A stretch of 64,000 nucleotides of DNA from Norana najaformis (lineage: Eukaryota > Annelida > Clitellata > Crassiclitellata > Hormogastridae). Numbering within the stretch: the first letter of the stretch is position 1; each line of letters opens with the position of its first letter. The position numbers were made by a program, and so were the translations under genes. The DNA lies in NCBI GenBank assembly GCA_964023275.1, contig OZ029914.1, positions 36,692,424 to 36,756,423 on the forward strand, in the 5' to 3' direction. The notes under the pieces were generated by a model. It had not been told where the DNA came from. It was given only the letters and a program-made list of their open reading frames with translations, and made no database searches. Below are positions 1 to 64,000 of this stretch, one piece after another.

Positions 1-290
1 AATCTGCTGTCGGCTATAGGCCAACAGCCAAAGCTATATCCATCTAGTACCATTAATAGCAATCAGTGCAAAAGCTAAAAAAATCACTATGTGGCTGCAG
101 TCAGCGAATAACTGTAAAGCACAATAGAAGTATCTTGTTACTCATAGTGATATATAATTTTCGTCATTACATTAGCGCTAGTGGGAAACAACAGCATCTA
201 TATGCACTGTTGCCACCGTGTGGGACTACAGCCGGAGTGTCAGCTAAAGGACACAATATAATTGAGAGTGGGCACACTCGCCTTTCTAAT
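1..290. other. Unassigned sequence
   Basis: I see no recognisable gene or repeat here. The open frame starting near 66 runs into the CATA microsatellite and looks fortuitous. Confidence 0.5.
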
Positions 291-400
291 CGCTGTACAT
301 ACATACATACTTACACATATACAAACATACAAACTTACATACATACATATATGCATACATACATACATACATACATACACACGTACATACATATATGCAT
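291..400. repeat. (CATA)n microsatellite, imperfect
   Basis: The stretch is dominated by tandem CATA/TACA units interrupted by short variants such as TTACACATATACAAA and TATATGCAT. It is seen directly in the sequence and forces a Thr-Tyr-Ile-His open frame with no biological meaning. Confidence 0.85.
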
Positions 401-1079
401 TAACATAAAATTATTATGGTGCAAACGTCCAGTGACGATGAAGTAAAGACCCCAGCCGCTTATTTACATGAACAAACCAGCCTCCGAAGGACTACGCCGC
501 TAATTATATGCTGTTACCGAGGTGTATAATGAATTAGCTAAAACATTGGGTTACGTTGTAGCAAAGTCATGTTAACATATGGTTAAAATATATTACCTGT
601 CACACCGGAGAAAATTCCCAAAAACGTTGCTAAGACAGTGAACATCATTGTCGTTAGGCCGTTGACGTAAAACCTGACACAAACGAAGATATATAATTAA
701 CAGCGCATTTCTAATGGTTCAGTTACCTGTACTGCAGAGGCTAAAATTTGCACATAATTTTGGGGGGACGGCGCGATAGTTCCAAAATGTGTTTGCATTT
801 TTTGTTCTTATGAGGGACAGAGAGGGACAGTAAACATAAATGGGGACAGACACTACACAAATATTCATAATTCAACTGCATGCAGGTTACAGAGTTCATA
901 TGACAGAAAATATCTGGGTTCTAAATAAAGGCTAAATAAGCTGAAACTGCTATTGGCTTTTTATTTAGGGACAACAGATAAAATGTTTACTGTGTGTTTT
1001 GTACAATTATCTATGCATATTGTTGCAACTTGGTTAAAAATTTTTAACACTTCTTATTCACAGTTGGTGGATAAGGGGT
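401..1079. other. Unassigned intergenic sequence
   Basis: I see nothing recognisable on either strand beyond short AT-rich runs. Confidence 0.5.
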
Positions 1080-2010
1080 AGTGTCAGTGAACATAAACGT
1101 CATATATGGGGAGGTATGCAATCATTCATTTTGTAGTTTGACACCAAACATATTAGATCTTATGGTGGACCTGGAAATGAATGTGCAAATCAACTACTGT
1201 GTGTCAACTGAATCAATCAGGTCTTTATGGGTGTTTCAGACAACCACTGAATTCAATCTTTTTTCTGTCATAGTGCTTCTTAGCCATGTCTTGAGCCTTC
1301 TGCAGAAGAGGCAGAGAATACCAGTAGTAATCGGACAAGCTTCTCTATCTCAGAAAATTCTGCTCGAACTTCAGGGATCATTTCCTCATTATTGAGACTA
1401 CCTCGTTGACAGTTTTCACTGGACGTTTTCTAAGAAATAATGGCACCTGTAGCTTTTTCTATGGGGATAGTACATGCTCATCAATAATGCCAGAAAGTAG
1501 AACGTTTTCGAGTGCCTTGTATGCACAAAGCCAAGTACTATATCCAAAACGGTGTCGCAGTATCAGTTAACATTAAATAGTCAGGTTGGTAATGTTCTGA
1601 ACATGTCTGAGCTACAAATGTTTCTGTATTGGTGGCATACTTCTTCGGAACTTTATGTTGTCGCGGTACAGCAATGGGTTCCAAATCAAGCTCTTTATAA
1701 TGGCATTGCATTCCTGCATCAGACCATCAAGTACAGCATCGTTGCGAAAAGAATTCAGTTCTTCAATGATATCATCAACAGCTGCGAGCATTCCATATAC
1801 AGTCTGATAAGTTAACTGCATTGAACGGTTGAGACTTTTCAATGGTGCAAGAATCTTCAGAGTCATCTTTAATCCAAACAGCACATTTCCTTTCTACAAA
1901 CTTACATATATACCAGATGCGCGAGCTGCTACACTGGAAGAAGATACTTTATCATGCGACATTTCATCCAGATATTCCAAAAACTGAAGAGTACTGAGTC
2001 GCAATAGAAA
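1080..2010 (-). mobile_element. Decayed hAT-like transposase fragment
   Basis: On the minus strand, an open stretch (1884-1612) plus the flanking frame-broken sequence reads as a helical, Leu-rich protein. The order of recognisable pieces is a segment like EYLDEMSHDKVSSSSVAARA, then GLKMTLKILAPLKSLNRSMQ, then AVLDGLMQECNAI. This order resembles the helical part of hAT-type transposases of the ZMYM1/DUF4371 kind, where an 'ARASG' stretch precedes 'fGLkl...LS..LQ' and then a 'L..LR.D..' helix. Internal stop codons (for example around 1900 and 1560-1610) show it is not functional. No terminal inverted repeats or target-site duplication were identified. The family assignment rests on pattern recognition and is uncertain; it could instead be a fragment of a domesticated hAT-derived gene. 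Confidence 0.4.
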
Positions 2011-4320
2011 GAAGTCTTTTAACCCTCACAAGTCATCGTATAGGACAGTATTTAATTTGCTGTACCTGTTGATGTTTTAACGATTCCAACCGACATGAGT
2101 TATATAAACTCAAAACGGGTTGTTGAACAAGGCAAAGAAACTGGGACAATGCATAAAAGTTGAAGAAAGCATGTCGGACAGTGCTTGGTTTAGCACTTGC
2201 CCTCTTCATGTACCCCCCATTAGAAGTTTCAACTTTGGGGATAATCCCCTCAGTCAAAACTTTGGGGTGGACAGTTCCCCTCTATCCCCCCGTGATTTTC
2301 GCCAATGTTGTACACTTATAGCATTCAACAGCATATCAATCGGGCAATTTAAAGTTCAAGTACACGTTACCTATCGCAATCTATTATGGTTTCACTAACA
2401 CCAAGCCAACTTATCAACACTGTAACTGTCACTCACTGCATCGGAAAAAATTCAGATATTATTAGTGGGTCAGAACTCCCTCGCTAGAGCACCACCATAA
2501 TGTCGCCACTGTGTTGCATTAGTCCTTTTGTTGCATATTACACAGTTTATAAAGCATTAAAATTATATAAACCTTGAAGAGGGAAGAGTTGCTATATAAT
2601 TGCGCACTTGCGATTCAGATAAATGCGAATAAAAGGTTGCCAAATGCTAGTGTTCTAGATGTGGACTAGAATTTTTTCCTGCTTTAAGCGCATAAAAGCA
2701 ATGCTGATGTTTTTCACTAGCGCTAATATAATGACAACAATAGCACTACGAGTAGCCAGTTACTTCTAACGTGCTTTGCAGTTATTCGCTGACCGATTAG
2801 TTCCTACTGAAGAGGCACAACACAAATGCCTAATTATAATTACAGTAGTTGGCATTGAACTGTTGGGAGTGGAATATATTTCTAAGAAAACAAATCACAG
2901 TTGTTAAAGGAAGCATACTGTACAGAGTTTTGAAATCCATAAGTTTTTGGCCAATTATAATATGTGCTCTACTAGATCTAGCTAACTGAAATAGATTTTA
3001 TTTTTATCTGCGACAAAGGTTTACCTTCAAGCCTGAACTGTAGAACGGAAAGTGGACAAAAATTGTCGCACTATGCTGATACTTTCTGAAGATCTGACGC
3101 TTAGCTATCCATTAAATATGGGCTTATATGCGAAAAGGTTGACTGTTAAGTGGCATATCTAGAATGAGGTAGTAGACAAATTGCCTTTATTGCGCCTGTA
3201 CCTTTATTATGCCGAGGTTTATATATCCATAAATCCATAAAATATACTGAAACTCGTGTAGTAATAGCGCAAATAGCAGCATACCGCAGCCAATGTATCT
3301 TAACAGCTACGAATAACTGCGAGAACTATAGATGTTAAAATCGGAATTTGGGACACTCTCTGTTATAAACAGCTGATGATTTAAATTCGGCAGTTTTATG
3401 CGCAATTTATGCCCATTTTATGCATATAATATTTATTCAGCTACTTCTACACCAATAACTTAGCCCGCTGAATAGCAAACACGCCCGCCAACTGAACCAA
3501 AACTCTTTGAATACTAAAGCACTACTTATACTGCTGAATTTTCTCTAAAACAGACTTCGCATACTAGATCAAGCTACTGATCCCATTGTCTCGACTGAGG
3601 CTGAAGGCTTAGGGATAGCGGGATTCTATACGCCGCAGTGATCAACTTCTCATCAACCTTACGAAAATGGATGCAGGTCTTCACTTAGGAATATCTATCT
3701 CATATACACTATTTTTGGTCACCTGGGAAGGTTGGTCGAAGCAACACTCTGGTAAAGTCACTCTTACCAAGTAGTCACTTTTACCAAGTAGTCTTAGTGC
3801 ATATTAGCTACCATTTTTTTCTACTTTTAGCCTAATGTTGGGTAAAGGACTAGCAGTTGCGTTTGAAAAAAAAACATTTTTCTTATGTTTATTTTACATG
3901 CCAGTTGTATAACATTGTCGATAACGTTCATTCCTATACTGTGAAGTGTCTACTTTAATTATAATAAGATATGGCGATTATATAAACATTTAATATTACC
4001 CTGGCTTGAGCAACGGCAGTTGACCTTTAAGCCTCAGCATGAGAAGAGGAAGTTGCGCTGAAATGACTCTATTGGTATGCGTAAGCATCCGCGACAAATT
4101 TAAAAATGACCTACTGAAAGAATTCAATTCACCTGTATCGCAAATATTAGATCTACCCATCCTTGGACATAACTAGTATATGTCAACAACTAGGTATGAC
4201 TGTGCAGCTGGTGATGATTACCTGGTCGGCGCTACTGCATTGGCAGTTAGTTAATTTTTAGTTAGTTAATTTTATGCAAAGTAAGCCTGTATCATGGTTG
4301 GTGCAATTTAGTTTTCGATC
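2011..4320. other. Unassigned intergenic sequence
   Basis: I see only short fortuitous open frames here and no protein motif, RNA gene or clear repeat. Confidence 0.5.
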
Positions 4321-4889
4321 TGGTCATGAATATTAAGCGCATACTATACAACGATTATTATGTAAATTGCATTTATTGTATTGATGTGAATCCCGTTCGT
4401 GTTTTGGGCGCCGGACTTCATTACCAGTACAGGCCCAGCAGCTTTCCCAACCAGAATCTCTTAAATTTACGGTTTTTAGTTCCAATGTTACATGGCTGGC
4501 ACTGTTTTATTTGTCTGCGTGTAAGAGTTACACATGAACTGAAAATCTGTTCTTTTCTTATTTAGGTCACAACTTTTTTGCCTGCTGTGCTCGTTTTTCT
4601 TTTTGGTTTAAATTCCTATGATTCTGATTATTGCTGCCCTATTACAGTGCTTGTTTTTGTATTGTATACTGTTCCTGTTAATAATCCGCTCTAAATTGGT
4701 AGAAACAGTTGTTGAATTCATACATGCTTTGCTGCGTTCTGGTGTGGTTCTGAACTTGGCTCAGGCCCATTCATTTTACCTGATACTTGGTGCTGTTTTT
4801 TCATTTCAGTTATAAGTGCAAATGCTTTTTAATACCAATGGCATTATTTTCCGCCCTGGGTTTAATGTGAATTCACGTAGAACATCTTA

Positions 4890-7500
4890 AACTACACGCT
4901 GCGGGTTGTCTTTGTGTCCGCTTCTATTACTTATTTCGGCTGATGATATTAAAATAAATCCTGGTGCAGCTAAATTTCAGAGTCAGGATATTGGTCTATT
5001 AAATATATTTGTTCTATTCGAAAAAACTGCTGCCTTGCATAATTTTCTTTGCGTGCATTCCTTGCAAAAACTCGCCTTTTATGATACCTGGCTTCAACCT
5101 AATGACACATCAGAATTAATTCATGATGTCACTCCTCCAGCTCTTCTATTCCAAATGAACCTCAGTGCAAAGGTGAAAGTGGGGGATTTGCTTTTCTTTA
5201 AAGGTCGCATCTGCCACTGTATCGGTTCATTGCGACTATTTCCGCACCCAAGTCATTTGTGGTCCTGGTTGTTACTCGTATGTCTGGCAACAAGCGGGTA
5301 TTGCTTATCGCCCACCATCCCTCTCCGTGTCTAAATTTTTGAATTAATTTTGGTCACTTCTTGAAATATAGGATTTCCTCTCCTTCCGAAATAATTATTA
5401 TGGGTGACTTTAATATTCATCTTGATGTAAGTTGTCATGTTTTTCAGCATTTCTTGGTATAATGGAAAGGTTTGACATGGAACAGCTCGTTCCCACATAC
5501 TTGGATGCTCTGATACATTCTGATACGCATTCGTTTCATTCGGTTGATCCCACTGAGTCATATCTTTCAGATCATATTGCCACTTTCTCAAAGTTCGACT
5601 ACCTATATAAACTGCTTTCAAATTACAAAGATTTTAGATTTCGCTCTTAGCATGATTTAAATAAACTTGAGAACGCTATCTTATCATCTCCGTTATCTTA
5701 AGCACAAACAGCTAATGACATCTTAGCATCTTCAAACACTATTGAACTCATTCTGTAGTTCCAGTCAACTCTAAATGAGCCCCTTGACCAGCAAATTTCT
5801 TTTAAAACTAAGAGAGTAGTAGACCGCACTCCGCAGCCTTGGTCTAATTTCTGAAGATAGGCGTGGTGGAAGTCAGTTAGTGTGTTGATAGCGCCACTCT
5901 TGCCTTTCCTCTGATCACATTAGGCTTAAGCAACAGTCCACACTTGTGCAAAAACTAGTTTCATCTGCCAAATCTGCAAATTTAACTAATTTAATTGCTG
6001 AAGTTCTGCATCACTAAACACACTGCAGTTGGCCTTTAAAAAGTTATTACACAGGGAGAAGTTACAATTTATTCCCTGCTGTGTGCTGATCTACCCGTGA
6101 TCTTGCCAGTAAATTCTTGACAGCTATTGAAGACAAAAGTACTCGCATAAGACTTAAATTTGTCGGTTCCACTGCATCGGATGAATTTCTACCTCCTATT
6201 TCTTCACCTCCTGAATTTGACTACTTTCAGCCAACAACTCTTGCGGAGGTTCGCAGACATCTTTTCCTGGCCTAATAGAGTGTGTCTCTTTGACACCATT
6301 CTTATGTTTCTTTTGAAAAAGTGTTTTAATGTCCTGGGTCCAACTATTACATCAATGATCAATTTCTTATTGCATAAGGGACCTTTTCTGTCTGTTTTTG
6401 CTCATGCCATGGTTAATCCTCTGCTAAAGAACTATTCTCTTGATTCCGGTGACCAGTCTAATTACAGACTTATATCAACTTTGAATTTTGTGTTTAAAAT
6501 TCTTGAACTGGTAATTATGAATCATATGCAAACTTATTTAGCTTCCAGCTCGCTAATGTACCCCTTTCAGTATGCACACCGCAAGTTTCATTCAACAGAT
6601 TCTGCTCTTCTTACTGTTCAAAATTATGTCATATGCTGTATGGGTGAATAAACTTGTTCTTAATTTCTCTACTGCTTTTGATATTGTTCACCATTCTTTT
6701 ATTTTACATCACATATATAATTGGTTTGGGTTTTTTGATCTCGACCTACATGGGTTTGCTACTTATCTTAGTCCAAGCATTGAGTCACTGTATTTAAATG
6801 GCATTTATTCGTCTAGTGCTTTGTTGACAGGTAGTGGTCCTCTTTTGTTTGCACTACACACAACACCACTATGCACACTGCTTTATAAACATTCACTAGG
6901 ATATTACTTATATGCGAATGGTACTCGAATTTACATTTTATTGAACAGTTCGTCTTGCTCACCACCTTTGAGAAGGTGGGTCTTGAGTGGCGGCTAAATA
7001 ACTCGTCCTTAACCCATCGAAAACTGAATTTCTGATAATGGGCTCTCCAAAGCAACTGAACTTTGAACGGCTGAAATCTTTAAAACTTGGTCACTCACTT
7101 GTTGTGTTGGTATAAAGCCTACAAATGTAGTGCTCGTAACTTAGCGTTGTTTTTTATTCTTATATGTCTCTCACCGACTATGTAAATGGTATTTTATATT
7201 TATCTTATATGCATATTCGTGACATACGCAGAATAATTATTAGGCGTTATGTCCCATGTCTTCAAGGCTGCCTTGGCAAACGCATTAGTCTCCGGTCGCC
7301 TTGATTATTGCAATTCGCTTCTTACTGGTATCACAAAGTCGAACATGGAGAAACTCGAAAGGGTTCAGAACTTTTTGCCTAGAGCCATAACTGAGCATAT
7401 CATCCCTGAACTAAAATAGTTGCATTGGCTTTCTGTTCAGCAAAGAATCAAATAGGGACTTAACCACAACACTTAAAGTAAGTATCATTCCCAGAGCTAT
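4890..7500 (+). mobile_element. Decayed CR1/L2-like LINE (endonuclease + reverse transcriptase)
   Basis: A non-LTR retrotransposon reads along the plus strand across several frames. Near 4918 a leader like LLLISADDIKINPG resembles the start of CR1-type ORF2. Near 5390-5425 IIIMGDFNIHLD is the apurinic-endonuclease GDFN motif. Around 6430-6540 come SNYRLISTLNFVFKILE and around 6575-6625 AHRKFHSTDSALL, the conserved fingers/palm start of CR1/L2 reverse transcriptase. Near 6660-6700 the FDIVHH motif follows. The catalytic YADD box is changed to YANG near 6910, so this copy would be inactive. A 3' piece (about 7250-7450) reads VSGRLDYCNSLLTGI and then LHWL, typical of the C-terminal end of this family. 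Frameshifts and stops throughout mark it as a relic. Confidence 0.8.
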
Positions 7501-7559
7501 TATTATTCAACCAGGTAATCTGACCTGGTTGTGCTAAAGAAGAGAACTGTTCTTATTGA

Positions 7560-8100
7560 CCTCACCTGCCTTTGATGCTGACGATTTTTACAGTACTGAA
7601 CGGCATTGTACAAAGTTTTGGGCTTTTTGATGCTGCTTTTGGGTGGTATGCTTTGTCCCAGCACGCAGTCTCTTCACATTATGGATTATTTATATCGTCA
7701 TCGGGTATTTCCGGCTGTGACATACCACAGGGCTCTGTTCTTCGTCATATGCTTTTCACTTTTTGTACCTTAACGCTTAGTGCACTGCTTGCTGACACTG
7801 TATATGGTGACGATAATCAGTTTCAGATTTCTTTTGAAAGTTTTACTTTCTACTACTTTTCTCCAGTTACTGTACTCTCCTCTGCTTTTCGAAACGTTCA
7901 TGCTTAGACACCATTCAGGAGCTTATTTTGAAGTCATACAAAGTGAATTGCTTCAATTGAGCTAAAGACAGCAGCTGCACTGGTTGGACTGGCTCATTTC
8001 CTTTCGAGTGGGTGGACCGGGTGTCACTCGCACTGGGTAATCCCGTAGCAGGAGCGTCATTATTGGAATAGAACTTAATTTCTCATAGCCTATTCATGTC
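7560..8100 (+). mobile_element. Second LINE reverse-transcriptase fragment
   Basis: The open frame 7572-7907 contains SSGISGCDIPQGSVLRHMLF and later VYGDDNQFQISF. These match the reverse-transcriptase sequence GVPQGSVLGPLLF followed by the catalytic YADD box (here YGDD). It starts again at an internal RT motif after the 3' end of the preceding LINE, so it is a separate truncated insertion or a rearranged piece of the same copy. The frame is broken on both sides. Confidence 0.65.
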
Positions 8101-9380
8101 ATCTGCAAATCTGTTCACTTTCTTTTGCCTGTATACATTATACAAGATATATGCAGCACCAGGCCCCATATGTCTCATATTGTCTTGGTTTTACTAACTA
8201 ATGCTTCAGTTTCTTGTCATCTTAGTTAATTCACTTCTAGCAAACGTCACACAGACAAACTTGCACAAATTACGAATGCTTCACAAGTTTTTGGCCAATA
8301 TTTTAAATTTATTTGCATTTATTTCTATCTATATTTTATAATTAAGCGTACTTATTTTTGTAATTTATTATATTTGTATTTAAACACTCAATAGACATTA
8401 TCAGTAAATCTCTCAGGTGCGGAAAGATATTCGCTGAAGGCCCTAACTCCCCCACTGCCGTATTCCGGGGTTACCAGTTCCAACCTGGATGAAACAGAAA
8501 AGTGATGCTAATCCTTGAAGCCAACTAGAACCAAAATAATGGCTTATCAAAGCTCGAAACCGCTTCCAATGCTTGGGAAGGTCACCAATTTATCTGAGTA
8601 TAAATAAACCCCATTGCTTGCTTAGGACTATTCTGCAGAGTCTGTATTATTTATTAGTCTTTCCTTATCTGCTATATTGCAGTGTTTCATGAGGCCGAAA
8701 TAATCCTTCTCGTTTGAAAGAATTGGTAATTTTATAGAAACTCGTTATAAAAATTATTTTAAATTAGCACTGGTTCTGCTAGCATAAAATTTTTGTTTAA
8801 AATGTGCAGTGTTTTGGGGATTGTAGACTATAACTACATTTCAAATTGGTTTGCTTATGTCTCTATGCAATCGAAAAATGCTGCCTTGTAACTCTGATGA
8901 CTACTTTTACATGTGTACTGCTGCGCATGAATATAACACTCCAGCATCGTCGAAATATCGTAGTGGTGCTGAGCGAACCAAGTTGAAATAAGTTTCATTA
9001 AATGTTCTGGCCCGTCTTTAAGAAATTATCTTTGTACCGATTTAGGAAATATATTAACCCTTAGTCAATTCAAGATCAAAACTAAAAGTTATTTGAATAA
9101 TGCTTACTAATAAGTTTGTTATCAGATGTGATGTGTTTGATCATTGGACTTATTGGCTTTACGCCAATGTTATTTTTGGAGTTAATCTGCATAAATTACT
9201 GAACTTCTATAGTTGCCACAAATCAGCATTGGCAGTAGGCAAGCCGAGTCATATGCGGATCGCTCGAACCCTTTTCAGTTGATCTATGGTCCTGTGCATC
9301 AACCTCTGCGTGTATCTATTGTTAAAAACTGTATTAAATTGACGTTAATGTTGACAAATGGCTATTCAGTTCAATATATT
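8101..9380. other. Unassigned sequence
   Basis: No gene is recognised. A short GC-richer stretch near 8415-8500 could be part of a dispersed repeat, but I cannot name it. Confidence 0.45.
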
Positions 9381-9385
9381 TTGTA

Positions 9386-9620
9386 TTAAATAACGGTGCT
9401 TATCCCTGGGTGAGTTACTTTGTAACTTTGCCCCTGATGCACCGCTTCAAGATAAAGCTCGATGAATGGCACAATACCTAAATCATAAAGAGCTCGTTTA
9501 TTTGAGAACGGTGAAGGTCTTAGAGCAATCATAAAGTCGACTACTATGTCATTTACAAAAATATTCGCCAATTTAAAACTAGATTGTTTAACCGTTGATG
9601 CAACAAGTTACAAACAATAA
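9386..9620 (-). pseudogene. Possible histone H2B relic
   Basis: The minus-strand frame reads KQSSFKLANIFVNDI, then about fifteen residues later FSNKR, then AVHQGQSYKVT. In histone H2B the same landmarks occur in the same order: SSKAM...FVNDI, then HYNKR, then HAVSEGTKAVT, at nearly the same spacing. The alpha-2 helix between FVNDI and NKR and the region after NKR are strongly diverged. There is no basic N-terminal tail, and an in-frame stop lies just upstream. If the match is real this is a dead copy; chance similarity cannot be excluded by eye. Confidence 0.3.
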
Positions 9621-11090
9621 TGCACAAAAACTGCATGAACTTTGTTGCTGACACTGATGTAGTATCACAGGAAATCATCTAAATTCTCAGGAACTCGAGC
9701 ACGGTTCATGAAGTAAATTTGAACTCTGAAATAGTTCATCACATAAAAGTGAACTGGATAAATGTGAACCAGCAATGTGAATGTATTATTTTGGTTCGTA
9801 TTTTTAGTCATTCGTAGGTCAACAGTACTCGTTAAACATGCTAATCTTAGTTTCAACCAAGTTCCAGTTTTCCTGACTACGTTGAATAAAGTAAAAAGCC
9901 GGTTGCGATCTGAATCGATTCATCAAACATGCGTTACCAATTACTGCTTATCACAACGGAAAGACCCTCTGAAGAAATATAAGTCTAATCAGAAAAGAGA
10001 ACAGATTCGTCACCGCGTGACTCTTGCTCATCATCGCAAAGTCTCTGAAGTCAAATGGGTCCAATGAGCAAAGTTTCGTCTTCACTTAACTTTTGACTTT
10101 CAAAGAACTCGAGCTCATTGTTTTCGCCAAAAATAATTTCGTAGCACTGTGTAATAGAAATTTGCTTCATAAGCGACTCTTGGTGCAAGATTCGATGCAT
10201 CAGTCAAAAGATTTTACAGATTGATCAGCTGCATTAATAAAAAATTGTTCATTAAAAATATTGTGCATCAAAAATAGTTACTGCTATTTCTTTTAAGAGC
10301 TTTGTTTGCAGAACAGTTGTTAATACACATTTTTGCATCGCCGTCACGACTATAGCAAAGGACTTTATTTTCCAAGCTTTCATCGTTATTTTCATTCACT
10401 GTACTGGAATCCATCGTCAATCTTTAATTCTTCTCTCCATAATGAAACTGCAATACTTCAATTATGTCATATATATTGCCCTAAAAGAGGAATTTTTACA
10501 AGGCACTTATCACCTTCCATAAGGAACCACGAAGTGATTTATTTCTCCAATATATTTTTAAATTCGTTTGAAATTGGGCTGTTTTCCGATATACAAAGCA
10601 TGTCATTTTGCCATGACATAATGTGCAAGTGAGAAGGGTTTCCAATGTATTATTTGAGAGGAAGGTTAGCACAGCTACAGTGATGAGATAGTCGAAACAT
10701 TGCAGGGAACGGTAGGAAATCATTCGACAAAAATATGAAATATCTTCTTTTTCCGTTCAAAGAGGTAATATGTGAGAATTTTCTGTTCAAAATTACCAAA
10801 AATACATCATTGTAGTTTTAATAATAATGTAATTGTAATCAAACATTTGTTCAGTACCGCTTATAGAGGAACTCATCAGAGTCGCTCTGCGTGAGCTAAA
10901 AGATACTAACTGCCATTAAGAACATAGATGCATCAGTGACCAAACAATTCTCAAATACAAGGCCAATCAGAGTCACCAATGGCAGGCTCCCGCGTACATC
11001 CACAGCCCAATCAACGAACTCCCAACTAGATTTGAAAGATGACAGCATGTCCAGAGTTCCTTAAACAAATTGCATCGAGGATGAGCAACG
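9621..11090. other. Unassigned sequence
   Basis: Several 60-100 codon open frames occur on both strands, but none shows a recognisable domain. I see no RNA gene or tandem repeat. Confidence 0.45.
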
Positions 11091-11100
11091 ACGTCAGGGG

Positions 11101-11421
11101 TCATGAAATCGGCCGCCGATGGCACACGGTTGCCTCACCGTCCAGCAGCCCCTCGTAGATGGAAGATAATGGGGCGTCCGGATATCGCTGGACCTGCCGG
11201 AAATGAGCAGTACTGCAATTGGTAGGACACCAGCCATTAGGTGGTAGAACCATTTCGTGGTTGACGGTCGATGCCTTTCGCACTTCCTCCACCCAATCGA
11301 AGATTTCCGGGTGCAGACTGCGCACGTAGGTGTGTAGATGTGAGGGTTGACTGTTCAGCTGCAAACCCGTTCCCCTGTGTAGGTGCACCATTGCAGCGCG
11401 GAAGGACACCATAATATGCAA
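11101..11421 (-). CDS. Unrecognised 106-codon open frame in a GC-rich islet
   Basis: I do not recognise this product. The frame is more GC-rich than the AT-rich flanks, and a second minus-strand frame (11524-11237) overlaps it. The predicted peptide is soluble-looking and mixed in composition, with HPEIFDWVEEVRKA followed by LPPNGWCPTNCSTAHF, and has no signal peptide or membrane segment. It starts at an ATG, but the region may instead be an exon or a fragment of a mobile element. No convincing splice acceptor was confirmed. Confidence that it is a real gene is low; the compositional contrast with its neighbours is the main reason to list it. Confidence 0.25.
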   Translation of the reverse strand: MHIMVSFRAAMVHLHRGTGLQLNSQPSHLHTYVRSLHPEIFDWVEEVRKASTVNHEMVLPPNGWCPTNCSTAHFRQVQRYPDAPLSSIYEGLLDGEATVCHRRPIS

Positions 11422-11529
11422 CGAAAACCGTCAGAAATTCAGCAAATCCGTGATGAAAACGAACACTACTTCCTACACGCTGACTCGACAATAGGGAAGA
11501 GCAAATACCAGAATTATTGAGCAAATTTC

Positions 11530-12160
11530 ATATTTGGAGTAGTACATACATACACTAAAACAGACATGTATACGTAGGTACATACGCATACATACAGAAT
11601 GGAGAAGCTAAATTGTATGTGCACATCAGGACTAGCGGAAGTACTTATCGTTCACTGTTTGAATAGCAAATAATCTCTGTAAAATTAAATACAACTTAAT
11701 CACCCTGGAAACATGATGGCGAAAGTGAAAAACTAGGCATATTGTGTGCCTACATGTGTTACAATTATGAATGTAATAATTTATATTACTTATTAACAAA
11801 TTATAATTTGTTATAATTATAATTATAATTTGATAATTATCGCCTGGAAGCAAGCTGAAAAGGAGAAATCTATAATTAAAAAGTAGGTTAGTTCCCGAAA
11901 GCATCATCATTTTATGTATTGGTTTTGTAATTTTACATACGCATTCAATTTTGCTTGTGCTCTATGGAGAAATGCTTTTAATTAAATTGGTTTTACTGAT
12001 TAAAAATATTAAAATGGAAATGCTTTTATATAAATAGCATTAAATAAAGAAACGCATTTATTACCAAATTTAAAAAAATAAAAACTGAAAGCCTTCAACC
12101 AACACCTCTGACTTGACACAGTGTTTGTGAATAAAAGTTTTTCTTGAGCTAGAGTTTTTA
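11530..12160. other. AT-rich unassigned sequence with short simple repeats
   Basis: A short CATA-type run lies near 11545-11600 and TATAATTA-type runs lie near 11790-11840. Nothing coding is recognised. Confidence 0.5.
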
Positions 12161-12168
12161 TAGCGCTA

Positions 12169-12501
12169 ATGACCAGGAGTTACCATGTCGACTGCCAAGC
12201 CCGGTCTCGGAAATGCATGGCTGCAATAGGTCAGAGCAATATTTCAAAATTTATGTTCCAACAACGGCTACTAGTGAGCTCAACTAGTAACGAATTCGTC
12301 GATCGTACATTGTTGGTAGGGAAAAACCGCTCTCCCTTACATCTGAATTCCAAGGGAATGAAGCTACTTAGACATCATATCCATATCTGCTGTCGGAGTC
12401 CTCCGATGCGCAATTTCTTGTTTCTTTTTCCTCACATCAGTTTTAACAAACTCCAGAAGTTAATAGCTAGTAAAATTGCTGACCGCATTTTTAAGGATTA
12501 A
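12169..12501 (+). mobile_element. Possible retroelement-associated SGNH-hydrolase fragment
   Basis: The frame contains FVDRTLLVGKNRSPLHLNSKG followed by MKLLRHHI. The 'D...LHLN..G...L' pattern resembles the C-terminal catalytic block of SGNH-hydrolase-like domains often found around retroelement-derived ORFs in invertebrates. The preceding catalytic Ser and Gly-Asn blocks are not visible, so at best this is a fragment. The assignment is tentative. Confidence 0.25.
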
Positions 12502-12509
12502 CACTGTAG

Positions 12510-13125
12510 ACTTGTTGTTGTTATTGATTTTCCATATAAAACCGTTTCTCTTTTTTCTTTTATCTTTCCAACATTAGCAGCTTCTATATTATCAACTTTA
12601 GTATCTGCATCCCATCGTTTGAGCAGTGGTCAGTGCCCTGTGATTTTAGAGCATTTGTTGTAACTACAGCGACGTTTTCTGAGCACATGTCCAATGAAAT
12701 GATTTGGCATGATTTGTTTGAATTATGCTTTAATTCTGTCTATATTTCACGCGCGTGCTAGAATTCAGCAACAAGTTATATGCTATATTTTGCATGCATT
12801 ATTGCGAACATATACCATGATATATAGCAATACGATGCTGTACTAAAACACGGGTCTTAGAACGAAGATTGCTAAACTAAATCGTCTTTGCCCTCGTTTA
12901 CGAAAAGCTTTCCAATTTCAAGATTCATCTTTCACCAGTGTGATAAACACGCAGTTTAAAGATTGGACTTAGACGTAGCCCTTCTTGTGCATATCTGCAC
13001 ATCGGGAAGATTGCTAGCACAAAATTCGGGGCAGCACTGTATATGTTAAACATTGTTTATTTGGAGGTTAACTTTCATTCTAGTATAGTAATGTTTATTA
13101 GTTTAGAGTCAAACACTTTTATGCA
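12510..13125. other. Unassigned sequence
   Basis: I see nothing recognisable on either strand. Confidence 0.45.
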
Positions 13126-13129
13126 TTTC

Positions 13130-15390
13130 TATAATAGACGAGAATGGACCGTAGTCAAGTGCTCATCATTTGGTAAATACCAAGAAGCTAACAATGAAAC
13201 CACAGTTTCATGAGATAGGGAAACATTCATTTCACCTGCAAAGAGAATAAAGTGCAGTGAAAACGATCAATTAGGAAGATCGTTGATATAAAGTAAGAAC
13301 AAGAGTTCCAGATTAGAGCCCTGAGGAATGGGTTTTATCTAGGACGAAGTACTATTGCACATAACCAGTTGATACCTATTGTCGAGATAACTAGTAAAGC
13401 AGCCAAGCGTAATATCATGTATACTATAATTTTCATATTTTTCCAACAGAATATGATGGTCAACAGTATCAAAAGCTTTAACCAAGTCAAAAAAATTCCA
13501 AAAGAAAATTCGTTATGATCAAAGCATAAGAAATTTTATCATACACATCTAACAATGACATAGATGTGGAATGACCTGATTGAAATCCATGCTGTAGAGG
13601 GTACAGAATATTCATGCATAAATGTTTTCAATACTTTAGAAAGAATGGTAAAATAGAAATTGGCCTGTAGTTAGTAACATCTTCTTTACTTCTTTATTTA
13701 AATATAGGTACTTCTTTAGCAAATTTCAAGCAAGATGGTAAAATTCCGGTAGAAAGAGAGCAGATGATAATATCAGATAAAGGAGTAGCTACAGAGCGCA
13801 ATGCAGGATTAGCCATACACGGATCAATATCATCGGAACCTGTACTATGCGTAATATGAAATGAAATGAAATGAACGACTAAAGTTGACAATTTCTTTAG
13901 CGGAAGTCAGACATATTACAAAAGAATTAAGGAGTGAAGGTTTGAGATATTTTCGAAAAGAAGTTTTACTATTTTGAATACTCGCAGCTAGAAACTGATC
14001 AATATTTGTAAAATAATCATTAAATTTATTAGAGAAAGTTTCAGCTTCGGAAACTCTAGTACCGTTCATGTTCAAACAATCAATTACAGTACCTGTGTTC
14101 CTGGCTTTAACTATTGATCAAATAATAGACCAAGTTTTTAAAGATTATGTTCATGTTTAGAAAACTCAACAGCGTAATAATTTTGTTCAGCCTTGATTCG
14201 CTACTGATATATCTATTTCGATATTCAGTAAATTTCATTTTATTCTCCCAGGTGGAGTCTTTTATATATTTTAATTATAATTTCGACCTCTTCCCGCATG
14301 ATTTTAGCAGACCATGAGTCATGCAAGGTTCCTTGGATTTAAGATGACCCTTTTTAATACAATGAATCAAAGGAAAAGCTTGGTCATAGCTTTTGTATAG
14401 ATCATTAAACAAAGCTTAAGCAAGATCAGAGTCATTGTTTGTCTGCACATGCATCCGATATACGAGACCAATCCAACTGCGTGAGAAATGATCCGAAGAA
14501 CTCCGACGATTCATCATTTATCACACGAGTAGTATAAGAGGTTTTGCCATTGGAAAAGAAGGATAAAAGGTCAGTCCCAACCAAAATAGGTAGGTGATCG
14601 GATATGACAATAATTATAATCGATGAATCAACAAGTTTGGGCCATGCATTACTAAAAGTATTGTCAAATAGAGTCGAGAAGTTGAAGTAATTCTAGTGGG
14701 TTGAAGAATTACAGGCGAGAAGTGGAACAATGACACACAAATGAAAAATTGCGAGTCAGTAGATATTCATGAGTTTTCTATAAATCGATGCTATAATCGC
14801 CAAGTAAACAAATTTGTTTGCCAGTCTTAGATAAATTGGACAAAAGTTGATCAATTTCCCCTTTAAAAACTTCAAATTTTTTTGTCCCGGAGGTCTTTGG
14901 AGAGCATCTAAGAAGCAATCCGTTCTCTTCGTCTAAGGAATACTAACAAATAGACTTTCATAGGAAACTTGAGATGGCGTAATTTGTTGAAGTTCAAATT
15001 TATGAAAAATAACGTCATCTTTAATGAAGGGACCAATGCCGCCGCTCCTACCTTCGGCTCAACATTTACAAACAAATCGATATCCAGAGACAGATGTATT
15101 TTTTGCGCTAACCAAATCAAACCATGTTTTCGTCACAGCTGGAACATCAACAGGCATTTGGGTCAAGAGAATTAGACTTTCACGTAATTTAGGGGCAATA
15201 CTCCTGCAATTAATATGCATAACAGTTAACGTCTTATGTCGAGAGTTGAACTTTGAGTTTAACGACTCGGGAGCTTTATACAAACTAGTCCGTGAATTGT
15301 CAGCAAAGTAATTGCCATCAGGGTCCACATCTTTATTATTGAGCAGTGGTGGGTTTTCGTAATCATCAGAAAATTGTTTGATGATCAATG
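13130..15390 (-). mobile_element. Decayed LINE, minus strand (endonuclease + reverse transcriptase)
   Basis: Reading from 15390 down, the minus strand first shows LTVMHINCRSIAPKLRE, the start of a LINE endonuclease, followed by a SGYRFVCK segment. An acidic linker with a FSNKFNDYFTNI-like piece lies near 14075-13990. The reverse transcriptase follows: STGSDDIDP near 13840, NYRPISILPFF near 13680-13640, HGFQSGHSTSMSLLDV near 13590, and PIPQGSNLELLFLLYINDLP near 13340-13270. All motifs are in the right order, but in different frames with stops. The element is therefore an inactive copy. It seems to belong to a different lineage from the 4.9-kb LINE because its post-YRPI motif is GFQSGHST rather than YRKFHST. 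Confidence 0.75.
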
Positions 15391-16600
15391 ATGAAAATTA
15401 TAGCATTGTATGAGCCTATCGAACAGAGATGTATGAAACGAATACTGTTAGCCTAGTGCTTTAATAAATTGAATAATACTCACTATTCTGACTTTTTTAT
15501 GTTCATGATAATTTTTTATTTATTGCTTCCAGTACAAACATACAATTCCTGTAGGCCTAGATAGGCCTTCAGAGTGATTACGCGCTTATCTTTTATTACT
15601 GTTTGCGTTCATAATTCGAATGCTTCATTATTATAGTATATATCAATCACATATATAGCATCTGTAAAAGAACCTTTAGAAGCAACGCATGTGGTTTTGC
15701 AACAAATGTTAAAGGTCCTTTGCTTAGGTAAAGAAAATGGCGTTTTGTTACCTCCTCAAAAAAGCCAAGCCCTGAATCGATTGTTTGGAAATTTGAAATT
15801 CGAAATTTGCAAACATCTGCATCGTTTGAGATGGATTTGGATGGCGCCTCGAGCGACACCAAACATATGCGCGGTTGCTCTCTGTTTAGGCCACTTTGTC
15901 TCCTAAAATTGCGTAAGCCCACATGCCTTGACAGAGTTTAATGCAAATTTGGTGTTAATTTGGTGTGAAAAGTTGAGTAATTTGGTGTGGGTTTGTCATA
16001 GGATGTGCACCTTTTACTGGAGCATTCACACTGAAATCAAACTAAGTGTAAGACTTTTCTCTTTCAACTTGTTTACTAACCATAGTCGGACTTCTGGTTT
16101 TCCTGACCCATCGGATATTGACCGAGCTTCTTCAACATCTAGCTGTTTTTGTTCATTGAGATATCTACATCATAGAAGTCATTAGATTACGATTAGATTC
16201 TAAAGTAACGGAAACTCCTATAGTCGTACAGTACAATTTAGGTCAAATAATAAATGAAATTGATTTATCTAATATGATGGCGCTACATAAATTGGAGCAC
16301 TGAAGACGAATGCAATGTAAGGATGTAGGCGAGAAAAAAACAAGCCTGGAGGCAAACAGAGCAAAGTCCGAGATTAGAGAAAGACGCAGGTTACTATAGC
16401 AACTTCAGGTTACGCGTGATCATATCGTGGCTTAGGGGAAGCAGAACGTGATCACTAGACAAGTGTCGAGCGCATGCCTGCTGTGCTTGGCCAGACTACG
16501 CCAGGACTCAGTTCGCCGTCTACCGACAACAGTCGAATGGTTATAGAGGTATGTACTGTTCTCATACTTAAAGCCACTCGTTACCATAATCTTAACTGTA
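15391..16600. other. Unassigned sequence
   Basis: A short palindrome-like TAGGCCTAGATAGGCCT lies near 15555. No gene, RNA or long repeat is recognised. Confidence 0.45.
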
Positions 16601-16604
16601 ATCT

Positions 16605-16920
16605 CGAGAGTTCTAGAGCGCCTAACGATAGCTAAGTCGCGGGAACCACCTTATTCACAGGCGCTCAATCAAAGACAAAATCGATAAGCAAAAGGGTCCG
16701 GTTCCAGCTCAAGATCCAAGAGTCAAGCAGTCAGACTCGATATGCCCATAGATCAGAAAATAATAAGTAATCGTGATCCCGAGATTTCTACAGCGCCCAA
16801 CGAAAGCTAAGTAGCGAGAACCAACCTATTCACAAGCGTTCGGTCAAAACCAAATCGATAGGCAGGAAGGGTTTAGGGTCCAGGTGAGGATCCAATAGTC
16901 AGGCAGGCATGCAGTCAGAA
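16605..16920. repeat. Diverged direct duplication, two copies of about 140 bp
   Basis: Two related blocks begin near 16605 and 16781. Shared landmarks are CGAGAGTTCTAGAGCGCC versus CGAGATTTCTACAGCGCC, GATAGCTAAGTCGCG versus GAAAGCTAAGTAGCG, CTTATTCACAGGCG versus CTATTCACAAGCG, and AATCGATAAGCA versus AATCGATAGGCA. The offset is about 176 bp. No coding potential was recognised; it may be part of a larger dispersed element. Confidence 0.65.
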
Positions 16921-17895
16921 GATTATGGCGAATGGTGTTTGGAAATGGACCGGAAACTAAGAAAGGGGAAGCGGAAGAATCAGGATATGAGTTGTGGAAG
17001 AGAAGTGTTTCAGTTTTGAGTGAAATACCTGCGCAGGGAGGTGAAATGTAGGTGAGTTCGTATGATAGGTGCGATTATTTAAGAAAATAATGGTAATATT
17101 AGACATGATAATTGATACTGATAATCATGATAATCGTGACAAGATAAATGTAGGATAATCAGGCTAATATGAGACAATCTTGTTTTAGAGGGCTCGGGTT
17201 AGAAGAAGGTAATTCATCATAATCTCTAAAGCCAGAGATCTACTTGTGGATGGGAATAAGTGATAGAAGCCAATAAGTAGTAGAGGTTACTTGCCAAAGT
17301 GAAGCAGTACGCTGAGGAATATTCTACTAATAATTCGCTAGAATGCTATAAAGTGAAGCTCCCATGCCCCATGAGGAATGTAGGTGATTTTCTTTCCTTT
17401 TCTTAGACCATTGGGTCGGCAATGGACGAATACCAAGGTCCTGGACACGGGGCCAAAGCATCGAAGAACTTGCTGTTTACTTCCCAGCTTACGCCGGTAC
17501 CGAATTACACTGCCTGGTGGCATATGTGCCCATGGTAGTTACACGGAGTTGAGCCAGCACCCGCATGATCAACCAAACGCATGACCGATATACCACGTAG
17601 AAGTTTACCATATGCAAGGCATGCAAGGGAAAAGATATTAGCATGTGATCTAAAACCAGGTGGCGACGTAGTGCATTTGTGAGGGATGCCTTGTACCCGC
17701 CAGAAAAAGATGTGTTGGTATTTTAGGTGTAGCTGCCTGAGTTAGATGAGCGATCATGCGTGAAAGAGAGCATTGGTCAGTTCATTGAGACATAGAAGCA
17801 CAAAATGAGGATTTGTGACACATAAAATTATAATGAAAACAATGATGATGACGTCGACTGTCATAATGACGACGAATATAACGTTGACAATGTAG
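16921..17895. other. Unassigned sequence upstream of the Mab-21 gene
   Basis: This would be expected to hold the promoter and/or a 5' exon of the Mab-21 gene. Short overlapping frames near 17340-17580 have no recognisable domain, and no clear TATA box could be tied to a start. Confidence 0.4.
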
Positions 17896-17908
17896 TGATT
17901 TTGTTCAG
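17895..17908 (+). other. Candidate splice acceptor ahead of the Mab-21 frame
   Basis: The pyrimidine-rich run GTGATTTTGTTCAG ends in AG at 17908. The Mab-21 frame stays open upstream of its ATG (17939) back to a stop near 17885, so an upstream exon could splice in here and add residues before the ATG. Confidence 0.4.
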
Positions 17909-17938
17909 AAATCTCAAAACGCGAAGGAAAAGAAAACG

Positions 17939-19960
17939 ATGAAAAACGAAGATATTTCAAATTTTTGTCGACTATGTTTGAGCCATTCCTTACAACACTT
18001 AAACGTTCTCATTGCTGGAAGCCTTTCTGAGCTTCCTTTGCAGTACTATATTGAAAATCCATCTGATGTAGACATTATGTGCTGGCACAATGATATTCAT
18101 ATTTATCCGGAGGACAGTCCCGTTCCAAGACAGTTAACAGGAAATGCATACAAACTAGAAACTCGTAATTCCCCAGCAGGTTTTGCAAAGGTTATTAAAT
18201 TCGATAGCAGTGGAAATTGGACTTACTGTGGAAAGAAAAGTGGCCTAGCTGAGCCAAATAACGGACCAGCTTTCACAAAAACAGCTATTCAACTTAATGA
18301 CCGTCACAAATTAACTAGCGATTTGGTGATTGGACTACATTATTCTGTTTGGCCATCGATCGCAGCCGAGTGGAAAAGGCGCACACGGAACAATGACTGG
18401 CCACCAAAGGATATTATTGAAAAAATTGTTACTGACGGATGTCATTTAGTACTAAAACCTCACCACAGTCACCCAGACGATGAGAATGAATGGCGCTTTT
18501 CCTTCTCACTAGCAGAGTCAACCCTTGCCCATACGTGGAATGACCGTCAACAATTTATTTATCGCACCCTTCGTCTTATGAAGTGTGATGTCGTGGAGAA
18601 AGCCGGTGGAAGTGACGCGACAAACCTTAGAACGTATCACTTTAAAACATTAATGTTTTGGGCATGTGAGGAGAAACCAATTTGGTTCTGGGACGAAACT
18701 CGCGTCGAAACATCCGTAAAGGAATTAGTGTGTCAAATGATTGAATGGCTAATCGAGAAACGATGTCCAAACTATTTTATACCATCTTGTAACTTATTTG
18801 ACTTGGATTCCATTGACCCGGAAACAGCAATCTCTTTGCTTTTGGATTACGCACAGTTTTACACTTTGAATCTTTGTCAACAAGTACAATTAAGCAGCAG
18901 CTTGCATTTGCGCATTCCAAAAAAGTGTCTGCTCATTTCGCAAATGAGTTTCATTTGCATAAATTTTGTAAATCCGATAAAGTCCAGAGAAGTGATGTAC
19001 ACTCCTAAACGTCTCGTACGCAGTCCTTTATTAGCTGAAGAAATTCAATGGATTCACGAAGCCATATCCTTTCATCGGGACATTTGTTCAGACTTTTGCG
19101 GAGGAGAAGCGAAATGGTCAAAAGTGGAAGAAGCAATGAGATGCTTTTCACGGGCAAAGGAAAACAGTAAGGAAGATGATAACTGTGATAATTGCCCTTT
19201 AACGATTCAGCTGTGCGACAACTTCTATGGCTTAATTGAAGCACTGTGTACAAATGGTGAAAACAATGAATATGGCCTGGAATCAAACATCAACCATGGT
19301 TGGTTGAACGAACAGAAGTTGATTCGTGAATCAAACATCAACCATGTTTTGTTGAATGAAGAGAAATTGATTCTGGACATGATGTTCCATGCAATGAATT
19401 TGCAGTTATTAAGACCGTCATATTTTTTGACAGCCGCCTATGAAGCGAACTTTTATTACACAGTTTTGCATGAATATCACTTGGCTAAACAAATTTGCGA
19501 CGATGCGTTCAAAGTACTTAATAAGCAAAAACATAATGACGTGTTTCGTTTAGGTTCTGATTGGGCTGAACGTTCCTTAGACTTCTTTTCTATTGTAATA
19601 GTCGACAAATGGATACAGATATTTGATGAGGCCATTGTGGCGACGACCGGCTTTCTTGTTCTCTTCAACGCTGTCAAGACAATAATCGAGAAATCGACAG
19701 CATCATCGAAGACTCCAGTCTATTTTCGTGGGCTTGGATGCTTGATTAGGCCTAAGAAAAAGGTGCTTATTCGCCTTAATCCAGTTCACTTCTTACTTTA
19801 TGTTCGACTACAGTGTTCCATGTTACTCGATGAACCACAGTCGAGTTTTTGTATAGATTCCAATGATTTCTTGACAATCTGTGTCATCGTGAGTTACAGG
19901 ATGCATGCACCAGGACGATCAGGTCTTTTCAGAAATGATAATGAAGATTATAAATTTTGA
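17939..19960 (+). CDS. Mab-21 domain protein, cGAS-like receptor (cGLR) type
   Basis: This is a 673-residue open frame of the Mab-21/cGAS nucleotidyltransferase superfamily. Members with an intact active site make nucleotide second messengers in innate immunity; others act structurally. The order is: G27-S28 of the nucleotidyltransferase GS motif (LIAGSLSE), D43 and D45 in PSDVDIM, and a third candidate metal ligand D128 in SDLVIGLHYSVWP. Then come W138-P139, the Mab-21 hallmark ENEWRFSFSLAE (about 183-193) and YHFKTLMFWACEEKP (233-247). The C-terminal part (from about 490) is helical and TPR-like. No cGAS-type zinc ribbon is seen. Only 26 residues precede the GS motif, short for the family, so an upstream exon is plausible. 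A 48-bp internal duplication lies at 19280-19375. The gene is convergent with the mucin gene. The family call is firm; enzymatic activity is inferred. Confidence 0.9.
   Translation: MKNEDISNFCRLCLSHSLQHLNVLIAGSLSELPLQYYIENPSDVDIMCWHNDIHIYPEDSPVPRQLTGNAYKLETRNSPAGFAKVIKFDSSGNWTYCGKKSGLAEPNNGPAFTKTAIQLNDRHKLTSDLVIGLHYSVWPSIAAEWKRRTRNNDWPPKDIIEKIVTDGCHLVLKPHHSHPDDENEWRFSFSLAESTLAHTWNDRQQFIYRTLRLMKCDVVEKAGGSDATNLRTYHFKTLMFWACEEKPIWFWDETRVETSVKELVCQMIEWLIEKRCPNYFIPSCNLFDLDSIDPETAISLLLDYAQFYTLNLCQQVQLSSSLHLRIPKKCLLISQMSFICINFVNPIKSREVMYTPKRLVRSPLLAEEIQWIHEAISFHRDICSDFCGGEAKWSKVEEAMRCFSRAKENSKEDDNCDNCPLTIQLCDNFYGLIEALCTNGENNEYGLESNINHGWLNEQKLIRESNINHVLLNEEKLILDMMFHAMNLQLLRPSYFLTAAYEANFYYTVLHEYHLAKQICDDAFKVLNKQKHNDVFRLGSDWAERSLDFFSIVIVDKWIQIFDEAIVATTGFLVLFNAVKTIIEKSTASSKTPVYFRGLGCLIRPKKKVLIRLNPVHFLLYVRLQCSMLLDEPQSSFCIDSNDFLTICVIVSYRMHAPGRSGLFRNDNEDYKF
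19280..19375 (+). repeat. In-frame 48-bp tandem duplication inside the Mab-21 gene
   Basis: Two adjacent 48-bp copies encode ESNINHGWLNEQKLIR and ESNINHVLLNEEKLIL (residues about 448-479). The duplication preserves the frame. It falls in the linker between the Mab-21 core and the C-terminal helical region. Confidence 0.9.
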
Positions 19961-20167
19961 GAGCAGTGGACTCATTAGATTGAATTATCACAGTTTATCA
20001 GGCAGACTGACAGAAAGGAATGATGAAAGTGTGAAGAAGTTATGAAAATTGAAAAGTGTGAAGAAGAAACTCGTTGTATGAAAGTCGTAGTGTCAACGTA
20101 TGCATGCATATGTGTAGCTTCGTTGGTAAATCGCCTTGTCTGAATTTCTTTATGGAGATCTTGAAAC

Positions 20168-20173
20168 ATTAAA
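20168..20173 (+). promoter_or_regulatory. Possible polyadenylation signal (ATTAAA) of the Mab-21 gene
   Basis: ATTAAA lies about 210 bp after the stop codon on the coding strand. It is a plausible but common hexamer in AT-rich DNA. Confidence 0.25.
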
Positions 20174-20179
20174 GTCTAG

Positions 20180-22190
20180 CTGTCCATTGGAATGAGCTTA
20201 AAATGTTTGTTTAGCTGCATTCGAATTAGCAGTTCGGATTTTCTAAGCGATATTTTCCAGTAGGACGGTCCACTGCACGAGGCATGCATTGGGCGGTCCG
20301 ATGATAGGTAATTGTACTTGTTATGCAAGCTTTGAATTTAGTGACAAACCAAGGGTTCTTGCATACTATTGAAACAATATTTTAAAGTAACATTGACCTG
20401 CTTGAAAGATCCACCGATAAAGTAACAGTTATAAACAACGTGATTATCAATTTGCATGTGTTACACTATAAGCATATTACCAATCGGAAACCTTAGCTTA
20501 AATATTCTTAGAAAATGCAGTTAGTGAATTTAAAAAAATTTCCAAGAGCAGTGTAGTATCATCATAATGGCCACCGACATATGAGTGCCCCATTGGCTAG
20601 AGAAAACATTATTGCCACATATTTAATTTGTTTTCATTCACCAGTTGTCAGCAGAGTAGAGTATTTTTCAAATTTCCGATTTGAAATAGTAAATTGTGAG
20701 TGCGATTTATCTGGTTTATGTTGGGAAAGTCGAGCGAAGTTTCGTGCAACAAATCTATGGACACTGCCATTTTTAATAACTTATATGCAAATTTTAAGAC
20801 AAAAGAAGGCACATAGAGTATGGTGTTGCTCTTCATTTATGTCTGTCTTTTGCTTGTAACAGGCCAATAGCACGTGAACAGTAGCAATTTCTGTCCTCAC
20901 ATTTGACTGTTTACGGTCAGTGGCCATATATTTGCCACACACTGTTTATAGTGTGCGAGATGTGGCAATCATATTGCCACTTTTTATTGAAATGCAGGTA
21001 TTTTTATGACAACAAGGTTTCTTCCTTAAAGTCGCTTGCCTTATGTTCACTATATATTTACATTTAGTATAGGCCCTGTGTGCAGAGCGCTTATGCCCTT
21101 TAAAGGGTTAAAGACTTTCTTATTTCCCTGTGGTTCTCATGCTGGAAACGCGCCTCTGAGTAGTTTGTTCTGTAAGAAGCGCCATATAAGTCATCACTAA
21201 GTTATAAAATACAATAAATACATTGCTAGTTTTCATTGTGTCAGAAATATGTAATTTAAGCTTACATGGAAACAGTATTCGTATTCCTTTGTTTAGTTAC
21301 ACTATTTAAATCTTCATTGATAGTTAATGGCGACTGGTCGGTAAGAATTCAATAAAGGTTTAAAGTAAGAAATTCAACTCAGTTTGAATTCAAAAGATCT
21401 TTCTTCTAACAAGAAATTCTTCAAAGGTTGCCTCTTCTGGAACATTACTTTTACCACAAATTATCAACAGACCTTTATGGTGCTTTTGTCTTTCTCACGA
21501 TGTCATCCAGACGGCATAACTATTGCACATGGTTCCTGATATAGCATTGCAAAATGCTTATAAAATGGCATGTTAGGATATCACTCAGCCTGCTGGACAG
21601 TCGTGAGAAGGACAGAAATATGTGCAAGATTTCGGCTCCACGGGTGCCCTTAGGCAACTCAGATATAACGAATGCAATGTCAATGGGAAGATCAGGCGAT
21701 ACACTTGATAAACATGAGTGTCTACTGATAGGCGTAAGGGACTGTTCTTATTCTATTTCTTTTATTTTTCCCGGATCTACGCATGATCACTATAGATTTA
21801 TTATTATTTTTTCTACTTTTTATTATAATTGTTCTTGCTGTTGCTGCTGTTGTTGTTGTTGTTGTTAAACTTTGAATTTTCTGTCGCGCCGATTTCTAAT
21901 GCAAAAGACATTAACCAATAACGCTCGAAACCAAGCCGCGATCAGGTCAATGTCAATACATTAAGATAGAGGGACAGCCTATGGTGCGTAAGCAATTTGG
22001 AAAAGGTAAATCATAAATTGAGAACAAAATGACACAAGCGACTGAGAGAAATGAACAGTTTAAGGAAGAGAGATTCAAAATCTATTGACCCAGTAATTGA
22101 GAAGGTTCTTGCACCAAGAACAGTTCTTGTCTTAGGAATGACCAAAGAAAGGCAATAAGGTGACCTGGTTGGATAATGATAAGTCTGGAG
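20180..22190. other. Unassigned intergenic sequence
   Basis: Short frames near 20581-20859 and 21554-21868 show no domain. An imperfect inverted repeat with TTGCCACACACT and AGTGTGCGAGATGTGGCAA lies near 20930-20970. No gene is recognised. Confidence 0.45.
21833..21866. repeat. (TTG/CTG)n microsatellite
   Basis: A run of TTGCTGTTGCTGCTG passes into repeated TTG. It is seen directly. Confidence 0.8.
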
Positions 22191-22239
22191 ATTGAGGATT
22201 GATTTCAATGTAAGTATTGTGGTTGGCCAAAGTACAATG

Positions 22240-22720
22240 TTTGGTAAACAGAGTGTCATCAGTATGTTGAGGACATTCAGCAATAAGTCTATGGCACATG
22301 CGTTGGAGGATATCTCCTTAGTGGAGAAAATTCTTGAGACATCGAAGGTACTTGGTGCCTGGATGTCGTCTAATCGCCTCCAGCTGAACCCCGGAAAATC
22401 CAGTTCAAATGACTTGGTATCCGTGGGCAGATTTCCAAAATCGACTTGCATTGTCTCCAGCATTGCTTTCGGAATGACTTTTTCTCTTTCCCCACTGCTG
22501 TGCGTGATCTGGGCTCGGCCTTGGACCAGAAATTGACCGTCTCAGAGCGTGCGAAGAATGCATATCGAACGTGCTTTTACTATCTGTGCCCGATTTGTAA
22601 CACAGGCTGCGCGCTTACAATTCAGGCAGCCACGTCCCTATTGCACGCATTTTATGCCCCAGATTCGACTATGGCAATGCCATTTATGCAGATGCAACTC
22701 TTCTTTGTCTGAATCAGATA
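22240..22720 (+). mobile_element. LINE reverse-transcriptase C-terminal fragment
   Basis: The plus strand reads LGAWMSSNRLQLNPGKS, then in another frame VRDLGSALDQKLTVSE, then YRTCFYYLCPICNTG and later a LLHAF segment. This is the standard order of the thumb and C-terminal region in CR1/L2-type reverse transcriptases (NRLQLNP.K, VRDLGV.LD..L, AR..FYHLR.I). Frame changes between motifs show decay. Confidence 0.7.
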
Positions 22721-22829
22721 TAGTATGTTGTATATTCTGCAGCACGGTTGAACTGCGGTTTTGCTGTCCACGTAATTTTTTATATATTGTACCTTTTATT
22801 GATGAAATGAATTTTTAAAGAGGCGTTCT

Positions 22830-25230
22830 GATATGCCGGTTTCATTTAAAATAGACAATGCAGAATTATCGAAACCAATTTTTACATGGAGAAATATAAC
22901 AAATTCTTTCCTAAGGTAGGAAGAGACAGAGAAGCAGACAGTTGGGCTCAAAAGACAGAACCCTTAACCCGTTGATTCTCATTCAGCTTTCAAATGCATA
23001 AAATAAACGCCTGTCAGATAACAATTCATATTTAATCAGTTAAAATAGAACATAGTAACATAATAACGTTGGGCCTTTAATTCTTGTATTAATTTTTATC
23101 ATACACTACTCTTCGGCCTTTTTTGAAAATTGGAACAAGATAAAATTGTCCACATCTTTCTTTAGACGCTATAAGCATCATACGCCCGTCAGCTTCAATT
23201 TTGTAATAAGATATAACGTAGACTCACCAATTATTAGTTTCTAATCTAAATATTTAGCCCTCTGATGTCGCATTACATGTATGTCTGTGCTGCATAACTG
23301 GATACGTTGCATATCTTTGGATCCAGATGATGTGGTAAAGTTACGTTACTTGCAATAAAACTAAATAATTAACCCGGCCGTTTTTGTAAAAAAAATCTAT
23401 ATATCAGATACTGTACAGTGTAATAATTAGGAGTGAAAGTGTAACAAGTGGTGAGAGAGAAACAGTTATTAAAATAGGCATAACAAACAGGAATGTATAA
23501 AGACCATGAAATAAAAATGCACATAAAGGCAATAAATCGATAAATTAGGTTGATGGATAATTATAGGGCATCATTAATTTTGGCGAAATTAAGTTCGGCC
23601 TTGCTTACTTGGATGATTTTAGTGTCCTACTTCTGCGCCTTTCTTCCAAAATAGGAAAATCTAGAAGCGGTAGTATATAAAACTGAATATACTTTCAGGG
23701 ATAAAACATAGAATTTCCTAAATTCATCATTTAACACAAATTGCCTAGGCTGTTACGATCGTAGAGTCAATGCTTGTTTGACGATGCCCAGGATATCCTT
23801 CTGCAATGCACTTCTTGTTAGTATATAATTCGATGTTCATGACCTGGACGTTGATTGAAATACCTTCGAGGTTGACGTTGCGTCTAAAGCGATAGAATAA
23901 ACCAAATTGTAAACATACTTAATCTAATTTAAAACCTGTACATGTAATTCCTTAATAATCATTACTGTGCTTTTAGAGACCCATAAGAGATTTTATGCAA
24001 ATGAGAACTTTCATGAGAAAAGAGTACCGAAGTCTTCAAAAATAAATAATGTGTTTGGGTGAGGCAAAAATCGCTCAATTATTAGGTGAAAACCGCAACT
24101 GTCTATCTTAAAGAGTAAAAAATTTAGAATATTTTAAAGATATAGGAGTCTTCGCGCTACTTCTGAGAAATCGTGAGTTAAAATATGTAATAGTTACTTA
24201 GTTATCTTGTCAGTTGATATAACTCCTTTTCAGTATCTCAGAAAGCGCTGCCGAAGCTAGTCTAACTGATGTTAAACGTTATTAAGAATAGAAAGTAAGT
24301 CATCAATCAAAACAATGCAAAGATAACTAGAAGATTCACCTGTGGAGGGTTCACGCGCATACGTGGACCCGAACCAACAGATTTTTATCAGAACGGACAG
24401 TAAGTAAGTAAATAAGTACATTCTTTATTAACAATAGCTAATCGCACATCGGTTTACAGGTGACACAGTGTTCAGAGTTTGTCGACCAAATTAAGTCATA
24501 ACTATGCCTCGACCTGATTTGTTTTCCTCTCGGGTCTTGAAGTTTATGAGAATAGTAAATTCTATACGTTTCTAAGGTTATCATCCGTTAAATCTTTGTA
24601 AGAACTATTTCAGAAGTTTATTTACATGACTGGGTCACTAGTCGTTGCACAAGACTTCAAATTAAGGGACAAGGAGATATGTTAAATTAAGTTTTTGTTG
24701 CGGGGCATCGTACTGAAAATTAAATACAAAATGGTTAGACATTGAAACTTTGCACAAGACCTTACAGTTTGATAGCTAACACAAGAAGGAATATAAATAA
24801 GCGAAGAACTGATTTTGGTAAATTTTATGCCTACTCGCCTTCTGAACGCAATTCTCGAGAATCTACCGATTTGGTAATCTTTTCTCATAAGTTATTGCAG
24901 ATGATCAGAGAAAGAAACAGATACAAATGGTGTCTGATAAAATGCGCATTTTTCACTTTCATAACATTTACAGATATAGTGTTTTAATTGCTATAGACGA
25001 CAAATTTCATTCGAAAACTAATTATTGGCTTCCACTACAGCTATGGCGGCAAATTGAAAAAGGATTCCTGAATCCGCTTGATGAAGTAACCAGAAGCATT
25101 AATGACAGCACTGTTTTTAGTTGTAACTTTCAATATATCAATTCTGTTAGATTTTCCGAAAAGTTGTTACCCTGTATTCTGAACTATTTAACTATAGCAA
25201 TTTAGTTGTCATTCAGACATTATTTTACAT
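22830..25230. other. Unassigned sequence between LINE fragment and mucin 3' end
   Basis: No gene is recognised. GTAA-type runs occur at about 24402-24418 and, in the opposite orientation (TTAC), at about 25306-25323. Confidence 0.45.
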
Positions 25231-25241
25231 TGCTTCTAGCC

Positions 25242-25247
25242 TTTATT
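25242..25247 (-). promoter_or_regulatory. Candidate polyadenylation signal of the mucin-IPT gene
   Basis: AATAAA on the minus strand lies about 125 bp beyond the stop codon of the last mucin-IPT exon. It is the nearest canonical hexamer I saw downstream. Confidence 0.45.
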
Positions 25248-25371
25248 ATATTTCTGTACATGCATTGTTATCGTAAAGTGCGCGTTTGTCTTGCGCTAAT
25301 GAAAGATTACTTACTTACTTACTTGTGATTTTGAAACGAACAATAATTGACTCTCAGGAAACAGGGTCAAT

Positions 25372-26031
25372 TCAAGAATGCAAATTCACAACCTCAAACA
25401 AAATAGTTATGATAAGCTCAGAAGTGGAGCCTACCTCTGCACGAGAATGGTTGTAGTAAAAATCGTCTTGAAGTTCATTATTCGTACGCCGTTCTTCATA
25501 GCTTTCATCGTTCCAGTTGTCGCTTCTTCTTCCTCTTACATAGCTAATTTCATTTTCAGTTGGATTACGATACTGGCCTCGACCATTTGTTTCAGAGGAG
25601 TCGTCATGGATATCGGAATCTTTATAAAACCTCGAGTGGTCACTGCCTTCGATAGTTCTTGCATAGCGTCCTTCGTTCGGCTGTCTACTGTAACTGTTTC
25701 CCTGTGACGGGTTAATAGAGTCGCGGTAGCCATTTCGCCCTATTTGATCATTACTGCTTTCATCCGTCGTCAAGCCTAGCCTATCGGTTTCTGGCCGCCT
25801 GGACCTCAACATCATTTCTCTTCCGCCGCTTACACTATCAAGTTCAGCATCTTGGGAAGGTGTTTGTTTAGAAATTTTTACTCTTTTGATGATGACGGAA
25901 GCCAGAATAATGACGATGAAGAAAACCAGCGAGGAAGCGACAGTCGCAACGATTATGGTGATGAGTTTTGTGACACTGTTGTCAGAATATTTCAGACAGG
26001 AGCATTTGTAATTCCAGTCACCGACGTTCAC
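25372..26031 (-). CDS. Mucin-IPT exon 21: end of IPT unit 3, transmembrane helix, cytoplasmic tail
   Basis: The last exon has 219 codons plus stop, acceptor AAATGTACAG in phase 0. It begins VNVGDWNYKCSCLKYSDN, the closing strand of a plexin-type IPT domain. A hydrophobic span of about 26 residues follows (LITIIVATVASSLVFF then IVIILASVII), ending in the stop-transfer KRVK. The tail (about 170 residues) is hydrophilic and rich in Arg, Ser, Asn, Asp and Glu. It has about nine tyrosines spaced through it (for example QYRNP, SYVRG, SYEER, DDFYYNH), which could be phosphorylation sites. It has no kinase, GAP or PDZ-ligand motif I recognise. The final 13 or so residues are hydrophobic; a cryptic donor GAG|GTAGGC near 25430 could remove them in another isoform. 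Confidence 0.85.
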   Translation of the reverse strand: MNVGDWNYKCSCLKYSDNSVTKLITIIVATVASSLVFFIVIILASVIIKRVKISKQTPSQDAELDSVSGGREMMLRSRRPETDRLGLTTDESSNDQIGRNGYRDSINPSQGNSYSRQPNEGRYARTIEGSDHSRFYKDSDIHDDSSETNGRGQYRNPTENEISYVRGRRSDNWNDESYEERRTNNELQDDFYYNHSRAEVGSTSELIITILFEVVNLHS

Positions 26032-29000
26032 CTGTACATTTATTATAAGAAGTGTGTAAATATATGTTGAAAACAAACGGATAAATAAATAAACACAAGT
26101 AGGCCTATAGATTACAATTATATGGGTATTGGAATGCCACTTCTACCTTTTCGTTATCAGTTACGAAAGATGCTTAATTTGCTGTAAAAGCTGCTCAACA
26201 AAAACATCCACTGCAGTTCGAATCAAATCGATTCAGTTATAATTGCAAACTGTTATTTATTTAGAACCAAAAGAATTAATTTGTCGGAATAATTCAGTGA
26301 ACTCAAACTAGAATCGTTGTGTCAGTTTTGGCCAGGTTAGTCTTCAGTAAACAATTGTAAATTATTGATTTCATTGCCTCATAACGATAACAAGTTTTAT
26401 TATTAGTGCAATATAAATTGCGGCGTCTTGCATAATTCAAGATTTTTCATACTCAATTTAACAGTGAGAATAAGCACCATAAAATAGCATTGTTTATAAA
26501 TTTTATAAGTGCATTTGCACGGTAAGTATATAAATTTGAAAAACTCCGGATGTTTGACTAACCATAGACAATAAGGTTTAGTTTATTGTATTCGGCTATG
26601 ATAAAACATGGTAAGTTCCGTTTGCTGATCGGCCGGCTGTTGCGTCAAATGCATTGCGTACCTATTTTTGCTTACCATTACTGTATCACAGAAATAGTAT
26701 CAAAATCACATACAAGTATAGCGATATTTTGATCACAGTAGCTGATGTCATATGGTGTCTGTACTGGTTTGGTCTTAGGCGGTGTGCATGTCAGTTGGTT
26801 ATCGGTAAGATCCGTAACGTTGCAGAAGTCATTGCCGAGATGAATTATATACGAATCTGCATTACAGCAACCACTCATGTTTTCTCCCTGTTTAGAGTTT
26901 AAAAAATAACATGTAAGCACAATTAAACAGATATCCCAGAATGGGAAAGGTTTTACACAACAACTGACATAGACATCAGTGAACAACTTTGTACCAATTA
27001 TTAAAATAAAATGGTTTATTTCATATAGTCTAATGAATTATGAAAATTTTATCAGTCTGATATATTTTAGCATACAATCAGTACTCGGGATTAACCTGTC
27101 GACTTTAGAATGGAAGACTGTATATTCCGCTGTAGTCTGCAATTAACCAGTTATGGTGAAAACACTGACCTTGATCTGTAGGAATTCGTCGGAAGTCGGA
27201 TCAAATACACTTTCATCCGGACATGTAAGGCTTGGAGGGAAGTAAATTTCGAACTGTGTCTTTGTTGGATAATTTCGAAATATATCTTTGCTGTATTCTA
27301 AGTAGCCATCGAAGATAACTCCTACGTAAACAATAACTGTGTCATTGCCGTTTTTCCCATCATAAGTTTGGTTGGTATATAGCTTGTCCTTACGTTGACG
27401 ATTTCGTTCTGATTTATCCATATTGGACTCATTGTCATTCAATCGATCGCCTGTGTAAGGTGAATATTTCTTGCCGTATAAGAAAGCTAAGAAATCGTCC
27501 GGAATGTAGATCGGAGGCGATAAACAAATCATCTTAGTACCTCCTGCTGTTGGAAATTCACACGGCTGAAACAGTTTATAACCAACTTCATATTTCATTT
27601 TATCACGCGATGCTAATCATGAAATTCCAAAATCGTTTAAACTAGAAATATTACCTATTATAAAACTGTACAGCATGTTTTAAAATGTAATGTAAGTCGT
27701 TAAATATAAGGTTAGTTTTAAGATCTGCATATTTTTCCCTGAAGTAATGGATAATTCATGCTTTATGTATTATTCTGCTATTCTAAGTTTAGTACGGATC
27801 TGGAATTTTAGACTGTCTGCATAACATAAAAGTAACTAAGTAGAGTAGCATTATTAACGAGCAGTGTTGTTTCATGTATTCGCCAGCGCGTAATTAAGTC
27901 ATTAGCCAACTAAAACCTATTGAAATCGATTGCTACTATTAATTAGGAAAGATTCAATCCAGATGATAGATGCTATGTTTGGTCATGAACAAACCTAATT
28001 AACTGTGACTGCGTTATATTACTTAATTTCTTCAAAGAACAATCTTCAACATGTACAAAATTTTAAACACAAATCAAAGTTCTTAAATGATTGATTCAGC
28101 TAATGTCTTGACATCAAAGGCATGCCACACTTTTTACAAACTACGATAACCGCAACCTATCTTAACCAGCTATTTTGATATCTATCTATTCGACAGCCAT
28201 CAAAACACTATTGATTATGAATCATATGTTTTGAAAAGTTGAATGGAATGCATTGTGTCTTAGCATTTCACGTCATTGAAAAAGTCAGTCGAATGGTGAT
28301 TACCGAAAATGATTCGTTTTTAGTGGATGAACCATCAATTCTCTTTACGACAACTAGAGTTCGCATGACAGGTTTGACAACAGATGTTAGGTTGTTGCCA
28401 GAGATCTCCAACTTTATGCCACCACTAAAATAGCCAGATATTTATTATTTACAATGCTCAGTCATTATATGTAATTATGAAATCGGGTAAGAACGCTTTC
28501 ACGACTCTGACCTTCTGGGTACTGACTTTATTACGTCTTGGTTTTGGTGCGCCATTAGGTGACGCCTGGTGCAATAGCCCCAGGGTCATACAAGTGCCTA
28601 TTATTTAATAATAATAATAATAATAATAACAATAACAGTAATAAAGAATCAGTTTACTAAATTTCTGTATATTCCTTTTAGGGCAGACGCATCTTGATAA
28701 GATTTACTGCTCAGGCCGGCATTCTTTTACAACTTGATACAGATCTACAAATGCAGTGTTCCTAATTTAGTGCATTTAACTTCATTTGGTAATTGTAATT
28801 TGTAATCTTTATCAGAAATTTATCTGGCGCCGTTTCAAGACAGTACAACCTGTGGCGCTCACTGGCCCAATTGCAGTTAAAGGCCAAGAAGAACATAAAG
28901 TTCATCAGTTAGCAAGTAATGCACAGAAAACTAGAAAAGCCCCCAGTGTTTATCTCCCGCACAAATGCAAAACCAAAACAATCGATATACGTTCAGAATT

Positions 29001-32000
29001 CACAGATGACACTGTGTTTGGAGTTTCTGGACCATATTGTACCGAGGATGATGAACAAGAGCCAATGCGGGCCACCGCCAGTTGCACAAGTTTTCCTCAC
29101 TGTTCTGCAGTTTCTGCACAGTTGGCAGTGTTCAGTCTTCTCTTGAGCCAGCACATTGGCAAAGGACAGATAACCGACTGGTTGCAGACGTTTCCGTGGT
29201 TGGTAGTTGAGACAGTAAAGATTTTTCTTCCCTTTCTTTACCAAATCCAAGACTGTCCAGGTTGACGACGACATACAGTTCTATATGCTCCACTCCAAAT
29301 GGGCACCTGTCACCACTCAGTGGTCGGCAAGTACACGAATGGCAGCGAGGAACCGATGAATTAGGACGAAGAACACCGTCCACAGCTCACAAAGAACATT
29401 GTGGAATGGAGTAAAATAAAGAAAAGTAGACTCAGTCGCAAAAGAAGCCGAACAAACGAGAATTATCGAGCAAAGGCTACGCAAGTCGCAGAAAGTTCCA
29501 AATGACAGAGTTAGGCTAAACATGACCAATATTGCCGCAGGCAGACATGTGCATAATCCACCGCTAATTACACGATCAGATTTTCACTTTTTGAAAGTAC
29601 TGTACTCAGCCACACAAAAATAAAATGCAATTGATAAGATAATTGTATTAACTATGTCTAAGATAAAGTTTCGAAAAGTCTGCCTAAATTCTTTAAAATG
29701 TTAAGCCTTTAATTAAACAAACAACATGAACGCACTATTCTTCTTTATGACGGATACTTCAAATTCATTATTTTTGCCCTCTTACTGCTGTTATCTTACC
29801 TCAATGTGAGAATTTTTGGATTGACATCGTATATCTTTGGATTCGGTGCATAAGTGAACGACTTGTTTGTGCTAATGTTGAATGTGCCAGGAATTATTTC
29901 AACGGTGATGAGCAGCGGCAGGCCGATAACTGACGCGTCAGCGGGAGGAGTTAATATTGTAACGTTAAGTCCTGATCTAAAGATCAATTTAATTAATAAA
30001 TTAGTATCTCGCAATTAACTTGGTAGAATTAGTCCAATTTATAAAATTTTCTAATTGCAACGGAACATGTTTGGTCTTTGCTGTTCTTCCTTATGCACAC
30101 AGCTATGGCCTAGTCTTAACTAACAACGTTCCATCAGAACTGCCTGAAACATGCACATACAGCTGGAAACAATTAATGCATAGATATTTACATCCAACAG
30201 ACACGGAACATTAGATGCTGCAAGCCAAGACCTTGGCTTTTGTTGTTCCTTGTTAAACTCAAATATATATATACGTCTGTATATCTTCTCATTTAGGTAA
30301 CAGCGTTATCATAATAATTTACCAAAAAGTATTTTAACATAATTATAGCATTTCTGTTGACAATGAACAGACAGCAGATTCAAAATTGTGGTTTATAATA
30401 AGGAGTGTATAAACCTGGTAATAATTTGCGCCAGCAAATCTGATCCAAAGTAGACTGCAGAAAAGGTACTATTAGGATCTGACCAGAGACCGATAATTGC
30501 AACACGCGTCCCTCCGGCTATCGGACCATAGTCTGGCTTCACGAAGAAGTTAAATGCTGCTCCTATTCAATAAAGAAAGGTATTTTCTACATTCAAGTTC
30601 TAGCTTTGAAATAAGAAAGACACTTTTCGTGTTGTTGCAGGCTTCGAGTTTGTAGTCAAAGATTGATGGGTTGTTGGGACGATAAATCAAAATCAAAAAC
30701 AAACCAGTAATTTAAAAATTCTGTATATTTTGCTATTGCTAAAGATTTACGGCAAGTTAAACTACAGGTTTCTCACACAAATTCTGAAGCAGAGGATCAG
30801 CTTTGTTGGTATAAACCTTTTAGCATTAGAAATCAAATAAATGTGACCACCAAGATAACAGTTTCGTACCTATTCAGGAAAATCCACAACCGAGCAATAA
30901 GATGTTTGGGAAGTTTTTATTTAAAAGATGACTGAAGCCATGTTTTATTCATATTTCAAATCGATAGATTACCGTTCGCGGATGATGTAACCGTGAAGCT
31001 TGTTGTGCCGGATTCAGTGGATGACTTGAAGGCTATCGCAAAATCAAATGTAAATTGCCGTTTAAATATTTCTAAAATATTTCTAATGCTTAAAGGTTTT
31101 GGGCAAATTAAACTCCAGTTTTCCCGTGAGGCTGTTGAAAAAGCGCAAAGGCTTTCCTTTATAGCATTTTTTAACACACTGCAAGCTTCTGCTTGAAAAT
31201 TGCCTTGAAAATTGATTGGAAATGGAACAAGAATTTTAGTCATCTTCTCATAAGCACTCTTAACCTAGTACCAACCTGGCACAATTCGCTGACACTTAAG
31301 AAAACATGAGCTGTGCATAGTTTGTTACTTACCTTTCGTAGTCGTTGAACACTTGCAGCTTGTTGTGAAATGCAAAATATTAATTTAACTATTTCTCTAA
31401 ATCTTGCTATTGCTAAAGCATTTGTGGCAAATTTACCTACAGGATTCTCATGAATTTTCAGAAGCTACGCGTAGTTTTCGTTGACACTAATTTTAATTAT
31501 ACTAGAGCCCAAGCAAATTCCGATATCCTAACTCGACTTTAAATTTTAAATCCTAAGGTTGCAGGGTTTCTCGCCATCTAATTGGAAGTACTCATAGCCG
31601 AGACTTGAGCGGTCTGACAGCTTTTCCTGCTAACAATAAAACCAGAAGAATGTTTAGTTTATCAATTTCAAATCGAAAAATCACCTGTTGTGGTTGTTTC
31701 AGGCCCAAAGGTTGTGGATATCGTGAACACTGTCGAAAGATTAAGTGTAAATCATCAATATAAAATGTTCTAAAGCCTGCTTTGTATAAAATAATAATGG
31801 AAATTTAATTAAATCAAGCTTCCTTATGAGACGTTTGATGAAGTACCGCGTCTTTTCTTTTCCTTCATCCATGAACATTCTCAATAGAAATTGACTCCAG
31901 AGCTTACATGGACTTTCCTCACAGCAAACGACAGCTATCAGACGAAAACCAAAGAAATAAACATACAATTTTCAAACAGGCTCCTGTGGAGTTTATTCTC

Positions 32001-35000
32001 AAAGAGGCGCTCTATAAATCTAAAATAATAACTGAAGTCACTATTATATTTATTAAAAGACATGAGCTTTATATAATTTCAGAAGTATTGTCACCTTTCG
32101 TAGTCGTTGGAGACTCGGAGCTTGTGGTCAAAGCCTGAGAGGTCGTCAAGAACGCTGTCGCAAAAATCAAATGTCAATAGTTAAAATAATTATTTCTCTA
32201 AATCTTTCCAATGCTGTGAGATTTCTGAAGAATTTAACTATTGGTCTTGCATGAACCATTTCACTTTGCACGTCGCTTTCGCAGAGAGTGCCAACTTTTA
32301 CCATTAAAGTCTACACAAGTGCAAAAATGCTACTCCGATTGCCTGGAAATTTTAATTCCTACGCTACCAGGTTTGTTTGGCATCTATCGAAAAGTAATCA
32401 TAGCCTTGCCTTAAACGATCTGAGAGCTATTGCTTTAAGCATTATATCTCTAAAGCTTTCTGCTACTGAGATATTTCTGGTAAATTTAACTATAGTTCCT
32501 TCCTAAACCTTTAGTCTCTGATCATCGGCTTTGCTGATATTACTTCGTTTTACTAAAAGAGACTCTACAAATACGAACATACTAATTTATATTTTGATTC
32601 TCAGGTTAGATTGTTGTTTGGTGTCTATTGAGGAGTAATCGTAGCCGTGCTTTAAGCGATCTGTGAGATATTTCTTTAAAAATTGAAACAAACCGCAAGT
32701 TTTATTCGTTTTTTAGATGGACAAATCACCTTTTGTGGTTGTATTAGGCTCGGAGGTTGTTGTGCCAGATTGAGTGGATGTCGTGAAGGCTGTCGGAAAA
32801 TCAAATGTAAAACAACAATTAAAACATTTTGTAAATTCTTGCTAATTTATAGTTGGAAGGTAAATTTAACTCCAGTTTTCTCACGAGGCTTTTGAAGCAG
32901 TGCCACAGCTTCCCTTTCTCGCAAAAAATTGACTCCTCAGTTATCAAGGATGTACTTCATATACTCAAAATCACTCTCATACAAATACCAAACAAATTCT
33001 CACATCACTTTCAATCAATTTCGCTTTATATAAATTCAGAACCATCAAATCACCTTTCGTATTCGATGAAGAGTTGAAGCTTGTAGTCAAAGGCTGAGAG
33101 GTAGTCAAGACCTCTGTCGCAAAATAAAATGAAAATTGTTAATATAGTTATTTGTCTCAAGCTATCTGCTACCAAGGTATTTCTGACAAATTAAACTATA
33201 GGTTTTTCTAAAACCTTTAGACTCTGCTCGACGGCTTCGCCTATATTACTTCGTTTTAGTAAAACAGACTCTACAAATGCGAACATTCTAATATGATGCA
33301 GTTCATATTTTGATACTCAGGGTTAAATTGTTGATTGGGGTCTATTGAGGAGTAACCGTAGCCCTGTTTATGCGATATGTGAGATATTTCTTTAAACATT
33401 GAAACAAACTGCAAGTATTATTCATCGTTTGACCAATCACCTTTTGTGGTTGTATTAGGTTCGGAGGGTGTTGTGCCCGTTTCAGTAGATGTCGCGAAGG
33501 CTGTCGGAAAATCAAATGTAAAACAAAAATTAAAACATTTCCCAAATTCTTGCTAATTTATTGCTGGAAGGTAAATTTAACTCCAGTTTTCTCACGAGGC
33601 GTTTTGAAGCCGTGCTATAGCTTCTCTTTCTCGCACCTTTTAAACTATAGTGAAATTCTACTAGAAAATTGATTCCTGAGTTCTAAAAGATTTTTTTCAT
33701 ATACTCATAATCACTCTTAGACAAATACTAAAGAAATCATGGCATCATTTCAAACACGTTTATTAAAAGGTATGAGCTTTGTATAATTTCATAAACATCA
33801 AGGCACCTTCCGTGTTCCTTGGAGATTTGGAGCTCGTGGTCAAAGACTGAGTGGTTGTCAATATATCTGTCGCAAAAATAGAATGCATATTGTTAATATA
33901 ATTATTTCACTAGAATTTTCTACTGCTAAGAGATTCCTGGCAAATTTAACTAGAGGTTTCTCATGAGCATTTTGACGTTTCCCATCGCTTTCGATATATA
34001 ACTTCCTTTTACCATTAAAGACTTCACAAGTGCAAAAATGTTACTCAGATTGAATTGAAATTTTGAATCCTACTATTGTAGGGTTGTTTGGCTTCTATTC
34101 AGGATTGATCACAGCCGTCCTTTAAGCGATCTGAGAGTTGTTTCCTTAAACTTTGAAAAAATGCAAGTTTTATTAATTTTTGTTTTAAATGTTCAAATCA
34201 ACTTTTGTGGTTGTTTTAGGCTCGGAGGTTGTTGTGCCAGATTGAGTGGATGATCTGGCACAACAACCTCCGAGCCTAATACAACCACAGCAGGTGATTT
34301 GTTCATTTAAAGAAACGAATAAAACTTGCAGTTTGTTTCAATGCTTAGAGAAATATCTCACAGATCGCTTAAAGCAAGGCTACAACAATTAAAACATTTC
34401 GTAAGTTCTTACTAATTGATAGTTTGAAGGTAAATTTTACTCCAATTTCCACACGAGGCTTTTGAAGCAGTGCCTCAACTTCTCTTTCTCGCACCTTTTA
34501 ACCTAATGTGATATTCTCCTAGACAATTGAATCCCCAGTTATCAAAGATGTTCTTCATATACTTAAAATCACTCTCGTACAAATACCAAACAAATTCTCA
34601 CATCACTTTCAATCAATTTCGCTTTATATAAATTCAGAACCATCAAATCACCTTTTGTAGTCGATGAAGAGTTGGAGCTTGTGGTCAAAGGCTGAGATGT
34701 AGTCAGGACCTCTGTCGCAAAAAAACCAACGTTGTTAATAGGGTTTTTCCCTAAAGGTTTATGCAACTAAGATATTCTGGCAAATGTAACTATAGGTCTT
34801 TCTTGAAACTTTAGTATCTCCTCGTCGGCTTCGCTGATATTACTTCGTTTTACTAAAAGAGACTCTACAAATGCGAACATTCTAATATGATGCAGTTCAT
34901 GTTTTGATAATCAAGGTTAATCGTTGATTTGCGTCTATTGAGGAGTAATCGTAGCCCTGTTTAAGCGATCTGTGAGATATTTCTTTAAACATTGAAACAA

Positions 35001-38000
35001 AATGCAAGTTTTATTTGTTTCTTTAAACGGACAAATCACCTTTTGTGGTTGTTTTAGGCTCGGAAATTGTTGTGTCAGAATGAGCGTGTGGCGTGAAGGC
35101 TGTCCGAAAATCAAATGTAAAACAACAATTAAATCATTTTTAAATTCTTGCTAATTTCTACCAAGAACATAAATTTATCCTGTGAGCCATTTCTTTAAAC
35201 ATTGAAACAAACTGCAAGTTTAATTCATTGTTTGACAGATCACCTTTTGTGGTACTTTCAGGCTCAGCGGTTGTTGTGGCCGTTTCAGTAGATGTCGCCA
35301 AGGCTGTCGGAAAATCAAATGTAAAACAAAAATTCAAACATTTCCTAAATTCTTACTAATTTATTGCTTGACGGTAAATTTAACTCCAGTTTTCTCACAA
35401 GGCTTTTTGAAGCAGTGCCTCGTCTTCTCTTCCTCGCACCTTTTAGCCTATTGTGATATTCAACTAGAAAATTGACTCCTCGGTTCACAAGGATGTTCTT
35501 CATATACTCACAATCTCTCTCAGACATATACTAAAGAAATTCTGACATAATTTCTAACAAAAAAATCCTGACATCATTTCAAACACGATTATTTTAAGGT
35601 TTGAGGTTTATATAATTTCAGAAGCATCAAGTCACCTTCCGTGTTCGTTGGAGAATTGGAGCTCGTGGTCAAAGACTGAGTGGTTGTCAATATATCTGTC
35701 GCAAAAATAGAATGCGTATTGGTAACATAATTATTTCTTTAAAATTCTATCCTCCTAAGAGAGTTCTGGCAAATTTAACTATAGGTTTCTCATGAGCATT
35801 TTGACGTTTCCCATCGCTTTCGATTTATAACTTCTTTTTACCATTAAAGACTTCACAAGTTCAAGTATGTTACTCCGATTGAATTGAGATTTTGATTCCT
35901 ACCATTATAGGGTTGCTTGGAATCTATTGAGGAGTGATGACAGCCGTGCCTTAAGCGATCTGAGGGCTGTTTCTTTAAACTTTGAAGCAAACTGCTAGAA
36001 TCATTAATTTTTGTTTTAAATGTTCAAATCACCTTTTGTGGTTGTTTTAGGCTCGGAGGTTGTTGTGCCCGTTTCAGTAGATGTCGCGAAGGCTGTCGGA
36101 AAATCAAATGTAAAACAAAAATTCAAACACTTCCTAAATTCATACTAATTTATAGTTTGAATGTAAGTTTAACTCCAGTTTCCTCACGAGGCTTTTTTGA
36201 AGTAGTGCGTCATCTTCTCTTCCTCGCACCTTTTAACCTATTGTGATATTCAACTAGAAAATTGACTCCTGGGTTCACAAGGATGTTCTTCATATACTCA
36301 CAGTCTCTCTCAGACATATACTAAAGAAATTCTGACATAATTTCTAACAAAGAAATCCTGACATCATTTCAAACACGGTAATTAAAAGGTATGAGGTTTA
36401 TATAATTTCAGAAGCATCAAGTCACCTTCCGTGTTCGTTGGAGAATTGGAGCTCGTGGTCAAAGACTGAGTGGTTGTCAATATATCTGTCGCAAAAATAG
36501 AATGCGTATTGTTAACATAATTATTTCTTTAAAATGTTATCCTCTTAAGAGAGTCCTGGCAAATTTAACTACAGGTTTCTCATGAGCATTTTGACGTTTC
36601 CCATCGCTTTCGATTTATAACTTCTTTTTACCATTAAAGACTCCACAAGTGAACGGATTTTGGTCGTTATTAGCAACTACAATGAGCGTAATGGTCTTGA
36701 CTATCTACATGGAATAGCTCACAACCTTCCTTTTTAAGTTAAATACAATAATTAACAATAAACAGCATAAACTGTTACACATTTATTTTCATACTGTGAC
36801 ATTGTGTGGTTCTCTAATATATGTCTAATAAATTAATATATAAACTATATGATTAATATACGTAATTTATTTATTTATATATAATTAATAAATTAATAAC
36901 TAATAAATTAATATATAAACTAAATGATTAATATACGTAATTTATTTATTTATATATAATTAATATATCATTATAGGGGCTACTGTCCGGAGGGTTTGCA
37001 TGAGGGGCTACTGTCCCGAGGGTTATTTCCAGGGGTTTATTGTCACTGCAAGATTTATGGGCTTCAAGCTACCTAACATGGGATGCAGTCAATCCTCGGC
37101 TCCTGGATGACCAGTAAAATCATCGTAAGAATAATTTTGGAAAGATCAAGATGAAGACAGGATATGAGGTGGCAAAGAAGCTGGATTTCATCAAAAAAGG
37201 GCAACACGATGTCAAGTCAAAAATCCCGGAATCATCACGGAGAAGAGTAATGATCATAAGCAAGACAATACATGCTTACTCTTCATGTCGGTCGGGAGTT
37301 GACAGAAATTTTGCAAGACTCTATTCTGTTGGTTTTAATATACGAATCTGACCTTAGGATTCCATCCAATCATTTCATTTACATTATTTGCTGATGATAC
37401 GAACTCTTTATGTCATATATCGATGACTGTTTAGATTTTTTCTCTTTCAATAGTGAACTTATACCAGTTGCTGATTTTTTCAAGCAAACACATTATTTTT
37501 TAATTGAGGCAATAGTCACAGAATTCGATATCAGTTACCGTTATAAAAACTGCTGCCGAAGCTTGAAATTACCTCCTATACCCTCAGCATGAATGCTACA
37601 GATAAGTTCGAACTTCCAAAAGCAGGCTAATAAATTGATAAATAACCTTTACAGCAATTCACATTGCACATGCATTACATGGTGTATAGCGATTACAGAA
37701 GAGGAAAAAACAGATTACATCACGAGAAAACATAATAAATAGAGATGTAGAAATAAATTTAAGTGAAAACGCAGCGATCCAGAAAACCAATTTTGCACTA
37801 ATTTAACTCATTTCTAATGAGATGAATATATTGCAACGTTATGAATTTGGTTGTACCTCTACTGTTATAGTTGATTGCATACCTGTTGTCGAAGGCATTC
37901 TTGGTGAAGTTGATGGCGGGGCAGCTGTTGGTGGTTCAGTCGTAGGTGGCGTTGTAGGTGAAGTTGATGGCGGGGCAAGCGTACGAGGTACAGTCGTAGA

Positions 38001-41000
38001 TGGCGTTGTAGGAGAAGTTGATGGCGGTGCAGCGGTAGGTGACTCAGTCGTAGTTGGCGTTGCAGGTAAAGTTGATGGTGGTGCAGATGTAGATGGTTCA
38101 TTCATAGATCGTGTTTTGGGTGAAGTTGGTGGCGGGGCAGATGTAGGTATTTCAGTCGTAGTTGGCGTTGTAGGTGAAGTTGATGGCGGGGCAGATGTAG
38201 GTGGTTCATTCGTAGTTGGCGTTGTACGTGAAGTTGATAGAGGGGCAAGCGTAGGAGGTACAGTCGTAGATGGCGTTGTAGGAGAAGTTGATGGCGGTGC
38301 AGCGGTATGTGGTTCAGTCGTAGTTGGCGTTGTAGGTGAAGTTGATGGCGGGGCAGCTGTTGGTGGTTCAGTCGTAGTTGGCGTTGTGGGTGAAGTTGAT
38401 GGCGGGGCAGCTGTAGGTGTTAGATTCGTAGTTGGCGTTGTAGGTGAAGTTGATGGCGAGGCAGATGTAGGTGGTTCAGTCGTAGTTGGCGTTGTAGGTG
38501 AAGTTGATGGCGAGGAAGCTGTTGGTGGTTCAGTCGTAGATGGTGTTGTGGGTGAAGTTGATGGCGGGGCAGGGGTAGGTGGTTCAGTCGTAGTTGGCGT
38601 TGTAGGTGAAGTTGATGGCGAGGCAGCTGTTGGTGGTTCAGTCGTAGGTGGCGTTGTAGGTGAAGTTGATGGCGGGGCAGATGTATGTGGTTCAGTCGTA
38701 GTTGGCGTTTTAGGTGAAGTTGATGGCGGTGCAGCTGTTGGTGCTTCAGTCGTAGGTGGCGTTGTAGGTGAAGTTGATGGCGGGGCAAGCGTAGTAGTTA
38801 CAGTCGTAGATGGCGTTGTAGGAGAAGGTGATGGCGGTGCAGCGGTAGGTGGTTCAGTCGTAGCTGGTGTTGCAGGTGAAGTTGATGGCGGGGCAGATGT
38901 AGGTGGTTCAGTCGTAGGTGGTGTTGCAGGTGAAGTTGATGCCGGGGCAGATGTAGGTGTTTCAGTCGTATTTGGCGTTGTAGGTGAAGTTGATGGCAGG
39001 GTAGCTGTTGGTGGTTCAGTTGTAGGTGCCGTTGCAGGTGAAGTTGATGGCGGGGCAGATGTAGGTGGTTCAGTCGTAGTTGGCGTTGTAGGTGAAGTTG
39101 ATGGCGAGGCAGATGTAGGTGGTTCAGTCGTAGTTGGCGTTGCAGGTGAAATTGATGTCGGGGAAGGTGTAGGTGGTTCAGTCGTAGGTGGCGTTGTAGG
39201 TGAAGTTGATGGCGGGGCAGCTGTTGGTGGTTCAGTCGTAGGTGGCGTTGTGGGTGAAGTTGATGGCGGGGCAAGCGTAGGAGGTACAGTCGTAGCTGGC
39301 GTTGTAGGAGAAGGTGATGGCGGTGCAGATGTAGGTGGTTCAGTCGTAGTTGCCGTTGTAGGTGAAGTTGATGGCGGTGTTGATGTAGGTGGTTCAGTCG
39401 TAGTTGGCGTTGTAGGTGAAGATGATGGCGGGGCAGATGTAGGTGTTTCAGTCGTAGTTGGCGTTGTAGGTGAAGTTGATGGCAGGGTAGCTGTTGGTGG
39501 TTCAGTCGTAGGTGGCGTTGCAGGTGAAGTTGATGGCGGGGCAGATGTAGGTGGTTCAGTCGTAGTTGGCGTTGTAGGTGAAGTTGATGGCAGGGTAACT
39601 GTTGGTGGTTCAGTCGTAGGTGGCGTTGCAGGTGAAGTTGATGGCGGGGCAGATGTAGGTGCTTCAATCGTAGTTGGCGTTGTAGAAGAAGTTGATGGCG
39701 GGGCAGATGTAGGAGGTACAGTCGTAGCTGGCGTTGTAGGAGAAGGTGATGGAGGTGCAGCGGTAGGTGGTTCAGTCGTAGTTGGCGTTGTAGGTGAAAT
39801 TGATGGCGGGGCAGATGTAGGTGGTTCAGTCGTAGGTGGCGTTGTAGGTGAAGTTGATGGCGGGGCAGCTGTTGGTGGTTCAGTCGTAGTTGGCGTTGTA
39901 GGTGAAGTTGATGCCGTTGTAGGAGAAGTTGTGGCAGATGTATGTGGTTCAGTCGTAGTTGGCGTTGTAGGAGAAGTTGATGGCGGGGCAGATGTAGGTG
40001 GTTCAGTCGTAGTTGGCGTTGTAGGTGAAGTTGATGGCGATGCAGCTGTTGGTGGTTCATTCGTAGGTGGCGTTGTAGGTGAAGTTGATGGCGGGGCAAG
40101 CGTAGGAGGTACAGTCGTAGATGGCGTTTTAGGAGAAGTTGATGGCGGTGCAGCGGTTGGTGGTTCAGTCGTATTTGGCGTTGTAGGTGAAGTTAATGGC
40201 GGGGCAGCTGTAGGTGTTTCAGTCGTAGTTGCTGTTGTGGGTGAAGTTGATGGCGGGGCAGATGTAGGTGCTTCAGTCGTAGTTGGCGTTGTAGGTGAAG
40301 TTGATGGCGGGGCAGATGTAGGTGGTTCATTCGTAGTTGGCGTTGTAGGTGAAGTTGATGGCGAGGCAGCTGTTGGTGGTTCAGTCGTAGGTGGCGTTGT
40401 AGGTGAAGTTGATGGCGGTGCAGCGGTAGGTGGTTCAGTCGTATTTGACGTTGTAGGTGAAGTTAATGGCGGGGCAGGTGTAGGTGTTTCAGTCGTAGTT
40501 GGTGTTGTGGGTGAAGATGATGGCGGGGCAAAAGTAGGTGGTTCAGTCATAGTTGGCGTTGTAGGAGAAGTTGATGGCGGGGCAGATGTAGGTGGTTCAG
40601 TCATAGTTGGGGTTGTAGGTGAAGTTGATGGCGGGGCAGCTGTTGGTGGTTCAGTCGTAGGTGGCGTTGCAGGTGAAGTTGATGGCGGTGCAGATGTAGG
40701 TGTTTCAATCGTAGTTGGCGTTGTAGGTGAAGTTGATGGCGGGGCAGGTGTAGGTGGTTCAGTCGTAGTTGGCGTTGTAGGTGAAGTTGATGGCGGGGCA
40801 GATGTATGTGGTTCAGTCGTAGTTGGCGTTGTAGGTGAAGTTGATGGCGGTGCAGCTGTTGGTGCTTCAGTCGTAAGTGGCGTTGTAGGTGAAGTTGATA
40901 GAGGGGCAAGCGTAGTAGTTACAGTCGTAGATGGCGTTGTAAGAGAAGGTGATGGCGGTGCAGCGGTAGGTGGTTCAGTCGTAGCTGGTGTTGCAGGTGA

Positions 41001-44000
41001 AGTTGAGGGCGGGGCAGATGTAGGTGGTTCAGTCGTAGGTGGTGTTGCAGGTGAAGTTGATGCCGGGGCAGATGTAGGTGTTTCAGTCGTAGTTGGCGTT
41101 GTAGGTGAAGTTGATGGCAGGGTAGCTGATGGTGCTTCAGTCGTAGGTGGCGTTGCAGGTGAAGTTGATGGCGGGGCAGATGTAGGTGGAACTGTCGTAG
41201 TTGGCGTTGTAGGTGAAGTTGATGGCGAGGCAGATGTAGGTGGTTCAGTCGAAGTTGGCGTTGCAGGTGAAATTGATGGCGGGGAAGGTGTAGGTGGTTC
41301 AGTCGTAGGTGGCGTTGTAGGTGAAGTTGATGGCGGGGCAGCTGTTGGTGGTTCAGTCGTAGGTGGCGTTGTGGGTGAAGTTGATGGCGGGGCAAGCGTA
41401 GGAGGTACAGTCGTAGCTGGCGTTGTAGGAGAAGGTGATGGCGGTGCAGATGTAGGTGGTTCAGTCGTAGGTGCCGTTGTAGGTGAAGTTGATGGCGGTG
41501 TTGATGTAGGTGGTTCAGTCGTAGTTGGCGTTGTAGGTGAAGATGATGGCGGGGCAGATGTAGGTGTTTCAGTCGTAGTTGGCGTTGTAGGTGAAGTTGA
41601 TGGCAGGGTAGCTGTTGGTGGTTCAGTCGTAGGTGGCGTTGCAGGTGAAGTTGATGGCGGGGCAGATGTAGGTGGTTCAGTCGTAGTTGGCGTTGTAGGT
41701 GAAGTTGATGGCAGGGTAACTGTTGGTGGTTCAGTCGTAGGTGGCATTGCAGGTGAAGTTGATGGCGGGGCAGATGTAGGTGCTTCAATCGTAGTTGGCG
41801 TTGTAGGAGAAGTTGATGGCGGGGCAGATGTAGGAGGTACAGTCGTAGCTGGCGTTGTAGGAGAAGGTGATGGAGGTGCAGCGGAAGGTGGTTCAGTCGT
41901 AGTTGGCGTTGTAGGTGAAATTGATGGCGGTGCAGATGTAGGTGGTTCAGTCGTAGGTGGCGTTGTAGGTGAAGTTGATGGCGGGGCAGCTGTTGGTGGT
42001 TCAGTCGTAGGTGGCGTTGTAGGTGAAGTTGATGGCGGGGCAAGCGTACGAGGTACAGTCGTAGGTGGCGTTGTAGGTGAAGTTGATGCCGTGGCAGATG
42101 TATGTGGTTCAGTCGTAGTTGGCGTTGTAGGAGAAGTTGATGCCGAGGCAGATGTAGGTGGTTCAGTCGTAGTTGGCGTTGTAGGAGAAGTTGATGGCGG
42201 GGCAGATGTAGGTGGTTCAGTCGTAGTTGGCGTTGTAGGTGAAGTTGATGGCGATGCAGCTGTTGGTGGTTCATTCGTAGGTGGCGTTGTAGGTGAAGTT
42301 GATGGCGGGGCAAGCGTAGGAGGTACAGTCGTAGATGGCGTTTTAGGAGAAGTTGATGGCGGTGCAGCGGTAGGTGGTTCAGTCGTATTTGGCGTTGTAG
42401 GTGAAGTTAATGGCGGGGCAGCTGTAGGTGTTACAGTCGTAGTTGGTGTTGTGGGTGAAGTTGATGGCGGGGCAGATGTAGGTGCTTCAGTCGTAGTTGG
42501 CGTTGTAGGTGAAGTTGATGGCGGGGCAGATGTAGGTGGTTCATTCGTAGTTGGCGTTGTAGGAGAAGTTGATGGCGAAGCAGATGTATGTGGTTCAGTC
42601 GTAGTTGGCGTTGTAGGTGAAGTTGATGGCGAGGCAGCTGTTGGTGGTTCAGTCGTAGGTGGCGTTGTAGGTGAAGTTGATGGCGGGGCAAGCGTAGGAG
42701 GTACAGTCGTAGATGGCGTTGTATGGGAAGTTGATGGCGGTGCAGCGGTAGGTGGTTCAGTCGTATTTGACGTTGTAGGTGAAGTTAATGGCGGGGCAGG
42801 TGTAGGTGTTTCAGTCGTAGTTGGTGTTGTGGGTGAAGATGATGGCGGGGCAGAAGTAGGTGGTTCAGTCATAGTTGGCGTTGTAGGAGAAGTTGATGGC
42901 AGGGTAGCTGTTGGTGGTTCAGTCGTAGGTGGCGTTGTATGGGAAGTTGATGGCGGTGCAGCGGTAGGTGGTTCAGTCGTATTTGGCGTTGTAGGTGAAG
43001 TTAAAGGCGGGGCAGATGTAGGTGTTTCAGTCGTAGTTGGTGTTGTGGGTGAAGTTGATGGCGGGGCAGATGTAGGTGGTTCAGTCATAGTTGGCGTTTT
43101 AGGAGAAGTTGATGGCGGGGCAGATGTAGGTGGTTCAGTCGTAGTTGGCGTTGTAGGTGAAGTTGATGGCAGGGTAGCTGTTGGTGGTTCAGTCGTAGGT
43201 GGCGTTGCAGGTGAAGTTGATGGCGGGGCAGATGTAGGTGCTTCAGTCGTAGTTGGGGTTGTAGGTGAAGTTGATGGCGGGGCAGATGTAGGTGGTTCAG
43301 TCGTAGGTGGCGTTGCAGGTGAAGTTGATGCCGAGGCAGATGCAGGTGGTTCAGTCGTAGTTGGCGTTGCAGGTGAAATTGATGGCGGGGCAGGTGTAGG
43401 TGGTTCAGTCGTAGGTGGCGTTTTAGGTGAAGTTGATGGCGGAGCAGCTGTTGGTGGTTGAGTCGCAGGTGGCGTTGCAGGTGAAGTTGATGGCGGGGCG
43501 GGTGTAGGTGGTTCAGTCGTAGTTGGCGTTGTAGGTGAAGTTGATGCCGAGGCAGATGCAGGTGGTTCAGTCGTAGTTGGCGTTGCAGGTGAAATTGATG
43601 GCGGGGCAGGTGTAGGTGGTTCAGTCGTAGTTGGCGTTGTAGGTGAAGTTGATTGCAGGGTAGCTGTTGGTGGTTCAGTCGTAGGTGGCGTTGTATGGGA
43701 AGTTGATGGCGGTGCAGCGGTAGGTGGTTCAGTCGTATTTCGCGTTGTAGGAGAAGTTAATGGCGGGGCAGATGTAGGTGGTTCAGTAATAGTTGGCGTT
43801 TTAGGAGAAGTTGATGGCGGGGCAGATATAGGTGGTACAGTCGTAGTTGGCGTTTTAGGAGAAGTTGATGGCGGGGCAGATGTAGGTGGTACAGTCGTAG
43901 TTGGCGTTGTAGGTGAAGTTGATGGCAGGGTAGCTGTTGGTGGTTCAGTCGTAGGTGGCGTTGCAGGTGAAGTTGATGGCGGGGCAGATGTAGGTGGTTC

Positions 44001-47000
44001 AGTCGTAGTTGGCGTTGTAGGTGAAGTTGATGGCGAGGCAGATGTAGGTGGTTCAGTCGTAGTTGGCGTTGTAGGTGAAATTGATGGCGGGGCAGGTGTA
44101 GGTGGTTCAGTCGTAGGTGGCGTTGTAGGTGAAGTTGATGGCGGGGCAGCTGTTGGTGGTTCAGTCGTAGGTGGCGTTGTAGGTGAAGTTGATGGCGGGG
44201 CAAGCGTAGGAGGTACAGTCGTAGCTGGCGTTGTAGGAGAAGGTGATGGCGGTGCAGCGGTAGGTGGTTCAGTCGTAGTTGCCGTTGTAGGTGAAGTTGA
44301 TGGCGGTGTTGATGTAGGTGGTTCAGTCGTAGTTGGCGTTGTAGGTGAAGATGATGGCGGGGCAGATGTAGGTGGTTCAGTCGTAGTTGGCGTTGTAGGT
44401 GAAGTTGATGGCAGGGTAGCTGTTGGTGTTACAGTCGTAGGTGGCGTTGCAGGTGAAGTTGATGGCGGGGCAGGTGTAGGTGCTTCAGTCGTAGTTGGCG
44501 TTGTAGGTGAAGTTGATGGCAGGGTAGCTGTTGGTGGTTCAGTCGTAGGTGGCGTTGCAGGTGAAGTTGATGGCGGGGCAGATGTAGGAGGTACAGTCGT
44601 AGCTGGCGTTGTAGGAGAAGGTGATGGCGGTGCAGCGATAGGTGGTTCAGTCGTAGTTGGCGTTGTAGGTGAAATTGATGGCGGTGCAGATGTAGGTGGT
44701 TCAGTCGTAGGTGGCGTTGTAGGTAAAGTTGATGGCGGGGCAGCTGTTGGTGGTTCAGTCGTAGGTGGAGTTGTAGGTGAAGTTGATGCAGTGGCAGATG
44801 TATGTGGTTCAGTCGTAGTTGGCGTTGTAGGAGAAGTTGATGGCGAGGCAGATGTAGGTGGTTCAGTCGTAGTTGGCGTTGTGAGTGAAGTTGATGGCGG
44901 TGCAGATGTAGGTGGTTCTGTCGTAGTTGGCGTTGTAGGAGAAGTTGATGGCGGGGCAGATGTAGGTGGTTCATTCATAGATGGTGTTTTGGGTGAAGTT
45001 GATGGCGGGGCAGATGTAGGTATTTCAGTCGTAGGTGGCGTTGCAGGTGAAGTTGATGGCGGTGCAGATGTAGGTGTTTTAGTCGTAGTTGGCGTTGTAG
45101 GTGAAGTTGATGGCAGGGTAGCTGTTGGTGGTTCAGTCGTAGGTGGCGTTGGAGATGAAGTTGATGGCGGGGCAGATGTAGGTGCTTCAGTCGTAGTTGG
45201 CGTTGTGAGTGAAGTTGATGGCGAGGCAGATGTAATTGGTTCAGTCGTAGTTGGCGTTGTAGGTGAAGTTGATGGCGGGGCAGCTGTTGGTGGTTCAGTC
45301 GTAGGTGGCGTTGTAGGTGAAGTTGATGGCGGGGCAGGCGTAGGAGGTACAGTCGTAGCTGGCGTTGTAGGAGAAGGTGATGGCGGTGCAGCGGTAGGTG
45401 GTTCAGTCGTAGTTGCCGTTGTAGGTGATGTTGATGGCGGTGCTGATGTAGGTGGTTCAGTCGTAGTTGGCGTTGTTAGTGAAGATGATGGCGGGGCAGA
45501 TGTAGGTGGTTCAGTCGTAGTTGGCGTTGTAGGAGAAGTTGATGGCGGGGCAGATGTAGGAGGTACAGTCGTAGCTGGCGTTGTAGGAGAAGGTGATGGC
45601 GGTGCAGCGGTAGGTGGTTCAGTCGTAGCTGGCGTTTTAGGTGAAATTGATGGCGGGGCAGATGTAGGTGGTTCAGTCGTAGGTGGCGTTGTAGGTGAAG
45701 TTGATGGCGGGGCAGCTGTTGGTGGTTCAGTCGTAGGTGGCGTTGTAGGTGAAGTTGATGGCGGGGCAAGCGTTCGAAATACAGTCGTAGGTGGCGTTGT
45801 AGGAGAAGGTGATGGCGGTGCAGCGGTAGGTGGTTCAGTCGTATTTGGCGTTGTAGGTGAAGTTAATGGCGGGGCAGCTGTAGGTGTTTCAGTCGTAGTT
45901 GGTGTTGTGGGTGAAGTTGATGCCGTGGCAGATGTAGGTGGTTCAGTCGTAGTTGGCGTTGTAGGAGAAGTTGATGGCGAGGCAGATGTAGGTGGTTCAT
46001 TCGTAGTTGGCGTTGTAGGTGAAGTTGATGGCGGGGCAGATGTAGGTGGTTCAGTCGTAGTTGGCGTTGTAGGTGAAGATGATGGCGTGGCAGATGTAGG
46101 TGGTTCAGTCGTAGTTGGTGTTGTAGGTGAAGTTGATGGCGGGACAGCTGTAGGTGTTAGATTCATAGTTGGCGTTGTAGGTGAAGTTGATGGCGGGGAA
46201 AGCGTACGAGGTACAGTCGTAGTTGGCGTTTTAGGTGAAATTGATGGCGGGGCAGATGTAGGTGGTTCAGTCGTAGGTGGCGTTGTAGGTGAAGTTGATG
46301 GCGGGGCAGCTGTTGGTGGTTCAGTCGTAGGTGGCGTTGTAGGTGAAGTTGATGGCGGGGCAAGCGTTCGAGGTACAGTCGTAGGTGGCGTTGTAGGAGA
46401 AGGTGATGGCTGTGCAGCGGTAGGTGGTTCAGTCGTATTTGGCGTTGTAGGTGAAGTTAATGGCGGGGCAGCTGTAGGTGTTTCAGTCGTAGTTGGTGTT
46501 GTGGGTGAAGTTGATGGCGTGGCAGATGTAGGTGGTTCAGTCGTAGTTGGCGTTGTAGGTGAAGTTGATGGCGGGGCAGATGTAGGTGGTTCAGTCGTAG
46601 TTGGCGTTGTAGGTGAAGTTGATGGCGGGGCAGATGTAGGTGGTTCAGTCGTAGTTGGCGTTGTAGGTGAAGATGACGGCGTGGCATATGTAGGTGGTTC
46701 AGTCGTAGTTGGTGTTGTAGGTGAAGTTGATGGCGGGACAGCTGTAGGTGTTAGATTCATAGTTGGCGTTGTAGGTGAAGTTGATGGCGGGGCAGCTGTA
46801 GGTGTTTCAGTCGTAGTTGGTGTTGTGGGTGAAGTTGATGGCGAAGAAAGCGTACGAGGTACAGTCGTAGGTGGCGTTGCAGGTGAAGTTGATGGCGGGG
46901 CAAGCGTAGGAGGTACAGTCGTAGCTGGCGTTGTAGGAGAAGTTGATGGCGGTGCATCGGTAGGTGGTTCAGTCGTAGTTGGCGTTGTAGGTGAAGTTGA

Positions 47001-50000
47001 TGGCGAGGCAGATGTAGGTGGTTCAGTCGTAGTTGGTGTTGTAGGTGAAGTTGATGGCGGGGCAGCTGTAGGTGTTAGATTCATAGTTGGCGTTGTAGGT
47101 GAAGTTGATGGCGGGGCAGCTGTAGGTGTTTCAGTCGTAGTTGGTGTTGTGGGTGAAGTTGATGGCGGGGCAAGCGTACGAGGTACAGTCGTAGGTGGCG
47201 TTGTAGGTGAAGTTGATGCCGTGGCAGATGTAAGGGGTTCAGTCATAGTTGGCGTTGTAGGAGAAGTTGATGGCGGGGCAGATGTAGGTGGTTCAGTCGT
47301 AGTTGGCGTTGTAGGTGAAGTTGATGGCGAGGCAGATGTAGGTGGTTCAGTCGTAAGTGGCGTTGTGGGTGAAGTTGATGGCGGGGCAGCTGTTGGTGGT
47401 TCAGTCGTAGGTGGCGTTGTAGGTGAAGTTGATGCCGTGGCAGATGTATGTGGTTCAGTCGTAGTTGGGGTTGTAGGTGAAGTTGATGGCGGTGCAGATG
47501 TATGTGGTTCAGTCGTAGTTGGCGTTGTAGGTGAAGCTGATGGCGAGGCAGCTGATGGTGGTTCATTCGTAGGTGGCGTTGTAGGTGAAGTTGATGGCGG
47601 GGCAAGCGTAGGAGGTTCAGTCGTAGATGGCGTTGTAGGAGAAGTTGATGGCGGTGCAGCGGTAGGTGGTTCAGTCGTATTTGGCGTTGTAGGTGAAGTT
47701 AATGGCGGGGCAGCTGTAGGTGTTTCAGTCGTAGTTGGTGTTGTGGGTGAAGTTGATGGCGTGGCAGATGTAAGTGGTTCAGTCATAGTTGGCGTTGTAG
47801 GAGAAGTTGATGGCGGGGAAGATGTAGGTGGTTCAGTCGTAGTTGGCGTTGTAGGTGAAGTTGATGGCGAGGCAGATGTAGGTGGTTCAGTCGTAGCCGG
47901 CGTTGTAGGTGAAGTTGATGGCGGGGCAGATGTAGGTGGTTCAGTCGTAGTTGGCGTTGCAGGTGAAGTTGATGGCGGGGCAAGCGTAGGAGGTACAGTC
48001 GTAGTTGGCGTTGTCGGAGAAGGTGATGGCGGTGCAGCGGTAGGTGGTTCAGTCGTAGTTGGCGTTGTAGGTGAAGTTGATGGCGGTGCAGATATAGGTG
48101 GTTCAGTCGTAGTTGGCGTTGTAGGTGAAGATGATGGCGGGGCAGATGTAGGTGGTTCAGTCGTAGTTGGCGTTGTAGGTGAAGTTGATGGCGGGGCAGC
48201 TGTGGGTGTTAGATTCATAGTTGGCGTTGTAGGTGAAGTTGATGGCGGAGCAGCTGTTGGTGTTTCAGTCGTAGTTGGTGTTGTGGGTGAAGTTGATGGC
48301 GTGGCAAGCGTACGAGGTACAGTCGTAGGTGGCGTTGTAGGTGAAGTTGATGGCGGGGCAGATGTATTGGGTTCAGTCATAGTTGGCGTTGTAGGAGAAG
48401 TTGATGGCGGGGCAGATGTAGGTGGTTCAGTCGTAGTTGGCGTTGTAGGTGAAGTTGATGGCGGTGCAGATGTATGTGGTTCAGTCGTAGTTGGCGTTGT
48501 AGGTGAAGTTGATGTCGAGGCAGCTGTTGGTGGTTCATTCGTAGGTGGCGTTGTAGGTGAAGTTGATGGCGGGGCAAGCGTAGGAGGTTCAGTCGTAGAT
48601 GGCGTTGTAGGAGAAGTTGATGGCGGTGCAGCGGTAGGTGGTTCAGTCGTATTTGGCGTTGTAGGTGAAGTTAATGGCGGGGCAGCTGTATGTGTTTCAG
48701 TCGTAGTTGGTGTTGTGGGTGAAGTTGATGGCGTGGCAGATGTAAGTGGTTCAGTCATAGTTGGCGTTGTAGGAGAAGTTGATGGCGGGGAAGATGTAGG
48801 TGGTTCAGTCGTAGTTGGCGTTGTAGGTGAAGTTGATGGCGAGGCTGATGTAGGTGGTTCAGTCGTAGTCGGCGTTGTAGGTGAAGTTGATGGCGGGGCA
48901 GATGTAGGTGGTTCAGTCGTAGGTGGCGTTGTAGGTGAAGTTGATGCCAGGGTAGCTGTTGGTGGTTCAGTCGTAGGTGGCGTTGCAGGTGAAGTTGATG
49001 GCGGGGCAAGCGTAGGAGGTACAGTCGTAGTTGGCGTTGTCGGAGAAGGTGATGGCGCTGCAGCGGTAGGTGGTTCAGTCGTAGTTGGCGTTGTAGGTGA
49101 AGTTGATGGCGGTGCAGATGTAGGTGGTTCAGTCGTAGTTGGCGTTGTAGGTGAAGATGATGGCGGGGCAGATGTAGGTGGTTCGGTCGTAGTTGGCGTT
49201 GTAGGTGAAGATGATGGCGGGGCAGCTGTTGGTGTTTCAGTCGTAGTTGGTGTTGTGGGTGAAGTTGATGGCGGGGCAAGCGTACGAGGTACAGTCGTAG
49301 GTGGCGTTGTAGGTGAAGTTGATGGCGGGGCAGATGTATTGGGTTCAGTCATAGTTGGCGTTGTAGGAGAAGTTGATGGCGGGGCAGATGTAGGTGGTTC
49401 AGTCGTAGTTGGCGTTGTAGGTGAAGTTGATGGCGAGGCAGATGTAGGTGGTTCAGTCGTAGGTGGCGTTGTACGTGAAGTTGATGGCGGGGCAGCTGTT
49501 GGTGGTTCAGTCGTAGGCGGCGTTGAAGGTGAAGTTGATGGCAGGGTAGCTGTTGGTGGTTCAGTCGTAGGTGGCGTTGCAGGTGAAGTTGATGGCGGGG
49601 CAAGCGTAGGAGGTACAGTCGTAGTTGGCGTTGTCGGAGAAGGTGATGGCGCTGCAGCGGTAGGTGGTTCAGTCGTAGTTGGCGTTGTAGGTGAAGTTGA
49701 TGGCGGTGCAGATGTAGGTGGTTCAGTCGTAGTTGGCGTTGTAGGTGAAGTTGATGGCGGGGCAGCTGTGGGTGTTAGATTCATAGTTGGCGTTGTAGGT
49801 GAAGTTGATGGCGGAGCAGCTGTTGGTGTTTCAGTCGTAGTTGGTGTTGTGGGTGAAGTTGATGGCGGGGCAAGCGTACGAGGTACAGTCGTAGGTGGCG
49901 TTGTAGGTGAAATTGATGGCGGGGCAGATGTATTGGGTTCAGTCATAGTTGGCGTTGTAGGAGAAGTTGATGGCGGGGCAGATGTAGGTGGTTCAGTCGT

Positions 50001-53000
50001 AGTTGGCGTTGTAGGTGTAGTTGATGGCGAGGCAGATGTAGGTGGTTCAGTCGTAGGTGGCGTTGTAGGTGAAGTTGATGGCGGGGCAGCTGTTGGTGGT
50101 TCAGTCGTAGGCGGCGTTGAAGGTGAGGTTGATGGCGGGGCAGATGTATATGGTTCAGTCATAGTTGGCGTTGTAGGAGAAGTTGATGGCGAGGCAGATG
50201 TAGGTGGTTCAGTCGTAGTTGGCGTTGTAGGTGAAGTTGATGGCGGGGCAGATGTAGGTGGTTCAGTCGTAGTTGGCGTTGTAGGTGAAGTTGATGGCGA
50301 GGCAGCTGTTGGTGGTTCATTCGTAGGTGGCGTTGTAGGTGAAGTTGATGGCGGGGCAAGCGTAGGAGGTACAGTCGTATATGGCGTTGTATGAGAAGTT
50401 GATGGCGGTGCAGCGGTAGGTGTTTCAGTCGTAGTTGGCGTTGTAGGAGAAGTTAATGGCGGGGCAGCTGTAGGTGTTTCAGTCGTAGTTGGTGTTGTGG
50501 GTGAAGTTGATGGCGTGGCAGATGTAGGTGGTTCAGTCATAGTTGGCGTTGTAGGAGAAGTTGATGGCGGGGCAGATGTAGGTGGTTCAGTCGTAGTTGG
50601 CGTTGTAGGTGAAGTTGATGGCGAGGCAGATGTAGGTGCTTCAGTCGTAGTTGGCGTTGTAGGTGAAGTTGATGGCAGGGTAGCTATTGGTGGTTTAGTG
50701 GTAGCTGGCGTTGTAGGGGAAGGTGATGGCGGTGCAGCGGTAGGTGGTTCAGTCGCAGTTGGCGTTGTAGGTGAAGTTGATGGCGGTGCAGATGTAGGTG
50801 GTTCAGTCGTAGTTGGCGTTGTAGGTGAAGATGATGGCGGGGCAGATGTATTGGGTTCAGTCGTAGTTGGTGTTGCAGGTGAAGTTGATAGCGGGGCAGC
50901 TGTGGGTGTTAGATTCATAGTTTGGGTTGTAGGTGAAGTTGATGGCGGGGCAGCTGTAGGTGGTTCAGTCGTAGTTGGCGTTGTAGGAGAAGTTGGTAGC
51001 GGGGCAGCTGTTGGTGTTTCAGTCGTAGTTGGCGTTGTAGGTGAAGTTGATGGCGGGGCAGCTGTTGGTGTTTCAGTCGTAGTTGGTGTTGTAGGTGAAG
51101 TTGGTAGCGGGGCAGCTGTAGGTGTTTCAGTCGTAGTTGGCGTTGTAAGTGAAGTTGATGGCGGGGCAGATGTAGGTAGTTCAGTCGTAGTTGGCGCTCT
51201 AGGTGAAGTTGATGGCGGGGCAGCTGTAGGTGGTTCAGTCGTAGGTGGCGTTGCAGTTGAAGTTGGTGGCGGGGCAGATGTAGGTGGTTCAGTCGTAATT
51301 GGCGTTGTAGGTGAAGTTGATGGCGGGGCAAGTGTAGGTGGTTCATTCGTAGTTGGAGTTGTAGGAGAAGTTGGTGGCGGGGCAGCTGTTGGTGGTTCAG
51401 TCGTAGTTGGAGTTGTTGGTGCAGTTGGTGGCGGGGCAGATATAGGTGGTTCAAACGTAATTGGCGTTGTTGGTGAAGTTGGTGGCGGGGCAGCTGTTGG
51501 TGGTTGAGTCGTAGTTGTAGTTGTGTTTGTACCTGTTGTTGAAGGCGTTGTGGGTGCAGTTCGTGGCGGGGCAGCTGTAGGTGGTTCATTCGTAGTTGGA
51601 GTTGTAGGTGAAGTTGGTGGCGGGGCAGATATAGGTGGTTCAAACGTAATTGGCGTTGTACTTGAAGTTGGTGGCGGGGCAGCTGTAGGTGGTTCAGTCG
51701 TAGTTGGCGCTGTAGGTGAAGTTGGTGGCGGGGCAGCTGTAGGTGGTTCATTCGTGGTTGGAGTTGTAGGTGAAGTTGGTGGCGGGGCAGATATAGGTGA
51801 TTCAAACGTAATTGGCGTTGTAGGTGAAGTTGGTGGCGGTGCAGCTGTTTGTGGTTGAGTCGTAGTTGTAGTAGTGTTTGTGCCTGTTGTTGATGGCGTT
51901 GTGGGTGCAGTTGGTGGCGGGGCAGCTGTAGGTGGTTCATTCGTAGTTGGAGTTGTAGTTGAAGTTGGTGGCGGGGCAGATATAGGTGGTTCATACGTAA
52001 TTGGCGTTGTAGGTGAAGTTGGTGTCGGGGCAGCTGTAGGTGGTTCATTCGTAGTTGGCGCTGTAGGTGAAGTTGGTGCCGGGGCAGCTGTAGGTGGTTC
52101 AGTCGTAGTTGGCGCTGTAGGTGAAGTTGGTGGCGGTGCAGCTGTAGGTGGTTCATTCGTGGTTGGAGTTGTAGGTGAAGTTGGTGGCGGGGCAGATATA
52201 GGTGGTTCAAACGTAATTGGCGTTGTAGGTGAAGTCGGTGGCGGGGCAGCTGTTGGTGGTTGAGTCGTAGTTGTGGTAGTGTTTGTACCTGTTGTTGAAG
52301 GCGTTGTAGGTGCAGTTGGTGGCGGGGCAGCTGTAGGTGGTTCAGTCGTTGTTGGAGTTGTAGGAGAAGTTGGTGGCGGGGCAGCTGTAGGTGGTTCATT
52401 CGTAGTTGGAGTTGTAGGTGAAGTTGGTGGCGGGGCAGATATAGGTGGTTCAAACGTAATTGGCGTTGTAGGTGAAGTTGGTGGCGGGGCAGCTGTAGGT
52501 GGTTCATTCGTAGTTGGCGCTGTAGGTGAAGTTGGTGGCGGGGCAGCTGTAGGTGGTTCAGTCGTAGTTGGCGCTGTAGGTGAAGTTGGTGGCAGGGCAG
52601 CTGTAGGTGGTTCATTCGTGGTTGGAGTTGTAGGTGAAGTTGGTGGCGGGGCAGATATAGGTGGTTCAAACGTAATTGGCGTTGTAGGTGAAGTTGGTGG
52701 CGGGGCAGCTGTTGGTGGTTGAGTCGTAGTTGTAGTAGTGTTTGTACCTGTTGTTGAAGGCGTTGTAGGTGCAGTTGGTGGCGGGGCAGCTGTAGGTGGT
52801 TCAGTCGTTGTTGGAGTTGTAGGAGAAGTTGGTGGCGGGGCAGCTGTAGGTGGTTCATTCGTAGTTGGAGTTGTAGGTGAAGTTGGTGGCGGGGCAGATA
52901 TAGGTGGTTCAAACGTAATTGGCGTTGTAGGTGAAGTTGGTGGCGGGGCAGCTGTAGGTGGTTCATTCGTAGTTGGAGTTGTAGGTGAAGTTGGTGGCGG

Positions 53001-54416
53001 GGCAGCTGTAGGTGGTTCATTCGTAGTTGGAGTTGTTGTTGAAGTTGGTGGCGGGGCAGATATAGGTGGTTCAAACGTAATTGGCGTTGTAGGTGAAGTT
53101 GGTGGCGGGGCAGCTGTTGGTGGTTGAGTCGTAGTTGTAGTAGTGTTTGTACCTGTTGTTGAAGGCGTTGTGGGTGCAGTTGGTGGCGGGGCTGCTGTAG
53201 GTGGTTGAGTCGTAGATGTAATGGTGCTTGTAGCTCCATTGCACACTGCATTGGGTGAAAACAGGATCAGTTACGATTGTGAAGAATGTAGAAATTTTAC
53301 AGCCATATAGAACTTGTTGGCTTAACAACTCAAGTCTAATATTATCAAGAATGTAGCCCTTTTATCACGCGATCTGTAGGCAGCATTAATAACCAACTGA
53401 TGGTAATTGGGACAATTCTAGAGCATACTAATAAAACTAACAATTTCTACTGACGAGTATAATACTCAAAATTATACTAATTTCAAAGCCTATATGCCAT
53501 TTAGCTTACAAAACATAGACATATCATGTGTATCATGTCGACCAGGACATGGAGAAGGGGACAGGGGAGCTGTTACCGTGTGTTATGTTTGGGTTAATGG
53601 ATATGGGAAGGCGTTGGGTTAGATGGATCAGGATATAATTTCTTCACAAGGTGAAGCCTTTTTGAACGAAGAGCCTGTGAAGTAATAGACAGAAGAACTT
53701 GAGACAGCTGTTGGGATATAGAAAACTAAAAATTTGAGAAATTCAATAGAGAGAGATCGTTCCAGAGTCAAGGTGTAGTGTGGCATATGGAAAAATCAGA
53801 AAACAACTTGAATAATTACTGGAGGACGGGCAAGAGTGAGGTAAAAGGATGAACGAGTAGAGGGGAATAAGTGAATGGTGAAAATTGCGAAGATAAGTAG
53901 CGTGAGAATATTGCAGAGAGTTAAAGAAAGGACTTTGAAATAATTGCGTTTCTGGATTTTCAGCTAGTTCAGTGTCTTAAAGATTGGAATGATATCGTGA
54001 ATTTTGGATGAGTTGAAGAAGCTGTATTTGAGTGCATTCAAAACGAAGAAAATGATATTACGGTAGTCAATCCTGTAATGGACGATAGAGGTAGGAGATG
54101 GTAGAGGCAGTTTTAAAATCGGGCATAGATCAAATACGGCGAAGGGTACGAATGAGAATGTATAAAACAGGTTCGCGATCGGCAGGAAATGTGATTTGTA
54201 AACCAGAGCTGTGGGTCAAAGGAGACAAATTAGAGGTATCGTGCAGTCTATTTTGTATTTCCAGAGCAAGGCAAGTATATAATAGGAAAGTCTTCCAAAT
54301 CTAAATAAAGACTATATCCTTTCAGTTTACATACAAGTAGGTCGAACCCAAACATGCGTACTCTTACCTGTTGCAAAAAATTGAAAACAAAGCCCAATAA
54401 TTAGAAGCAGCTCCAT
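25372..54416 (-). CDS. Giant membrane mucin with plexin/MET-like IPT domains (spliced gene, 21 inferred exons)
   Basis: This is the whole-gene model; exons are listed separately. The product would be a type I membrane protein of about 5,933 residues. From the N-terminus it has a signal peptide, a mucin region of about 5,120 residues built from 18-residue Pro/Thr/Ser repeats, about 255 residues from Thr/Ser mini-exons, three IPT/TIG-like units, one transmembrane helix and a tail of about 170-185 residues. The IPT part resembles the region next to the membrane in plexins and MET/RON, including the VYVGVIFDGY motif and the paired cysteines. No sema, PSI, kinase or plexin GAP domain is present. 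Support for one gene: each boundary has an AG acceptor and GT donor with matching phase, and coding lengths sum to 17,802 nt (5,934 codons with stop). Function is inferred: a glycosylated cell-surface receptor or barrier protein. Mini-exon inclusion may vary. I know of no named homologue with this architecture. Confidence 0.8.
26765..26887 (-). CDS. Mucin-IPT exon 20: core of IPT unit 3
   Basis: A 123-nt exon, phase 0-0, acceptor CTCTAAACAG and donor CCA|GTACAG. It encodes GENMSGCCNADSYIIHLG and then CNVTDLTDNQLTCTPPKTKP. 'hG...CNVT.LT..QL.CTPP' is the classic plexin/MET IPT centre, with the conserved disulphide cysteine pair. The frame stays open beyond the donor, but splicing at CCA|GT joins it in phase to VNVGDWNYKC. 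Confidence 0.85.
27170..27565 (-). CDS. Mucin-IPT exon 19: IPT unit 2 with plexin-like motif, start of unit 3
   Basis: A 396-nt exon, phase 0-0, acceptor ACTGTTTCAG and donor AAG|GTCAGT. It encodes PCEFPTAGGTKMICLSPP, giving the two cysteines (residues 2 and 14) that frame the 'M.C.SP' turn in plexin IPT repeats. A polar insertion of about 45 residues follows, rich in Lys, Asn and Asp (DNESNMDKSERNRQRKDK). Then comes VYVGVIFDGY, equivalent to the 'VGF..DG' strand of plexins and MET, and finally FEIYFPPSLTCPDESVFDP, which opens IPT unit 3. Sequons NES, NQT and NDT are present. The long charged insertion is unusual for the family. Confidence 0.85.
28304..28424 (-). CDS. Mucin-IPT exon 18: first half of IPT unit 2
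   Basis: A 121-nt exon, phase 2-0, with acceptor GGCTATTTTAG and donor TCG|GTAATC. It encodes, after the shared serine, GGIKLEISGNNLTSVVKPVM and RTLVVVKRIDGSSTKNESFS. SGG-x-x-hxhxGxNL is the plexin/MET IPT opening, and the longer V..P.M segment is typical of plexin repeats. Confidence 0.75.
28425..29799. other. Intron 17 of the mucin-IPT gene with an unassigned plus-strand frame
   Basis: The intron contains a (TAA)n run and a 159-codon plus-strand open frame (28786-29265) with no domain I recognise. It is probably derived from a mobile element; I cannot name it. Confidence 0.4.
28604..28640. repeat. (TAA)n microsatellite
   Basis: TTATTTAATAATAATAATAATAA followed by AACAATAAC variants. It may be the tail of a short retroposon whose body lies just upstream (28500-28600). 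Confidence 0.75.
29800..29976 (-). CDS. Mucin-IPT exon 17: end of IPT unit 1, start of unit 2
   Basis: A 177-nt exon, phase 2-2, with acceptor GATCTTTAG and strong donor AG|GTAAGAT. It encodes SGLNVTILTPPADAS, then a beta-rich stretch ending KSFTYAPNPKIYDVNPKI. The 'tP..' turn, the 'F.Y.p.P.I..v.P' end and the entry into the next unit are typical of tandem IPT domains. N-glycosylation sequons NVT, NIS and NKS are visible. Confidence 0.8.
30415..30562 (-). CDS. Mucin-IPT exon 16: first half of IPT unit 1
   Basis: A 148-nt exon, entered in phase 1 (TTGAATAG acceptor) and left in phase 2 (ACCAG|GTTTAT). It encodes FFVKPDYGPIAGGTRVAIIG followed by WSDPNSTFSAVYFGSDLL. The P-x-x-GP-x-x-GGT-x-hxhxG pattern is the signature start of an IPT/TIG (Ig-like, plexin, transcription factor) domain. 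The domain is completed by the next exon. Confidence 0.8.
30620..30685 (-). pseudogene. Degenerate class B mini-exon
   Basis: The sequence TCAATCTTTGACTACAAACTCGAAGCC can be aligned to class B, but the acceptor is lost and the donor context is altered (AAAAGTGTC). Confidence 0.5.
30973..31032 (-). CDS. Mucin-IPT exon 15 (last mini-exon, class A)
   Basis: A 60-nt phase 1-1 exon encoding AFKSSTESGTTSFTVTSSA, with acceptor GCGATAG and donor G|GTAATC. It is the most divergent intact class A copy, as expected for an old copy at the edge of the array. Confidence 0.65.
31333..31370 (-). pseudogene. Degenerate class B mini-exon
   Basis: The 3' end (TCAACGACTACGAAAG) and a strong donor G|GTAAGT are kept. 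The 5' half and the usual GCGACAG acceptor are deleted, and no nearby AG gives the correct phase. It is likely skipped. Confidence 0.6.
31685..31729 (-). CDS. Mucin-IPT exon 14 (mini-exon, short)
   Basis: A 45-nt phase 1-1 exon encoding VFTISTTFGPETTTT, with acceptor TTTCGACAG and donor G|GTGATT. It is a class A relative that has lost five codons, still in frame. Confidence 0.65.
32095..32154 (-). CDS. Mucin-IPT exon 13 (mini-exon, class B)
   Basis: A 60-nt phase 1-1 exon encoding AFLTTSQALTTSSESPTTT, with GCGACAG acceptor and G|GTGAC donor. Confidence 0.7.
32730..32789 (-). CDS. Mucin-IPT exon 12 (mini-exon, class A)
   Basis: A 60-nt phase 1-1 exon encoding AFTTSTQSGTTTSEPNTTT, with intact acceptor and donor. 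It is the closest intact relative of the broken copy at 34.2 kb. Confidence 0.7.
33054..33113 (-). CDS. Mucin-IPT exon 11 (mini-exon, class B)
   Basis: A 60-nt phase 1-1 exon encoding EVLTTSQPLTTSFNSSSNT. It pairs closely with exon 8, about 1.6 kb away. Confidence 0.7.
33441..33500 (-). CDS. Mucin-IPT exon 10 (mini-exon, class A)
   Basis: A 60-nt phase 1-1 exon encoding AFATSTETGTTPSEPNTTT, with CCGACAG acceptor and G|GTGATT donor. Confidence 0.7.
33807..33866 (-). CDS. Mucin-IPT exon 9 (mini-exon, class B)
   Basis: A 60-nt phase 1-1 exon encoding ILTTTQSLTTSSKSPRNT. It differs from exons 3 and 5 by two residues and has the same acceptor. The donor is G|GTGCC, slightly weaker. Confidence 0.65.
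34100..34385. repeat. Fold-back inverted repeat containing an inverted class A mini-exon
   Basis: The left arm ends at about 34240 and the right arm starts at about 34255, leaving a loop near 14 nt. The core is CGGAGGTTGTTGTGCCAG against CTGGCACAACAACCTCCG. Similarity continues outwards into intron sequence (AGCGATCTG...TTTCTTTAA... on the left, its complement on the right) for roughly 130 bp per arm. The right arm holds a class A exon on the plus strand, opposite to the gene. Confidence 0.85.
34202..34250 (-). pseudogene. Broken class A mini-exon beside the fold-back
   Basis: The sequence matches the second half of a class A mini-exon, but the donor GGTGATT reads GTTGATT. The 5' part, including the acceptor, is missing because the inverted copy starts there. 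It should not splice as the intact copies do. Confidence 0.7.
34652..34711 (-). CDS. Mucin-IPT exon 8 (mini-exon, class B)
   Basis: A 60-nt phase 1-1 exon encoding EVLTTSQPLTTSSNSSSTT, with GCGACAG acceptor and G|GTGATT donor. Confidence 0.7.
35040..35099 (-). CDS. Mucin-IPT exon 7 (mini-exon, class A, divergent)
   Basis: A 60-nt phase 1-1 exon encoding AFTPHAHSDTTISEPKTTT. The acceptor (GGACAG) and donor (G|GTGATT) are intact. The first half has lost several Thr/Ser, so it may be drifting. Confidence 0.65.
35244..35303 (-). CDS. Mucin-IPT exon 6 (mini-exon, class A)
   Basis: A 60-nt phase 1-1 exon encoding ALATSTETATTTAEPESTT. It is a diverged class A copy with intact splice sites. Confidence 0.7.
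35636..35695 (-). CDS. Mucin-IPT exon 5 (mini-exon, class B)
   Basis: A 60-nt exon identical in sequence to exon 3, with the same acceptor and donor. The flanking intron is also nearly identical. Confidence 0.75.
36033..36092 (-). CDS. Mucin-IPT exon 4 (mini-exon, class A)
   Basis: A 60-nt phase 1-1 exon between CCGACAG acceptor and G|GTGATT donor. It encodes AFATSTETGTTTSEPKTTT. It is the prototype of the class A mini-exon. Confidence 0.75.
36426..36485 (-). CDS. Mucin-IPT exon 3 (mini-exon, class B)
   Basis: A 60-nt phase 1-1 exon between GCGACAG acceptor and G|GTGAC donor. It encodes a Thr/Ser segment containing ILTTTQSLTTSSNSP. It is identical to exon 5, showing a recent duplication of about 790 bp. 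Confidence 0.75.
36836..36968. repeat. AT-rich tandem duplication (about 66-70 bp, two copies)
   Basis: Two copies share ATATATAAACTA followed by GATTAATATACGTAATTTAT and TTATATATAATTAATA. It is seen directly, with no coding meaning. Confidence 0.8.
36975..37040. repeat. Short direct repeat GGGGCTACTGTCC
   Basis: AGGGGCTACTGTCC followed by a GAGGGTT element occurs twice within about 60 bp. Confidence 0.6.
37080..37340 (+). mobile_element. LINE reverse-transcriptase fragment (same family as 56.7 kb)
   Basis: The plus strand reads KMKTGYEVAKKLDFIKKG, which matches the KMKTGYDVAEEL stretch of the reverse-transcriptase fragment at 56.86 kb, and further loosely conserved sequence follows. It is a short 5'- and 3'-truncated relic inside intron 2. 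Confidence 0.6.
37883..53245 (-). CDS. Mucin-IPT gene exon 2: giant Pro/Thr/Ser repeat exon
   Basis: This is a single uninterrupted coding exon of 15,363 nt (5,121 codons), entered at TTTTCACCCAATGCAG|TG and left at ACAACAG|GTATGC, both phase 1. It is made of about 284 copies of an 18-residue unit whose commonest form is PPTSAPPSTSPTTPTTTE. Variants such as PPTAAPPPTSPTTPTTNE dominate the first 700 or so residues. Nearly every unit has one acidic residue, many Thr/Ser O-glycosylation candidates and many prolines. The single cysteine noticed is at the very start. The composition predicts an extended, densely O-glycosylated mucin stalk outside the cell. No stop or frameshift interrupts it, which implies selection or very recent homogenisation. 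Its last residues (PSTTG, then the donor) mark the end of the repeat. Confidence 0.9.
38791..43030. repeat. Higher-order duplication of about 2.1 kb inside the minisatellite
   Basis: A characteristic unit with GTAGTAGTTACAGTCGTAG starts at 38791 and again at 40912. The following order of rare unit variants (GATGCCGGGGC, GGCAGGGTAGC, GGCGGGGAAGG, GGCGGTGTTGA) is the same in both blocks. The offset is 2,121 bp: 39 units of 54 bp plus a 15-bp in-frame insertion near 39915 in the first block. Confidence 0.85.
51508..53210. repeat. Higher-order repeats at the N-terminal end of the mucin exon
   Basis: A 27-residue variant unit that includes GTNTTTTTTQ recurs at plus-strand positions near 51508, 51858, 52263, 52722 and 53127. 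Spacing is about 350, 405, 459 and 405 bp, i.e. 6-8 ordinary 54-bp units plus 27 bp. This is a multi-unit block duplicated several times. Confidence 0.85.
53246..54367. other. Intron 1 of the mucin-IPT gene
   Basis: No coding or repeat feature was recognised. The acceptor at the low-coordinate end reads CTGATCCTGTTTTCACCCAA followed by TGCAG (minus strand). Confidence 0.6.
54368..54416 (-). CDS. Mucin-IPT gene exon 1: signal peptide
   Basis: The minus strand opens with an ATG at 54416 and encodes MELLLIIGLCFQFFAT, a short hydrophobic signal peptide with a small-residue end. It runs directly into a strong donor, G|GTAAGAG. The exon leaves one base of a codon (phase 1). Joined to exon 2 it forms a GTG valine codon and continues VCNGATST. 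The match of donor quality, phase and signal peptide fixes this as the start of the gene. No convincing TATA box was seen upstream. Confidence 0.85.
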
Positions 54417-54419
54417 GAA

Positions 54420-55440
54420 GATCAACGTATGAACGTCGAATCAAAGTATTTAGGAAACCTGTGCAACCAAGAACAGTAATCCAGACAAAATGTTCAAAAT
54501 TGCGCAAAATTTTACAGAATGTCGATAACCCTCTTCTTCGGCTTGTTGTGGACAGGGAGTTGTTGACCTAACACAATGAATACTATACATTAGGCAATAT
54601 CTCGTTCATATTTATGTTTATCATAGACGACATGCCAGTAGTGCCACACACACACACACGTGTAAACAGAAGCATAAACAAACACGAATATTATGAGGCG
54701 TTATTATAAACAGGCCTATTGTACTTGGAAGAAATGGTCTTCTCGTCTGTCGGCCATAAAAGGACCTGAATACCGACGGGAATCGTCCTCCAATATCTTG
54801 AGGGGAAGCGTTGCTTTGGGAACTTTTGAGAGTCTTTGGGAACTTACGCTTATTGTAGTTGCCGGGTAGTGAATCGTCAGAAAACATTTAGAATTGTTTT
54901 TGTAACTTCATATTTATGTTCAACGTATTTAAAACGAACTCTACAAAACAACTTAAAGTCCGCGATTCACATTGTTCAGTGAATGCTCGTGAACAACGGC
55001 CTGTCATAAAATATCGCCTATGTGTTGTCTATCTTTGTGCGCATTGACCTATGACGTGTTCCTCCTGAAGCGTCTGACAACGAGGCTCTACGCAATGCAT
55101 TGTTAATGTATATGTGCCTGATATTATTACGAGTGGTCTAAGTACAAGGTTCACTGGAGGTTTTGACCCCAAAATTCTAATGCTGATGCCGCATTCTTCA
55201 GAAGACTAGCAAATAGGTGCTTGGCTTGTAGGTGCTTGGCTTGTAGTGGCATTAGTCACTTCTCTCAGTGCCTAAACCGTAACGGTATCAAACTATGTCA
55301 CTGCCCTGGACTGTCCTTAATCATGTGGTGAATTGTCTTCTTCAGGTATTGATTCTACCGTTCAACAAGGCCAGGAGCTTCAGGATGCCCAAGTGAAATA
55401 AACGCTGATCCTTCCCATCAGCTTCAGATTTAGGTCCTTG
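54420..55440. other. Upstream flank of the mucin-IPT gene
   Basis: It should contain the promoter, but no convincing TATA or initiator was fixed. It contains a short (CA)n run near 54643-54658 and a perfect 17-bp tandem duplication (AGGTGCTTGGCTTGT...) near 55215-55248. Confidence 0.4.
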
Positions 55441-55444
55441 AGTT

Positions 55445-56115
55445 TATAAACAGCTTGCTGTACAGACTGGCTTCCAACCGTCAGCCCGAAACTTGTATGA
55501 TAACCAGCCGAGTGGCCTACAAAGACGAGTTGGCTTTTGCTGCAACGAAAGAATGTCTAATCGAACGAGTACATCGACAGCCAGATGGGATTCGACGAAA
55601 TTCGCATGACGCCACTGTGGTTCTGTCTCATTTCTTCATCACGACGAGCTTGGATTACTGTAACGCAGTTCTTGCAGGCCTGCAGAAGTTTCGTTACCTC
55701 CACTCTGCTCAACTGCTCTCTCGTATCGTGGCCAACTTGCCAACATGTTCATATATTTCGAACTATATGAAAAAGACTCTGCATTAACCCCCTTTCGAGA
55801 AGAGAATTAAATTCAAGGTGATCCTCAAGGGGAGGGCTTCGATAGTCGGCTCGGTCTTGAGTACATCAAATGGCTTCTTATTCCCGTCACGAGCCAGCCA
55901 GGTCTGCAGACATTCAGCTCTGCGGACGTGTAGTTTCGATAGTACCGGGCCACTGCATTACCGCTCCGGGCTTACTTTTATATTGGACTGTATTTTTGGA
56001 ACAGTACTTCTCTGAAATTCTGATTCCATTCCAATATCTCCAGAAACATTTACCATTTAACTTCAGACGCGCCTGTTTAGATTTGTTTGATAGTCATGTT
56101 GGAGCACCTTTGTGA
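55445..56115 (+). mobile_element. LINE 3'-end fragment (CR1/L2-like)
   Basis: The plus strand reads SLDYCNAVLAGLQKF, matching the 'SRLDYCNALLYGLP' block near the C-terminus of CR1/L2 reverse transcriptases. After frame breaks, further C-terminal-like segments follow (KKTLH, PFERRIKFK, then an aromatic-rich stretch near 55960-56090). There is no RT core, so it is a 5'-truncated relic. Confidence 0.6.
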
Positions 56116-56725
56116 GGTTTTAAAATACGCTTTATAAGCGTTTCGATACATCTATATTGTGCATCCTGAATTCTATGTTGCCATAAGTGGAAAGCATGAT
56201 GTTCCTATTAGGTTCCTTTTCTTATGTGAAAGAAACAAAGACATTTCCGAATACTTTCATTGAAAGAAATTGATAATTTATCTGACATCAATTTTAGAAT
56301 TTCTTGAATTTGCAACTTTGTTAAAGGAAAATATTCTACCTAATTCAACACACTCAATTGTGTCGGCACATGACGTTAACGTAAAATTGTTGGGCTAAAA
56401 GCCTGATGAGGTGCTTTGGAAAGTATAGGACAATGAAAGTAGGTAGAGGGGCAGGAGATATCAGCAAAACAGATCATAAATGATTTTGGCGTTTTAAGCT
56501 GTGGGCTGTCTCGATAACTAAAGAAGGTAGCCAAACTTTCAAAATTGTCTTTCTTATTTGGTCCCATTTATGAATCTACACTACTTCCCCTTCCCACTCT
56601 CAAAACTGTGTCGACGCTTTTCCGCACAATACTTAGTTATTCACTTCCTCACGCATAAATTAACTACTGTACATTCGAGTGTATATTCATTCCGCATGTG
56701 TCAGACGTTATGAGATGCTGGTAAA
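56116..56725. other. Unassigned sequence
   Basis: I see nothing recognisable on either strand. Confidence 0.45.
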
Positions 56726-56727
56726 AT

Positions 56728-57425
56728 GCCAGAGGAATTTAAAAATTCAATCTTCGTTTTTTCGAAAGAAAGGCGATATAAAACAATATACAAATGACCG
56801 GAAAATAGATGTGGTCTATCACACTAGTAAAATCATCCTAAAGATAATTTTGGAAGGGATCAAGATGAAGACAGGATATGATGTGGCAGAGGAGCTGTAT
56901 TTCATCAAGCGTGCTTTGTTGATTTAGAAAGCCTTATCAGTGCATCTCACATCAGAAGCCCTATATGACTACGACGTACATAGGATACCCTATTCATAAT
57001 TTCCATCTGCTTACTGGATTCGACGATAGAGTGAGAGCAACCGCTGTAAGATTACGATTGTTCGTATCAAGAAAGAGATCCGACAGTTCTGTGTGATCTC
57101 ACCATACCTATTCAAAATCCTGGCAGAGATGGTCGCGAAGAATGCAGTGGACGGTTATGACGGTGGAAATCAACTATGAGGGAGACGATTTACAAAGCTG
57201 AGATGTGCCGATGAAAATGTTCCGTTGGCAAGCTCGGAAGCAGAGGTACAGCTCTTGACGGGCAGGCAGCACACAGGACCTACTGGATAGAAGCAAGATC
57301 ATGGTAACAAAAGGCACAACCTGCAGCGTCAAATTACAAGGCAACTAGATGAAGCAAGTTGACACATTTTCATATCTTGGCACACTTATAACCAAGGATT
57401 CTGAATACAGTAAAAAGACTTGGTC
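56728..57425 (+). mobile_element. Decayed LINE reverse transcriptase, Nimb/RTE-like family
   Basis: The plus strand shows MPEEFKNSIFV and, in the neighbouring frame, FFRKKGDIKQYTNDRKIDVV, then HTSKIILKIILEGIKMKTGY and DVAEEL. These correspond to the 'P...W..S.f.pipKKGD...C.NYR.I.L..h..Kil.kil..R' start of the RT. Further on come CVISPYLFKILAEMV (the RQGC.lSP.LFN block), GYDGG, RRFTKLRCADENVPLASSEA (the YADD block, altered) and FISWHTYNQGF (the TYLGs.it block). Motif order is right but frames and catalytic residues are broken. Confidence 0.7.
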
Positions 57426-58236
57426 AAAACTGGCAAAAAGCTTTCGGGCTTTATCATCAGCTGGGTTCAAAGCTTTCAATACCAAGTTCAGTTCGTTCTA
57501 TTAATTCTTTAATTCAGGTCCAAACTAGAAACTTATCTCTTCCAACTTGCTTACCCACCGTTGCCTGGCCTCTGGCTTATTTGACCTATCGGAATTCGAC
57601 CCGGCTTCTCTACAAACAAATTGTGATTTTATTTAAAGGGGCAATCGTTTGATGCATTCTGATAACGATGTAATAGACGTCTTTAGAGTCTACAGATCAA
57701 ACTAAAATTCAGGCTTCTCGAGGGAAGGCAAAAGAACTCTCGTTCTCATGGAAAAACTTGCTCAGCCATTGGCAAATCGCGGAGCTGCTCATTGAAAGGA
57801 ACAGCTCATCGAGGAATTCATGCAGCGAGTAACTAAGCTATGGACATGTATCTTACCTAAATCAGGATTAACTAAGAAATGGTTAAATTCTCTCAACAAT
57901 TCTCTAACAGCATTCAGAGCTGAAAATCAAATATTGTTTTGGAAGAAGAACCAGTTGCTTTCATTAACATAACGCTACCAAAGTTCTGAACTGGCGAAAT
58001 CAGTCGGCTCCAAACTATCCCAATATTAAGCAATTGTCATTAAACACCGGCACGTTCGTTGCAATGTTGTAAACTGCATTTTCGTTGGTTTGCCAAATGT
58101 CAGATCGCATTCGTAGAACACAGGTATGTTGCCAGCAACCGTAATAGTTGATGTTGCAATGTAGAAATATGAGCATGATTGGTTCTTGAAGGCGTAGTCG
58201 TAATCGTAATCGTAAATTTGTAAAGCGTCGCTTCAA
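57425..58236. repeat. Segmental duplicate A (LINE 3' end plus Ig-exon relic)
   Basis: It is similar over most of its length to 61685-62470. Matching anchors are CATCTCTTCCAACTTGCTTA versus TTATCTCTTCCAACTTGCTTA, GTTTGCCAAATGTCAGATCGCA in part, and GTTGATGTTGCAATGTAGA. Divergence is moderate. Confidence 0.8.
58005..58236 (-). pseudogene. Truncated immunoglobulin-like exon (copy of the 62.6-kb exon)
   Basis: The minus strand reads YIATSTITVAGN and then FYECDLTFGKPTKMQ, aligning with the second half of the Ig exon at 62.6 kb. The part before it is diverged and stops near 58236, so the first Ig cysteine and the tryptophan are missing. It cannot fold as an Ig domain. Confidence 0.65.
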
Positions 58237-58244
58237 GGTAGACT

Positions 58245-58490
58245 CATCAGAGGCGTTCCCGGCCCGTCCCAGAACTGGGGAATAATACAGTCTTCAAGCA
58301 CTTACGGAAGAGGGAGGGGGAGAGGGAGAGAAGATCCTCTCGAAGGTCGACAGGCAAGTCATTCCAGGAAGCAGGACGGACAAATGGCAAAGGTACGGCG
58401 CTGATCTGTGACAGTTCGAGCTACAGGGAAGGCAAGATTGCCCTGAGCCGTCGAACGCAGGGGTCTGCGGCCAGGAATAGAAGAAAGGGG
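58245..58490 (-). mobile_element. LINE 3'-end fragment, minus strand
   Basis: Reading the minus strand, a segment RSTAQGNLA is followed by a W-N-D-L-P block (SWNDLPVDLREDLLSLP-like, 58395-58310). This matches the extreme C-terminus of L2/CR1-type reverse transcriptases (R.....L..P......G..aF....p..WN.LP...R). Frames change between the two parts. Confidence 0.5.
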
Positions 58491-59600
58491 AGGCAGAGCT
58501 CCTTTATATAAAGAGGAGCACAGCCAACAAGACAGTTTCGCACGAGGATCAATATGGGAGCCAATGCAATTGTTTCACCATAACATTTGACCAATGCTTC
58601 CTAAATGAGTATTGTAAGTAACATCGAGCCCTATTCAGAATGGGCTCAGTCTAGCCAAAACTGCGCCACGCATGCGATGCTGGTGTATATTCGGATACCC
58701 AGCTATGTTCATGGAGTGGCGAGCAGCAAGCAGCGCAACGGCTAATCGACATTAGGAATCGCACAAGAAAACGCTTAACGGAGGTCCCTAACAAGCTTCT
58801 AAGAACCAAATCCCTAGTTTTAATAAAACCCAAACCATGGTGCGTTAAATAGGTAATAAATCAGTGTTGACATGGCTAGCAACATGAACGAAGATTATAT
58901 CTTACCTCTTGAAACTACACAAGCAGGATGTGATAAATGACGCAGACCACATAGGTACTCTGATAGCCATGCAAAACCTCAACCGAATTACAGGTTTGCC
59001 AAAACAGCCCACATTACCCCATCCCAAAACGGCCCACCCCGCCGCTAGGTTTGTGCCAGCTCCGCATGCCAGGGCCACGCCAACTCCGACCAGTAGCAAC
59101 CACTTACCAAGCCGACGCCATGCCCACTCGCTAAGCCTATACCAGCACACAGGCACTAACCCACGCAGATGATCTAAAATCGCTCCCCAAGCTTTCATTT
59201 TCAGGTATTCTGGAAGATTAACACACATTGATTCAAAACGGTCACCGCCTTCTGTCTACGCTTTACTACGTAGGCAGAACCTCCATCGCCCAGCCAAAAC
59301 CCGAAACAACCGTCGATGGGATAGAGTTCCTAGTGGCAGTGAGCGATGTTGGCAGGTTCAAACGCTAGAGCTCCACGCTACTGATAAGCGCGTACGGGTG
59401 GAAGGATGGGCTATAGCCAATCCATGTATCGCTGGTATTGGAACACTGAGTTGACCGGCTGTTTCTGGCCGATTCCAACAACCCCAAAAACAGGCACTAC
59501 GTCTGGATACGGGACCACCTCATGTGTCCAGCCAAAATGTGGATGGATGGCGATGACCGGTAAGTCTTCTTAAAGGCCACCGTAACGAGAAGCGCGGTGA
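58491..59600. other. Unassigned, GC-richer sequence
   Basis: It contains a C-rich plus-strand frame (58909-59172) and broken frames near 59290-59570 with no secure assignment. It is probably more mobile-element debris. Confidence 0.4.
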
Positions 59601-59614
59601 GGATACAGTCCGTG

Positions 59615-61690
59615 ACCATTGCCACATTCTCATGATAAACAGTGTGCCTTGGACGCTATTCTTATTACCCTACTAAAGGAATGCTTTGATGTCTTGGGTC
59701 CAGTCACCGCATCCGTTGCCAACTTCTCTCTTGTTGAAGACTGCTTCACCATCAGTTTCGCTCATGTCATGGCGTACCCCTTCTTAAAAAGCCACCTCTC
59801 CCCCTGATGATCTATCGATCTATTACCCCATCTCTCCTTTCAATTTCATTTACAAAATCCTGGCAAAAGTAGTTGCTAATCTCCTGAGCTGTCACCTGTC
59901 GTTCCACAACCTGTACCTTCCTATCGAATCTGCCTACCGCAAATATCATTCCACTGAAACTGCACTACCGGCGGCCATGATGCCGCTGGTTTTTCGCCGC
60001 TCGTCATTTCGTCATAAAGTTTGTCTTAAAGCGGAGTTTATCAACTGTTCTTTCGCCTTCGGACTGTAACTGTGATCAAGTCGGCGTACTGGATATTTTT
60101 GCACGAGTTTGACATGAATTTCGACCTTGTAGACAGTTTTATTCAACACGTGCTTAACGCCTGTTCGTCCTTGGAAGAGTCCATCTATAGCCAAGGGGGT
60201 GTCAGTCCAGTGTCAAGATGGACGGTTGCGGCAAACGAGGTATGCCATCGAATCTGCTTCAACCGTCTTACAGAAGGGACTTGTACCATCAACAGAAGTG
60301 CTGTCTACTAAGGATCGGCCTACCTGCCTGTTCGTGCAAACATCCTGACGCCGCGTCTTCTGCCACCTACGCGGGACGCCGTGGACGATAGTGCTTTCGT
60401 GTGTGCGACGCTGTCGTTCGACTTCGTCCTACGTCTTCGACGCTGCTTGATCCAGGGACACTCTGAACGTCATCCGTCTACTCTGGATGGGAATCCGCTG
60501 GCAGGCCTATGCGTGTGTGCGCGGGCTTGTCACCGGTGACTTTTCTAGTTCTTCTAACAGTTGACTGCTAAATGATAAACTTTATGATCTTATGACATTT
60601 CTAACATCAATGCGGTTTGTGCAGAGAGCGCCACTGATGAGTTTACCTTGAAGTGGCGCTATACAAATTTTAAATTACAATTACAATTACAATTACAATC
60701 ACAATCACGTAAACATCACCGTGGATAAAGGAAAATTAATTTCTCTCATTCTCCTTGACCTATCTCGTGCGTCTGATACTGTTGATTATAATACTGCTTC
60801 ACCGCCTTGAGCACTGGTTTGGTCCATCTGGAGCTCTCAGATGGTTTGCATCTTACCGATACCCTTGTATTTAGCCAATTCCTCTTTGGGCACACTGTTT
60901 AGAATTGCGGTATTCCACTAAGTTCTGCAGTGAGCCCGCTCATGTTTTAAATTAAATGTCATTCCACTCGGTTCACTACTTGCTAATAGTTCTTTTGACT
61001 ACCATTTGTATGCTGATGACACCCAGCTATTTCTTTCGTTTGCAAGTTTCACGTGTGATCCTGCTCTCCGGCAACGTTTTCTGTTTTGGCAATGTTCAAT
61101 CTTGAATGGCTAGTAATAAACTTCCCTTGAATCCTTTTAAAACCGAATTTTTTCTCAGATATTCAAGCCCACAACTCAACAAATTCGACTGCTTTATCTG
61201 TGTTCAGTTGTTCGGCTTACTTTTAAACCATACTGATTACACAAGCAGTTTGGGCGTGGTGTTCGATTCCATTATGTCATTTTTCAAGTATGCTGAAGCA
61301 TTTTTGCAGAATAGCTCAAATTTTTATACGGAATGTTCATAGAATGAAATCTGTTTTGCCAAAAGTTGCGTTAATCCATTAACTACTAATGAACTGGTTT
61401 ACAACAAACTTGATTACTGTGACTCGCTTCTTACTCATATCGTTAAAGGAGATCTCAACATATTACATTTCATTCGAAACTCTCGCCAAAGCCATAATAA
61501 AAACCCCTAAATGTCAACATATTAAGCTAATATTACATTCACTGCATTGGCTGCACATTGAACAAAGAATATATTCCAAAGTCTATCTTATAGTTCAGAG
61601 TTCGCCATTTAAATCAACTGACCTATATACTTTCTATGTTCATCCCTCATACCAATAGATTAGTGCACACCGTGACTCTTGCTGTGCTCC
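59615..61690 (+). mobile_element. Decayed CR1/L2-like LINE with a nested insertion
   Basis: The plus strand reads LLKECFDVLGPVTASVANFS, then an AYRK-YHSTETAL block near 59930-59965. The reading is interrupted by about 740 bp of unrelated sequence, then resumes near 60715 with VDKGKLISLILLDLSRASDT. The catalytic box is intact near 61005-61040 (HLYADDTQLFLSF). NKLPLNPFKTEFF follows near 61110, with KLDYCDSLL near 61405 and a 3' end with LEIHLFQLAY near 61795. Frameshifts separate these blocks. Confidence 0.75.
59975..60712 (+). mobile_element. Nested non-autonomous insertion with (ATTACA)n tail
   Basis: The segment splits the reverse transcriptase of the surrounding LINE between the STETAL and VDKGK blocks. 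It is CpG- and GC-richer than its host and ends with GTGGCGCTATACAAATTT and then repeated ATTACA. That tail is typical of SINE/LINE-mobilised elements that share a LINE 3' end. Exact borders and target-site duplication were not resolved. Confidence 0.6.
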
Positions 61691-62470
61691 GTACCCAAAC
61701 AGTGTTGGGCTCAGGCCTTCAGGTCAGTTGAGTCAAAAGAATTAACTGCCAATTTCAGTGCGTTCTACAGTTCTTTGATGCAATTAAGGTCTAAACTAGA
61801 AATTCATCTCTTCCAACTTGCTTACACACCTTAGCCTGGCTTCTGGCTTATTTGACCAATCGAAATTCGACCTAGCTTCTCTAACGGATTATGATTTTGA
61901 TTGCGATTTTACTTTAAACGACCATCGTTTGATTCCTTGAGTACTATGATAACGTGTGTAATAGAAGTGTTTAGATTGGATCAAATTAAGACAAGTCCAG
62001 ACTCCTTCAGCAAAGGTATAAAACTCTAGGCTTTTGCCTAGCCAACGGAAAATAGCGGAGCTGCTCGATGAACAAAACAGATCATCAAGGTATTCATGCT
62101 CTGAGTAGCTGAACTATGGACATTGATCTTCCTTAAATTGGTTTTAGCAAAGAAAGAGTGAAATTCTCTGAACAATTCTCTAAAAGCATTCAGAACTGAA
62201 AGTCAAATATTTTGTTCGACGAAGAACCAGTTTCCTTCATTAGCATAACGCCACTAAAACTTTGAAATGGCGAAATTAGTTGTCTGTAAACGATCCCCAT
62301 ATTAAGCAGTTGCCATTAAACACCGGCGCTTTCGTTGCAATGTCTGTAGACTGCATTTTCGTTGGTTTGCCAAATGTCAGATCGCACTCGTAGATCAAAG
62401 GTGTGTTGCCATCAACGGTAATGGTTGATGTTGCAATGTAGACATTTGGGTCATAATTGGTACGTGTAGG
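61685..62470. repeat. Segmental duplicate B (LINE 3' end plus Ig exon)
   Basis: Partner of 57425-58236. This copy carries the complete Ig exon on the minus strand. Confidence 0.8.
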
Positions 62471-62616
62471 TGTATCAGTGTCATAGTGAATACCATCACG
62501 AAACCAAGTCATAACTGCAGGGATAGGATTGTAAATGCTTTCGGCATAAATGACACTACATGACAAATCAACTGTTGAGGAACTGCTACGATTGCGCGAA
62601 CATATTGGACCTTCCC
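62300..62616 (-). CDS. Immunoglobulin-like domain exon (orphan, phase-1 start)
   Basis: The minus strand has acceptor TTTGCTTTGTTTCAG and then a frame entered in phase 1, as usual for Ig exons. It encodes GEGPICSRNRSSSSTVDLSC, then PIPAVMTWFRDGIHYDTD, then YIATSTITVDGNTP and LIYECDLTFGKPT. The Ig landmarks are all there: first Cys in DLSC, the core Trp in MTWF, and the second Cys in the YEC motif (the usual YxC, here IYEC). The exon's 3' border is not fixed: possible donors are GCA|GTCTAC or CCG|GTGTTT, and the frame stops at 62276. Neighbouring exons were not found in the window, so it may belong to a gene that continues beyond the high-coordinate edge, or be a displaced exon. It lies about 8 kb upstream of the mucin-IPT start on the same strand. 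Confidence 0.65.
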
Positions 62617-62619
62617 CTG

Positions 62620-63090
62620 AAACAAAGCAAATGAAGGTAATAGTGGAAGACCGAGTTTGTCGAAATAAGTTGATTAATACTTGAAATTTCCTATAATAAT
62701 TATGCTAGTTATAATTGTCTGACCATTTACCCTTTATCATTGATTAATGAGTCGCTTTTCAAGGTTCTTAAAAGGCACTGTACACAGTTTAGTTACATAT
62801 ACAGAAACACTTGTTAACACCCATGGCACCATACTGAATGCAGCACAGCTTTATTAATGTTATTCACACTTTTAAGTTTAATAATAAATTCAACTGAAGG
62901 GAAACCGATTTCCCTTAGATAGATAGTAAAACACAGGTAGTCGTAATGCCTGCATGTATTATATAAAAGTAATGTAAGTAAATGAATCTGTCATTAAAGA
63001 ACGATTTGAAGGACAAAGATTCCGATGATTATTAGTATCTATCCATTACAACACTGCAAACAAGCTTTTGATCTAGTTTAACTCCACAAT
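62620..63090. other. Unassigned sequence
   Basis: I see nothing recognisable here. Confidence 0.45.
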
Positions 63091-63129
63091 ATTGTATGAA
63101 CTTAGACGCGTCAAAGAAACAACCCCAAC

Positions 63130-63250
63130 ATCAACGTCATGTGGAGGACATATGGTTACCATATGGGAAAATTTGCCATATAGACTCCATATGTCCCACA
63201 CATGGTATATCTATATGGGGTATGGCACCTGGATACCATACGAAATCTGC
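63130..63250. repeat. Cluster of CCATATGG-like palindromic motifs
   Basis: Within about 120 bp there are GACATATGG, ACCATATGGG, GCCATATAG, TCCATATGTC, CTATATGGGG and ATACCATACG. Several can pair with one another as imperfect hairpins. Confidence 0.55.
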
Positions 63251-63524
63251 ATAACAAATGAAGGAAAATTTTCGGAAAAGACGTTGGAATATGTGCCTAT
63301 GAGCTGTTGCTGTCCACTAAAGAACACAGCTCCAGCTAATACTTCTCTAAGCGGCCATGATCAGACGCAGAAACATACAGTCGCGCGATGCAAATCTCCA
63401 ACTTTGAGATTATTATATCAATGGGGTCTCGATTGGTCATTTAGCACGTTGCGATGGCAGAAAGGACCAAGCAAAGGTAGCATTGGTCCGAACCATTTGA
63501 TATCCGCCTAGCCTCCGAGTAATG

Positions 63525-63700
63525 TCGAGCTAGAAGAGGTGATCGGACGGCCAAGGCATACATGACCCCGGGTGGTGAATGCTTGTCTTTCTGGTTTCAA
63601 CTTTGGGCTAAGCACAGCCTGGAGACGAATCCAAGACTGGGACGGTCGGTAAAGAGTCGTTGCAACGGCATCTATGCTATAGAGAGGGGCACCTAATGAT
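63525..63700 (+). mobile_element. LINE C-terminal fragment (GRPRHTW block)
   Basis: The plus strand reads VIGRPRHT, a stop, then PRVVNACLSGFNFGLSTAWR and RIQDWDG, then RVVATASML. This is the terminal 'GRP..TW.R.v...l...nl....a...AqDR..WR..v' block of Nimb/RTE-like and related LINE reverse transcriptases. It may be the 3' end of the family whose RT core lies at 56.7 kb. Confidence 0.6.
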
Positions 63701-64000
63701 GATGCTGCTGAATGTACTGTAAATTTACACGTTTTCTGTAACAACAGTATGGCCTCGACCTTGCTCATTTTTTAAATGAATTTATAAGGTGAGATCCTCA
63801 AGCACCGTTGCCAGTTTGAATGGGCGACACGTCATTTAAGGACCATGCTAGCGCGAAATTAAAATCTCAGAAATATAGCCACTATGTATGCGTGCATCAG
63901 AGCAGAAGCAGCCTCATGGAAAGCAAATGGCATAGAGCGCAGATATGGTGCAGACGATGAAGGCTTGTTCTGCATGTTGTTTTCACGTGCTTGGATAAGG
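63700..64000. other. Unassigned window end
   Basis: I see nothing recognisable here. Confidence 0.45.

Follow-up and report, generated by a model that had tools for sequence, protein, structure and literature searches.

The domain structure of plexins is, in the cited passages of one source, remarkably similar from choanoflagellates to animals, and sponge plexins with a truncated intracellular domain exist (PMC6374515). According to the cited part of another source, plexin-Bs carry a unique mucin-like domain of 230 aa in the ectodomain, located between PSI2 and IPT2; in plexin-B1 and plexin-B2, moreover, IPT5 contains a proprotein convertase site (PMC10206189). Among mucins, the human transmembrane members have either a SEA domain or a variant VWD domain, and the P/T/S region of chicken Muc13 is split into exons with one repeat each, as described in the cited sections (PMC1552070). 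SmPoMuc of Schistosoma mansoni is portrayed, in the excerpt cited here, as having a signal peptide, a repeat region, and 15 exons, which are 60 bp long on average (PMC2576457).

Here, we describe a locus of the annelid Norana najaformis, located in a 64,000-nt stretch of contig OZ029914.1 that was analyzed as a whole (the window). On the minus strand, from 54416 to 25372, 21 exons join to a single open frame of 17,853 nt and 5,950 aa, in which a signal peptide, a P/T/S exon, 13 mini-exons, three IPT/TIG domains, one transmembrane helix, and a 171-aa tail follow in this order. The spliced coding sequence is divisible by three, its sole stop is terminal, and the phases match at the joints, with phase 1 common to all joints from exon 1 through the first IPT exon. 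Thus, all parts named in the original prediction, which had placed them on one strand with matching phases and a coding sum divisible by three, were located. The locus is probably one gene, encoding a giant single-pass membrane mucin with a P/T/S brush on a plexin-derived IPT stalk; at the level of the predicted protein, the domain architecture is genuine, well supported, and unusual. Its features are as follows (positions in the window):

54368..54416 (-), exon 1: carries the start codon and encodes the signal peptide, beginning MELLLIIGLCFQFFAT; ends in phase 1
37883..53245 (-), exon 2: giant P/T/S mucin exon; 15,363 nt, 5,121 codons, phase 1-1
36426..36485 (-), mini-exon 1, D type; 60 nt, phase 1-1
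36033..36092 (-), mini-exon 2, A type; 60 nt, phase 1-1
35636..35695 (-), mini-exon 3, D type; 60 nt, same sequence as mini-exon 1
35244..35303 (-), mini-exon 4, A type; 60 nt
35040..35099 (-), mini-exon 5, A type; 60 nt
34652..34711 (-), mini-exon 6, E type; 60 nt
33807..33866 (-), mini-exon 7, D type; 60 nt, weak donor
33441..33500 (-), mini-exon 8, A type; 60 nt
33054..33113 (-), mini-exon 9, E type; 60 nt
32730..32789 (-), mini-exon 10, A type; 60 nt
32095..32154 (-), mini-exon 11; 60 nt
31685..31729 (-), mini-exon 12; 45 nt
30973..31032 (-), mini-exon 13; 60 nt
30415..30562 (-), first half of IPT1, GPIAGGTRVAIIG; weak donor
29800..29976 (-), second half of IPT1 and start of IPT2
28304..28424 (-), middle of IPT2; weak donor
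27170..27565 (-), end of IPT2, inserted loop, and start of IPT3
27317..27487 (-), hydrophilic loop of 57 aa, located where plexins have IPT5 and containing the basic run KSERNRQRKDK
26714..26887 (-), IPT3 core, FCNVTDLTDNQLTCTPPKTKP; 44% identity over 41 aa with a Lottia plexin; weak donor
25372..26031 (-), last IPT strand, transmembrane helix LITIIVATVASSLVFFIVIILASVII, 171-aa tail, and stop
25242..25247 (-), AATAAA, candidate poly(A) signal ~125 nt past the stop
25429..25434 (-), alternative donor GTAGGC within the tail, after 25435; would lead to further exons

Donors were scored with a generic weight table and compared with background GTs. The exon 1 donor CAG/GTAAGA reaches 7.2, the top of the 20 donors, and the exon 2 donor (4.3) is similar to those of most mini-exons. 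Four of the 20, belonging to the exons ending at 33807, 30415, 28304, and 26714, fall short of the 95th percentile of the background.

The plexin-like character of the membrane-proximal region is supported by several searches. In the 558-aa membrane part, the Pfam TIG family is matched with E 9e-10, and with the cut-off relaxed to a permissive E 10, three stretches are recognized, in line with the IPT/TIG search that had been proposed for the assembled protein. In the PDB, a sequence search returns plexin-A1 first (E 9.2e-07), followed by other plexin-A entries, and MET with E 0.003. A homologue search with the same part found none at E <=1 among the 7,997 best-sharing candidates scored, and in a wider length band, with 7,989 scored, a single match emerged, the Lottia gigantea plexin P0029 (E 7.4e-21), which comprises PSI, IPT, RhoGTPase-binding, and RasGAP domains. 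Over the last three IPT domains and the transmembrane helix of P0029, the IPT-transmembrane part aligns colinearly (106 of 440 alignment columns identical) and shares with P0029 the core FCNVT..QLTCTPPK. Together, the plexin-A1 and Lottia matches bear out the plexin/MET-like character of the IPT ectodomain that is probably joined to the mucin.

Taken singly, each of the three IPT domains aligns to P0029 better than all of its shuffled versions (0 of 2,000 as good), and the inserted loop is unremarkable in this comparison (1,600 of 2,000). For IPT1, the register is less secure, since this domain alone fits P0029 best at 386-438, one domain before its colinear partner at 474; in the alignment with P0029, the cysteines present in the plexin counterpart are also missing from it. 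The 361 residues preceding the transmembrane helix contain 11 N-glycosylation sequons and 10 cysteines, and the helix itself has a mean hydropathy of 2.93. The model combines membrane-proximal IPT domains, a plexin feature, with a signal peptide and one transmembrane helix, features of transmembrane mucins that are present by hydropathy. In the alignment, the basic-rich loop (27487-27317) falls inside the IPT5-equivalent and, by position only, offers a candidate convertase site. When bacterial and archaeal contigs were scanned, 17 stretches fitted the pattern, none of them a relative.

The mucin part is dominated by exon 2, whose frame extends over 5,143 codons from stop to stop and translates into a P/T/S repeat with a period of 54 nt, or 18 aa (T 34.9%, P 31.6%, S 13.9%; Ser/Thr 48.9%). 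Including the mini-exons, the P/T/S-rich region amounts to ~5,376 residues, and the long repeated P/T/S domain typical of transmembrane mucins is therefore present. No Pfam family is matched in the first 230 residues. Across exon 2, 1,319 nt depart from the 54-nt consensus without creating a stop, compared with ~41 stops expected by random substitution, a rough figure as the repeat copies share ancestry. Of the 52 synonymous single changes that are possible, 36 are seen in the repeat, as are 69 of 105 non-synonymous ones, as against none of five stop types. As stops are absent and both other types of change are similarly used, the frame is kept while the residues drift; the similar use of the two types is a point against the membrane-mucin reading. 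The codon-position bias is weak, with a mean minor fraction of 0.095, 0.057, and 0.061 at positions 1, 2, and 3. The antisense strand of the exon also displays long frames (1,884, 2,310, and 370 codons), so that frame length by itself is weak evidence.

Twelve of the 13 mini-exons are exactly 60 nt long, and the remaining one has 45 nt. On this strand, a scan for open 45- or 60-nt segments with splice-like ends and >=45% S/T gave 12 matches in phase 1 and none in the other two phases (0 and 2). The opposite strand gave none; four other 7,280-base stretches together gave one match, summed across the three phases. Since the scan criteria were chosen post hoc, this is a specificity check rather than an independent test. 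The mini-exon at 35099-35040, with S/T at 8 of 20 residues, lies under the scan cut. Compared with the introns upstream of them, the mini-exons show no clear excess conservation, and we therefore do not claim purifying selection on their residues. Between 36485 and 32730 (-), the mini-exons sit in duplicated stretches in which D/E and A types mostly alternate; mini-exon 1 has the same sequence as mini-exon 3, and the introns immediately upstream of these two agree at 89 of 95 bases.

The leader bears on whether mucin and stalk belong to the same gene. In a strict scan for a start codon, a hydrophobic leader, and a phase-1 donor, exon 1 is the sole match between 30,563 and 64,000, which favors one gene. 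On the same strand, the control region 25,371-1, where none were expected for this gene, gave four matches at three places, indicating that leader-like exons arise by chance about once per 8 kb. Exon 1 exceeds these control matches in donor score (7.2 versus <=4.8) and hydropathy (2.56 versus <=2.46).

The alternative that survives best, although we regard it as unlikely, is a pair of adjacent genes, one for a secreted mucin (exons 1-2) and one for an IPT-transmembrane protein (mini-exons and IPT exons) with its own leader. Read past its donor, exon 2 runs into a stop at 37839 after 14 codons, which makes a secreted form possible. Poly(A)-like hexamers are present in the gap between exon 2 and the IPT exons (20 AATAAA/ATTAAA sites), and a relaxed leader scan finds one weak alternative at 37733-37679 (donor 0.6). 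Moreover, errors in gene prediction are reported to yield spurious domain combinations (PMC4967905). In contrast, the strict scan is devoid of any leader exon from 37,838 to 30,563, and the mini-exons share phase 1 with exon 1, exon 2, and the first IPT exon. With a frame intact across 21 exons, agreeing phases, and a single strict leader between 30,563 and 64,000, the single-gene claim of the original prediction is probably correct.

Probes for the plexin head from PSI to IPT3 and for the plexin cytoplasmic part gave nothing above noise in the window. A head probe made of PSI-IPT1-3 of P0029, which starts at PSI, reached at best E 0.21 in tblastn against the window, versus E 5e-08 for the IPT3 exon in a similar search. 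The gene model contains no PSI domain; the short pattern C.[WY]C occurs seven times in the window and never in the model exons, and the plexin-like pattern QF..[LM]L gives two chance-like matches, at 34329 (+) and 37637 (-). Nor does the model contain a Sema domain, exon 1 being joined to a pure P/T/S exon. The proposal that the mucin replaces the sema domain agrees with the lack of Sema in the model and is too narrow in extent: because the plexin match is limited to the membrane-proximal IPT domains and the transmembrane helix, the mucin occupies the place of more than Sema. A plexin cytoplasmic probe gave no match in the window better than E 2.0 (tblastn) or E 4 (phmmer, over 1,585 pieces), and RasGAP, a plexin feature, was not found there. 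Three kinase motif patterns (regular expressions, not HMMs) had no match in the six frames of the window. The predicted absence of an enzyme inside the cell agrees with these searches. In the 558-aa membrane part, neither SEA nor VWD is matched by Pfam at E up to 10, and Rfam and tRNA scans returned no matches.

The tail, with 171 residues, a net charge of -7, and nine tyrosines, is not plexin-like when compared with P0029 (389 and 1,975 of 2,000 shuffles as good). Its last 20 residues look hydrophobic and unlike the remaining tail, and the alternative donor after 25435 scores 3.7, above the 95th percentile of 1.3 for 1,349 background GTs, so that an extension of the tail through this donor is a genuine alternative to the stop at 25372. 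Both observations would suit a signalling receptor of plexin or Met-LP type with a mucin for its head, in which the tail continues past this donor into enzyme or docking exons; lophotrochozoans and echinoderms have Met-LP kinases whose plexin ectodomain is complete, according to the cited part of PMC6374515. Against this reading, which we consider distinctly improbable, stand the tail comparison, the cytoplasmic and kinase searches of the window, and the candidate end of the gene. An ORF of 690 aa with Mab-21 similarity lies downstream on the opposite strand at 17888-19960 (+) and, together with the AATAAA at 25247, fits a gene end near 25.2 kb. Very improbable indeed is a decaying locus, in which repeat expansion broke a plexin paralogue whose protein is no longer made: the four weak donors and the failure to find PSI and GAP in the window would suit it, but 5,950 codons run without stop or frameshift, the 1,319 repeat departures include no stop, and all mini-exons but one measure exactly 60 nt, the other 45.

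The surroundings contain further ORFs. In Pfam, the Mab-21 ORF matches the Mab-21 nucleotidyltransferase (E 1.1e-11) and Mab-21_C (E 7.3e-14) families; 25 relatives were found at E <=0.001, Pinctada imbricata among them, the top five being 53-60% identical. Its family is that of cGAS-like enzymes. At 62279-62704 (-), an exon-like ORF appears immunoglobulin-like by eye; it has no Pfam match, and 21 of its 22 weak PDB matches (best E 0.11) are antibodies or another Ig-fold protein. A fragment similar to it lies at 58018-58293 (-). By eye, ORF fragments at 15062-15397 (-) and 59788-60066 (+) resemble a retrotransposon endonuclease and reverse transcriptase.

Returning to the proposed membrane mucin, its layout recalls that of the plexin-Bs. 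To their mucin-like domain and, in B1 and B2, their IPT5 convertase site correspond here a mucin ahead of the IPT stalk and, by position, a basic-rich loop in the IPT5-equivalent; unlike in the plexin-Bs, the mucin is N-terminal and ~5,376 aa long, no Sema is present in the model, and PSI and GAP were not found in the window. The likeness is drawn from the published description, in the passages cited (PMC10206189). The view that plexins are devoid of a mucin therefore does not hold for plexin-Bs, although theirs lies inside the ectodomain and not at the N-terminus. The architecture had been called apparently undescribed, and none of the open-access PMC papers listed in our searches showed a mucin on an IPT stalk that lacks Sema; the plexin-B mucin-like domain is nevertheless a precedent that tempers the novelty. 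This domain and the IPT5 convertase site, which corresponds in position to our basic-rich loop, make a plexin-B-like origin attractive, again by description. By analogy, the layout may be plexin-B-like with a vastly expanded mucin and with head and GAP lost: a plexin-B-like gene with a small mucin-like domain would have expanded this domain and lost the head and the GAP.

The Lottia plexin P0029 has the last three IPT domains and the transmembrane helix in common with our model, and differs in its head and GAP, which were not found here. With Met and Met-LP, the locus shares the plexin-type IPT ectodomain (MET at E 0.003 in the PDB); in contrast to them, the model has no Sema head, and the kinase patterns are without match in the window. 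A Met-LP kinase, having the same ectodomain as plexin, is a possible source of the stalk. MUC4, MUC13, MUC16, and other transmembrane mucins likewise consist of a signal peptide, a long P/T/S region, one transmembrane helix, and a tail. The SEA or VWD domain described for the human members in the sections cited (PMC1552070) is absent from the 558-aa membrane part at E <=10. Chicken Muc13 resembles the locus in that its P/T/S region is also divided into small exons, to judge from the same sections. SmPoMuc, by its description, has a like gene layout of signal peptide, repeats, and ~60-bp exons; however, its repeat is a 27-bp exon in genomic units of ~1 kb, and the word “transmembrane” has no occurrence in that text (PMC2576457).

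Dense O-glycosylation would turn the P/T/S part of such a protein into a stiff brush. Mucins extend by 0.2-0.25 nm per residue, and the brush would accordingly be roughly a micrometre in length. The three IPT domains could serve as a stalk that keeps the brush apart from the membrane, and the tail might couple the mucin to the cytoskeleton or to adaptors. As the model has no semaphorin-binding head, semaphorin reception is unlikely; from its anatomy, and given that no GAP was found in the window, the protein would most likely be a tethered glycoprotein that forms a barrier or keeps surfaces apart, and not a receptor for semaphorins. A receptor function of another kind, or a part in immunity, gamete recognition or allorecognition, as suggested in the original prediction, would be conjectural. 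Splicing of the symmetric phase-1 mini-exons could alter the length of the brush with the frame intact, read-through at the exon 2 donor would yield a secreted form ending 14 codons on, and cleavage at the basic loop could nick or release the ectodomain. More speculatively, and with rather little confidence on our part, the locus may represent a class in which a plexin stalk was captured by a micrometre-long mucin that varies in length by splicing and repeat number, is releasable at the convertase site of the IPT5-equivalent, signals through its tyrosine-rich tail, and controls contacts by size or takes part in self/non-self recognition.

A stalk that was kept while a giant mucin took the place of the ligand-binding head would make the IPT stalk a reusable anchor. 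The small mucin-like domain of plexin-B offers a testable route of origin, and a plexin-type IPT stalk would extend the anchor types of transmembrane mucins beyond SEA and VWD.
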